Origin: Notamacropus eugenii
Taxonomy: Eukaryota > Chordata > Mammalia > Diprotodontia > Macropodidae
Assembly (NCBI RefSeq): GCF_028372415.1
Contig: NW_027325142.1
Location: forward strand, 87,501-151,500
Direction of reading: 5' to 3'
DNA length: 64,000 nucleotides
Shown: positions 1 through 64,000 of the stretch, in pieces
Position numbering within the stretch: the first letter of the stretch is position 1
Layout of the letters: each line of letters begins with the position of its first letter
The notes under the pieces: model-generated
What the model saw: the letters and a program-made list of their open reading frames with translations, nothing else
Database searches by the model: none
Told to the model about the DNA's origin: nothing
Program-made: the position numbers and the translations under genes

Positions 1-3
1 CTG

Positions 4-75
<72 letters not shown>

Positions 76-821
76 AGTTTCGCTGTCTGTACGTGTGTCT
101 ATCTGTCAATCTCTCTATCTTTCTGTTTATCCATCCAGCTATATATCTATCCTTCTGTCTCTCTGTCTGTATATATGTCTCTCCATCAGTCTGTCTGTCT
201 CCCTGTCTATCTGCCTTTCTGTCTTTTTGACTCTCTGTATTTCTTTCTACGTCTATCCATCTACCTGTCTCTCTGTATATATACTTATCTATCCCTCTAT
301 CTATATATCTGACTGTCTATCTATCTATTCATCTAGTTATCTATCCATGTAATTATCTAACTACAAATCTATTTCTCTCTGTATATCTCTCTATCTTTCG
401 TCTCTCTATGTATCCATCTATCTATATATCAATCAATCTATTCATCTCTCTATCTGTCCACCTTTCTACCTACCTATCTATCTGCCGATCTTCTAATTTC
501 CTATGTATCTATCTGTCTATCTTTCTACCTCTCTATCTATCAATCCATTTATCCATCTGGCTATCTCTCTCTTATTCTGTGTCTCTCAGTCTGTCTTTCC
601 ATGTACCTGTCCATCTATTTATCTATCTACCTATCTATCTATCTATCTACCTATCTGTCTATATGTCTATCTATGTACCTGTCTTTCTATCTGTTTGTCT
701 CTCTGTCTATCTATCATCTATCTATCTATGTATCTATCTGTCTGTCTCTCTCTGTCTACCTACCTACCTACCTATCTTTCTATCTATCTATCTAATCTAT
801 CTATCTCTCTCTCTCTCTATA

Positions 822-886
<65 letters not shown>

Positions 887-1346
887 CTCTATCTGTCTGT
901 CTGTCTTTCTATCTTTTCCCATGTCTATCTGTGGTCTCACCTATCAATCTATCTACCTATCTACCTACCTGTCTATTTATTCATATCTCTCTCTCTATCT
1001 ATGTTTTTACCTATCTATCTATTCATCTATTCTATTGGCTTATCTATTCACCTATCTATATAGCAATCTTTCTATCATCTATCTATCTATCTTCCTACCT
1101 ACCTATCTATCTACATACCTGTCTCCCTTTACATCTCTGTGTCACTCTATCAGTCTATTTATCTATCCATCTACCTATCTATCTACCTATCTATCATCTA
1201 TCTACTATGTCTCTGTCTATCTCTATATCTATCTATCTGTCTGTCTTTCTTTCTGTCTCTCTGTCTGTCTGTGTGGTTATCTATCTATGTATCCATCCAT
1301 CTATCTATCTTTTTGTCTATCTATCTTTCTATCTATCTATCTATCC

Positions 1347-1422
<76 letters not shown>

Positions 1423-1646
1423 GTCTATCCATAAATCCATCCATCCATCCATCCATCCATCCATCCATCCATCCATCCATCCATCCTTCTATCCTTCTAT
1501 CTATGCATCTATCTATCTATCTACCTGCCTAACTGTGTATTTGGGTGTCTCTGTGTCTGTCTGTCACCTATCTGTCTATCTAATTCTCTATCTATCTATG
1601 TATCTATCTATGTATCTATGTATCTATGTATCTATGTATCTATCTA

Positions 1647-1689
<43 letters not shown>

Positions 1690-1956
1690 TTCTATCTTTT
1701 CCCATGTCTATCTGTGGTCTCACCTATCAATCTATCTACCTATCTACCTACCTGTCTATTTATTCATATCTCTCTCTCTATCTATGTTTCTACCTATCTA
1801 TCTATTCATCTATTCTATCTATTTGCTTATCTATTCACCTATATATATAGCAATCTTTCTATCATCTATCTATCATCTATCTATCTACCTTCCTACCTAC
1901 CTATCTATCTACCTACCTGTCTCCCTTTACATCTCTGTGTCACTCTATCAGTCTAT

Positions 1957-2015
<59 letters not shown>

Positions 2016-2161
2016 CCTATCTATCATCTATCTACTATGTCTCTATCTCTCTATCTCTATATCTATCTATCTGTCTGTCTTTCTTTCTGTCTCTCTGTCT
2101 GTCTGTGTGGTTATCTATCTATGTACCCATTCATCTATCTATCTTTTTATTTATCTATCTT

Positions 2162-2218
<57 letters not shown>

Positions 2219-2654
2219 ATCTATCGGTCTATCTATCTATCTACCTGCCTAACTGTGTATTTGGGTGTCTCTGTGTCTGTCTGTCACCTATCTGTCTATC
2301 TGATTCTCTATCGATCTAGCTATCTATCCAAGTATCTAGCTATCTATCGGTCAATCTATCCATCTGTCTGTCCATATACATACCCATCAACCTGTCTTTC
2401 TTTCTACGTACCTATGTATTTATCTGTCTATTTCTTTGCCTCTCTGTCACTCTTTCTCTCTATCTATCTACCGATCTATCTATCTACCTTTCTATCTATC
2501 TTCCTAACTATTAACCTCTCTACCATTCTACCTACCTATCTATAAATCTGTCTATCTATCTAGCTATCTCTATCGATGTATCTATCTATCCATCTATTCA
2601 TCCATTTATCTATGTATCCATCCATACATCCCTCCATCCAACTATCTATCTATT

Positions 2655-2688
<34 letters not shown>

Positions 2689-2706
2689 TGTATGTATGTA
2701 TGTATG

Positions 2707-2763
<57 letters not shown>

Positions 2764-3139
2764 CTTTCTCTCTCTCTCTCTCCCTCTCTATCTCTCTATC
2801 TACCTATCTATCTGATTTTGTGTCTATGCTAATTTTCCATTTCTCTATCTGCATGTCTCTCCCTCAATCTCACTGTATTTCTGTCTGTCTCTACGTGTTT
2901 CTATCTATCTGTCATGTATTTATCTCTCTGTCTCTCTCTCTGTCTATTTATTTATCGATCCATCCATCTATCTACCTATTTAGCTCTTAATATACCTGTC
3001 CATTTATCTATCTATGCATGTGTCTAGCTTTCTATATATCTATCTAACAATCTGTCTGTCTACATATCGATCTATTTGTCTAACTATCCATTTGTTTGTC
3101 TCTCTACCTATCTACTTATCTATATATCTGTCTATCTCC

Positions 3140-3174
<35 letters not shown>

Positions 3175-3491
3175 TGTATGTATGTATGTATGTATATCTG
3201 TCTCTCTCTATCTCTGTCTGTCCGCCTGTCCATCCCTCTGGTTGTCTGTATTTGTGTTTCTCTATCTCTCTGTCTGTTTATCTACCTATTCAGCTGTCTA
3301 TCTATCTATCTATCTATCTGTCTGTCCGTCTACCTGTATATATGTCTCTCCCTCTATCTCTCTGTCTGTCTGTCTGTTTTTTTGCCTATATTTCTATCTG
3401 ACTGTCTGGATTTCTCTGTATATATATCTGTCAAATTATCTGTTTGTCTCTCTACCTATCTGTATATCTATCTCTCTAGCTATCCATCGGC

Positions 3492-3529
<38 letters not shown>

Positions 3530-3560
3530 CTCTATATATCTATCTATCTGTCTGTCTATA
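1..3560. repeat. Degenerate CTAT/CTGT/CATC microsatellite block with higher-order duplication
   Basis: An almost pure pyrimidine-rich tetranucleotide array. It begins with a (CT)n run (1-70), continues with interleaved CTAT, CTGT, CTAC and CATC units, and includes TATG runs at about 2658-2710 and 3145-3195. A complex segment at about 890-1590 is repeated at about 1670-2310. All reading frames stay open only because the unit encodes Ser/Leu/Tyr/Ile repeats, so none is a gene. Confidence 0.97.
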
Positions 3561-5929
3561 AGCTGATATAATTTTCTTCACCGACAGTTTGAGCTTTGGA
3601 CAGGTTTCTTCTTGCCAATGAACAAAATTTTCTAAGTGTAGTCTGAGAAAGCCAAAATACTGAGGAAATGGTATATTCCTCATGGTGGATGCTCTACTTC
3701 TTATACATTTCATTCTTTATTTTCCTTTATCTCTTTAGGACGAACACTATTAACTGACCTTTCCTGCCAGTGTTCTTTCTTTCCTTAACTTCCATGACAC
3801 TTCCCGCTTCGGACTTTTACTGATATTCTTTATTAGTTGGTACCCTTCCATTCCCCTAAACGTGGTAATAGGTAGCATGTGAAGCATTGGGTTTTTTGTT
3901 TGTTTTGAAGTTAGCATCTTCATTGAAATAACTTTAGAAATAACGTACATTTCCATTGTTCTGAATTAAAAACCCTGGAATGCAGAGTTTCTGGTTGATT
4001 AATAACCAATTTATTAATTAGGCTAGCTAATAATCAATAAAAGATGATCGGTGGTTTCTTTCTAACCAAAGACCTTTAACGGAGATTCTGAATATTTTAA
4101 ATCCCTTCTGAAAGAAAATCCTTTGACAAGTGAAAATCAACCCTGATTGGCAGACATTTAATGACTATGTGGGTTACAAGTCTTCAGCTTCTCCTACTGA
4201 AAATGTGGCTTGATCGTGAAATTCAGCTGCCTCCAGCAATCTGGTCAGGTGGATCCATCTCCATCCAGACCCGCGTGGCTGGTTTTCTCCTTTATTAGCT
4301 GTTTCACCCTAAACTGCAATGGAGGTGTACAATGACACCAGCACAACAGTTTTCAGACTCTAGTAAGATATACCAACAGATTGTTGTGTTCATCCTTCAT
4401 CGCTGTAAAAGACCATGCCATCAGAGAAATAATGACATGCCTTGAACTTCACTTTGTTTTGAGTGAAGGAAGGTTGTGCACGGTCACCAGCATCACTTCT
4501 CTTCTAGAGTCATCTGAATCCAGTGACCATTCATCAGGATGACTGGAGATGGCCCAGGGTGCACTGGGAGACCTTGAGCCGTTTAGGCCAAGGCCTATTC
4601 AGGTTTTCTCTTAAGGTGAGGTAACACTCATTCAGGGAGAAAGCCTGTTTAAGAACTATCAGGGAATGGTCCCTTTAATGAGGCAGAGAAAAATAACTAA
4701 ATCATGCTAGGAGGGAAACAGCAACAGATTACTGATAATCTCTCTTAAGCCAGGAGGCTTCAGAAAACAACAGGGGTAGGCCAATCTATTGTGTTGTCCA
4801 ATCTATGGGCTTCAGAGTGCAGTAGGTTTAAAGTTTTGGGAAATGAAATAAAAGGAAGGGAAGGGAAGGGAAAGGAAGGAAAGGGAAGGAAAGAGAAGGG
4901 AAGGGTAGGGAAGGGAAGGAAGAAATCTAGCCAGTAAACCCCAAGTTAACTGGGTAAACTCTGACCATGCTCACAAAAGCATCCATCAAACAGAGAGACC
5001 CATAGCTTCAGATGGAGAAAATCCCAGGATAATATATGATAACAGCTTCAATAAAGAGTTGAGATGGGATCAAAAACATGTCCCAAATCAGCCACTCCTG
5101 CTAAGCCAGTGTCCATACCAATGAATCTGGCAGCACTGTCAATATCTGCTGCTAACACTGGTCTGGCACTCCCAAGGCACTAGCTGAGAAACCTACTCTG
5201 GGCCCCACTAGATACTGCATTGCCTTCTCCAGTATTCTCTGGTAGTGACAACTTTGGACAGACTGGATCTAGCATGGATCAGAACAGGGGCACAGGCAAG
5301 CTTGGCACAGATGAATGTCTCAAGATCAATGGCAACAGAAGAAAGGATCAGGTGATGGAAGGGGAGGGCTCATTGCAGCTTTCTTTCCTGTCTTCCTTGG
5401 CCAGCTGCAGCAGAGGTCAAGTGAAGTGGGAAAGAAGCATTAGTTTTGAAGTACTTGGACTCAAATGGAAAAAGTAGGATTAGGAAGTTGAAATTGAAAA
5501 GGTGAATAACTTTTTATGAAAGAAAAAGAAAATTAGAACTTCCAAAAGGCAAGTTGTGTTGTGAGATAGTTTCTAATTGGGAGTTTGCAAGTAGTGGGTG
5601 AATGAATAATTGTCAAGAATATCATTGAAGGAAATTGCTGTTTAGTCACTGTGTATTTGTGTTGACCTGTGAGATCCTCTTCAATTCTGGTTTCCAGTTA
5701 TCGGGTAAAACAAAGTTAATAATAAACCTTAATGTGCAAAAGAGTTCTGAAATAGTCAATATTGGATCTGGTATCATTATTTCCCAGAAGAACGAACTAA
5801 GGATAAAAAAATGTCAATGATTTTGTCAAAGGATAAAATGCATTAACTATCCTCAAGCAGTAGTACCCATCCTGGTGATGTTTGACATATGACACACAGA
5901 TTAGTTTGTGTAATGAAAAATTTAAGTAA
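3561..5929. other. Intergenic region without recognised genes
   Basis: No coding region is supported. The stretch holds unique-looking AT-rich sequence, a GGGAA microsatellite, and at about 4950-5460 a more GC-rich segment that may be an old interspersed repeat I cannot assign. Confidence 0.6.
4847..4923. repeat. (GGGAA)n / purine microsatellite
   Basis: Imperfect AAGGG and AAAGG units in tandem over about 75 bases. Confidence 0.9.
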
Positions 5930-7615
5930 TAAAAACACTGTGTATTTTGATCACTTTTTATTTAGATATATTTAAAGAGTAATAACTACAATACTAAACA
6001 ACATTTTGGGAAGTAAAATTTATAGCTATACTTGAGTCTTTAACTCCCCACCCTCCACAAACACATGCAATTTGCTTTTTGTATATATTGGAAAGAAGTG
6101 AGAGGTGAAATAATTTTGAAGCACTTAAAGTTTCCTAGGGAATTAGTAAGCCACTCAACAGAAATGAAGCTTAGTTTTCATAGGTATACGAATTTTTACA
6201 TGACAGACTGAAATGTTTGTTATGTAACTGGATTAAAACACATAAAACAATACAATACTACTCATATGATTTATGTTTTTGAAATTAACAATAATAAAAT
6301 GTGGAGAACCTGGTAACCAAAATTCTTTCAACAAGCAATCAGTCTTTTAAGGTCATGAAAACCAGATAACATATAAAACAAATATAAAAGGGGCTTCTCA
6401 AACAACTATAATAGGTATTACTCCATGTTTTCATTAAAGTTGAAAGTTTTATTCAAAGTATATATTCCATAACATTTTGGGAGGGGGAGAGAGAGAGGGA
6501 ATACGTAAAGTTTTCAATTCTTATTTCATTTTTTTCTCCATTTCCAATTAATTTACTGTTTCTCATGTTAACTTTTCTTTAGGGTCGGGGTTAGGATATA
6601 AACAAAGGCATTTTAGATCCTCCCACCATGAATAAAGTGTAATGTCTTTTTGATGTCCCTAGGATTTCTGTAATAGATTTCACCTCTCACTTCCAGGTTG
6701 TCTCAAAATGCTAATATGCGATAATGCACTTTCTTAATATAAAGGAGATCTTATAGTTGATAATACCCCTAAAGGCATCAGGATATATCCTTAAATATCC
6801 TGAGTCTCCACTGAAATAAGTATCATTGCTTTTTTATACACTTGTCAGCCACTAATTTAATCTATACCTTTAAAAAAAGCACTAAAAACTGAAAATTTGC
6901 TTCAACAAATATGATTTTCTAATTGTTCTATATTTTTTCTGGTGAACTTATTTTTATATTCAGACAGTCTTGTATTCATTAGCCAACAGAAAACCAGCAA
7001 AAAAATTATCACAAAAAAAATTAAGAGGTATTTCTGAAAGATATTCAAAAGAAGAAATTTTAAAACAAATATATTGAATTAAATATTTTGGTGGAAAAAT
7101 TGAAGATAAGAAACTGTATAAAACAAACCAAAAATATTGCTTCAAATACTCTGTAATAAACTTTCAATTACTGGCCAACTCCTATACCACTAGATCACGC
7201 AAAATATAACCAAGATTAAACTTTTAAAATTTAAGTTAAAAATGTTTATAGAAGAAAACTGCAAAGTATCTCAAGATGATTACTCATTCCTAAATTTCTC
7301 AGCTACATAGGTAATTTAGCAATACACAAACTTATAATCTGAGGTAAATAAACAGGAGATTCCTTCTTTCCTTTTAATTTCAAGAACTATTACAAAACAA
7401 AATTACCTCATGACAAAAGATCAACTCTTGACCTCTTATGTTAGATTCTGATAAATATAAACATACAAAGATTTTTTTTTACTCATTTGTTTTCAGATTG
7501 ATTTTATAGTAAAAATAAAGAGGTAATAAAAATTTAGAGGAAATAGTATGGATCCCATGTTATTATTCTTGAATAAGTTTCCAACGAAAATAATTTGAAA
7601 TCTTCTTTTAATTTA

Positions 7616-7695
<80 letters not shown>

Positions 7696-7943
7696 GTATA
7701 TGTATACACATTTACACATATATATATGTATATGTATACACATACATATATGTGCATATAATAGAAATGTGGGCAATATTAATCTCAAATTTCAAAATAA
7801 AAATGAATTACAGAAAATCTAACCTGGAGAGAGCATAACATTTATAGGAAACAAAGAATTAATACATTTTTTTTCAATTAGGCTGGTGATTCCTAGAACA
7901 AATTGTCAACTTTATAATATATTTTCTATATTTTAGAGGAAAA
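5930..7943 (-). other. Possible 3' UTR of the ATRX/ATRY gene
   Basis: AT-rich, apparently single-copy sequence directly downstream of the stop codon. Antisense-oriented AATAAA hexamers are seen around 6448-6453 and 5955-5962, so a UTR of 1.5-2 kb is possible. It contains a TA microsatellite. The extent is inferred only from hexamers and AT content, with no transcript evidence. Confidence 0.3.
7617..7765. repeat. (TA)n microsatellite with TATG/CATA tail
   Basis: About 85 bases of pure TA followed by TATG, ACAT and TATA mixtures. It lies in the presumptive 3' UTR of the ATRX/ATRY gene. Confidence 0.95.
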
Positions 7944-8180
7944 TCACATTGATTTCCTTTGGGAGGTTCTTGATTTCTTGCTTCTTATTAGCTGGGGTTC
8001 CATACCACTAACAGTTGGTTGATACATTCCTTTCACATCAATATACTGGTAACAAGAGGGATTTATGCCTAGATCTGGAGGCTCTGGAAGCACAAGGTGA
8101 TGAGTCGAATCTTCTTGTGGCTGGCTAGATTCTTGTAGTAACTCCTTATTCCTTTGCATCTGTTGGACGCAGCTTATTAA
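7944..8180 (-). CDS. ATRX/ATRY: Last coding exon with stop codon
   Basis: A 237-base exon with a TTTCACAG acceptor, open to a TGA at 7944-7946. It encodes [60 protein letters not shown] and a final tail ending TSQRKSM. Human ATRX has LISCVQRILMNRRLQQQYNQ followed by a run of glutamines, then PKPPNLIMNPSNYQQIDMRG and an end at GPSQGKSM. The glutamine tract and the proline-rich segment before the terminus are missing, but the end is aligned, so this is the true C-terminus and not a truncation. Confidence 0.95.
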   Translation of the reverse strand, partial: LISCVQQMQRNKELLQESSQPQEDSTHHLVLPEPPDLGINPSCYQYIDVKGMYQPTVSGMEPQLIRSKKSRTSQRKSM

Positions 8181-11100
8181 CTGTGAAAGGAAGATTCAAA
8201 TTATTGACTCTGAAGAATGTAAAGATTTTGGGCTCTGGATTTAGAGAAGTTAGTCTTTGAGTACTTACTTTCTGACTTACTACTCCCCAATTACTTACTC
8301 CCTACAACTACAGCTACTTTCAACTCTCAAGTCTTTGTTAGAAAATGAATGTTTTTTAGAGATATCATATTTACAAATAATTTATGTTCTAGAAAATTAC
8401 ATGTAATTTTCTGAACAACTTAGATGATACATAGAAAACATTTATATAATAAGATACGTGATTAAAAGAGATATTTTCTGGTAGTAATATATAATATCAT
8501 ATATATCACGTACCTAAATTTATACATAGAATGCACCTATCATTTATCTACCTATATATTCTATCATCCAATCCATCTACAAATATTTTTTCAAAAGAAA
8601 TCATTTCAATATAAGGATCAAGAGTCAGAAACTAAGTCATCACTAGCATCTTCAGGAATATTCTTTAAAATACTTTTTGGTATCTCTACTTGGGAGAAAA
8701 AAGGTCTTATGACTATACACCTACTCGTCTCATTTGTCTTGAAATGTCTAAATAAATACATGGTGAAGTTTGCAGAAATGTAAAAATAAACTTACCATTT
8801 GCTGTCTTATGGATACATCATTGTAGATGGCTTCTCTATGTTTAGCATCTCGTTCCTGGCTGGCTTGCTTACGTAATGCCAAGGAATAAATTTGAGCGTC
8901 TGTCATATGTGTATTTTCTTTCCACTAAAGTAAAAATACAACACAACACCCAATCCTCAGTTGAATTTATTTATTAAGCATCTATTACACAATAATGTAT
9001 CAGACTTGGGAATACTCTGTAAACTCTGAGGACCCTTAAACTCCTGCTTTAAGAGGTGATTCTCAGGACTTTAGTTACCAACTGACAATCTTTTCTTAAT
9101 ACTTACTTTGTGTCAAGCACTATATAACTATAATTACAAGCAGAAATCCAGTCTCAGCCACTAAGGAATTCATATTCTAATGGAAGAAATCAATGCATAA
9201 AAAGTGAAAAGACAAAAAATGAGGAGGGGAAGAAGATGAAGAGTCCTGAGTACAGCCTAGAGAAAAATGAAGAGGTGACTGGACCAGGGCATATAAAGGC
9301 TAAGAATACTTCTGAGGTGTGAATTTCAGGGTGGAAGTCATCTTCCAGATGAAGAGTTTTCTGGAGCATGCTAAAGGGGTCTGGTAGGGAATGAAGAGCT
9401 ATCTGGACTGGGAACCATCTTTAAATGGAGATGCAAGAGAAGTCATCAAATCAGAAAGCTAATTCTCTTCCTAAAGGGTTTTTTAAATTTGTTTTCAGTG
9501 TTCTACAATCATTTCCACATATCTTAGATTTATTCCCCCTCCCTCTCCCTCCTTCCCCCTAATCCTTCACTCCCTCCCTGAGATGGCATCCAATTTTACA
9601 TAGGTTCTACACATAAATTTCTATTAAATACATTTTCACCTTAGTCATGTTGCATAGAAGAATTAAAATGAAAGGGAGAAATCATAAAACAAAATGTAAC
9701 ACAAAATAAAATGATCTGTTTCATTCTGCAGTTGAATCCCATAGTTCTTTCTCTGGATGTGGAAGACATTTTGCCTTAAGAGACCATTGGGAATTTTTTA
9801 AGTCCCTACATTGCAATGAAGTACTAAGTCTACCAGAAAAACTCCTCGCACATTGTAGTTGTTGTTGTATACAGTTCTCCTGGTTCTGCTCCTTTCACTC
9901 AGCATCAGAACATATAAGTCTTTCCAGGCCTCTCTGACGTCTTCCTGTTCATCATTTTTTATAACACATAACATTCATATACCACAATTTATTCAGTCAT
10001 TCCCCAATTGATGGGGATCTCATTGATTTCCAGTTTTTGGCCACCACAATGAGAGCTGCTATAAATATTTTTGTACACGTGGGACCCTTACAGTCTCTTG
10101 GGGATACAGTCCTAGAAGCAGTATTGCTGGGTCAAAGGGTATGCACATTTTTGTAGTCTTTTGGGCATAGTTCCAAATTGCTCTCCAGAATGTTTAGATC
10201 AGCTTACAGCTCCGCCAACAATGAATTAGTGTTCCAGCTCTCCCACATCATTTCTCACCTTCCTGTTTGGTCATGTTAGCCAATCTGATAGGTGTGATGT
10301 GATGTAATTTAGAGCATTTTTTCACATGACTATAGACAGCTTGAATTTCTTCCTCTGAAAACTGCCTGTTCATATCCTTTGACCGTTTATCAATTGAGGA
10401 ATGACTTGTATTCTGGTACATTTGACTCAGTTCTCTACATATTTTAGAAATGAGGCCTTTATCACAAACACTAGTTGCAAAAGTTCTTTTCCAGTTTTCT
10501 GCTTCCCCCCTAATCTTGGATGCATTAGGTTTGGTTGTGCATAAAACTTTTCAATATAATGTAATCAAAATTATCCATTTGGCAGTTTATAATGTTTCCT
10601 ATCTCTTGCTTAGTCAAAACTTCTTCCATTCTCCATAAATCTGATAAATACGCTATTCCTTGCTCCACTAATTTGTTTATAATATCAATCTTAATACCTA
10701 GATCATGTACCCAGTTGGACTTTATTCTTGTGTATGGTGTCAGGCATTGGTCTATACCTAGTTTCTGCCACACTGTTATCCAGGTTTTCCAGCAATTTTT
10801 GTCGAACAGTTTGAGTTCTTATCCCAGAAGCTGGGGTGCTTGGGTTTATCAAACAGTACAGTGCTATATTCATTAACTCCTGTGTCTTGAGTACCTAACA
10901 TATTCCACCGGTCTACCCCTCTGTTTCTTAGTCAATACTAAGTGGTTTTGAAAATTGCTGCTTTATAATACTATTTGAGATCTGGTAGCTAGGCCACCTT
11001 CCCTAGTATTTCTTTTCATTAGTTTCCTTGTTGTTCTGAACTTTTTTTTCTTCCGGTGAATTCCATTATTTTTTCTAGTTCTAGAAAATATTTATCTGAT

Positions 11101-14100
11101 AGTTTGATTGTTATGGCACTTAATAAGTAAAGTAATTTAGGTAAAATTGTCATTTTTATTATATTGGCTCGGCATGCCCACAAGCAACTGATGTTTTTTC
11201 CAGTTACTTAGATCTGACTTCATTTGTGTAAAGTGCTTTGTAATTGTGTTCATATAGTCGTTGGATTTGTTTTGGCAGGTAGACTCAAATATTTTATAAT
11301 GTTTACCATAGCTTTAAATGGAATTTCTTTTCCTATCTCTCACTGTTGGGCTTTGTTAGTAATATAGAAAAATACACAAGATTTGTGTGGGTTTATTTTG
11401 TAACCGGCAACTTTGTCAAAGTTGTTTATTGTTTCAGGTAGTTTTTTTACCTGATTCTCTGGAACTCTCTAAGTATATCATCATATCATCTGCAAAGAGT
11501 GATAACTTAGTTTCTTCTTTGCCTATTCTAATTCCTTCAATTTCTTTTTCTTCTCTTATTGCTACAGTTAACATTTCCAATACCATATTGAATAATAATG
11601 GTGATAATGAACATTCTTGTTTCACCCTTGATCTTAATGGAAATGCATCTAGCTTATCCCCACTGCATAAAATGCATTCTGAGGGTTTTAGGTAGATACT
11701 GCTTATGTTCTTCCTCATTGGAAGTGAGTTCATTTTCTCATTTTTGATATTGGCAATTTGGTATTCTTTTTTCTTTTTTTAAATCAAATTGACCAAAGGT
11801 TTCTCAATTTTATCGGTTTTTTCACAAAACCAAGTCTTAGTTTCATTTGTTAGTTCAATAGTTTTCTTAATTTCAACTTTATTAATCTTTCCTTTGGTTT
11901 TCAGTATTTTGGTATTTAATTGAGGGTTTTCAATTTTTTTTCCTAGCTTTTTCAGCTGCATGCCCAACTCATTGATCTCCTCTGTCTCTATTTTCTTCAT
12001 GTAAGCATTCAAAGATATAAAATTTTCCCTAAGAATCGATTTTGCAATATCTCATAAGATTTGGTTGGTTGTCTTATTTTTGTTATTCTCTTGAATGCAG
12101 TTCTTTTGTTTCTATGATTTGTTGTTTAACCCACTCATTCTTTAGCATTAGATTATTTAGTTTCCAATTAAATTTTGGTCTATCTTTCCATGGCCTTTTA
12201 TTACACATAATTTTTATTGCATTGTGACCTGAGAAGGATGTATTCACTATCTCTGCCTTTCTACACTAGATTGTGAGCTTTTATGTCCTAGTACAGGGTT
12301 ACTTTTTGTATATGTGCCATATTCTATCGCTATTCAATTTTCTCCAGAGATCTATAATATGTACTTTATCCAGAGTTTTATTCACCTCTTTAACTTCTTT
12401 CTTGTTTACTTTGAAGTTAGATTTCTCAAGTTCAGAGGGGGCGAGGTTGAGGTCCTCAAGTTTTGCTGTCTTATTTCTTCCTACAATTCCCTCAACCTCT
12501 TCTCTAAGAATCTGGATGCTACACCATTTGGAGCATATATGTTTATTAATGGTATTGCTTTGTTTTCTGTGGTGCCTTTTAGCAGGATGTAGTTTCCTTC
12601 CTTATCTCTTTTGATTAGATCTCTTTCTGCTTTTGCTTTGTCTGAGATTAGGATTGCTACCCCTGCTTTTTTTTTTTTTTTTACATCAGATGAAGCACAA
12701 TATATTTTGCTCCAACCTTTTACCTCTACGCTGTCTGTATCCCACCATTTCAAATGTGTTTCTTGCAAACAACATATTGGTGGATTATGGTTTTTAAATC
12801 CATTCTGCTATCCATCTCAGTTTTGTAGGAAAGCTCATCCTATTCACATTCACAGTTATGATTACTCTTTGCGTCTTTCTCTCCATCCTCTTTTCCCCCG
12901 TTTATGCTTTTAGTTCTCTCTTCTCCCTTCCCCTCCACAATAGTTTTAATTTTTGACCACCTCCTCCCACTGTCCTCTCTCTGTTCTTTCAACCCTCCTC
13001 CCTTTTATTCCTTCACCCTTGCTACTTCTTCCCTCCCTTTTAGCCTCCCCTCCCTCTACTTTCCTCCTTCCCCTCCTACTGCCTATAGAGCTCGTTAGAG
13101 TTATATATTTAAGTTTGTTGTTCCTTCCTTGAACCAAATCAGATGAGAGTAAATATCAGACAATGCTCATCTCCATTCCCTCTTTCTTATTTATTGTAAT
13201 AAAATTTTGTGCCTCTTTCTGTGATGTAATTTACTGTTTCCTGCCTCCTTTTTCACATCTCCTGCTACAATCCCTTCACACCCTTAAATCACATTTTTAT
13301 CATTCACATCATTTACTTTATATCCACTCCCTTTATCTATGTATGTCCCTTTTATATTTCATAATAAATATACAATTCTCAAGATTAACAAGTATCATCT
13401 TCCCTTATAGGAATGTAAACAGTTTGCCCATATTGAGTAACAATGTGTTTTTCCCCATTTATCTTTTAATGCCTCTCTTGAGACCTGTGTTTGAAGATCA
13501 AATTTTCTATTGAATCAGGAAGGTCTAGAAATCTCTTATTTTATTGAATGTCCATCTCCTTGCCCAAAATATCTGCTCAACTTTGCTGGGTAAGTGATCC
13601 TTGGTTGTAGTCCCAGCTCCTTTGCCTTACAGAATATCATATTCTAATTCCTTCAGTCTTTCAATGTAAAAGCTGCAAGGTGCTGTGTGATCCTGAGTAT
13701 AGCTCCTCGATTTTTGAATGGTTTCTTTCTGGCTACCTGTAGTATTTTCTCCTTCCCTGATCCTTGGTATTTTTAGTTTGGAATCCTTTTTGGGAGGTGA
13801 ACAGTGGATTCTTTCGATGATGATTCCACCCTCTAAATCTAGGACTTCTGGGCTGTTATTTTTTATGATGTCTTGGAAGATATTGTCCAAGTTCTTTTTT
13901 TCATCATGGCTTTCTTACAGGTCAATAATTCTTAGATTTTCTCTCCTGAATCTATTTTCCAGGTCAGTTGTTTTTCCAATTAGATAATTTACATTTTCTT
14001 CTATCTTTTCATTCTTTAGATTTTGTCTGACTGATTCTTGATGTCTCATAGAGTCATTAGCTTCTACCTGCCCAATTCTAATTTTTATCAAACTTTTTCT

Positions 14101-17100
14101 TCAGTTAACTTTTGCATCTCCTTTTCTACCTGTCCAATTATTTCTCCAGTTGGTTTTTGTACTTTTTGTCCATTTGTCCAATTTACCCAGTTAGGTTTTG
14201 TGCTTCCTTTTCCATTTGTCCAATTTTCCTTTTAAAGGAGCTGTTCTTTTTGGTGAATTCTTTTGTCATACTTTAAAAATCATTGGCCAGTTTTTCTTCT
14301 ATTTCTCTAATTTGACTTTTAAAATCCTTCTTCAGCTCTTCCAAGAGTGTTCTTTGTGCTTGTAACCAGTTCAGAGCCCCTTCTGAAGTTTCAGATGGCA
14401 GTACAGTCTCAATGCTAACCTCTTTGGTGTTCATGATTTGGTCTTTGTCCCCATAGAAAGATTCTATGGTCTTTCTGCTTTGCTTCTTACTCATGATGAT
14501 GATAATCACCCCTTTCCTGGCTTTTAAAGTAGACCTTTGCTTCTAGGGCACATGGGACTATGTCCCACAGTTCTTGTGCCCTGAATTTGAGACTTTGTGT
14601 GTTGTGGTTTCCGGTTCTTTCAGCTAGAAGCTAAAGTACTGCAGCTTACTTGGTGCTGAGCTGGATGGTGTAGGAAAACAGAGGCCAGGTGAAGTCTTTT
14701 TGTGTTTCCCTGGAGTTACCTTGGAACTAGCTTGTTAAATGCAGGGGAGGGGTGGTCTGGCCACAGAAGGTCTTCTCTGCTGAGCTACAGCATAGGCAAG
14801 CTCAGCGGCTGGTGATCCCAGGTGCCCTAGTGTCTTTCTGATTCCCCTGGGGTGCTCAGGCACCCCTGGGGTCCTAGTATTGACAGTTTCTGGCTCCATG
14901 CCCCTGTGGCTCCAGATTTCCTCCCAGTTTGCTGAGGTGGGGTTGTCTAGGACATCTCTGGGCCTGCACTGGTTCCCTTCAGTCACAGCAACAGCAACCC
15001 TCCTTAGTGGCTTTTCTAGCCTCGCGTGCTAAGAGTCTGTTTGCCCCTTCTGCTGATCTCACTGTTCCAGGAATTTTCTGGGGTTTATGGTTTCTTTATG
15101 GTTCTCTCAAGATCAACAATGGGAGGGGGAGAGAGCATTTACTGATCACTCTGCCATTATGGCTCCCAGAAGTTCAAGTAGGTGACTTACAGAAATTTAA
15201 TCTGCAGGCTGATAGTCTCAGAAGCAGCTGCTGCAGATACATGGGCTCCATGGCTCTCATTTGCTTGGTTCCACTAGCCTCTAATCCTGGGTTGATATAC
15301 CTGAGATTCTGCAGTAGAGCCACTGCCTCAGGTCTTCCCAAAGGTTTTGAGGCTATCCCAGAGGAGTTGAGGTGATTTTCTAATACCCTTGGCTCATGTC
15401 AATTAGTGTGCTTCTCCACAAAATTATCAGTTGAGAATCATTTTAGTCAGCCAGTCTTAAGTGATTTTGAGAAAATGATACTTAGAAGTAAATAGGAAAA
15501 AATGGCAGAAAATAACATAGCCCAACAACTATTCCAACAAAGATCTAGGAGGAATACTATGTGGGGTATGATCAGAAAATCCAAGGAGAAAATATAATGG
15601 GACATTTTTTCAAGCCCATGATTATTAATAGGCTTCTGATGATGGTATGTGACCAGGGCATGAACTATGAAGTAGGACTGTGCCTATATCTACGAAGTGA
15701 AAAAAAAATCACAGATTAAACCCCTAGGCTCACATCAAAAGTGGGCTGGCAGTGCTATTATTTTGGCCTCAGACCTGGATCAGGAATTCATCTCCTTGGC
15801 TCAGAACAGAAGTGTGTCAAAAGCCCTGTTACACTGAAATTTTGGATCCTTTCAACTAGCTGATGGGATCAGCAAGCATAAATAGGTACTCTAGGGAAGC
15901 TAAGTCAGTACATGTATTGCTGACACCCAAAACAGTATCTGGACCCTGAATCTCTTTGGAAGTCTGAATTCCCCAGCTTGAGAAAAACCTGTAACTCTTC
16001 AAGATGCACACAACTCAGACCCTGGAGAATGCAGCAGCAGAACCCGATATGATGCAGAACAGAATCATCAATGCCCTGACATTTCTCTCCAAAAGTGCAC
16101 TACATGAGAGCTAACACAAAACTTCAATTCAGGGAAAACTGAAGAAACAAAAAAGTACTCTTATAGCAGAAATTTAATATGGTGTCAGTTTTCCAAGACA
16201 TGAAATCAGAGAAAAAATGTTCCAACATTTCTGTAAGAAAATTTTTTTAAAAAGTTGTTTTGACCTAGAAAATTCTAGAAGAAAGACAAGAAAGTGAAAG
16301 GGATGATTTGAAAGGGTAAATGCCTACACAGGCTGCAGTGCCTTCAGCAAGAAGCAGAGTTGTTGTCTGAAATTGGAGTAATCAGAAAGCAAATTGGGGG
16401 TTTGATTGGTTAGAGAAAGGAGAAGGAAACTTAAAATTAATTACTTCAAATTAACTTTTCTTTCTTCTTATTGTCTTTGACTTTGAGGTTCTGAAATTTG
16501 ATCGTGATACTTTCATTTTGGGGTTTCGGGGATTTTTTCTATTATCACAGCCCTCCCTTTCATATAGATCTGAGCAATTTCATTCTCCTTCTGTTGGGAC
16601 CTTTAGAGAGTTCAAGTATTCCTAGGTATTTTTTCCTTCTTCAACCAGGTCAGATGTTTTTGATATGAGGCTCCTTATATTTTTTCAGTTGCCAAACTTT
16701 AATATTTCTTATTGTCTCATGGAGTCATTAAATTAAGTTTGTTTATTTTCAGAATGTCTATTACTTGAAAAATGCTTTGTATGGGGGTGAAACCAAGACC
16801 GTGGAGTAAAGGCAGGAACTCACCTGAGCTCTCCCCCACACTTGTCCACATACTTTATTCAAAGTTCTCCGAACAAAAAAAAGACTCTAAGTAAAATCTA
16901 GAGCAACAAAACCGACAGAAAACAGAGGAAAATAAATTTCCAACCCAAGCAAATTCCAATGGTCTTGCAGGAAAGGTCCATCAAGCCAGTGTGACAAGCA
17001 CAGTCCAGCACGGGCATTCCAGCACTGCAGCCACTAAATCAGCAACAGTTGTTTCTGCAGCTCACAAAAGATGAATACGTATCAGAGAGGGAATACAACA

Positions 17101-20100
17101 AAGTACTGCCCTGTGAGCTTTGAAAGAATGGAAAACCTACCAAGAGTCCCCTGCCCAGCAGGGAGCACAATGACTGAATCTGAATCTCAGTTTGGCAGAT
17201 ATTTAAGAATGCATTGCAGAGGAAAGATATTTGCTGGACTCCAATATTATGAGCAACCTGCCTGGTCTAGTTCATGGTTCAGAGAGGAAGTTTAACCATT
17301 CGGCCAAGTCACATTCAGAAGTTAATTTGGAATAGAGTTTTATCATTTGAAAGGCATATATATATATACATATATATATATATGCATATATTAATGTGTG
17401 CATATATGTATATGTGAGTGTTTACTCATTCTTCCAGTCTTCCTTTCTGAAATGAGACTTGTGTCAGTTAAAATAGAAGGTTATGAAAGATCTAAGCAAC
17501 AGAACCACAGGTTTACCCTTGTTTGGGTTCCTTGCCCTGATCACTCAGAATAACGTGATTCCATAGCAACTATAAACAATAAATTTTTGATATTCTGATT
17601 TTGCCATTTTTGGCCATGAATAAGTTAAGAGACCATTATATAGATGAAATGAAACAAATATATACTAATATTATTATTAAAATTAAATTTGAAGAAGTTG
17701 TAGTCAGAAAAAACAATGACTGACAGACAGCTTGGAAGCTGGAAGAACAAAGAAGAAAAAGAGACGATTATACTTATGTGTAACTGTAATTCATATACCA
17801 AGATTTGATGAAGAGAATGAAGAATGAGAAAGTTTTTGAAAGAACTTGACAATACTATCCACTGCATCACCTAGGTGCCCCATCTGATAACCAAATGCCA
17901 TGTAAAGGTAGCTAAGCAAAAGCAGTACTTTGCCTCCACCCAGACCTGTTTCAACCTGACCTCGCCACCACTGTCAATGCAGGCAACATATAAAATGTGA
18001 CCTGGTAACATTTTTCCAAGAGTACCACAAGAAATTCTACCCACCAAAGTTCTATGAAATGGCTCAGTGTCAAACACTAATAGCTTTTATCAACAGAAAT
18101 AGTCCTAAGGAGCAGAAAAGTAGCTAGTAACCTGAATGGGAAGACAATATCCAGTTCACACATCCAGCAAAGCCCTGCTTAGTATCAGCCTGACTAATGA
18201 CCAAGAACAGCAGTAAGAAACTCTAGTCAGTGAAGTTTTTCATAAAAGAACTAAAAAAAGAGTTCAGCCTGAGGGCAAGAAAGGTCCTTCCAGGACCATC
18301 CCAGAACATCCTCCCACCATGATCAGAAAGTAACAAAAGGAAATGGACTACGGAGAATTTGTATTTCCCATAACTATAGTGAGAACATTAACATGAAGTA
18401 AGAGTGAGCATTTGGAAAAATACCCCTATCTCAGATGGACAGTTGGGTATAGAAACAAACTCAAAAGAGAAAGAAACAGGAATGGCCGATAGACAGGGTT
18501 ATGAGGAAGGTTCATACTTGTGAATAGTGACAAAGAACAAAACAAAAGAAACAAATACTTTCTGAGCTTAAATCTTGGGGGTCACAAAAGGGTAAAAAGA
18601 AAACAATTAGCATCTGTCACAAAGTCTCTGATGGCCTCCTAAGACAATTGACAAATGGCTAAACAACTACTGGGATATAAGTGTAAAGGAGCATTATTGC
18701 AAAAGAAATCATCTCAGAGAATCCTGGGTAATACGAAATGAAGTGAGGACAACGCATATAACAAGAATATTATAAATAAAGCAACATTGAAATAGTTATG
18801 AATTCAGTTCTAATAATAACCACAGTCATTCTACCTGACTTGCAGCGGAAACCTGACGTATACGTATGTATGTGTAGGTATGTGTATATATACACACACC
18901 TATATGTATACATACATATATATGCATGCACGTATGCATATATGTATATATATACACACAACACACAGTATATGTTTGCACACATGCATATATGTATGTA
19001 TGCATACATATGTATATGTGTATATACATATTGATGTATCATGTATATAATCAAATGGGTATATACATACATATAATGTACACAAATTTATATATGCATA
19101 TATGTGTATAGCATTTTTATGTGCACTTCTTGGGAAAAAGGACCATCTTCTTTATCTATCTGAATCACAAACGCTTAACAAAATCTTTAGTAAAAACATT
19201 TTTATTCACTCACTCGCTGAAATCCCATTTAAAGCCCTTAAAGAAGAAAACTGAAATTTACCCTCCCCCGCCAAAAGTAATCAGCAAAACATCTCAACCA
19301 ATGGCCTCAAGAATACAAAACACTTCCTTCAATATTAGGTTAGGAAATCACAGAAAAAAATACTATTTATTGGCAAATAAAATATAGTAAAGCAACTGAA
19401 ACTGCACCTAAAAATGTCATCAGAAATGAAGACACTTTAAAGCGATATGTAGACTTAATAAATATGAAATTAAACTTATGGACAATATAAAAAACATGAA
19501 AATAAACAAATGGCTTAAGTGAAAGGGTAATGCAAATGGCAAGTCTATAGGACAAGTCAAGATGTTGCAATACAATTTGAAAAAAACAAAATTTCAAGCT
19601 TGAGATTTCAATAAGTCATTCCAAAAAGCCTTCCATAATTTTATGGGGTAAGAGTTTACTAACAGAAATATGCAAAAGAAATGAAGGTGAAAGAAACTGC
19701 ACAGGAAAAATAAAAGTAATAAGCAAAGCAAGATAGTCATTTAACTTACAAAATCTGTAATTACATCTTCAAGAGGTTGAACCTTCATTGACATCACATT
19801 CTTATTGGCTTCTGCTACTTTTTCTTTTCCCTGATTAATAAGATCCTGAAAGAAAAGAATTTTAGATAAATCCTTCAAATTTACACTTATATACACATAT
19901 GTAACAGTTAAAATCAGGTAAACTGAGTTTCAAGCACAATTTATTGGTAAAGTCTAATATCCCAAATGAAGGAGATAGTTCCCTTTTATAGATTCTATGG
20001 AGTAAAGAACAACGAATGAGAACCAGGTAGGCGACATCCTGACATTGAGGACAACACTGCTAGTCACGTAGCTGAGGCATGGGAAACAAATATGACTGGC

Positions 20101-21142
20101 TGGAAGTTGGGCCAGCAACAACCACGTTTCCTTCTCTCCTGTGACTTAGGAAATGTTCATTTCTTGAGTCCACCTGGAAGGTCAAAAGATGGTGGACCAG
20201 ACAGCAAATCTTTGGATAGCTAACCAGACATCCTTGCAGTATAGCTTGGTGATTTAAAGATACAAGAACAATCTTCCTGGTGTCTAAAACTTTCATTCTG
20301 CAAAGACAGCAGAATTTTTTGAGGCAAGAAAAGTAGAGTTATTGGCAGGAAAGCTGGATTTCAGTTCATTATATTTCAGCTAAATTTCTGAATTAAGGTC
20401 AGAAGCAAAGAACTGTAACTTATGCAGTTAAAGAACAAAAACAATTGCAAAAAGGATCAATAAAAATAACACCAAATCAATATAAGCTTACATAGATGAG
20501 AGACGCTCTTTGGTACCATTTAATGGCTCAGTTTTCAGTGGAAGATATCCCAGAAGTTAAACGAACTAGGATTGAAACCAAGAATCACCTATCCAGCAAA
20601 ACTGAGTATAATCCTAACCCTAACCCTTCAGAGAAAAAATGGTTATTCAGTGATAGACTTTCAAGCATTCTTGGTGAAAAGACCAGAACTGAAGAGAAAA
20701 TCTGAATTTCAAACACAAGAATTAAGAGAAGCATGAAAAGGTAAATAGGAAAGAGAAATTATGAAGGACTTTCTAAAACTGAGCTATTTACATTCCTACA
20801 TGGAAAGATAATATTTGTAAGTCTTGAGACTTTTCTCAGTATTTGGGTAGTTGAAGGGATTATACACAGACACAGACACACACAGACACAGACACACACA
20901 CCACAGACCCTTTATTCCCCCTTTCTCTGCCTGTTTCCCTCTTGTGCCTTTCCTTATACACCCTTTGTATGAAGAAATGATCCTAATCACTGTACACTTA
21001 TTTTGTATATTCTTTTCTCACTTAGCTGGGAACATGTCAGCCCTTTGAAGGCAGGGATTGTTTTCAATCACAATCCACCTAGAAAATTGCTTAAAAGTTA
21101 TGTTCTTTGTTCAGCTGATTCTAAGGGAGATTCTAAGAAAGA

Positions 21143-21207
<65 letters not shown>

Positions 21208-24200
21208 CCTTTAACTTCAATAATTCAGATTCATATTTATAGCTATTTTTTCGAAACTTACTTCCAACTGTTGAAAGTTCATTGACGACAGAGCTTCCAT
21301 ATCAAAGGGAACAAATTGAGATTCAGAACTGAAAGTGACACTAGGAAAAGTGAAATGAAAACTCAGGCCCTACAAAACAAAAAAAAGAGGAAAAAAATTT
21401 TCAAACTAGCACTTGAAACAAGCAATTTAATACCACTTATTGCCAATGAGGAATCCTTTATATTTATAGCTAGAAAATTATTATCACACAAACAAAACTA
21501 CCTACAAATGAATGCAAATTAATAAATATGTGGCAACCACAGTTTACTAAGCACAAATAAAGTCTAAATAAACAAGGGAAGAGGAAAAGAACTCATGTAT
21601 GCAAAACGATAGTCATTCTTTTTGCTATGGCAAAAAAATGGACATTCAGAGAATGACTAATATTCAGGAATGACTAAACAAATGAATGTGATGGAATGAA
21701 CCTTTCTATGCTGTTTCCAACAAATCTGAGAAGATATATATGAACTGACACACAGTGAAATGACCTGAACCAGGAGAACTATTTATAAAATACTTGTTGA
21801 AATGACCAAAAAAAACCAACCAAAAAACCAAACCATAAAAAGCTTAAGATCAACACAATGACCAGCCACACACAATTCCAAAAGACTCGTGATGAAACAT
21901 ACTACTCATTTCCAAATAATGAGATGAAGGATTAAGAGTACACATCTGTCTTGAGTAATATGGAATTTATTTTGCGAAACTGGATAGAATTTTATCCTTT
22001 TGTAGCATTTTCATTGGGTGAGGGAGGTGAAATTGAGAGAGAATTTAGAGCTGAAAATAAAATAAAACTGAAAGTGAGTGATCTCTCATTCATGAAAAAA
22101 AAACTCACCTCCCCACACTTGAACAATGAAAGGTTCACTTTTTTAAGGAAAATAAGCAGACAAGATAAAGTGAGGTTCTTTAAAGGTAGAAATAAAGAAG
22201 GTACAAATTAGGAGTATTTGACTCCTGTCATAACTTGGGGAAAGTGGGAAGGTAAAGGCCACATGTACAATGAGAATTTTTTTTGAACAGTGTTCTTCCT
22301 GAAAAGCTATTTGTTCTCAAAGGAATGAAGATGTGCAATCATGAGGGTTATAAGGTGAAGAGATCACCAAAAATAGCCATCATGGTGATGCTATAAAATG
22401 ACTACAGGATGATTTCAGAAAAAAACATGGGAAGATGTTTATGAATTGATGCAAAGAGAAAAATGTAAATAAGGATAGAAGAGTTCTAAGTCATTAATAG
22501 AAAGTTAAAAAGAAGGGAGTACCTGAGAAGGTCTTCTACATTTTTTGGCATAGGTTTAAGACAAAGATATGATGTGCTTCTATTCAAGAATACTGGAGGC
22601 CCAAGAAAGTTTGAGAAATATACGTTTGCCATTACAGAACACAGTTACACAATAATGAAAAAATGGTAGTTGAGATCATAGGAGAAATATTACAAGAAAG
22701 ATAACCATAGCAGAAACTATTCCTCCAATACTCAAGTGTCAAAAAGGCAATCGATCAATCTAGAAGTATTTATTAAGACATTAAAACACGTACCAGGCAC
22801 TACACATACAAATTCAATGAATAATATGATCCCTACTCATAAGAAATTTATATTTCAGTGGGGGAAACAAAAAGATCATATCTAAGTTTAAACTGAATAA
22901 ATATAAAATGAAGAAATGCAAATTAATTACAAAGTAATTAGATATTGAGGGACTTAGATATTGAGGCACTTAGATATTGGGGGAATTAGGTATTCCTGCA
23001 GAAGGTGGAGCTTAAGGTGCATCTTAAAAGAAAAGAGAGATACTGTGAGGAAGGTGAGGAGGGAGAGAATATATATGGATATATGTGTATGTGTATCCAG
23101 TCCTATTTCCTCCCCTCAGTTTCAGTCTTACATCATCAATTGTTTTTTGAACATTTCAAACTGGGTGTTCCAGAGATATCTTTAAGTCGACATGTCCAAA
23201 ACTGCACTCTTTGCTTTTCCTCTGAGTCCTTCCTTCTTCCACTTTATCCAATACATCATCTTTCTAATACTCCAAGTTTGTAAACTTGACATTATACTGA
23301 ACTATCATTCACATATCCAGTCAGCTGTAAAATCATGTTATTTCTATCACTTTTCTTGGGTCTTCATCCTCTTTATTCCCTTTGTTTCAAGCCCTCTGCA
23401 TGTCAGTAAAAAGGGCTTTTCACAACATAGCCTCAAAATATCTGTTTGGAACTCACTTTCCTCCTCAGCATTTCATGACACTATATCCTCTGAGTTGTTC
23501 TCCTACTTAGCTTCGATAGAGTAAAGAATATCCGGAAGAACAGGGTGGCAAAGAATGTCTTCTGCAGCAGAGATGTTGAGAAGGAGGAAGACTGAGAAAA
23601 GACCATAGGATTTGGCGATTAGGAATAATTAGTAAATTTGTGGAGAGTGGTTTCACTTAAATGAAATCCTGGAAATCAGACTGCAAAGATTTGAGGAGTG
23701 AGATGAGATGAAGTGGAGGTATCTAGCATAGACAGTTTTGTTCTAAAAGTCTGGCTGAGGAAAGGAGGAATATTATACGATCATAGTTTGATCACAATAT
23801 GTTAGTGAAGTGAAGTTTTATTGTTTTTTAAATGGGTTGAACTTGAGTATATCTTAGGAAGAGCAATGTGGATAAGTCAGCAAAGCAAACTGAAAAAAAA
23901 AACAAGACAGATAAGACAGTGAACTAAAAGAGAAACAGTCACAAAAATCCAGATAAGAGTGACTATTCGTTGGGAATCTCTGAGAAGAGATGAAGCCAAA
24001 GATGAATGAAAAATTTTGAGGGAGTAGTTTCAGTTACATCATGAAACTGGAAACCAGAATACAAAGGACTGAGGAGTAACTAAGACAGTGAGGAATTGAG
24101 GAAATGGGAGCAGAAAGTATAGAAATCATTGTGACCGATCATTAATTAGACCCCTATTTTTTCCTAATCAGTATTCATCAGTTGGATATGACTCCACAAG

Positions 24201-27200
24201 GGTAGTGACAAAAATTCTGCAAATTAGGCACCAGTACTGTGGATTGCAGATGAGGAAGCTAAGTAGAGACCCTCCCACCCTTATTTTTCCTTATTGTGGT
24301 AATCAGGTTTAATGTGACCATAACACAGAAAGTCCCTTGACCCATGTAGATGTTTTGACATGTCTTTAAAAACCCACCCCATGGTCTCCTCACTGGCTCA
24401 GAAGGACCATCTGAAAGGTAAAGACAGATCTGTCAAGGTCTGCTCGTCAGTTTGTTTGTCAGTCAATGAGATTCTGTACTTCCCACCCCATCCGGTAGGA
24501 TCAAGATCAAGATATGTCAACAAATAAGACTGTATTTTACTATGCTTCTTCTCTATCAGTTAGGTATTAAGCACTATAAAACTAAGGCCTTGGAGGAAAG
24601 GGTCATCTTAGATCATGAGAAAAGGTTGAGGTCCCCCTCATTAGAGAGGGCCAGGAACCTTTTAATAAAGTGCTCTTGGTTTGGAGCTCTGCCTCAGTTT
24701 CTTTTCTTGTAGATCAGACAATTCTGGACCCCCATGATACTTAGTTATGAAAGGAAAACAGGATTTAAGACAATAACCGGATAGTAGGAACTAATGAAGG
24801 TGTTTTAAGGATGGGAAAGACTTGAATACACTGGAAAGGAAAGAATTGATTCGTAGAAAATTGAACTGGGGAGGAAGTGAATGAAGATATAATCTGCTAG
24901 AAAATATGGGATAGCACAGGATCAAATGACTAGCAATAAGTAAAACTGTATCCTCACAGTTAGGCAAAGAGCATGGGGACTGTGGAACTCCCAGAAAAAG
25001 CAAATTCCTCTATCTAGGAAGAGTACCTTCTCTACAATTTATATACCTTTAAGACAGCTACAGTGAGTACTGAGAGGCTGAGTGACTTGCTTAGGGTTAA
25101 ATAGTCTTTTTGGTCTCAAGGCCAGCTTCCCAGGTTGAAATAGGTAATGCTTTAAACTCTACTGTATAGTTTTTCAATATACCATAAAGGAATTAAGTAA
25201 CTCAACCTTTTTTTCTGCTTCATATTCTTCCCAGGCTGCTTTTCTCTCCTCCTCAGTCAGTTCTTCTTCCTCTTTATGATCCAAAAGAGAATCATGTTCA
25301 TGATATCCTACAATATATTCTTTATGTATTCGAAGCAATTCTGCAAGGATTGTGTCCTGTTAAAGGAAATAAAATGATAAATTAGCATTAAATCTAAGTA
25401 CCAAACCATGTTTTGTTGACTACATGCAGGCTAGCCTTAGATATCTCATTTTTAATTGCGCTTTATTCTAAAACAGTCAGTGTAAGAAAAAGAGCAAAAC
25501 AGAATCATGAGAAGTTGATCTGTGCTGTGGGACATGGGCTTTATTACTGTGAGAGAATTACTTATTCTCTATCATCCTCAGTTCCTCATTTGTAAAATGG
25601 GGCTTATTATCTCTTACCTTCACCCACCTCATCTTTAAAATGGGAACATTAATGTCTGTAATACCACTAACTAACAATTTTCAACCAACAATTCATTAGA
25701 TCTTTATTAATTGTCTTCTAAGCACAAAGCATTGAGGACTCAGATTCTTTTTAAGAATTCATGCTCTAAAACAGTTAGAAGGACAAAGAAAAGGAGGTAA
25801 GTATTGTGTATGAAGAATCCAGGAAAATTAAGACTTGGAGGTGAGAGGCAAAACATTCCAAAGAAGTAGACATAAAGCAAGTGTTTATCAGTTGGTTTAC
25901 AATTAACTTCATTGTGGCATGTAAATGTAATGGAATATTATCTTCATAAAACACATAGCAATTACAATGAATAAAAAGAAATATGTAAAAACTAGAGGGG
26001 GATCATGGAATGATATAAAGAGCTACACTTGAAGGCAAGAAGGCCTGGATTCAAATCTTACCTCTGAAAAAATCTTAGCTGCATGACTTTGGGAAGTTAC
26101 TAAAATTCTAATGGCCCTTCTCAATTCTCTAAGATTTCAAAGTTGCAACAGAATTATTGTTAAGCTGAGCTAATGAACATTCATCAGAATTGGCTCAAAG
26201 ATGGAATAATATGCAGTCAGTTGGGTAAAGATCTTACCCTACAGGAAATTAGAAGGGGAAGGGGATGAGAAAACGGGGGTGATAGAGGGGAACAGAGATT
26301 GAAAAAAAGTCAGAGGGGAGGAGCCAAGATGGCAGAGTAGAAAGAAGCACATACGCTTAGCTCTTACCCCACAGCCCATAAAATACCGGTAAAGAAATAC
26401 TCTCAACAAATTCGGGAGCAGCAGAAGCCACAGAACAATGGAGTGGAGGAGATTTCTGTCCCAGAGAGACCTGAAAGACGGACGGGAAAGGTCTGTTGCG
26501 CACTGGATGTGGAGCAGAGCCCAGCCCTGCCTTGGCCATGCGGCAACAAAAGGAGCAGATCCAAGCAGGCTTCAGGGACAGAATCTCCAGCAGCAGCACA
26601 GGTCCTTCAACCCACAAGCACCAAAGGTGAGTGAGAGGGTCTTTTCCCCTGGCTGAGAGGGGAGCAGGGTGTCCCCATAACTCAGGCCCCCTCAGGAGGT
26701 AGCAGTAGAGGTAGTAGCAGACAAGGCTCCCAAAGCAGGCAGGAGCCCGCATCCATTGTTGAAGGTCTCATCAGAGAGCCCCTGAGGAAACTGAGCCCCA
26801 TGTGGGGGCCCTGCCCCTACCTGAGCAGCTGATTTTAATCTCACACTGAATAGTGGCCCTGCCCCCACTGAAAGCCCCTGAAGTTTGGGAGCAGCTCATT
26901 TGAATTTCAGCCCCCAGGTGCTGGCTTGGCGGAACTGGAGGCGAGGTGGGTATGGAGAGGAAACTCAGAAGTGAAGTAACTGTCTGGAAAAATGCCCCAA
27001 AAAGGGGAAAAACATGAGACCATAGAAGGTTACTTTCTTGGAGAACAGGTGTCTCCCCCCATCCTTTCGGATGAGGAAGAACAAGGCTTACTGTCAGAGG
27101 AAGTCAAGGCCCCTACATCCAAAGGGAATTTAAACTGGGCTCAGGCAATAGAAGACCTTAAAAAACAAGTGAGCAGTTTATTAGAAGAGAACCAAAAAAT

Positions 27201-30200
27201 GCTGAGGAAAATAACAGCTTTAAAAAGACGCTAACTCAATTGAAAAAGAGGTCCAAAAAGCCAATGAGGAGAAGGAGGTTTTAAAAAGCAGAATTTGCCA
27301 AATGGAGGAGAAGGGTCAAAAGCTCACTGAACAAAATAATTCGTTGAAAGAGAGAACTGAGTTCAGGGACACGAATGATTTTGAGTTAAACCAAGCAGTT
27401 AGTAAACAAAACCAAAAATTTGAAAAAATAGAAGACAATGTAAAACAACTCATTGGAAAAACAACTGACCTGGAAAACAGATCCAGGAGAAATAATTTAA
27501 AAATTATAGGACTACCTGAAAGCCATGATCAAAAAAAGAGCCTAGACATTATCTTCCATGAAATTATCAAGGAAAACTGCCCTAATGTTGTAGAATCAGA
27601 GGGCAAAATAAATAGTGAAAAAATTCACCAATCACCTCCTGAAAAAGACCTGAACAGAGAAACTCCTAGGAATGCTGTGGCCAAATTTCATAATTCTCAG
27701 ATCAAGGAGAAAATACTGCAAGCAGCTAGAAAGAAACAATTTGAGTACTGTGGAACTACAATCAGGATAACACAGGATATGGAAGCTTCAACATTAAGGG
27801 ATTTAAGGGCTTGGAATGAGATATTTCAGAAGTCAAAGGAACTGGGATTGAAACCAAGAATCACTTACCCAGAAAATCTGAGCATAATACTTCAAGGGGA
27901 AAAAAGGTCATTCAATGATATACATGACTTACAATCATTCTTGTTGAGGAAAAGACCAGATCTGTACAGAAAAATTTGACTTCCCAAGACAAGAATCAAA
28001 AGAAGTATGCAACGGTAAATAGGAAAGAAAAATCATAAAAGACTCTCTAAAGCTGAACTGTTTACATTACTACATGGAAAGAAAATATTTTTAACTCTTG
28101 AATCTTTTCTTAGTATTTGGCTAGATGGAGAGATTGTACATCACACACACACACAGAGAGATAGAGAGTACAAGGTGTGTTATATCAAAAGAGATGATAT
28201 CCACACAAAAAAATACAATAAAATAATTAAGGGGTGAAGGAGGAAAATTCCGGGAAGAGAAAAGGAGAAATGGAATGTGTCAGGCTCTAACTCATAAAAG
28301 AGATAAGAAAAATCTTATTCAATGGAGGAGATAAGGGAAATGGGGGGGGGGGAATAAAGCTTTACTCTCCACATGTAGCTGAAGGAGGGAATAACATGCT
28401 CACTAAATCTGATATGAAAATTTTTATCACACCACAGGAAAGAAGGAGAAGAGGTGAAAAGTGAGGTGAGGGGATTGTTAGAAGGGAGGGCAAATGGGAG
28501 AAGGGAGTCACTAGAATTAAACACTTTCGAGAAGGGACAAGGTCAATGTGGTGGGTAATATAATTAGTACTACACAACATGATTATTATGGAAGTCTTTT
28601 GCAAAAGTACACATATTTAGTCTGTATTGAATTGCTTCCCTTCTCAGTGGAGCTGGGGAGGGGAGGGGGAGGGAGAGAAGTTGGAATTCAAAGTATTAGA
28701 AATGAATGTTGAGAATTTTTATTGCATATAATCGGGAAATAAGAACTACAGGGAATGGGGTATAGAAATTTATATTGCCCTACAAGAAAAGAGAGAAGAT
28801 GGGGATAAGGGAAGGGTGGGGTGTGATAGAAGGGAGGGTACATTGAGGGAAGGAGTAATCAGAATGCAAGGTATTAGGAAGCAGGCGGAGGGGAGTGATG
28901 GGGAGAAAAATTGGACATGTTGCAAAGTGAGGTAAAAGCAATTAGTATCAAAACAATTGACTGAATTAATTACTGAGAATAAATCAACGACATCTTTAGT
29001 CTGGGGAAAAGAATTTCAGTCTAAATTTCCTAGATGAAGGTAGCCTCAGGTAAAATTTGGCACTGATGGAAAAGTTAAGGTTTTAATGGTAAATTTCATT
29101 TTATTGAATTTAATCAGGAACTAGAACATGTATACAAAGGCATGTAAGCTACTTAAGACTTGCCTCAAAAGATGTACCTTAGCCAAAGTGAAAATTGTAA
29201 TCATATTTGAAACCTGGTTATTGGAACTTGCCATTTTTTAGATGCTATGGGTATATTTAGTAACTGTTCTGAGTCTAACTCCAGGTATGGGTAGCAAGAA
29301 AGGCGATCTGAGCCTCTAACCCATAATGTCAGTAAGCTGGTGAGATGCTGGTATGAACTGCAAAAGGTGATCTCTTCGGAAGAGTAGGAGAGCGGCTGTT
29401 CAGCCTGGGCTGAGGTAGGATTCTCCTGCCTCAATTTCCCCACTAACACCTGGCAGACCTTGAGCCTGACTGAATGCAAATGGATGATCTAATCCTGCCT
29501 GGAACTGACATGAAGTCGGGTAGATATTGTATCCCTGCAATGTCCCTAGTCTTGGTGGCAATTTCCTACAGCCAAAAGGTTTGCAAGCTTAATACCAAAT
29601 CTATTCAATTATAGATTATTGGTAGGGGAGCATCCGAGGTATAGTCTAAAATTAAGCTATTAGGCACAGGACTTTAGACGAACAACAATAAGTTAGAGTC
29701 TTTTAATTCTTAGCAATACTGTGGAGACAATTAGGTCAAGAGCTTGTGAAGTTAGCAACCTAAATATTATTTGTGTCTCAGTTGGTTAATGTTTAAAAAA
29801 AAATCTTTTGTAGTCCATACTGTAAATGTTTTAAAAAGAAATATCACTTGACCAAAAGTTTGAATTGTTTTGCCTACTGTAAACTGTGTTAGAAAATTAA
29901 AAATTGAAAAAAAAAAGAAAAAAGTCAGAAACAGAACACTTGAGAATGGATGGGTTGAAAAGAGAAAGATTTGGTTAAATAGGGTAATAATAGGATAGAG
30001 AGAAATACATAGTAATCGTAAATGTGGAAAATGTTTTACAGCATGTTTCTCTCACAAAGATCTGATCTTTCAAATGCAGAGAGAATGGCGTCAAATTTGT
30101 AGAAAAAAGGACAATCATTTCTCAATTGATAAGTGGTCAAATGCTCTAATACACAACTAACAAAGCTATTTACAGTCACATGAAAAATGATCTAATCGCT

Positions 30201-31481
30201 CTTGATTAGAGAAAAGCAAATTAAAATAACTCTAAGATACCACTTCACATCAGATTGGCTAGTATAACAGAAAAGAAAAATGAGAAATGTAAGGGATGTA
30301 GGACAACTGAGCTAATAAGGCTACTTTTGAAGCAGTATAATGAATTAAACATTCTATAGAGCAGTTAGGAACTGTGCCTAAGGCTATAAAATAGCCTTTA
30401 TATCCAAAGGCTATAAAATCATGGATAGGCTTTGACTAAGCATTATCACAAATAGGTCTGTACCCCAAAAGAAAATGCAAAAAAAGAAAATACCTATATC
30501 AGCTATTTTGCTGCAAGTTAGTAAGTAAAGAATTAGAAACAGAGGACATGATCATCAATTGGGGAAGTTATTGTCTATGACTATGAGAGAATACTATATG
30601 ATGATCAGGATGCTCTCAGAAAAACCTGGAATGACTTCTATGAACTGATGCCAAGTGAAATGAGCAGAACCAAGAAAACACCATATACACTAATAGCAAT
30701 ACTGCATGATCATCAGCTGTCAATGATTTAGGTATTCTCAGCAATACAGTGATCCAAGTCAATTCTTAAAGCTCCATATAGTCAAAATTATGATTTCCTC
30801 AGCAGCAATGATAGTTGGGCCACAAGGAAAGCTGAGTGCCACAGAACTGATGCTTTCCAATTGTGGTGCTGAAGACGACTTCTGAGAGTCCAAATCAGTC
30901 AATACTTAAAGAAATTAATTCAGGCTATTCACCAGAAGGTCAAAGACTGAAGATGAAATATAAAATACTTTGGGCACATAATAAGAAGGACTTATTGGAA
31001 AAGACCTTGATGTTGGGAAAGATTGAAGACAAAAGGAAAAGGGAATGGCAGAGGATAAGACGGACAGAGAGTGTAATGGAAGCAACAAATATGAGTTTGG
31101 GCATACTTTAAGAAATAGTGGAGGATGATGCAGGGCCACAATGGCTGAGTCAAAACTGGGACCCACCTGAGCTCTCCCCCACCACTCCGTATACCTTTAA
31201 AAATGACTCCAAACAAATTCTAGAGCAGCAAAACCCACCAAAATCCTGATGACCTTTCCAACCCTTGGAATTAATCCAATAAACGAATGATATACTCCTC
31301 CTCAGTATTTTTGCTACGTCATCTCATGTCTCACCTCCTGCTTATGTTTGTAGTCCAATGCTCCATCCCGGGATTTCTCTCTCTCCCTCCCTCTCTCTCT
31401 CTCCCTCTCTCTCTCTCCCTCTCTCTCTCTCCCTCTCTCTCTCTCTCTCCCTCTCTCTCTCTTCCTCTCTCTCTCTCCCTC

Positions 31482-31519
<38 letters not shown>

Positions 31520-34500
31520 GCTCTCGCTCTCTCGCTCTCTCTCCCCCTCTCTCTAGTCTTGAGCTTTTGATAATCTCATGAATAGCTCTCTTGTATTCAG
31601 TTCTCTCTAAACTGATGACTCTCAAATTTATATACCCACCCACGTTGCTCTCCTGACCTCCAGTCCTGTATACTAACAATAATAACCACACTAGCATTCA
31701 TATAGACCTTTCAGATTTGTAAAGTACTACTATCACCAAAAGACAAAGTGAAACAAATTTCCAGCCCAAGACAACATGAAAGGTCAGCAGTAAGGTCTGT
31801 TGCACCTGGGTTCTCATCCAGGAGGAACCCAGCCCAACACAGGCCCCAGCAACCCAGGAGCACGTCTTGGGAGCCAGTGAATCAGCAGTGGCTGCTTCTG
31901 CAACTCTCAACCCACAGTCAGTAAGCGGGTCAACCAGTCGGTCAGAAGGACAGCAGAGAGATCTTGTTGCTGGCACTGAGGCATGATTTTGTTGCTTTGC
32001 CCATGCTCAGATCCAGGTCGCAGTTCTGGGCAGCAGTCCCTGGGTAAGAAGCAGCGCTGGTGTGGCAGAGGCACAAAAGAGCGTTTGTGGTCACTCACTG
32101 ACCAGAACATGGGCCAGGAAAGGAGTAAGCACCCCTCCCTACATCATAGCCCCTTGGGAGAACTGAAGGCTCACAGGTCCCTAGAAGTATCTTGGAAAAC
32201 ACCAAAGCCCTGAAGCTTGGGGGACCTCCACCCTAGAAGCAGAGAGCCCTCGTTTACAGAGTTAAATAGGCAAGCAAGTAATAGGCTGGAAACATGGGTA
32301 AACCACAGAAAAACTCTGGCTACTGAAAATTATTATGGTGACAAAGAAAATAAAAACACACACTCAGAAGAAGGCAACAAAGTCAAAGCTCCTACATCCA
32401 AAGCTCCTAAGAAAAATATGAATTGGTCACAGGCCATGGAAGAGCTCAAAAACCATTTTGAAAATCAAGCAAGAGAGGTAGAGGGAAAATTGGAAAGAAA
32501 AATGAGAAAGATGCAAGAAAATCAATGAGAAACGAATTAACAGCCTGGAAAAGGAGACCCTCCAAAAATATTGAAAAAAAACCACCTCAAAAACTGGCGA
32601 AAGAGACCCAAAATGCCAGTGAGAAAAAGAATGGCTTAAAATTGACCAAATGGACAAGGAGGTCCAAAAGTTCACTGAAGAAAATAGTTTCTTAAAAATT
32701 AGAAAGGAGCAAATGAACGCTAATAACTTTGTGAGAAATCAAGAAACAGTAATACAAAACCAAAAGAATGAAAAAGTAGATGACAAGAAATATCTCACTG
32801 GACAAACAACTGATCCTGATATTGTGAAAGACTGAAAGAAAAGGCTTAATTTTTCCTACAATATTAATATAATATCTTCTAAGTCTTCCTTTTACTGTCA
32901 CAGAAGTCATCCTCCCAAGTCACTCACAGATAATAACCTAGTGTCACCTTTTACTCCTTCACCTTAACTCTGCTATATACAGTGCTTTTCCAAATCTGCC
33001 TAAAGTAGACTCTATTTCCCTACATAAATTCCATCTCCTGCAGATACTCTATTTTCCCTCAAATACTGCTACAGTGATGAAGGACCGCATTACTTCATAC
33101 CTGGACTAACGCAATGATCTGCTTAGTGGTTTGTCTGCTGAGTCTCATCGTACTCCAAACCATCGACCATTCAGCTGCCAACATGTCACCTTGACCTCCA
33201 GGAACAAATAGAAAAGCCCCTGTTTGACCTTGGAAGCCCTCTATAACCTAATGGTTTCTTAAAAAGTAAGAATGGAGCAAATGGAAGCTAACGATTTTGT
33301 GAGAAATTAGAAAACAAAAAAACAAAAGCAAAGGAATGAAAAAATAGAAGACAATCAGGAAAAAAAAAGAAGATGCTGGAAAAAAATGACCTAGGAAATA
33401 GATTCAGGAGATGATCAAACAAAGAGCCTAGACATTGTCTTTCAAGTACATATCAAGGAAAACTGCCCTGATATTCTAAAACCAGAGGGTGAAATAGAAA
33501 TGCAAAGAATGAACCAATTGCTCTTGAAAGAGATACTAAAATGGAAAATCCCACTATTATTATAGCCAAATTCCAGAGCTCCCAGGTAGTTGGAGAGAAA
33601 TACAATAAGTCTTTGACAAGACGACTACATGGTTTGCATGTCTACACATGCATATCCTGTTGTCTTCAAAATGAGGTGGGATGGGAAAGAAAGGAAGAGA
33701 ATTTAGAACTCAAAGTTTTAAAAATAAATGTTGAAATTCTTTTAATATGTAACTGCAAAAAAATAAAACACAAAACAATTTTTTAAAAAGACCTGGAGTT
33801 AACCATGTCTCAGATCATAAATTTCTTATTGCAAGCGATTTAAACGGAAAAATTAAAGGAAACAATCAGATCACAGAGGCATGATTTAAACAACTTCCCT
33901 TATGAATATGAAGTGGAAATGATGAATGGGTTAAAAGAGATTAGCTCCAGGAGACAGCATACTTGAAGAACTATGGACAGAAGTTCACAATAATGTACAG
34001 GAGGAAGGAACAAAAACCATTCCGAAGTAAAAAAAGTAAAATGGATGAATGTCTCATAAGTTTCTTTAAAAAATTGCTGAAAGAGAAAGGAAGAGCAAAA
34101 GGGAAAGGTGTATCCAATTGAACACAGAATTCCAGAGAATAATAGAGATAAGAAATTTTTTTGAAGAGCAAAGAAATAAGAGGGGATATCTTTTTATGAA
34201 AAACTGTTCTTTGGAAGGAAAGATATTGCGTATCTAAAGAGCAGACTAAAATGCAGAAACATCACCTTGCTAATATAGTCAAAGTTATGGTTTTCTCATT
34301 ATGGCTGTGTAAGTTGGACTCTTTTTGCTTCAATCTTTCACAACAACAGTGTTCTTTCCGAAGAGTAGTATGTTCAAATGATTTGCCCAGGGTCACACAG
34401 GTACTGTGTAAGGCTGCATTTGAACTGAGGACTTCCTGATTCCATTACTGTATAACATATATGTGATAATATTACCATGTGTAGCAAAAATAGCTTATAT

Positions 34501-37500
34501 TTATGTTAACACAACAATTTACTAAATGCTTTCTTTATAGAAAGGCAGCTGGGCATATTGGACAGATAATACGGAGAGAGTAGAATTCCTACCTATGACA
34601 CATTTTGGTTGTTTGGTTGTTTGACCCTGCGTAAGTAAATTCTCAGTATGCCAAGCAACAATCCAAGATATTAACTTGAAGGGATGGTTTCTTTATTTAC
34701 ATCAACCCTATGGGTTTAGCGATTTAAATATTAACATTAACCTTTTTATTGATGAGGAAACCCAAGCCCTTTTAAAAAACTAAATTATTATGATTAATTT
34801 TTAAAATCTCACCAAAATATCTCTTTTATATACTAGGCTTAATAATAATATTCAAATTATCATATACACCTTTGGTAGCATAGGGGTGTCCCTCTTTTTC
34901 TTCTTTTCTGCATCAGTGACATCTAGTAAATCTGGCTCAAAGGCATAAAGCTCAGTCAGTTCATTCAAAGTAAAATGGCGTTCAACTTGCTGTTGATCAA
35001 TAACCCTAAAGGACAGTGACTGTTTGGTTACTTGACGTTCATAGATCTTATCTTCCATGGTTCCCTGTATAAGAATCAGAAACATATGTACACTTTACTT
35101 CATAGATTTTGGTTATGCAAAGGCAGTGCTTGATGTTTGAATTCATAAAACTCTTTTTGACTACTGAACAAATTTGTCTTATTGTAATTTCTCCCCTTCT
35201 CTTTTCACAGAAAGCATTCTAATACTTTTCAAAGGCAGATGAAACAGATCATTTTATTACTTCAGTAGATCATGTCAAAATATCATCATGTATCCTCTAG
35301 CAGTCATTAACATCCTACCTACATTTCTTTTGAACTGTTCATGTTTTCAATGTAGTTCTTAAATATGTCACAAATAACTGATTATAATATTTAAAATATA
35401 TTACATTTTCTTTTTCTTTGAAATATTATTCTGTCTAGCAAAATGTTTTTGTTTTGGAGGAAGTTTTTTAAAATTTTTCTCTAAATAGTGTTTTACTTTT
35501 TCCAATTACGTGTTTTCAACACTCATTTTTTGTTAAGATTTTGAGTTTCAAATTTTTCTCCTTATTGCTGAGACAACAAGCAATCTGATACAGATTTTAC
35601 ATGTGAAATATATTTCTTCATTAGTCATGTCGTGATTGAAGAAACAAAAGGGAAAAGTCAAACACACAGGAAAAGGTGAAAATAGATTGCTTCAATTTGC
35701 ATTCAGACTCCATAGTTCTTTTACAGCATGTGGATAGCCATCCTGAGTACTTTGGATTTGTCTTAGGTCCTGGCATTGCTGAACAAAGCTACCTCTATCA
35801 AAGTCACTCATCACATTCTGTGGCCCTTACTCTGTAAGATGTTCTGTTTATTCCGCCCATTTGTGTCAGCATCACTTTTTATAAGTTTTATAAGTTTTTA
35901 TTGTCCAGGTCTCTCTGAAATTATGTCTATAGTTTCTTACATCATTTTAATTGTATACCACGAATTATCTAATTACTAAATCTTCCATTTTCTCAAGTCT
36001 TTTTTGTGTATCTGCTACAGCTGACAACGTGGACCACATCTCATCCAGTCTCTTCTCTAGGTTTATCATACTTTTTTTCTGATGCTCATATGAATATTCC
36101 TTTTTAGTCTGTTTTATTGGCTCCATCATTAATATCATGTATGTTAAATACAGGTGTCCCCAGTGTTTGGTTATAAGCTCTTTTAACTTTGCTCTCCCCA
36201 CTGCCTTTTGGTAACCACTTGTTACCATCATCTCTATGCTGATGTCTCCTAGATTTTCAAACTGTGTGTATAGAAAACCAACATTAAACATATAAAAATT
36301 GAACTCATTGTTTTTCTTCTTAAACCTTCTGTTCTTTCACACTTCTCTATTGTTGTTTAAGATGCCACCATCTTCCAATCTCCCAACTTTGGGACCTCAG
36401 AATTATCATCAATCTTCCTTACTACACATACACAAATCTTGCCAAAAACTTGTCATTTCCATCTTTACAAAATCCCTCGCATTTAACTTTTTTTCCAATC
36501 ACTCAACTGCCACTATTTAATAAACTCTAACAGCTCCTTATTATCTCCAGGATAAAATCTTACAACTTAGGTTGTAAGGATTTTCTATCTTCTTAAGCAT
36601 AACTACCTTCCACTTATACTGACTCAGTGAGTGACTTTTTGCTATTGCTTGCACATGATTCCATTTGCCAGTCAAGTGCCTTTTTACTGTTATTCTATGT
36701 TCACTATTTTTATCCCTAAAGCTTCCTTTCTTTCCTGAAGTTTCATTTTACTTCTATAGGAGGCCTTTGTTCCTCTCAATGCTGATTGCTTCCAATATAC
36801 TTTATATATCTCAAACAATAGAGTAGTTCGCATGCTGTAATGTCACTGAGGAAGGGGTTGGTTTTGCTTCTCTTTGAAATCCCAGTGTTTGACACACTAA
36901 CTGGCACATATATTGATATATTTCACGTGTCCCTGTGTGTATACACACACACACACATATGATATATTATATATATTAATTAGGGAAGGGGAATTACTGT
37001 GATCAATGAACATATTTTGACATGATCTTGTATATTTAAGGAAAATTTTAAAGTTGATTATATATAAAGAATGGAATGTCATTTTGCTTACCCATAACTG
37101 CTCACTAACTTCAAACTATTGCTTGTACTTTCAAATTTGTTACTTGAGAAGTTGAAGCCTACCTGAGCTAAAAACCTGTACACAAAGACTGGTTTACTTT
37201 GGCCAAAGCGATAAACTCTGAATATGCTCTGAATATCATAGGAAGGATTCCAAGAGGCATCAAAGACGATTACTCGATTAGCAGCTACCAGATTAATTCC
37301 AAGAGACCCTGCTTTGGTAGAAATAAGGAACAGTCGGCCCCTAGAAATTTAAAAAGAAAAAGAAAATAAAGATTATTCTTACAAAATCAATAAATGTCAT
37401 AAAATATTGCCTTTATGAGTTAGAAAATGTGAGTTCATTTGCCAATATATGCCATTTGCCAGAAAGAGAAGTATGTAGCCAAATGTTCTAAGCAGAGTAC

Positions 37501-40500
37501 TTCAAGTATCAATAACACATCAAAATATAAAGGGAAAAGTATACTGACATTTAATCATAAATCTCTGATTCACTTATTTATTCAATTAACAAACACTTAC
37601 TTTCTTTCTTCCAATATCTCAACCCACAAATTAAAGAGCAGACAAAATCAAAAAACTGAAAATTCTTTTTGTAAACAAACAACATAAATTTCCCTACACA
37701 TCAAATGAAAAAAAAAACAACATATCTCATTCTGCACCTTGAGTCTAGAGTCTGTCAGGAGATGGACAGCAAATCACTGGTACAATCAAACCAAACAAGC
37801 CAAAAATTAAAATCCTTAACATTTTGGAAGTTGTTTGTCTTAACACAAATGTTATTGGTATTGCAAAAATTGCTACCATTGTTCTCACTTTTTTCAGTAC
37901 TGAGTTCATATAAGTCTTCCCTTAAATACTTCTCTTAAATACTCCCTTTAATCATTTCTTATAGAATAGTACTCCATGAAATTCACATATCTTAACTTAT
38001 CCAGCCCTTCCCCAATATATAGGCACCCTACGTTGCCAGTTCTCTGTCACTACAAAAAGAAGTGCTAGAAATATATTTTTAGAGACAGAGATCCTTCCCC
38101 TTTTTGGATCTTTCTGAGCTCTTATCAGCACAGTACTGTGAAATCAAAGGGTTTGCACAGTTTAGGGACATTTTTCATGACATCTTCTATTCCATTTTTG
38201 ACCTACTTATGGATTTCAATAATCACTAGATGAAATAACAGTTCTAGCTATAATGTTCCTGGTTTCTCATGGTCCTGTCTATTGTTTCCCTTTTTTCTAT
38301 TATCTTCGCCAATCTAATAAGTATAGGGTAGGAACTTGTAATTATTTTAATTTGAATTTAACTATTACTGAGGCAAAGTGTTTATATGGATTCTTATCAT
38401 CTGAATTTATTCACTGGAGAATTGCATGTTAATATTCTTTGACCATTTAACTAGTGCAGTAAGATGTCTTCCTATAAATGTTCATCAGTTCTTTATATAT
38501 CTTGGAAGGTGCAGCTAAGTGGATACTCAGTAAGAGCAAAGTTTAAATCTGGCCTCAGACATTAAGTCATTTCACCCTGTTTGCTTCAGTTTTCTTATCC
38601 GTAAAAGGAACTGAAAAAGGAAATAGCAAATTTCTCCAGTATATTTGCTAATAAAATCCCTTATGGGGTCAACTAAAAGTCAAAGATGAATGAAACCCCA
38701 CAATTACAACATATCTTGGAAATATGACTTCATGCAAAAAAAAAAAAAACAAAACCTTGCTACCAAAAAAATGAATCCTAATTACCTGCTTTTCTTTTAA
38801 CTGTAGCTGCATTGGATTGATTTACGAAAAAAATTAATTTTACATCATCAAAATTGTTCATGTCATTCTTGATAATCGTCTCTCTCTTCCTCAGTTACAC
38901 ACCCTTCCTTGATCAGTAGATCTGGAAGGTAATTTTTGCCTTGTTCCTCTAATTTATCATACAATCATTTATATCTACATGATAAGTCCATACGGAATTT
39001 ATCTTGATATATTAAGTGTTGTCAATATTGTAGTTTCTGCCAAACTGCTATGTAGTTTTTCCAGCATCTTTTGTTGAACAGCAAGCCCCTTTCTTAGTGG
39101 TTGATTGAGGTTCACTGATTCTACAATTTGTGCAACTTATCTGTTCTACCCATTACCCACTGTGCAAGTTAGGGGTCTGAGTGAACAAAGTGCTACAGTT
39201 AAGAGCCAGGATAACTAGAATTCAAATCCTGACTCAGACATACATTTGTTTTATGGCCCCAGACAAATCTCTTACCTTCTCTCAGTTTGTTTACTTATCT
39301 TTAATATGCTTACAATAAGAATGAAATGAAATTTCAACTGAAAGGCAAACTTACAGATGCTAACTTTTATTCTTACTAGCTCTTTCTATTATCAGTCTCT
39401 CTACTTTTTAACTACAGCCAAGTAATTTGAGGATTACTGCTCTGAAGCATAGTTTAAAATGTGGTGCTGCTACATAGCTTTCCTTCTGACTTCTTTTTCC
39501 CCATAAATTCTTGATCTTTTATTTTTCATCTCCAAATGAATATCTTTATTATATCTTTCTAGCTCTACAAAATGACTCTTTGATGGTTTAATCAGAACAG
39601 CAATGAACTGGTAAATGAATATAGGTAAATACAGTCAATTCTATTACCTGAATAGTCAATATTTTTATTTTATATCTTTCTATTTTATTGAATCTACTAT
39701 TTCAATTATCTGACTAGGTTTCACTAAATAAACCATAACGTCATCTGCAAAAAGCATTAATTTTCCTTTAATTCTCTCAATTTCTTTCTCTTCTCTTATT
39801 CCTACAATTGGCATTCCTTGCACTATATCAAATAGTGACAATGAACAAAAATATTTATCTTAATTTTATTAGAAAGACTGCTACCTTATTTTCATTACAA
39901 ATAACTAACCCTGAAAGCAGCTGACTCCAGGTTTTAGATAAATACTACTCACCATGTTAATGAAAAGTCCATTTATTCCTATGCATTTCGAGCTTGTTTG
40001 CTTTTAAACAAAAATAAGTACTACAATTTAAAGGGAAATGGTGACAATCAAAGACAGTCTTGACGGATATTAGAGTAGATGACTGACAATGGAGAAAAGG
40101 AAAATTATCTAATTTTTTCTTTGAAAATCTATTTTTCCCTGACAAAGAAAACATCTTTAAAATGGAAACACAAGGAAAAGTACACTAAAACAGATCAAAA
40201 TCTGAAAGTGAGGCAATTATAAGGTGTTCAGTGCAATTTTCCTTGATAATTTCTTTAACTATGATATCTAGTTTCATTTTTCATAATGGCTTTCAGGGAG
40301 TGCAATAATTTGTAAATTATTTCTTCATGCACTATTTCCAGGTCAGTAGCTTTTGCAATAAGATATTTCACATTTCTTTCTGTTTTTTAATTCTTTTGAC
40401 TTTGTTTTATTGCTTTTTGATGTCTCAAGAAGTCTTTAGCTTCCACTTGGCAATTCTAATTGTTAAAGAATTTTTTTCTTCAGCAAAGTTCTGAACCTGC

Positions 40501-43500
40501 TCTTTTGGTAGTGACAAAAAAATTGGAAACTAGAGACCTTCATTCAAGTATAGCTAAAAAGCACCTAAAAGTTAATAAGTTTTATGTAACACTACTATGC
40601 AAAAAATGATAAAATCCCAGAAATCCTTCTATGAAGTACTACAGAATGAAATGAACAACATAATTGCATAACCATAATTCCAATGACAGCACAAGCAATG
40701 GAGTACAAGGCTTGAAATAAGGAAGACTCATCTTCCTCACTTCAAATCTTAGACACTAATTCTGTAACCCCATTTGTCTCAGTTCTTCATCTGTGAAATG
40801 AGGTGGAGAAGAAAATGACAAACCACAGTATCTTTGAAAGAAAACCCAGAAGAGATCACAGAGAGTCAGATGTGGCTGTAAGATGACTAAACAACATGAT
40901 GAAAAATACCATCTCCCTCCAAACAGAAAACTGATAAACTCAGATTGAAACATTTCTTTTTGACATAGTTAATTTTGGATTTTGTTTTATTTAACTTTTC
41001 CTATCTGAAACAATATTTCTTTTTGCCATCTCAGTGGACAAATGGGGGGAAAATGGGAGGGTGAAAACATGAAACTGAAAATGAAACTGAAATGAAAACT
41101 GAAATGAAAATGAAACTGAATTTCAAAAATAATTTCAACAATGATGGAAATGATCACCAAATTAGAAATGAGATACAGATAATATTTACACCTATAAAGA
41201 AATATATGTACATGTATATATAGGTGTGTTTTAAAGATGGAGTAGCTTACTAGAAAAATGTAAAAGACCTAAATGTTCAAATGGTGGAGCCATAATGAAA
41301 TGTGAAGCAGGAAATAATAATATGGTAGAAAAGCATATTATTTGTATTATTATTTGTACTTAAAGTACAGTTTGCTATCTCAAACTGAAGAAACATAATT
41401 CATTACTGATGTATCAAAAAACTAAGATTTAAAATTTTTTACATGAAACAACAGGGAGTTGTGTATGGAATTGAGAGAAAATAAAATCTGATGACTAGAG
41501 AACTTGAAAATAGAATTTGAAGAGAAAATGATAGATTATAGGGTATTTGTAACTCTAATTATCCCAAACTGAGAAGTGGTAAATAATGGGAAAGTAGTTT
41601 TATAGCTACAGGGAATATCTGTATTAACTGAAAAGTTTTCAAGAAATATGTACTGGATGCCAGACAGAGTCAGTAGCAAAAACACTTTGAAGATAACAAA
41701 GTGGCCTGCACTGTTAATGTTCTTCAACATACATAAGAGACGAAAAAAATTCTCAAAGAACTCACCTGACATTAGTTTCATCATTAAACTCTTCAGCCCA
41801 TTTCTTTCTTGACTGTGCACTTGAAGAACCATCCAAACGATAATAATCAATGTTTCGAAACCATTTTCCTTCACCTACATATTAAATAGCAAAAATGGGA
41901 CTATTTTATCAAAATCCACCACATTCACATACTAGAATGTTTGCTTCCTTAATGAATATATCTTACACATTCATATAAAATCACGTTTCTTTAAATATTT
42001 AATTCTCCTTAGGTTTTAAAATCACAGTTCAAATTTGAAAATTATTCAAATAAATGCTACATAGCAAAAATGACTAGAAAAATAGATGCTACAAATAAAA
42101 CTTGGAATCTACTTAATTGTTTTACTTAATTGATGGTCATTTTTCTGGTCACTAAATATCCACCTACTACAGAAGTGAATGCAATAGCTAAATAGAAATT
42201 ATTTCTCTTTTACCCAGGAACTCTGAGGGTGTTCCCCTTCCAGTTTGATGGGCTATCCCTTGAGTAACTATTTAAAGATGTCTATTCACTGAATGGATGT
42301 ATGCCACTCAAAGTGAGAATATGACCTTAGCCTGAAAGGGGCAGGGTCTCCCATTGCATCCTGAGCCATCTCCAGCCTTCTTGATAAAGAAGCCTAAATA
42401 CACAAATATATAAATAAATAAATCTATATCCAGATGGTTCAGGAGGAGAAGTGAGGTTGGTGACCTTGCACAGCCTCCCTCACTCAAATCGAAGTCAAAT
42501 GCAAGTCATGTCAGCATCTTGATGTCACGGTCCTCTTCAAGGATGAAGGACAAACACAACAACAACAAATACTTTTTAATTTCTGTGATTTTCTTGACCT
42601 TTGGTTCTTCCGGATGAATTTTATAATTTTTTCTAGCTCTACAAAATAAATGTTTTGTAGTCTGGTCTGGCATTGAATAAGTAAATTAATTTAGATAAAA
42701 CTGTCATTTTTTATTATTCTGGCTTGGACGATGCATGCATAGCAATTAAGATTTTTCCAACTGTTTAAAATCTGACTTGATTTGTGTGAAAAAAAGTGTA
42801 TTCTAATTGAGATCATATAGTTCCTGGGTTTGTCTCAGCAGGAAGATTTTCAAGTCTTTTATACTGTCAAGTTATTTTAAATGTAATTCCTCTACCTCGT
42901 GATGCTGGACTTTGTTCCTAAGAACAAAGAAATGTTGATGAACATAGAAATGCTGATGATATATGTGAGTTTATTTTGTATCTTGCAACTTTACTAAAAT
43001 TGTTAATTTTTTCAAGTAGTTCTTTAGTTGATTCTCCAAGCATACCATGATATCACCTGCAAAGAGTAATAGCTTTGTTTTCCCATCTATTCTAATTGCT
43101 TTAATTTATTTCCTTATTTTATTGAAAGACTAATATTTCTAGGACAATAATGAATAACTACTTATAATGGGTATCCTTGCTTCACCCTTACTTGGAAGAT
43201 TTCTAGTTTACCCCATGACAGACAACACCTACTGATTATTTTGATAGCTACTAGTTATGATTTTAAGGAAAATTGCATTTATTCCTATGCTCTGTAATGT
43301 TTTTTATGAGGAATGAGTTCTATTTTATCAAAAGCTTTTTTTGCATCTGTTGAGATAATCTTAAGACTTTTGCTGGTGTTGTTATTGATATAGTCAATTA
43401 TGCTACTAGTTTTCCTAATATTAAATGAGCCCTGGATTTCTGGTATAAATTTCACCTGGCACAGTGTTGAATCCTAGTGATATATTGCTATATTTTATGA

Positions 43501-44162
43501 TGAATACATAGGGAAACTGGATTACAGTTTTCTTTCTCTGGTTTGACTCTTCCCAGGTTAGGTATATTTGTGTCATAAAAGGAATTTGGAAGGACTTCTT
43601 TGCCTATTTTTTCCACTAGTTTATGTGTTTTTAGAAATAATATTCTTTAAGTGTTTGGTAGAATGTACCTGTAAATCCATCTGGACCTAGGGAGTTCATG
43701 GTTTATTAACAGGACTATTTAAGTACTCTATTTTCTTTTCTGTTAGTCTAGGCAATTTTATTTTTACAAATATCCATCCATTTCACTTAGATTGTCAGAC
43801 TTATTGGCATGTAATTGAGAAAAAACACTCCTACTAATCTTCATTAGAGGAATATTAACCCTTTTTGTTTTTGATATTTTGGAAATTTGGTTTTCTTCTC
43901 TCTCTTTTAAAATAAAATTAACCATTGGTTAATCTACACTTTTTTGGTTTTTTTTTCATAAAATCAGCTTCTAGTTTTATTAATAGTTCACCAGTTGTCT
44001 TCACTGATATCAAGACTTTTTACCCCAGAAATTTAGCATTAAAGGGTAGACTTACCTTTATAAATTCGAGGTTTGTCTTTATCATCTGATATTTCGTTAC
44101 TGCCCAATTCAAGAAAATCTTCAATCAAGTCTAGAGATATGAGAGATTGGCTAAACACCAGC
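7944..44162 (-). CDS. ATRX/ATRY: ATRX-family helicase, C-terminal half (9 exons, probable ATRY)
   Basis: Nine exons on the - strand, in transcript order 44162-44056, 41874-41766, 37340-37163, 35064-34870, 25356-25207, 21369-21262, 19845-19750, 8924-8796 and 8180-7944, join in phase to about 435 codons ending in a stop. They encode the second RecA-like lobe of the SNF2 ATPase ([45 protein letters not shown]) and the C-terminal tail ([32 protein letters not shown], final KSM). ATRX is a nuclear ATP-dependent remodeller at heterochromatin, telomeres and other repeats. All introns are GT-AG and no exon has a stop or frameshift, so this is not an evident pseudogene. The helicase part is close to human ATRX; the tail is very diverged and slightly short. 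The exons before motif IV should lie upstream, but the contig ends 181 bases away at an N gap. Marsupial Y-linked ATRY is my preferred identity; diverged X-linked ATRX or an autosomal copy are alternatives. Confidence 0.93.
8796..8924 (-). CDS. ATRX/ATRY: C-terminal exon (WKEN...REAIYNDV)
   Basis: A 129-base (43-codon) phase-0 exon with a CTTTAG acceptor and a GTAAG donor. It encodes [20 protein letters not shown] then [20 protein letters not shown] and QQM. Human has WKENMNLSEAQVQALALSRQ then [20 protein letters not shown]. Confidence 0.95.
9090..9440 (+). repeat. Ancient interspersed repeat, family not assigned
   Basis: Contains the phrase TACTTTGTGTCAAGCACTAT and, further on, CATATTCTAATGGAAG, a layout also seen at 22745 and 54843 in this window (TTTATTAA... 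CCAGGCACT ... TTCTAATGGGGGA). It is recognised as a family by these internal resemblances only. Confidence 0.45.
9479..15170 (-). mobile_element. Near full-length L1 LINE, decayed
   Basis: On the - strand the order is 5' UTR (about 15170-14510, opening GGGAGCCATAATGGCAGAG), ORF1 (about 14510-13630, including [20 protein letters not shown] and later RRM-like remains), an inter-ORF region, ORF2 and a 3' UTR ending near 9480. ORF2 shows endonuclease remains (12768-12481, QETHLKWW and GVAILIS), reverse transcriptase with the [10 protein letters not shown] catalytic motif (11733-11434), and a C-terminal segment (10773-10525). Every ORF is broken by stops and frameshifts, and a poly-T run near 12668 sits inside the endonuclease. 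At about 5.7 kb it is close to full length but inactive. It lies in the 10.8-kb intron in the same orientation as the gene. Confidence 0.9.
16770..17080 (+). mobile_element. L1 5' UTR fragment
   Basis: Shares the phrases CTCACCTGAGCTCTCCCCCA and AAATTTCCAACCCAAGCAAA with the L1 5' region at 31130-31900, then has GCAGCCACTAAATCAGCAAC. It is a short fragment with no ORF. Confidence 0.65.
18857..19110. repeat. TATG/CATA/AC microsatellite
   Basis: Alternating purine-pyrimidine repeats of TATG, TACA and CACA over about 250 bases. The Tyr/Ile/Cys/His-rich frames over it are artefacts. Confidence 0.9.
19750..19845 (-). CDS. ATRX/ATRY: C-terminal exon ([13 protein letters not shown])
   Basis: A 96-base (32-codon) phase-0 exon with a TTTCAG acceptor and a GTAAG donor. 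It encodes [20 protein letters not shown] then [12 protein letters not shown]. Human has DLINQGREKVVEATNSVTAV then RIQPLEDIISAV. It is followed by a 10.8-kb intron that contains a near full-length L1. Confidence 0.94.
20530..20905 (+). mobile_element. HAL1-like LINE fragment (ORF1 end and 3' UTR)
   Basis: Matches the ORF1 end and following UTR of the copy at 27840-28160: shared phrases include GGATTGAAACCAAGAATCAC, GAAAAGACCAGA and CTGAGCTATTTACATTCCTA with a CACAGA microsatellite after it. The 5' part is missing. Confidence 0.8.
20862..20903. repeat. CACAGA microsatellite
   Basis: ACACAGACACAGACAC units over about 40 bases at the position where related LINE copies carry an AC or GT run in the 3' UTR. 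Confidence 0.9.
21146..21204. repeat. (GA)n microsatellite
   Basis: About 58 bases of pure GA. It lies 58 bases outside the exon at 21262-21369, in the intron downstream of it in gene orientation. Confidence 0.98.
21262..21369 (-). CDS. ATRX/ATRY: C-terminal exon, shortened and diverged (GLSFHF...FQQLE)
   Basis: A 108-base (36-codon) phase-0 exon with a TTTGTAG acceptor and a GTAAG donor. It encodes [20 protein letters not shown] then [16 protein letters not shown]. The human counterpart starts GLTMRFNIPTGTNLPPVSFN and ends ALSAMSNQQLE. Six residues around PTGTNLPP are missing and about half the rest differ, so this segment is evolving much faster than the helicase. Confidence 0.92.
21600..21960 (+). 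mobile_element. L1 3' region fragment
   Basis: Reads GATATATATGAACTGACACA then CAGTGAAATGACCTGAACCA, matching the L1 3' end phrase GAACTGATGCCAAGTGAAAT seen at 30643. It is heavily diverged. Confidence 0.55.
22280..22470 (+). mobile_element. L1 3' region fragment
   Basis: Contains GGAAGATGTTTATGAATTGA then TGCAAAGAG, similar to the L1 3' segment at 30620-30660. Short and old. Confidence 0.4.
22745..23060 (+). repeat. Ancient interspersed repeat, family not assigned
   Basis: Contains AAGTATTTATTAAGACATTA, CGTACCAGGCACTACACATA and TTTATATTTCAGTGGGGGAA, the same arrangement as the copies near 9090 and 54843. Confidence 0.5.
23180..23520. repeat. Pyrimidine-rich ancient repeat remnant
   Basis: Contains CATGTCCAAAACTGCACTCT and later TCATTCACATATCCAGTCAG, a style of sequence also found at about 36345-36620 and 32860-33240. 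Unassigned family; no gene. Confidence 0.35.
24295..24735 (+). mobile_element. Possible solo LTR fossil of an endogenous retrovirus
   Basis: A block of about 440 bases beginning TG and ending near CCCCCA, with a TATA-like ACTATAAAACT, a polyadenylation-type AATAAA near 24664 and a C-rich end, a layout typical of retroviral LTRs. No internal retroviral sequence is adjacent. Ends are approximate and no convincing target duplication was found, so family and age are unknown. Confidence 0.35.
25207..25356 (-). CDS. ATRX/ATRY: C-terminal exon ([21 protein letters not shown])
   Basis: A 150-base (50-codon) phase-0 exon with an AACAG acceptor and a GTTGAG donor. It encodes [40 protein letters not shown] and [10 protein letters not shown]. 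It is almost identical to human ([20 protein letters not shown]). Confidence 0.97.
25690..25830 (+). repeat. Ancient interspersed repeat fragment
   Basis: Contains GATCTTTATTAATTGTCTTC then TAAGCACAAAGCATTGAGGA, matching the opening of the family near 9090, 22745 and 54843. Confidence 0.4.
26013..26160 (+). repeat. Marsupial tRNA-derived/CORE SINE fragment
   Basis: Contains AGGCCTGGATTCAAATCTTA then GCATGACTTTGGGAAGTTAC, the A/B-box-derived and CORE segments of mammalian MIR/Mar-type SINEs. Truncated at its 5' end. Confidence 0.6.
26315..29917 (+). mobile_element. Near-complete HAL1-like (ORF1-only) LINE with target-site duplication
   Basis: Opens GGGGAGGAGCCAAGATGGCA, an L1-type 5' end. 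ORF1 follows in two frames (26992-27234 and 27302-27979): a coiled coil, then [20 protein letters not shown] and later [19 protein letters not shown], the RRM and C-terminal domain of L1 ORF1p. No ORF2 follows; instead there is about 1.9 kb of UTR ending in an A-rich tail. The 12-base target duplication AAAAAAGTCAGA is at 26303-26314 and 29918-29929. ORF1 has few breaks, one near 27235-27301. The structure matches HAL1-type elements, which keep ORF1 only. It is antisense to the host gene, in the 9.5-kb intron. Confidence 0.88.
29930..30845 (+). mobile_element. L1 fragment: ORF2 end and 3' UTR
   Basis: Contains TTTCTCAATTGATAAGTGGT and ACATCAGATTGGCTAGTATA, the sense form of the L1 segment at 10240-10420 on the other strand, followed by GAACTGATGCCAAGTGAAAT. 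It is 5' truncated and immediately follows the HAL1-like element's target duplication. Confidence 0.75.
30846..31125 (+). mobile_element. RTE/BovB-type LINE fragment (ORF2 C-terminus)
   Basis: The + frame from 30863 reads [20 protein letters not shown] and [20 protein letters not shown]. The pair SILKEIN...YSLEGQ and [19 protein letters not shown] is the hallmark C-terminal end of RTE-clade (BovB-like) ORF2. It is about 80 codons long and not functional. RTE elements are abundant in marsupials, which supports the organism call. Confidence 0.85.
31128..33790 (+). mobile_element. Composite L1/HAL1-like element with internal insertions
   Basis: Starts GGCCACAATGGCTGAGTCAA (L1 5' end), is interrupted at about 31265-31735 by sequence containing a long CT microsatellite, then resumes with AAATTTCCAGCCCAAG. 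ORF1 remains run from 32217 to 32835 ([20 protein letters not shown]). An unrelated insert occupies about 32836-33250, after which ORF1 resumes at an earlier point (GAGCAAATGGAAGCTAACGA, also near 32707). It then jumps to an L1-type 3' end with an A-rich tail near 33765. ORF2 is absent and ORF1 has many breaks. Confidence 0.7.
31376..31557. repeat. (CT)n/(CCCT)n microsatellite
   Basis: CTCTCT interspersed with CCCT at regular intervals of about 14-22 bases over 180 bases. The Ser/Leu/Pro and Arg/Glu-rich frames over it are artefacts. Confidence 0.98.
34368..34445 (+). repeat. CORE-SINE/MIR fragment
   Basis: Contains TTGCCCAGGGTCACACAGGT then TTTGAACTGAGGACTTCCTG, the reverse-oriented CORE of mammalian MIR/Mar SINEs. 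Only the core portion is present, about 400 bases upstream of the exon at 34870. Confidence 0.75.
34870..35064 (-). CDS. ATRX/ATRY: Helicase C-terminal exon ([14 protein letters not shown])
   Basis: A 195-base (65-codon) phase-0 exon between ATACAG and GTGTAT. It encodes [40 protein letters not shown] and [12 protein letters not shown]. It matches the human brace helix region, with local change around [10 protein letters not shown] (human DLLDDPNSEK). Confidence 0.97.
35440..35830 (-). mobile_element. L1 3' UTR fragment
   Basis: Contains CATTAGTCATGTCGTGATTG and TGTGGATAGCCATCCTGAGT, matching the L1 3' region of the copy at 47000-47300 (TTTAGTCATGTCGTGAAAGA). 5' truncated. Confidence 0.75.
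36345..36800. repeat. Pyrimidine-rich ancient repeat remnant
   Basis: Phrases such as TTTGGGACCTCAGAATTATC and CCAGGATAAAATCTTACAAC recur in the style of old LINE-derived mammalian repeats; compare 23180-23520. No open frame. Confidence 0.35.
37163..37340 (-). CDS. ATRX/ATRY: Helicase lobe 2 exon, motifs V and VI
   Basis: A 178-base exon with a TTTCTAG acceptor and a GTAGGC donor. It encodes [37 protein letters not shown] and [20 protein letters not shown]. Motif V ([11 protein letters not shown]) and motif VI (FRVYRFGQ) with its arginines are intact. There are about four differences from human in 60 residues, so this is the best conserved exon in the left half. Confidence 0.97.
37880..39985 (-). 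mobile_element. Decayed L1 fragment (RT region to 3' UTR) with SINE insertion
   Basis: - strand L1 sequence aligns with the 3' end of the copy at 9.5-15.2 kb: a 3' UTR from about 37880, then ORF2 sequence up to AATTCCATTTATTCCTATGC-like RT sequence near 39975. The complement of the FADD catalytic region is near 39740 (CATCTGCAAAAAGC). No open frame is left. A SINE with an 11-base target duplication splits it at 38508. Confidence 0.75.
38508..38710 (+). mobile_element. Marsupial tRNA/RTE-tail SINE inside an L1, with target duplication
   Basis: Head GTGCAGCTAAGTGGATACTC (tRNA-derived), CORE-like middle TTTAAATCTGGCCTCAGACA, and RTE-like tail TTATGGGGTCAACTAAAAGT followed by GATGAATGAAAC and CAATTACAAC. 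It is flanked by the exact 11-base duplication ATATCTTGGAA at 38497-38507 and 38711-38721, so the ends are well defined. It is younger than the L1 it interrupts. Confidence 0.88.
40240..40520 (-). mobile_element. L1/HAL1 ORF1 fragment
   Basis: The + strand phrases ATAATGGCTTTCAGGGAGTG and CAGGTCAGTAGCTTTTGCAA match the ORF1 complement at 13900-14000 and 63490-63600. Frame broken throughout. Confidence 0.7.
40690..40905 (+). mobile_element. Marsupial tRNA/RTE-tail SINE
   Basis: Has CTTCAAATCTTAGACACTAA, TTCTTCATCTGTGAAATGAG, then the RTE-like tail AGAGAGTCAGATGTGGCTGT and ACTAAACAACATG. It is the same family as the copy at 38508 but more diverged. Confidence 0.75.
41766..41874 (-). CDS. ATRX/ATRY: Helicase lobe 2 exon (YYRLDG)
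   Basis: A 109-base exon, phase 2 to phase 2, with a GTGAG donor. It encodes [20 protein letters not shown] then [17 protein letters not shown], nearly identical to human [20 protein letters not shown]. The YxRLDG element is typical of SNF2 lobe 2. Confidence 0.96.
42210..42570 (+). mobile_element. Marsupial SINE with ACAACAACA tail
   Basis: A 360-base element starting CCAGGAACTCTGAGGGTGTT, with GGCAGGGTCTCCCATTGCAT and CATCTTGATGTCACGGTCCT, ending GAAGGACAAACACAACAACA. I recognise it as an abundant marsupial short interspersed element with an RTE-like 3' end; the exact family name is uncertain. It is relatively well preserved. Confidence 0.8.
42585..44025 (-). mobile_element. L1 ORF2 fragment
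   Basis: - strand L1 reverse-transcriptase region. The + sequence parallels 11000-11880 (GGTTCTTCCGGATGAATTTT, TGATTCTCCAAGCATACCAT, GCATCTGTTGAGATAATC) and ends in TTCATAAAATCAGCTTCTAG. Both ends are truncated and the frames are lost. It ends about 30 bases from the exon at 44056-44162. Confidence 0.85.
44056..44162 (-). CDS. ATRX/ATRY: Helicase lobe 2 exon, motif IV
   Basis: A 107-base exon with one base of carry at each end and a GTAAG donor. It encodes [30 protein letters not shown] and PRIYK. Human reads [20 protein letters not shown] then SREKTEDKDKPLIYK. This is the most upstream exon on the left contig, and its upstream intron reaches the N gap within 181 bases. Confidence 0.96.
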
Positions 44163-44342
44163 CTTGGGGGAAAAAAAGATATTACTGAAATGGCCTTTAA
44201 AAATTCCTTGTCATGATCCCTGTTGTCCTTTTACATGCTATCATAATTTGTTGGTATTACATGCATTTATACGTAATGACATATAAACCAGAATTCTACA
44301 AAAATAGCAAAGACCTAGTGAACAAGGGACTTTACTGGAAGA

Positions 44343-44842
44343 NNNNNNNNNNNNNNNNNNNNNNNNNNNNNNNNNNNNNNNNNNNNNNNNNNNNNNNNNN
44401 NNNNNNNNNNNNNNNNNNNNNNNNNNNNNNNNNNNNNNNNNNNNNNNNNNNNNNNNNNNNNNNNNNNNNNNNNNNNNNNNNNNNNNNNNNNNNNNNNNNN
44501 NNNNNNNNNNNNNNNNNNNNNNNNNNNNNNNNNNNNNNNNNNNNNNNNNNNNNNNNNNNNNNNNNNNNNNNNNNNNNNNNNNNNNNNNNNNNNNNNNNNN
44601 NNNNNNNNNNNNNNNNNNNNNNNNNNNNNNNNNNNNNNNNNNNNNNNNNNNNNNNNNNNNNNNNNNNNNNNNNNNNNNNNNNNNNNNNNNNNNNNNNNNN
44701 NNNNNNNNNNNNNNNNNNNNNNNNNNNNNNNNNNNNNNNNNNNNNNNNNNNNNNNNNNNNNNNNNNNNNNNNNNNNNNNNNNNNNNNNNNNNNNNNNNNN
44801 NNNNNNNNNNNNNNNNNNNNNNNNNNNNNNNNNNNNNNNNNN
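44343..44842. other. Assembly gap, exactly 500 N
   Basis: A run of exactly 500 N. A round number like this is a placeholder used in scaffolding and does not reflect true gap size or guarantee contig orientation. The two flanking contigs carry opposite-strand, non-overlapping halves of the same gene. Confidence 0.99.
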
Positions 44843-45166
44843 TATACTATACATAAAACATATATATGTACATATTTTCTTCTTAGTTGAACCTGTTAGA
44901 TGTCATCTATTTAAAGAAATAGATTAATTTTTGTCTTTTTACCAAAGTAACTGTGAAATATAAAAAATATGTCCAGGTATGTGAAAGTCTGTCTCAGGGG
45001 AAAAGGGAAACAAACCAAAGAGTTACTTTGTTTTCTTTCTGTGATGAATTAATCTTGTTTTGATTGCCATTATAGTACATAGAGCTCCAGAAAAATTGGA
45101 TGAAAAATTTTCAAACATTTTGAAGATAGAATAAACTAACCTATGTTTGCAATTGATTTGTTTTAG
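44843..45166 (+). other. Intron upstream of the first ADD exon
   Basis: Intronic sequence between the N gap and the exon at 45167. No earlier ATRX exon is visible in these 324 bases. Confidence 0.7.
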
Positions 45167-45276
45167 GAGAAGAGCTACGTAGAAATGTGATTTGTACTGC
45201 TTGTGGACAACAGGTGAACCAGTTTCAGAAGGATTCGATATATAGACACCCTACACTGAATGTTCTTATTTGTAAG
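45167..45276 (+). CDS. ATRX/ATRY: ADD domain exon 1: GATA-like zinc finger
   Basis: A 110-base exon between a TTTTAG acceptor and a GTATGT donor, starting two bases into frame and ending at a codon boundary. It reads [16 protein letters not shown], then [12 protein letters not shown], then VLICK. The CxxC pair and the first cysteine of the second pair match human C171, C174 and C197 of the ATRX ADD domain. The region just before the finger (GEELRRN) differs from the human GEDGLHG. Only 324 bases separate it from the N gap, so no earlier exon is visible. Confidence 0.95.
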
Positions 45277-46849
45277 GTATGTAGTTGTGAAGTTGATGAT
45301 GATTTTATCATCTGTAGTCTATTATTCCTTTTTTTATCTTGAATAGTTGAGTACAGGACAGCTCTCTTGTTACATTTTAAGATATCCTTTTATTTATGTG
45401 AATTCTATAATGATTCATTTGAAAAGTGAAGACACTCTCTGTCTTCAGAAATGGAGTGCAATAAATGTCAAACTCGTAAAAACCATACTTGATTAATAAA
45501 TTGGTTACTTTAGATGAACTTCATTTTTTAACTTTTACTTGCATGAGAACAAACATATGTCATCAATCTGTAGTAGAGCCTTCTGAACTCATTGCTCTGA
45601 TCAGTTGGAGTTGATCCTCTTTGATTAAGAAGGACAACTTACAAACAGATACAGGTTATTGTTTTTTAAACAAGATGTTCCTTTAAGTTATGTGTTTCCC
45701 TTACTTTACTAAAATTTTCTGAAAAGTGTTGACCATGAGAATGGTAGTATCCTTTTTGGGGTCTGTCAAAGCTTGTTTTCAGATTATTAATTCATTCACC
45801 TACTATAAAGCATTTTATTTCTCTTGAAATGAAAAAAATTGTTGATACTTTTTATTTTTATGTCACAATTTTATCTGGTTATCACATTTCTTTAATCCAC
45901 AGAACTGAAGTTGCTTTCAATAGGAAAAAAAATGTTTAATTAAAAAATCCCATGAAAAATCCAAACCTGGTACTCTTTATGTTTGACAGTACATACAATA
46001 TTCTGCCCTTGATTGCCTTTGCCTCAAGTGAGAGGAAGATATTTCAAATTACATCTTTTGGGGATTATTACTTCTTATAATAATGAAAAAAGTAGCATTA
46101 TATAATTGTATTTTATAGCACTCTTAAGTTTTCCAAAGTGCATTACATATACAATCTTGTTTGATGCACAAACAACCCTTTTGGACTGTTATTATAATAC
46201 CTATTTTGTTGATTAAGAAATTAAGTCTGAAAATGGTTGTTACTTGAGAAAGGATTTCTTTTGAGATCTTCCAACACTACCAACTGTGCTACTACTACTG
46301 GGTATCGGATTTCATTTTGTTCTTTGCAATTGTATTATTGTAATAATGTGTGTTGTGTGTGTGTGTGTGTGTGTGTGTGCTGTATATTTTCCTTTGAAAA
46401 GCTTTTGAATTTTCTTTGAATCAGTTTTTTAGTTAAAATGAATTCATTGAAAAAAAATTTAACTGTGCTAAATATTTTGTTCAGCCATACCCTAATGATG
46501 GGTTACTACATTGGTACTACTACCTTACTATTGCCAAATATTTCTCCATTTTTGCTATGAATAAAGTTATCGCCCCATTTTTATGTATAAAGATATTGAC
46601 TTCATGAATTGGATTATTTTAAAATTTGTGCTTAGTAAATGTTAACATTTTAACAGATTTTTATATGTAGAATTGAATGTTGATTCCTTTTTTAGAACTG
46701 CTACAAATATTATATGAGTGATGACATAAGCCGTGATTCTGAAGGAATTGATGAGCAGTGCAGGTAGGGATGTAGAAAACATGCAGAAAACATAATTATG
46801 AAATTTCATGTTTTGTATCAGTGACTTAAAATGTCATCAAATGTCAGAG

Positions 46850-46910
<61 letters not shown>

Positions 46911-49900
46911 ATATGTAGTCTATATTCAAAATGAGGGTGATACAAGTGTTTAAATTTCTGACTATAGACTTCTTTAAACATTTATTTATTTATTTAGTTT
47001 TAATTTTCAACATTCACTTTTATAAGATTTTGTTTTAAATATTCTCCTTTCCCTCACCTCTCCTTTTCCTCAAGATAATGTGCCATTTTATATAGGGCAA
47101 ACATGTAAAACCATATTAAACATTTCTGCTTTAGTCATGTCGTGAAAGAAGAATTCTAACGAAATGTAAAAAACTATGAGAAAGGGGAAAAAAACAATAA
47201 AAGAGCAAATAATCTACTTTGCTCTGCCTTCTGAGAGGAGGTTCTTTCTCTCGATGTGGATGGCATTTTGCATGATGAATACTTTGGAATTGTTTTAGGT
47301 TCTTGCCTCGCTAAGAAAGGCTAAGTCTATCAGAGTTAGTCCTTGCACATTGTGGCTATTACTGAGTGTAATGTTCTCCTGGCTCTGCTCCCTTCGCTCA
47401 GCATCAGTTCCTACTAAGTCTCTCCAAGTATTTCTGAAGTCCACCCATTCCTCATTTCTTACTGCACAATAGTAGTCCATGACATTTATCTACCACAACT
47501 TGTTCAGCCATTTCCCAATGGATGGGGATCCCTTTGATTTCGAGTTTTTTGCCACCACAAAAAGAGTTGCTGCAGATATTTTTAGTTTTCCTGTTTCATC
47601 ATGTGACCCATCCAACAAGTATGATTTGGTAGTTGTTTTGATTTGTATTTCTCCAGTCAATGGTGATTTAGAGCATATTTTTCATATGACTATAAATAGC
47701 CTTCGTTTCTTCTTCTGAAAACAGCCTGTTCATATCCTCTGATCATTTGTCAATTGGTGAATGTTAGAGACACTGCCTGTAAAAATTCTTGTCTAGTTTC
47801 TCATAATCTTGGTTGTATTGGCTTTGTTTCTGCAAAAATTTCAATTTAAAGTAATCAAAATCATCCATTTTGCGTTTCATAATGTTCTATATCTCTTGTT
47901 TAGTCATAAATACTTCCCCTCTCTTTCTTAGCCAGTATCAAGTGCTTTTGATGATTGCTGCTTTATGATACCATTTGAGATCTTGTAGGGATAGGCCACC
48001 TTCCTTAGCATTTCTTTTCATTAATTCTCTTGATATTCTGGATTTTTTGTTTTTCCAGATGAATTTTGATACTATTTTTTCTAGCCCTATGGAATAATTC
48101 TTTTGGTAGTTAATTGGTATGGCACTGAACAAGTAAATTGATTTAGGTAGAATTGTTATCTTTATTATATTAGCTCGACCTGCCAAGGAACTGGCATTTT
48201 TCCAGTTACTTAGATCTGACTTTATTTGTGCGAAAATTGTTTTGTATTGGTGTTCATAGAGTTCTCAGGCTTATTCTGACAGGTAGAGTCTCAAATATTT
48301 CATAATGTCTACAGTAATTTTAAATGATATTTCTCTTTCCGTCTCTTGCTGTTGGACTTTGTTAGTGATGCATAGAAATAACCATGATTTAAGTGGGTTT
48401 GTATTATATATCCTACAACTTTGTTGTTTGTTATTTCAAGTAATTTTTTACTTGATTCTGTAGGATCTCTTACATATCATTTGCAAAGAGCAATAGCTTT
48501 TGTTTCTTTTTGGCCTATTCTTATTTCTTCAGTTTCTTTTTCTTCTCTTCTTGTTAAAGCTAACATTTCTAGTACTATATTGAATGGCACTGGTGATAAT
48601 GGACATCCTTATTTCACCTTCAATCTTACTGAAGATGCTTCTGTCTTATCCCCATTACCTAAAATTCTTGCTGATGGTTTTAGATACATACTACTTAACA
48701 TTTTGAGGAAGACTCCATTTATTCCTATGTTCTCTAGTGTTTTTAATAGGAATGGGTGTATTTTGTCAAATGTTTCTCCTGCATCTGTTGAGATAATCAT
48801 ATGAATTCTATTAATTTTGCTGATTTCTATTAGTTATGCTGATAGTTTTTCTAATAATGAACCAGCTCAACCTTCAACCTTCCTTGTATAAATATTTAAT
48901 ATTTTTGCCTTTCTGCATTGGAATGTGAGGTTTTTATATTTTATTTTTATTGTTTTTAGTATATGGTCAATTTTGGGGTTAGGTTCCATTTACCCTGAGA
49001 AAAAGATATATTCTTTTCTCTCATCATTCAGCGTTCTCCAGAGGTATCTAACTTTAAAATCCTGTCCATCTCCTTTCTTGTTTATTTTGTGGTTACATTT
49101 ATCTAGTTCTGAGAGGACATTGATGTCCCCAACACCTGTAGTTTTTTGTTCTTCCTGTCACTCCCTAAATGTCTCCTCTAGGAATTTTGATGATGTACCA
49201 TTTGGTGCATATATGTTTAATGATATTACTTCACTGTCTATGGTACCTTTTTAGCAGGATGTAGTTTCCTCCTTTATTTCCTTTAGTTATGTGTTTTTGC
49301 TTTTGCTTTGTCTGAGATTGGAATTGCTACCAACCTTTTACTTCTATCCTGTGTGTATCCCCCTGCTTCAAATATTTCTTGTAAACAACATATTGCAGGA
49401 AAATGTTTTTTAATCCATTCTGCTATCTGCTTCTGTTTTATGGAAGAGTTCATCCCCTTCACATTCACATTTCTGATCACTATCTGTGTTTTTCTCTCCA
49501 TCCTATTCCCTCCCCCCAACCCCCCTTATGTGTTTTTTTGTCTATTTGCTCCCTTTCTCTTTTCATTAGAGTTTTGCTTTCCACCACCACCTCCCTCAAT
49601 TTGGCCTTTCCTCTATCAGACCTCCTCCACTTTCTTTCCTTTATGCCCTCCTACTTAGCTACAGGGTAAGTTAGATTTTTATACCTAACAGATTATGTTA
49701 TTGTGTCCTTGAGCCAAATCTGATCAGAGGAAGATTCAAGCAATACTCATCTCCCTCCCTCCTTCCTGCTACTTTAGTGTATATCAATGTGATGTAATTT
49801 ACCCTTTTTAATCCCTTCTTTTCTTCTTCTGCCAGTACAATCACTTTTCACTACTAAATTAGACTTTTGTATCACCACATCAAAGTAATTTTATACCCAT

Positions 49901-52900
49901 GCCCTCTTATCTATGTATACACCTTTTAAATGTCATAATAACAATACAATTCTCAAGAGTTACAAGTATCATCCTCCTTTTAGGGATGTAAACTGTTTGC
50001 CTTTATTGAATAAAATGTTTTTTTCTTTCCAGCTTACCTTGTTATGCCTCTCTTGAGTATTGCATTTGAAGCTCAAATGTTCTGTTGAGCTTTGCTTTTT
50101 TCTTTTTTATCAGAAAGGTTTGGAAGTCCTCTATTTCACTGAATTTCCATCTCCTCCCCTGAAAGATTATGCTCAGTTTTACTGGATTGTTGACCCTTGG
50201 ATCTAATTCTTTCCCTTATGGAATGTCTCAACCTCCACTGGTGGCACAAGCTCTGCCATTCCAGTGCTGCTTCTCTCCCTGGGCCTGCCATCCAAGATGG
50301 GTCTGAGCATGGGCAAAGCAACAAAATCCTGCCTCAGTGCAAGCAACGAGACCCCTGTACTCTTCTTCTGACCGGCTGTTCGACCCCCTTACTGACTGTG
50401 GGCTGAGAGCTGCAGAAGCAGCCAGTGCTGATTCACTGGCTCCCAAGGTCACTGACTGGCTTGGACTGGAATATTGTTTTATCCTTTACATTTATTGGTT
50501 TTTCTACTCCAGAGTTACTTTTAAGGCAGTATTTTGAAGTTCTAAAGCTGTTTGGATAAGAGAAGTTGAGTGAATTTCTGCCTCAACACTGCTATCTTGG
50601 CTCCAAGTATATGTACGATTTTAATGAAAGTGTGTTGTGTTAAGTTTTAAAAATAAGCACATTTTGATTCCTGATTAGTTTTTATTTTTAAGTTTTTAAT
50701 AGTTGTTTGATTAGGAATGATGCCTTAATATTATTTTTGTTTTGTTTTATATTTCAGGTGGTGTGCAGAAGGTGGAAACCTAATTTGTTGTGACTCTTGC
50801 CATAATGCATTTTGCAAGAAATGCATTTGGCGCAATCTAGGGCGAAAAGAGATATCAAAAATAATGAATGAAAAAAATGAGTGGCATTGCTATATTTGCT
50901 GCCCAGAACCTTTGTTAGATTTGATTGCTGTATGTGACAGTGTGCTTGAGAATTTATCTCATTTAAAGCAACAGAAGGTAAAGGCTGCAGTTAAAAAGAG
51001 TGGGAAGACATCTGACTGTCCCCATGAATTCCACTCCTCCACCAAAAGGGAAAGTAATGCTGAAGAAAAATCTCAGCTAGATAATTCTTATTCTGGTACT
51101 GTAGCACATTCTTTTTCATCATTAAATATTCCAGTAGACTTGATTAAAAAGACCATAACAGTGGTTGAGAACACTGCAGTTATGAACTCTAGCTTTTTGA
51201 CATTTTTGGAACAAACCACCAGTAACTCGGAAATTACCTCAAATACTAAGCTAAATCAGTTGACAGCTATTAGATCTGTGATAAGTGACATAAGTAAGGC
51301 TCATAAGGTGTTAGAAGAACACTTGAACAAGAAGATAAGTAGCTTGGTTGTTAGAGACGAGGAAAAAAATAATAAAGAAAGGAAAAATGATGCTAAAATT
51401 AAAAACGTAGATAAGAAATTAGAAGAGGAAAATAAATTTGCTACAAAGACAAAAAAGTTTTTGAGTGACAAAATGGATAAAGAAATTATGGTCCCAAGAG
51501 CAACAACTGACGAGGTTAATACAAATGAAGAACTACAAAATGAACCTCCCTGTACTTCTAAATCTTTAGATATGGACTTGCCATCTTTTCCTTCTTCAAG
51601 ACCTGAAGTTATTTTTAAAAATGTAGAAACTTCAGTCACTATCCAGAATGATGAAAATACTGAAGTATTTAAGGACACAGAAAAGTGTCCTTTAGAAACA
51701 AATGAATCTTCAGAAGTTGGCAAAAAAAGACCCAAGTTAAAGACATCAACAAGGAAATTATATGTTAAACTTTCTCCCATTTCCAAATCAGATTTCTCAT
51801 TGAAAGACACTATCGATCAAGAGAAAATAGAAGACGAATATCAACAGGAGACCAGTATTACAGGAAATACTGAAGTCCTCAAGGAAAATATTATCATCCC
51901 TGGTAATGACACTACATTATTGAAGGAAGAAACTGACCTTCAAACAACACCTTTAATCGGACAGATAGAAAAAGAGCTTGTTAAATCTAATTCAGAACAA
52001 AGTAATAAAAAACGTAGAGAAAAATCATCAGGACAGTGGGGAAAAAAAGGGAGAAAGATTTCTTTGCCTGAAGAAAAGTTCAAGTTAAGTAACAGAGAAT
52101 CCAATTCAGATTCCAGTGAAAAGCCAAAAAAAGAGGCTAAGAATTCTTCAGAGTCTGATACTGATTTAAAAGATGAAAATATTCAAAAGGAACCTGTATC
52201 CAAGGCAAAATGTCACACGCGTAAAGGTGTTAAAGCAAAACGAAAAAGAGAAGATTCTGTTACTAATTTAGATAATGATGACAAAAAAAGTAAAGCCTCT
52301 ACAGAAAATATCAAGAAGCAGCAGGATGAAAATGATTTTTCATCCCCTTCATCTGACATGTTCAACAGTGACAAGTCTGAAATGACCATTACAGAAAGTA
52401 CTGATGCATCACATTTTCAGTTGTCAGGTATGTAAAAAATAGTTTAAATTCCTAGAGACATGTTTATTTCTTTTTGTGTGATGATAATTTTAAACTGCAT
52501 TATTAACATAAGAGAAACAACCTCTTAAAGAGTGTAGATGGTTATGATGTCTTTTTTGTTTACAAAACATTTTTCTTTTATCCACCCTATAATAAAAAAA
52601 AATACTTAAAGTTTAGGGAAAGTATATGTATTCTTATTTTGCATGTTCTTATATAATTTGTATTTAAGTATGAAAATTTGGGCAGGAGAATAGTAGTGAA
52701 AAAATCACTTAATTTAAAGACTGAGGTTTATGTCCTTTAGTAGGGCAGACGTTCTAAAAATCTCTAAAATTCAGTTTTTCTACCCTATTTATTTTACTTA
52801 CCTGATTTATTTCACATCTAGACTTTTTAAAAATCACAACATTTAGGTAGCCCAACTCTATTGTCTCTTTGAATTGTTCTCTAGATGAGTTGTTTTTCTG

Positions 52901-55900
52901 ATGATATATATCACATTTGCTTTTACTTTTTCACTTTTGGTTTTGTTTTATTATTTTTTGGTACCTGGTAATTTGTTTCTTTTTTCCCAGTTCGAGTTTT
53001 CAAGGAGTTGTTTTCTTCTTTGATCTCTTTTTTCTAATTGGTTGATTGACTCTATTTTCATAAATTTTTTTATTTTCTTGAATTATTCTTATTTTTTTCT
53101 CAGCCTCTTCCTTTTTTGTGTGGAGGAAATTTGGAGACCTTGGAAATTTCTGGCCTATTCCACCATCTTTCCAGAATTGTATAAGATTTTTCTAAAAGCC
53201 TTCATCCAGTAACTTTCTTTTTTGGTTTAAATCCATCCTCATGTAAAAATCAGTTAATAGAACTTGAGAAAATAATAATAATAACACTCAAAACAAAGAA
53301 AAACATAATAATTGGTGTGCTTTTTTTGAATATCTTGCTGTTGTTTCACTAATTTTTAGTTGAATTTTTATGTCATTTTTCAGGTTGATTTTCATTTTTT
53401 TCATTTCCTTTGTGCTTCTGTTCATTCCCTTAATTTCCTTTTCTCATTGCCAAAGGTAGCATTTCTTTCAGTATTTTAAATGATATTCAGCTGATCGGTC
53501 AACACACACTTACTGCAAATATGTATCGTATTGCAGACACTCTCCTAAGTAGTGGGAATGCGAATCAGGAAGCAGTTATTTATATAAGCAGTGAAAACAG
53601 CATATAAGTTACATTCAGAGTAGATACAGGATAATATAAAAAAGGTGTAGACTTTGACTTTTAGCTAAAGGGCAAACCAAGAAGACAAAGCAGAACTTTA
53701 TATTCTTAGTTGACAGCAAATGATTTGGAGTGTAAAGTTCGGGAAATATTTGTAGATTCGCACACATGAATTGTAGTCTATGCTCAGGGAACGCAAGTGT
53801 AAAAAGTCAGGAAATATAGTCATGGAAACCTAAATTTTCATACGGGAGAAAACAAGGAGATTCACAAATGTATTTTATGATAATATACTGAATTCACATT
53901 TGGGATATAACCTGGAAGAATGTTACATAGCAAAGTTTATTTTGATCTTCAAGAAAAATATTCTTTGAAAGACATGGAAAATTGTATTACAAGGGGAATG
54001 AAAAAAACTGTGCAAAGTCAGATTATGATGTGTGAGGAGCGCTGAACAGAGAAAAGATTGAATTAAGATGGGTTGAAGCAGGGTTGAATGGGGTTTCAAA
54101 AGCATAAAGCTTTACCTGTAATTTCAGGAATAATAGGAAGTCACTAGAATTTATTGAGTAGTGGAATGATGTTGTGAGACTTGTGTTCATCTGCTAAATT
54201 ATTAAAATATTGAGTAAATTTTAATGTAAATTTTTGCAATAGAATGCTAGAGTAGAGCTTAATTTTAATCTTTTTTTTATTCACTAATCAAAGTAAACAC
54301 TGATCAGTCACTTCATTCTGAGCTTGAAGGAAAGAAAGTTGTGGATGACATCACTGAACATGTTCAGCAGCCAGGGACAAGGTAGTTTAATAATTTTTGT
54401 GTTTCATTACCCATATTTTTTTAATGTTATGTTTTAAGAAATTTGTTATATGGATTTTTGGTTTGGATTTAATTGCCATTTCTGTATAATTGTCTATTTA
54501 AGAGTTTGTGTTTTCTAATTTAGAAATTGCAAATTTATGGGATAGTCTCATAAAATAGGATCTAATGAGTGTGTCTCTACAATATTTAGTTCTCATGATG
54601 TTTAGTTCTCACTTTGGTAACCATTTTTTTAAAGTTCTGGTAATTGCTATGTTGGTACCTTTGTTGGTATAGTTAAAAAAGCAACTTAATTCTTCAAATT
54701 ATTCAGTGTAAGGGAAAAATCTTATTGTTTATGAAGACTGTTTAAAAATTAAAAAAAAATTATATTGACTTTATTACTTTTTAACAGTTTCAGGAGACAG
54801 TTTTTTTATTGATTTAAAAGAATCTTATGAATATTTTATTTATGATCATTTATTAAACACTTTCTATTTACCAGGCACTAAAGGATACGAAAAGAAGTAA
54901 AAGATTGTAGTTCCTGCTTCCAGGGAGCGTACATCATAATGGGGGAGCTAATAAGCAAATACACACACACACATACACACATACACACACACACGCACAC
55001 ACACACATACACAAGTAATCTATACAGAAGATAAATAGAAGGTAATTGAAATAGGGAAGACAGTGGAATTAATAGTTGGGAAGAAAATTCACTGTAGAAG
55101 GTAGATTTTATTTGAGACTTAAAGGAAGTCAGGGAGTCAGTGCAGAGAAGGAAGGACCTGGAGCTGAGAAATGGAGGGTCCTGTTCATTGAAATAAGGTG
55201 TAAGGAGACTGGAAAGGTTCCCAAGTTAGAAGGGGACTAAATTACCAAAGCCAAACAGAGCATTTATATTTAATTTTGGAGGCTGAAGTTTATTGAGTAA
55301 GGGAGAAGGGTGTGTATGCTGTGATTGGATTTATATTTTAGGAAAATCACTCAATGGCCAAATCTATGATGGGTTAGAGTGAGGAGAGACTGGAGACTGG
55401 TGGATTTCTCAGCAACAGCTACTGATAGGCCCTATGGTGGTTCTGAGGTTGTCAGCCTGGAAAACTGTACAATAAATATCAGGTTTAGATCAACACCCAG
55501 CCAGTATAAATTGGATACAAGACTGGAGGGAAAACAAAGAAATTATTTTCCCAGTCTGTGGATAGGAGAAGAAAATAGGAGAACTTTGGACTTATTAAGA
55601 GTGAATTGAAATGAGAATATTGATAACATTAACAGCTTTCAGATATTTTAAAGCATTTATTGATCCTGTAATAAACAAGAGTCTAAAGGAAAGAAAATGA
55701 AATTTGACACTTATTTTCTGCCCAACAATAAACATAAAATGTAGAGACGGGTACATTTTCAGATATGGCTAATGTGGGAGCTTGTTTTGCTAAACTCAAA
55801 GCTATGTATAATAATACAAAATATTATTTGAAATTGAGTGAAAGTGACATGAGTTTAACAAAAATGCTTTTGATGTGAAAAATATTAATAAATAAAAAAT

Positions 55901-56225
55901 AAGATCATAGGTTTGTCCATTATTAATGTCAGTTTAACAGAGTACTAGAAAAGTTGGCTAAAGCAATAATGTAAGGGAAATTGAAAGTAACGCTTTGGCT
56001 GCATGTTATAGATTTGGCTATGCAACAATTGTAAGTCTTTTGTTGTTTTTGTGATTTTGCACAAACCTTGTAATATTGTATGAAATGATCCTTGGTCATT
56101 TGTGTCCATATGAACTAGCAGAAGTTGATGGGAATCACTTTAACTAGGTTCCCTGCCCTTCTTAATAGCAAGGTTAGAAAAATAACTGAACAACAACTTA
56201 TAGAGAAATAGAAAATAGAGATATT

Positions 56226-56272
<47 letters not shown>

Positions 56273-59200
56273 TATATGATGTGTGTGTATTCTCCAGTGG
56301 TATGTATTTTATTATGATACTCAGTTTTACCTTCATTCCCTATCAGCTCAGCAAAAAGCATAATGGTCCATAGTAATCAACGAAGTTACAAACAGAAGAA
56401 AAGGAAACATATTAAAGTAAAGGAGAATTTATCAACTGAACATAATAAGGTATATATTAGCCTTTTTTCCCCTTCCCTAACCTTAAATAAATTATTTCTC
56501 TACAGTTTTATATATATATATGTATATATACATATATATATAACCAGTTTAAAATATATATGTACATTTTATTTTTTCATAGTTTAAACTATAACAATTA
56601 ATTTTCATAGATATGCTAATTTACACATGATACACATTTTATGAAATAATACAGTATAACTAGATATATTTAGGTGCTTTTCTACTAAAACAAATTATCT
56701 TTGTTATAGTTACTTAGATATCTTGTTGTCATTTGCTATTCTTACATGCATATTCCTGAAGCTGTGCTAAAGGACTGACTTTTCATAGTGCCATTTTTCA
56801 TTTTATGAAATTTCACCAACACTGTGTGTCCTAGGATTCGTGTTAAATTTGCTTTCTATTTCATTTGTAGCATAATATTATAAAATGTTTTCCAAGTGTA
56901 AGCCTTTAGCTAGCTGAACCTTGGTAGTTTTATCACTTTTGCATAGGATTATTTAATTTATTAGTAAATGCGTATCAATTTTTGCTGTTCAGTTTTGTGT
57001 TTCAGTCATTTTTCAGTTGTGTCCAACTCTTCATGACCCCATGTGGGGTTTTCTTGGCAAAGATATTGGAATAGTTTCATTTCCTTCTTCAGTTTGTTTA
57101 TTCACGGTCACATAACTAGTAAGTGCCTGAGACTAGATTTGAACTCAGGAAGAGGAGTCTTCTTGACTCCAGGTACTATATCACCTGCATCAACTAGCTA
57201 CCTCTAAACATTTGTCAGATGTCCATTAATGATGACATTTGTTATGAATTTATCTTTAATATTTTTAAAAACATAGCACACTCAAAACAAGCTATCATAG
57301 TTATTCCTTCCCATGTACTTTTGTACATTAAAAGTATTCTACTTAAATTAAGTATATCTTATAGAAATAGAGTTGAAAGGAATCTCTATAACCTTTAAAG
57401 TCTTACCCTTAATTGTCCTTAATCTATATGCACTGAATAGTGATTTCATTTTGTTAGTTTGTGTTGGATTCTAGGGTGTTTTTCCCTATATCTAACAATT
57501 ACTTCCAATTATTACAGAATCTTTCTGAAAATGATGAATCAAAGTCACCAGAACAAAGTAGAAAGAAAATTAAAAATATCCTTGACAATGATAAATTACA
57601 AAGAGAAACACAGAAAGCACTTAAAGAAGAAGAGAGGAGAAGAAAACGCATTGCTGAAAAACAGCAAGAAAGAGAAAAATTAAGAGAGGTGAATTACTAA
57701 ATACTAGATATGATTCTTGTCTTCTTGAATTCCTGCTAATATTTAAAACATATATTCTTCCAGGTTGCATATACTAACCTAATGTGAATTCAGCATTAGC
57801 CTTAATACATGGTCAGTTTTTGTGAATATTCCATGCACTGCTGAGAAATTCACTCTTTTCTACTCAAATCCATTCAGTATTCTCCCAATTCTAATTCAAT
57901 CCATTAATTTCTTTCTTGTTTATTATTATTTTTTCCAAATTTATTAATTTGTTTTCAGTTTTCAACATTTACTTCCATAAGTTTTAAATTTTTCCCCGGT
58001 CCATCCCCCCCAAAACACACAATCTTCTGTGGGCTCAAGACATGTGTTCCCATTACACATAAATTACACATCCATTTTTACAGTCATGTTGCATAGAAGA
58101 ATTACAGCAAATGGGAGAAACCATGAGAAAAACAAAACAAAACAAAATCTGACAAAGAAGAAAAGAGTCCACTTCATTCTACATTATTCTTATTATTAGT
58201 TCTGACTTTGATGACCTTACAGGCATTTACAGATCTAAATCTGTGATCTGCTGAATTGCCTTTCTTCTGTGAGAGTTCTTTTCTATAGAACTGGAATTAC
58301 CCAGAATGTTTAAAGCCGAAGCAATTAATTAAAACTTTAAAAGAATATAAGATACTTGAGAACAGAGACTATGCTCATGTTCTCTCAGTTTCTCAAATGC
58401 ATTTCCTCTGATAAATATGTCATACTTGATGAGGTTAATTGGAGTAAAATGAAAATTGCTAAATCCATACTTTGCTAAAAATAACTTTTGCCATTTGTTT
58501 TGTATTTATCATTATCATTTACCATTGCAGATTTGAGACCAAAAAAATTTAAAAAAATTAATACATTAATTGTTCCTATTTTTATTTTCCTGATAATTCA
58601 ACTGTTTTTTACCCTTTTTCTTGCAGGTGGTAGATAGTTCTGCTTCACCTACTGAGTGTCCAATTACAATCAAACTTGTTTTAGATGAAGATGAAGAAAC
58701 CAAAGAACCTCTGGTTCAGATTCATAGAAACCTGGTTACCAAATTGAAACCTCATCAAATAGATGGTAAGGATGTATGATGTATTGATATATTTAAAATA
58801 CATTTTAAGTGACTTATTTACATAATTCTTTTTATTGTCTTAGAACATAAGCAGTTAATATATAGTTTGCATGCATTGGTGAAAGGAAAATTTCTTGGGG
58901 GATGTGTGTATTTTTTTTTTCATTTTTTCATTTTTTTTCATTTTAAGCATTTTATTTTATTTTAAATATTTTAAATATTTAAAAAAATTTACTCATTTAT
59001 TTTTAGATTATGACATTCATTTCCACAAAATTATGAGTTCCAATTTTTCTCTCCATCTCTTCCCTACCCTCACTCCATAACACCTTGTATTCTGATTGTT
59101 CCTTCCCTCAATGTGACCTCCCTTCTATCACACCTCATTCTTCCCTTATCCCCATGTTCTCTACCTGTATTTCTTATTTCCCAGTTATATGCAATAACAA

Positions 59201-60299
59201 TTCTCAACATTCGTTTCTAGTACTTTGAATTCTAACTTCTCTCCCTCCCTCCGTCCCCACCCGTCCCCACTGAGAAGGCAAGCAATTCAGTACAGGCTAT
59301 ATATGTGTCGTTTTGCAAAAGACTTTCATAGTAGTCATGTTGCGTAAAACTAATTATATTTCCCTCCATCCTACCCTGGCCCCGCTTTTTTCTATTCTCT
59401 CATTTGATCTTATCCCTTCCCGAAAGTATTTACTTCTGATTACTCACTTCTCCCATTTGCCCTCCCTTCTATCATCCCCCTCATCTCACTTGTCCCTTTC
59501 TCTCCTACCTTCCTGTAGTGTAAGATAGATTTTCATGCCAAATTTAGTGAGCATGTTATTCCCTGCTTAAGCTGAATGTGATGAGAGTAAGCCTCCTCCC
59601 TTTTCTCCTCCACTGAAAAAGATTTTTCTCATTGCTTTTATGAGTGATAATTTACCCCATTCCATTTCTCCATTTCTCCTCCCAATATACTCCTCTCTCA
59701 CTCCTAAATTTTATTTTTTTATAGTTAACATCCTTTCTGATTCAACTCAACCTGTGCTCTCTCTCTATGTGTGTGTGTGTGTGTGTGTATGTGTGTGTGT
59801 GTGTATGTGTGTGTGTGTGTGTATAATCCCTCCACCTATCCAAATACTGAGAAAAGTCTCAAGAGTTACAAATATTATCTTTACATGTGGGAACGTAAAC
59901 CATTCACCTTTAGAAACTGTTGACTTGATTTTCAAACACTTCCATGGCCTGAGCTCATTGCATATCCATTTTGGAGTTACTGGATGCAGAAGCCTTGACT
60001 TCCTGTGACGGTATGCATTGTTCTTCCTCCTCTGAAAGGATGGAAGGGAATACCTGTTCACCAAGAGAGTAACCTTCTGTGGTCTTATTTTTTTCCCCTT
60101 TTTGGGCATTTTCCCAACCAGTTACTTGGTTTCTGAATCCTTTGTCAAGAGGAGGGTCCTAGTGCTCTTCCTCACTCCAGGACCATGCTCGGGGCTGAGA
60201 TTTAGATCAGTTTCTCAATTCCTCCAGGGGCTTTAAGCAGAGCTGCTCTCACAATGGATGCTGCTGCCTGACTCTGCCACTGCCATGCAGCTCTATTGC

Positions 60300-60335
<36 letters not shown>

Positions 60336-61094
60336 TGGGGCTCGTGCTGGGGGGAACCCTGATCTCCTCTCACCCAGCCTGGAAAGCCTTCTCACTGACC
60401 TTTGAAGCTTTCTTCAGCGCTTGTGGGTTGAGGGATCTGAGACTCTCCCTGCTGGGGATTCTGCCATGGCCTGTTCTGGTATTGTTCCTCCTGGTGCACA
60501 TGGCCAGCGTCCTGTGGGATAGACCTTTCCTGTCAGCCTTCCAGGTTACCTTTGCCTGGAAATCTCTTTCATTCTGTTGTTCTGTGGCTTCTGCTGCTCT
60601 AGAATTTGTTGAGAGTCGTTTTTTACAGGTATTTTATGGGTTGTGGGGGAAGAGCTAGTGTATGTGCATCTTTCTAATCTGCCATCTTGGCTCTGCCCCT
60701 CTTAAAATTATTATTAGAGAAATTTAAATACAATTGTTATTTAAATTTCTTTAAACAAACCTAGACATGAAACAATTGATAAAAATTAACAAGTATGAAT
60801 TTAAGGTTTTTTTAAAACTTAAACTCACCAAATATATATTATATATTCAGCATATGTAAAAGCCTGAGGACTGAGAGAATATAAGCAGTTCCCATCTGGT
60901 TCCATAGTCCTCGTTAAAATTTTGAAATTTTGACTAAAAAGTCACACAAATTTCAAGGTTTTTTTGTTAATTTATTTTACATAGGTGTTCAGTTTATGTG
61001 GGATTGCTGTTGTGAATCTGTAATACAGACAAAGAAATCAGCAGGCTCAGGATGCATTCTTGCCCACTGTATGGGTCTTGGGAAGACACTACAG
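45167..61094 (+). CDS. ATRX/ATRY: ATRX-family helicase, N-terminal half (8 exons, probable ATRY)
   Basis: Eight + strand exons at 45167-45276, 46696-46763, 50758-52427, 54294-54381, 56347-56449, 57518-57688, 58627-58765 and 60985-61094 join in phase to about 819 codons. In order they encode the ADD domain (a GATA-like finger plus a PHD-like finger, which in ATRX reads histone H3 K4me0/K9me3), a Lys/Ser/Glu-rich linker with an HP1-type LYVKL motif, a basic helix ([19 protein letters not shown]), and the start of the SNF2 ATPase with Walker A GLGKT. All introns are GT-AG, and no stop or frameshift occurs. Human ATRX needs roughly 1,440 residues for the same interval, so about 600 residues are missing, mostly from the giant central exon. 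The exons upstream of the ADD and those after GLGKT are not in the window. This half complements, without overlapping, the - strand half across the gap, which suggests one gene on misoriented contigs. Confidence 0.93.
46347..46379. repeat. (GT)n microsatellite
   Basis: About 33 bases of GT in the intron between the first two ADD exons. Confidence 0.97.
46696..46763 (+). CDS. ATRX/ATRY: ADD domain exon 2: linker with H3K9me3 pocket residues
   Basis: A 68-base exon starting in phase 0 and ending two bases into an Arg codon completed by the next exon. It reads [21 protein letters not shown] then C. The cysteine completing the GATA-like finger (human C200) and the first PHD cysteine (C220) are present, as are the residues equivalent to human Y203, Y204, D207 and I209 that line the K9me3 pocket. 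Changes from human are conservative (F to Y, D to E, M to I). Confidence 0.95.
46848..46916. repeat. (TA)n(GT)n microsatellite
   Basis: A short TA run followed by about 45 bases of GT, about 90 bases after the exon ending at 46763. Confidence 0.97.
46978..50613 (-). mobile_element. L1 with 5' UTR and ORF2 but ORF1 deleted
   Basis: - strand order is 5' end near 50613 (CTTGGAGCCAAGATAGCAGT), 5' UTR to about 50228, then directly inter-ORF sequence (about 50100-49660), then ORF2 and a 3' UTR ending near 46978. ORF2 shows endonuclease (49519-49283, [20 protein letters not shown] and CCLQE), reverse transcriptase (48800-48609, [20 protein letters not shown]) and the C-terminal region (48186-47938, [20 protein letters not shown]). 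ORF1 is missing between 5' UTR and inter-ORF region, and ORF2 has many breaks. It is antisense to the host gene, in the intron before the large central exon. Confidence 0.88.
50758..52427 (+). CDS. ATRX/ATRY: Large central exon: PHD finger of ADD, then low-complexity linker with LYVKL motif
   Basis: A 1670-base exon between ATTTCAG and GTATGT, open across 556 codons. Its first ~60 residues complete the ADD PHD finger ([20 protein letters not shown], then [11 protein letters not shown] and [11 protein letters not shown]), retaining the residue mutated in the common human R246C syndrome allele. After a helical stretch ([14 protein letters not shown]) it becomes Lys/Glu/Ser-rich and poorly conserved. 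An HP1-type motif LYVKL lies at 51758-51772, and basic NLS-like clusters KKRREK and KAKRKRE follow. From memory the equivalent human exon is about 3.1 kb, so this one is roughly half length and lacks most of the repetitive SSD/KKK blocks. ATG 50864 is internal, not a start codon. Substitutions near the zinc sites include F to S after CCD and H to C after CYIC. Confidence 0.95.
52428..54293 (+). other. Intron between large central exon and next exon; L1 ORF1 remnant inside
   Basis: Intronic DNA with a - strand L1 ORF1-like remnant at about 52890-53170 and an old interspersed repeat at about 53495-53650. I searched by eye for codons of the DAXX-binding helix (human core MLLEEIKANL) and saw none. 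Confidence 0.6.
54294..54381 (+). CDS. ATRX/ATRY: Linker exon ending at the TR|S boundary
   Basis: An 88-base exon that starts by completing a GTA codon and ends two bases into a codon. It reads [19 protein letters not shown] then [10 protein letters not shown]. Its sequence is not recognisable as human ATRX, but its 3' border falls where human has PRTR|SAKK, and phase is maintained on both sides. It was found by phase and splice-site fit rather than by similarity, so it is the least certain exon of the set. Confidence 0.75.
54843..55560 (+). repeat. Ancient interspersed repeat, long copy
   Basis: Begins ATCATTTATTAAACACTTTC then ACCAGGCACTAAAGGATACG, CAGGGAGCGTACATCATAAT and GGGGGAGCTAATAAGC, continues past an AC microsatellite, and includes GGAAAATCACTCAATGGCC and GAGGAGAGACTGGAGACTGG. 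The opening matches shorter copies near 9090, 22745 and 25690. Family not assigned. Confidence 0.5.
54959..55014. repeat. (AC)n microsatellite
   Basis: ACACAC with interspersed ACAT over about 55 bases. Confidence 0.97.
56226..56272. repeat. (GT)n microsatellite
   Basis: About 46 bases of pure GT, roughly 75 bases upstream of the exon at 56347. Confidence 0.98.
56347..56449 (+). CDS. ATRX/ATRY: Basic linker exon (NQRSYKQKK)
   Basis: A 103-base exon between TATCAG and GTATAT, ending at a codon boundary. It encodes [20 protein letters not shown] then [14 protein letters not shown]. Human ATRX has [20 protein letters not shown] at this point, so orthology is clear. The long glutamate run that follows in human ATRX is absent: the exon stops after the HNK codons and the next exon opens with [13 protein letters not shown]. 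Confidence 0.95.
56983..57209 (-). mobile_element. Marsupial tRNA/RTE-tail SINE
   Basis: On the + strand it reads TTTCAGTTGTGTCCAACTCT, CATGACCCCATGTGGGGTTT (the complement of the RTE-like tail), then CACATAACTAGTAAGTGCCT and GATTTGAACTCAGGAAGAGG (CORE), and ends at the tRNA-like head near 57209. Same family as the copies at 38508 and 40690, opposite orientation. Confidence 0.85.
57518..57688 (+). CDS. ATRX/ATRY: Charged helical exon before the SNF2 domain
   Basis: A 171-base (57-codon) exon in phase 0 between ATTACAG and GTGAAT. It encodes [19 protein letters not shown], then [17 protein letters not shown] and [18 protein letters not shown]. It matches the human SKSPGKGRKKIRKIL and ALKEEEERRKRIAERER region, a long amphipathic basic helix just N-terminal to the ATPase. 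Confidence 0.96.
57922..58185 (-). mobile_element. L1 3' UTR fragment
   Basis: Matches the 3' end of the L1 at 9480-9740 (GTCATGTTGCATAGAAGAAT shared exactly). 5' truncated, antisense to the gene. Confidence 0.85.
58627..58765 (+). CDS. ATRX/ATRY: SNF2 ATPase entry exon (LKPHQ)
   Basis: A 139-base exon between TTGCAG and GTAAGG. It encodes [20 protein letters not shown], then [20 protein letters not shown] and KPHQID. The final segment is the Q-motif region (LKPHQ) that begins the SNF2 ATPase. It is close to human ([20 protein letters not shown]). Confidence 0.97.
59769..59822. repeat. (GT)n microsatellite in LINE 3' UTR
   Basis: GTGTGT with interspersed GTAT. The related copies at 28142 and 62851 carry an AC/GT run at the same relative position. 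Confidence 0.97.
60301..60334. repeat. (CTG)11 trinucleotide repeat
   Basis: Eleven uninterrupted CTG units in the 5' UTR of the HAL1-like copy, about 650 bases upstream of the Walker A exon. On the opposite (LINE sense) strand it is CAG. Confidence 0.97.
60985..61094 (+). CDS. ATRX/ATRY: SNF2 ATPase motif I exon (Walker A)
   Basis: A 110-base exon between TTACATAG and GTAACA. It encodes [20 protein letters not shown] then [17 protein letters not shown]. The Walker A lysine (human K1600) is intact, so ATP binding is plausible. This is the last gene exon seen on this contig. The next expected residues, VVSFLHT, are not found between 61095 and 64000, which is repeat-filled intron. Confidence 0.97.
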
Positions 61095-61970
61095 GTAACA
61101 TATTATAAAAATTCAGGATAAATTGTATCTTATCTTGCTATCTTGAAATTAAGTGTAGTACATGTTAAACTTCCTAAAATATCTTGAACTTGTTGCTTAT
61201 TCAGAATTGCAGCCATTCCTTTGCTAATTCCTTTCTTAATGCCAGAGACTTTCACCTGGTAAGGCATAAAGCTTTTTAAGAAAGGAACTTTTGCAAATCT
61301 TGAGAATGCAAAGGAAAAAGACAGTTCTTGTGCTACAGAGCTCACAATCTAATTGGAGAAAAGTGTATTTGGTAAATTTGAGATAATTTACAGAGGTAAA
61401 AGGAAAACCAGAAGACTAAGAAGAAAAGGTATGGGGAACAACCAGAGAAATTTCCTGGAGAAAAGAAATGAAATGTTTTCTGGGAGAAAAGAGCAAGATA
61501 TAGAGGGACCAAGGTGAAGGTTTTAAATGCTAGTAAGAAAATTTTATATTTCATCTTCCTTGTGATGGAATTTGTTGTGAAGAGAAATGACATGGGCACA
61601 GTGGAAGTTTAGGAAAATCAGTGATAACTAAACAGAAGAACTTTACAGACGCATAAAAGACTAACATAGAAACATTTGGATGTATATAGTCATTTAGGAA
61701 AAATCACTTGAGGAGTCAATGTGGAGAATGGATTGGAGTGAAGATAGATTTGAAGCAAGAAGACAGTTATGAGAGTGGTAAAAATGAAGAAGTCCCTTAG
61801 GGGTGAAAGCTGCAACGATATCTAGCCCCACTTAGCAACCCCCAGTTTTCTGTTTCTTCTAATGTCAGTTACATCAGTTTCCACCATCACCTCATTTCCC
61901 TATCTTCATACATGTCAGGTAATTTCCTCAGTGCTTCACTAATTTGCTTCTGATGTCATCATCCATTCAG
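61095..61970 (+). other. Intron after the Walker A exon, with old interspersed repeat
   Basis: No exon encoding the expected next residues is seen. About 61380-61760 resembles an old repeat (GAAGAGAAATGACATGGGCA, AAAATCACTTGAGGAGTCAA), similar in style to 55320-55400. Confidence 0.5.
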
Positions 61971-62859
61971 GTTTTTTTTTTTTTAATTGTGTTTGTGATC
62001 CATTTTGAGGTTTTCTTTCCTTTTTTTTATTTATTTAAGTTTTCAACATTCATTCCAAAAAATTTTGGGGTTCCAAATTTTCTCCCCATTTCTCCCCTCC
62101 CCCCAACTCCAAAACGCTGAGCATTCTAATTGCCGCTATCACCAATCTGCCCTCTCTTCTAACGTCCCTCCCTTCCCTTATCCCCATCTTCTCTTTTGTC
62201 CTGTAGGGCAAGATAAATTTCTGTATCCCATTATCTATATTTCTTATTTCCCAGTAGTGAGAACAGTACTCGACAGTTGATCCTAAAACTTTGAGTTCTA
62301 ACTTCTCTTCATCCCTCCCTCCCCACCCATTCCTTTTGGAAGGCAAGCAATTCAGTATAGGCCATATCTGTGTAGTTTTGCAAATGACTTCCATAATAGT
62401 CGTGTTGTGTAACACCAACTATATTTCCCTCCATCCTATCCTGCCCTCCATTGCTTCTATTCTCGTTTTTGATCCTATCTCTCCCCAAGAGTGTTGACTT
62501 CTAATTGTTTCTTCCTCCCATTACCTTCCCTTCCATCATCCCCCCCACCCTGCTTATCCCCTTCTCCCCCACTTTCCTGTATTGTAAGATAGGTTTTCAT
62601 ACCAGAATGAGTGTGCATTTTATTCCTTCCTTTAGTGGAATGTGATGAGAGTAAACTTCATGTTTTTCTCTCACCTCCCTTCTTTTTCCCTCCACTAAAA
62701 AGTCTTTTGCTTGCCTCTTTTATGAGAGATAATTTGCCCCATTCCATTTCTCCCTTTCTCCTCCCAATATATTTCTGTCTCACTGCTTAATTTCATTTTT
62801 TTAAAGATACAAACCCATCCTATTCAATTCACTCTGTGCTCTCTGTCTCTCTGTGTGTG

Positions 62860-62901
<42 letters not shown>

Positions 62902-64000
62902 TAATCCCACCCACTACCCAGATACTGAAAAGTTTCAAGAGTTACAAATATTTTCTTTCCACGTAGGAATGTGAACAGTTCAACTTTAGTAAGTCCCTTG
63001 TGACTTCTCTTTGCTGTTCACCTTTTCATACTTGTCTTCATTCTTGTGTTTAAAAGTCAAATTTTCTTTTCAGCTCTGGTCTTTTCATCAAGAATGCTTG
63101 AAAGTCCCCAATTCCATTGAAAGACCAATTTTCCCCCTGAAGGATTCTACTCAATTTTTCTGGGTAGGTGATTCTTGGTTTTAGTCCTAGTTCCTTTGAC
63201 TTCTGGAATATCATATTCCATGCCCTTCAATCCCTTAATGTAGAAGCTGCTAGATCTTGTGTTCTCCTGATTGTATTTCCACAGTACTTGAGCTGTTTCT
63301 TTCTAGCTGCTTGCAATATTTTCTCCTTGACCAGGGAACTCTGGAATTTGGCTACAATGTTCCTGGGAGTTTCTCTTTTCGGATCTCTTTCAGGAGGTGA
63401 TGAGTGGATTCTTCCAATATTTATTTTGCACCCTGGTTCTAGAATATCAGGGCAGTTTTCTTTGATAATTTCATGAAAGATGATGTCTAGGCTCCTTTTT
63501 CGATGATGGCTTTCAGGTAGTCCCATAATTTTTAAATTGTCTCTCCTGGATCTATTTTCCAGGTCAGTTGTTTTTCCAATGAGATAGTTCACATTATCTT
63601 CCATTTTTCATTCTTTTGGTTTTGTTTTGTGATTTCTTGGTTTCTCATAAAGTCATTAGCCTCCATCTGTTCCATTCTAATGTTGAAAGAACTATTTTTT
63701 TCAGTGAGCTTCTGAACCTCCTTTTCCATTTGGCTAATTCTGCTTTTGAAAGCATTCTTCTCCTCATTGGCTTTTTGAACCTCTTTTGTCAATTGAGTTA
63801 GCCTATTTTTCAAGGTGCTATTTTCTTCAGCATTTTTTTGGGTCTCCTTTAGCAAAGTGTTGACTTGCTTTTCCTGCTTTTCTTTCATCTCTCTCATTTC
63901 TCTTCCTAGTTTTTCCTCCACCTCTCTTACTTGATATTCAAAATCCTTTTTGAGCTCTTCCATGGCCTGAGACCATTGAATATTTACTTTGGATGTTTGG
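61971..64000 (-). mobile_element. HAL1-like LINE, runs off window end
   Basis: - strand 3' end near 61971 after a T run, a 3' UTR with a GT run, and ORF1 on the - strand from 63963 down to about 63180. ORF1 is in two frames meeting near 63590-63604: a coiled coil (MEELKKDFEYQVREVEEKLG) then [20 protein letters not shown] and [20 protein letters not shown], the RRM region of L1 ORF1p. There is no ORF2, the same architecture as the copy at 26315. The 5' end lies beyond 64000. Antisense to the host gene. Confidence 0.88.
62851..62901. repeat. (GT)n microsatellite in LINE 3' UTR
   Basis: About 48 bases of GT within the HAL1-like 3' UTR. Confidence 0.97.

Follow-up and report, generated by a model that had tools for sequence, protein, structure and literature searches.

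Opposed halves of an ATRX-like gene in a tammar wallaby assembly most likely reflect a misoriented contig at a 500-N gap

How can one gene run in two directions at once? In the 64,000-nucleotide stretch of Notamacropus eugenii (tammar wallaby) DNA analysed here, referred to as the window, the exons of an ATRX-like gene lie head to head on either side of an assembly gap, and the question is whether this layout belongs to the animal or to its assembly. We consider it very probable that the window holds two contigs from a single ATRX-like gene, which is most likely the Y-linked gene ATRY, joined by a 500-N filler with one contig misoriented. The opposed arrangement most probably arose in scaffolding and not in the animal.

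The initial exon search used an approximate human ATRX sequence as guide. On the right contig, plus-strand matches to this guide begin in the ADD domain and end at the Walker A exon; on the left contig, minus-strand matches start in the helicase C half and continue to the C-terminus. These searches caught seven of the right-hand exons, whilst the eighth (exon D0) surfaced only on alignment of the tammar protein P0001, which is introduced below. An earlier sequence-only reading of this DNA had described nine minus-strand exons on the left and eight plus-strand exons on the right, and both sets are borne out by the P0001 alignment and by the splice sites, with AG acceptors at all 17 exons and GT donors at 16 of 16 (Table 1). 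The same reading gave the gap as exactly 500 N, which is correct; it is the sole N run in the window. Its distances to the contig ends stand for the right contig, which begins 324 bases before its first exon, and need a small correction for the left contig, which ends 180 and not 181 bases before its own.

Table 1. Contigs, gap and exons of the ATRX-like gene in the window
Feature	Positions	Strand	Basis or remark
Left contig	1-44342		begins before or at the window start; N run at 44343-44842
Assembly gap, exactly 500 N	44343-44842		N run; junction held to be false
Right contig	44843-64000		reaches the window end; most simply the contig with the wrong orientation here
Exon A, first ADD exon seen	45167-45276	+	P0001 from residue 88
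Exon B, ADD domain	46696-46763	+	alignment to human guide and P0001
Exon C, end of ADD domain and long charged exon	50758-52427	+	structure match and P0001
Exon D0, short	54294-54381	+	revealed by P0001 alignment
Exon D	56347-56449	+	P0001 alignment
Exon E	57518-57688	+	P0001 alignment
Exon F, up to start of SNF2 ATPase	58627-58765	+	P0001 alignment, domain search
Exon G, Walker A exon	60985-61094	+	ends at P0001 residue 906
Exon h, first of left half	44056-44162	-	P0001 from residue 1337
Exon i, helicase C	41766-41874	-	P0001 alignment
Exon j, helicase C	37163-37340	-	P0001 alignment
Exon k	34870-35064	-	P0001 alignment
Exon l	25207-25356	-	P0001 alignment
Exon m	21262-21369	-	one of the three residue differences from P0001
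Exon n	19750-19845	-	P0001 alignment
Exon o	8796-8924	-	P0001 alignment
Exon p, stop codon 7946-7944	7944-8180	-	two of the three residue differences from P0001

The reading frames are open in both halves (819 residues on the right and 435 on the left, with no internal stops); the last right-hand exon closes in phase 0, and the first left-hand exon opens on the final base of a codon. Since introns are present and the frames are open, a pseudogene or retrocopy was ruled out. We also dropped a tandem acceptor at exon D (CAGCTCAG) that would have kept the frame without an eighth exon, as exon D0 makes the first acceptor fit. Exon C is presumably a shortened counterpart of ATRX exon 9.

P0001 is a Notamacropus eugenii protein of 1771 aa, named 'transcriptional regulator ATRX-like' and listed from a single record of 534,368 bp. 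Its residues 88-906 correspond to the right half (819/819 identical) and its residues 1337-1771 to the left half (432/435 identical), in line with the earlier statement that the halves do not overlap in protein space. The query of the protein search for P0001 lacked the 31 residues of exon D0, and so comprised 1223 of 1254 residues. As P0001 carries the right half and then the left half, the two halves, judged from this alignment, belong to one gene that is read from the right contig to the left contig. The collinear order is here the protein order in P0001, known from the protein sequence and the record listing. A search for half-gene protein models gave none near-identical to the left half among the best 120 of 533 matches (candidates of 239-761 aa), and the only named marsupial among those 120 was represented by a koala fragment at 79%.

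Residues 1-87 and 907-1336 of P0001 were not found in the window. When P0001 was compared with the whole window (E up to 0.01), residues 1-84 and 911-1336 stayed uncovered, in a search that a very short diverged exon could escape; the few edge residues covered beyond the exons are intron read-through. Residues 1-168 and 1600-2040 of the human guide gave no exon above 22 bits in the stretches of the right contig that were searched, and no additional exon was detected at 61095-64000 by the human guide or P0001 searches. Given that neither segment of P0001 was found in the window, the two ends that abut the gap would not be adjacent in the true sequence.

Two contigs allow eight combinations of order and orientation, and the gene is collinear in only two of them, R+ L- and its reverse complement L+ R-. 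Only one relative arrangement, in two notations, restores collinearity. The repair proposed in the sequence-only reading, in which the left contig is reversed and moved downstream of the right contig, proves to be one way of writing it, in agreement with the order in P0001 and with the missing middle that the repair predicted. The likely contig misorientation proposed there is supported by P0001, which comes from one record and has the halves in the order predicted. It is enough to flip the right contig without moving it, which equals the two-step repair read from the other strand. The 5' exons would then be expected past the end of the right contig that at present abuts the gap, and the middle exons between position 44342 and the opposite end of the right contig, which is beyond the window.

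Membership of the ATRX family, as first proposed, stands, and can be refined: the gene groups with ATRX-like/ATRY proteins, not with ATRX. Exon C alone matches ATRX ADD structures (2jm1, E 1.9e-34), and a domain search with P0001 returned ADD_ATRX (E 1.6e-27), SNF2-rel_dom at 866-1188 and Helicase_C at 1320-1454. The parts of P0001 in the window hold only the start of SNF2-rel_dom and most of Helicase_C, so that of the two features of the ATRX/ATRY family, the ADD domain and the SNF2 ATPase with helicase C, the latter is read from the domains of P0001. We placed the gene in a midpoint-rooted tree of 20 rows, comprising the window and 19 proteins chosen from 225 fetched, in which the long row P0037 is flagged as unsure. 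The window, P0001 and the proteins of wombat, Dromiciops (two), Gracilinanus and Monodelphis form an ATRX-like clade of seven rows (100/100), and five marsupial ATRX proteins, including tammar ATRX, form a separate clade (100/100); grouping apart from marsupial ATRX is the pattern of marsupial ATRY. From the window, the path length is 0.0031 to P0001 and 0.58 to the wombat protein, which suggests tammar itself or a very close species.

Against the approximate human ATRX guide, P0001 shows 63.8% identity and tammar ATRX 79.6%, close to the published values of 61% for ATRY and 78% for ATRX (PMC3133603). In other reports, ATRY is a Y gene expressed in tammar testis (PMC3277949, PMC3820666), and it is said to have split from ATRX in the ancestor of therians, the monophyly of ATRX being weakly supported there (PMC3477149). 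The separate clade, identities near the published values and these papers on ATRY lead us to call the gene most likely ATRY, and we infer its Y-linkage. P0001 lies on the 534-kb record, and tammar ATRX on a separate 103-Mb record.

The ATRX-like proteins of Dromiciops (P0003 and P0037) share an 85,160,330-bp record with Dromiciops ATRX (P0130), and the Gracilinanus protein P0004 is on an 82,251,158-bp record. Such records of 85 and 82 Mb complicate a simple Y-linked account: either these species have X-linked relatives, or Y contigs were placed within the X during scaffolding. A koala ATRX-like protein (P0229, 442 aa, from a 34,068-bp record) is another fragmentary marsupial entry of this type of gene; it is 84.9% identical to P0001 over 438 residues, 86.1% to Dromiciops P0003 and 80.8% to tammar ATRX.

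The alternative that survives best, although we regard it as improbable, is an inverted duplication: two ATRY copies of near-identical sequence would face each other on the chromosome, with the remainder of both lost in the gap, and the halves would derive from different copies. The three residue differences from P0001 are confined to the left half (3/435 vs 0/819, one-sided p about 0.042), which would also fit its origin in another copy or individual; the true length of the gap is not fixed by 500 N, so much sequence could be missing; and the two Dromiciops proteins on one record indicate that copies can multiply. However, the halves share no protein segment, and near-identical DNA common to both contigs is absent. 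Comparison of contig against contig gave 25 matches, the best at 85% among those of at least 100 bp, and the terminal 601 bp of each contig have no match elsewhere in the window, and hence there is no sign of an inverted duplicate. Moreover, a single tammar ATRX-like entry, which stands for four member sequences, occurs among the best 120 of 1407 and the best 120 of 1580 matches.

Y chromosomes are subject to frequent rearrangement, and a real inversion on the Y of this animal could have broken the gene with its breakpoint coinciding with the gap. A very recent break is compatible with the intact frames; because the window is almost identical to P0001, open frames fail to separate an artefact from such an event. 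The inversion is nevertheless very unlikely, since the breakpoint would have to coincide precisely with an arbitrary 500-N filler, and a gene described as testis-specialised (PMC3277949) would be destroyed. That the halves come from different genes, such as ATRX and ATRY, joined by mistake is scarcely credible: nothing favours it beyond the split itself, and both halves are far nearer to P0001 (100% on the right and 99.3% on the left) than to tammar ATRX, P0142 (53.4% and 75.6%), which argues against a mixture.

A misjoin of two contigs of one gene remains our preferred explanation. Filler, not sequence, occupies the junction, and the gene is collinear in another record, as given by the protein order of P0001. 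A scaffolder would have inserted a fixed 500-N filler between the contigs with one of them in the wrong orientation. In the animal, the 5' exons (P0001 1-87) would be followed by the right-contig exons, the middle helicase exons (907-1336) and finally the left-contig exons. Fillers of this length appear in several assembly papers: 500 Ns separate contigs in 3D-DNA Hi-C assemblies of two projects (PMC10320752, PMC12879420); in another study 100 Ns bridged contigs before SALSA and 500 Ns were used for reference-guided joins (PMC10942973); and 500 Ns were placed at reference-guided joins (PMC9835750) or used for unplaced contigs (PMC9178229). Our literature search found no use of SALSA with gaps of 500, and the terms '500 bp', '500-bp' and '500 N' had no match in the VGP paper (PMC8081667). 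As filler length and use differ among papers, 500 N does not name the scaffolder. According to the SALSA2 paper, inversions were more than half of the errors on simulated data, and orientation errors increased as contiguity dropped (PMC6719893).

As assembled, the layout would split one gene relevant to sex chromosomes into two spurious genes and could pass for a Y inversion; the corrected locus would make 17 exons of the gene available for comparison. An Antechinus assembly contains multiple partial matches to the same gene on different scaffolds (PMC9631953), and from this one example the gene may be hard to assemble more widely.

Outside the exons, the window contains a 3.4-kb degenerate TCTA microsatellite array of about 868 copies (98-3559) and remnants of L1-type retrotransposons at 11437-11778, 12484-12807, 27224-27976 and 63230-63607. 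Four of five repeat-like open frames that were sampled match L1-type or reverse-transcriptase/endonuclease domains (a reverse transcriptase, an endonuclease below the curated cut-off and two ORF1-type domains), and the frame at 48609-48833 had no domain match.

ATRX reads histone H3 tails and remodels chromatin. The protein encoded here, an ATRX relative that combines an ADD domain with an SNF2 ATPase, would by analogy do both in the testis. The ATRX helix DPENRIAKKML, which we take to be the DAXX-binding element, has counterparts in P0003 (Dromiciops), P0004 and P0006, with substitutions in the two opossums (Gracilinanus and Monodelphis), and is absent from P0001 (tammar), P0037 (the other Dromiciops copy) and P0002 (wombat, as represented by a protein model). 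No helix counterpart was found at 52400-56400 of the window with fragments of four proteins, taking the six best matches of each; the leftover weak matches, of 15-19 bits and several on the other strand, look like chance. No DAXX-helix exon was detected in the intron between exons C and D0 (52428-54293), in searches whose controls recovered exon D at just 20.8-23.5 bits, so that a strongly diverged exon could be missed. On balance, these comparisons lead us to favour a loss of the DAXX-helix exon or exons from wallaby and wombat ATRY, with the ADD domain and ATPase kept, and such a protein would act without DAXX. If so, in a male-specific ATRX relative the reading of histone tails and remodelling would have become naturally uncoupled from the loading of H3.3. 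We found no paper with both ATRY and DAXX in a literature search whose scope excluded older subscription papers, and the exon loss may already have been described in that older literature.

The locus can be set beside four known systems. It resembles a Hi-C scaffold orientation error in its fixed 500-N filler and in the flip of one contig that restores collinearity. Compared with P0001, 1251 of 1254 residues are identical and the parts follow one order; P0001 is one protein from one record, whereas the window gene is on two opposed contigs, with 87 and 430 residues not found. With ATRX, P0001 has in common the ADD domain, the SNF2 ATPase and helicase C, but only 11 or 12 of the 358 ATRX guide positions from 831 to 1188 are filled in all six ATRX-like proteins compared. 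The likeness to marsupial ATRY lies in the clade apart from ATRX and in identity figures similar to the published ones.
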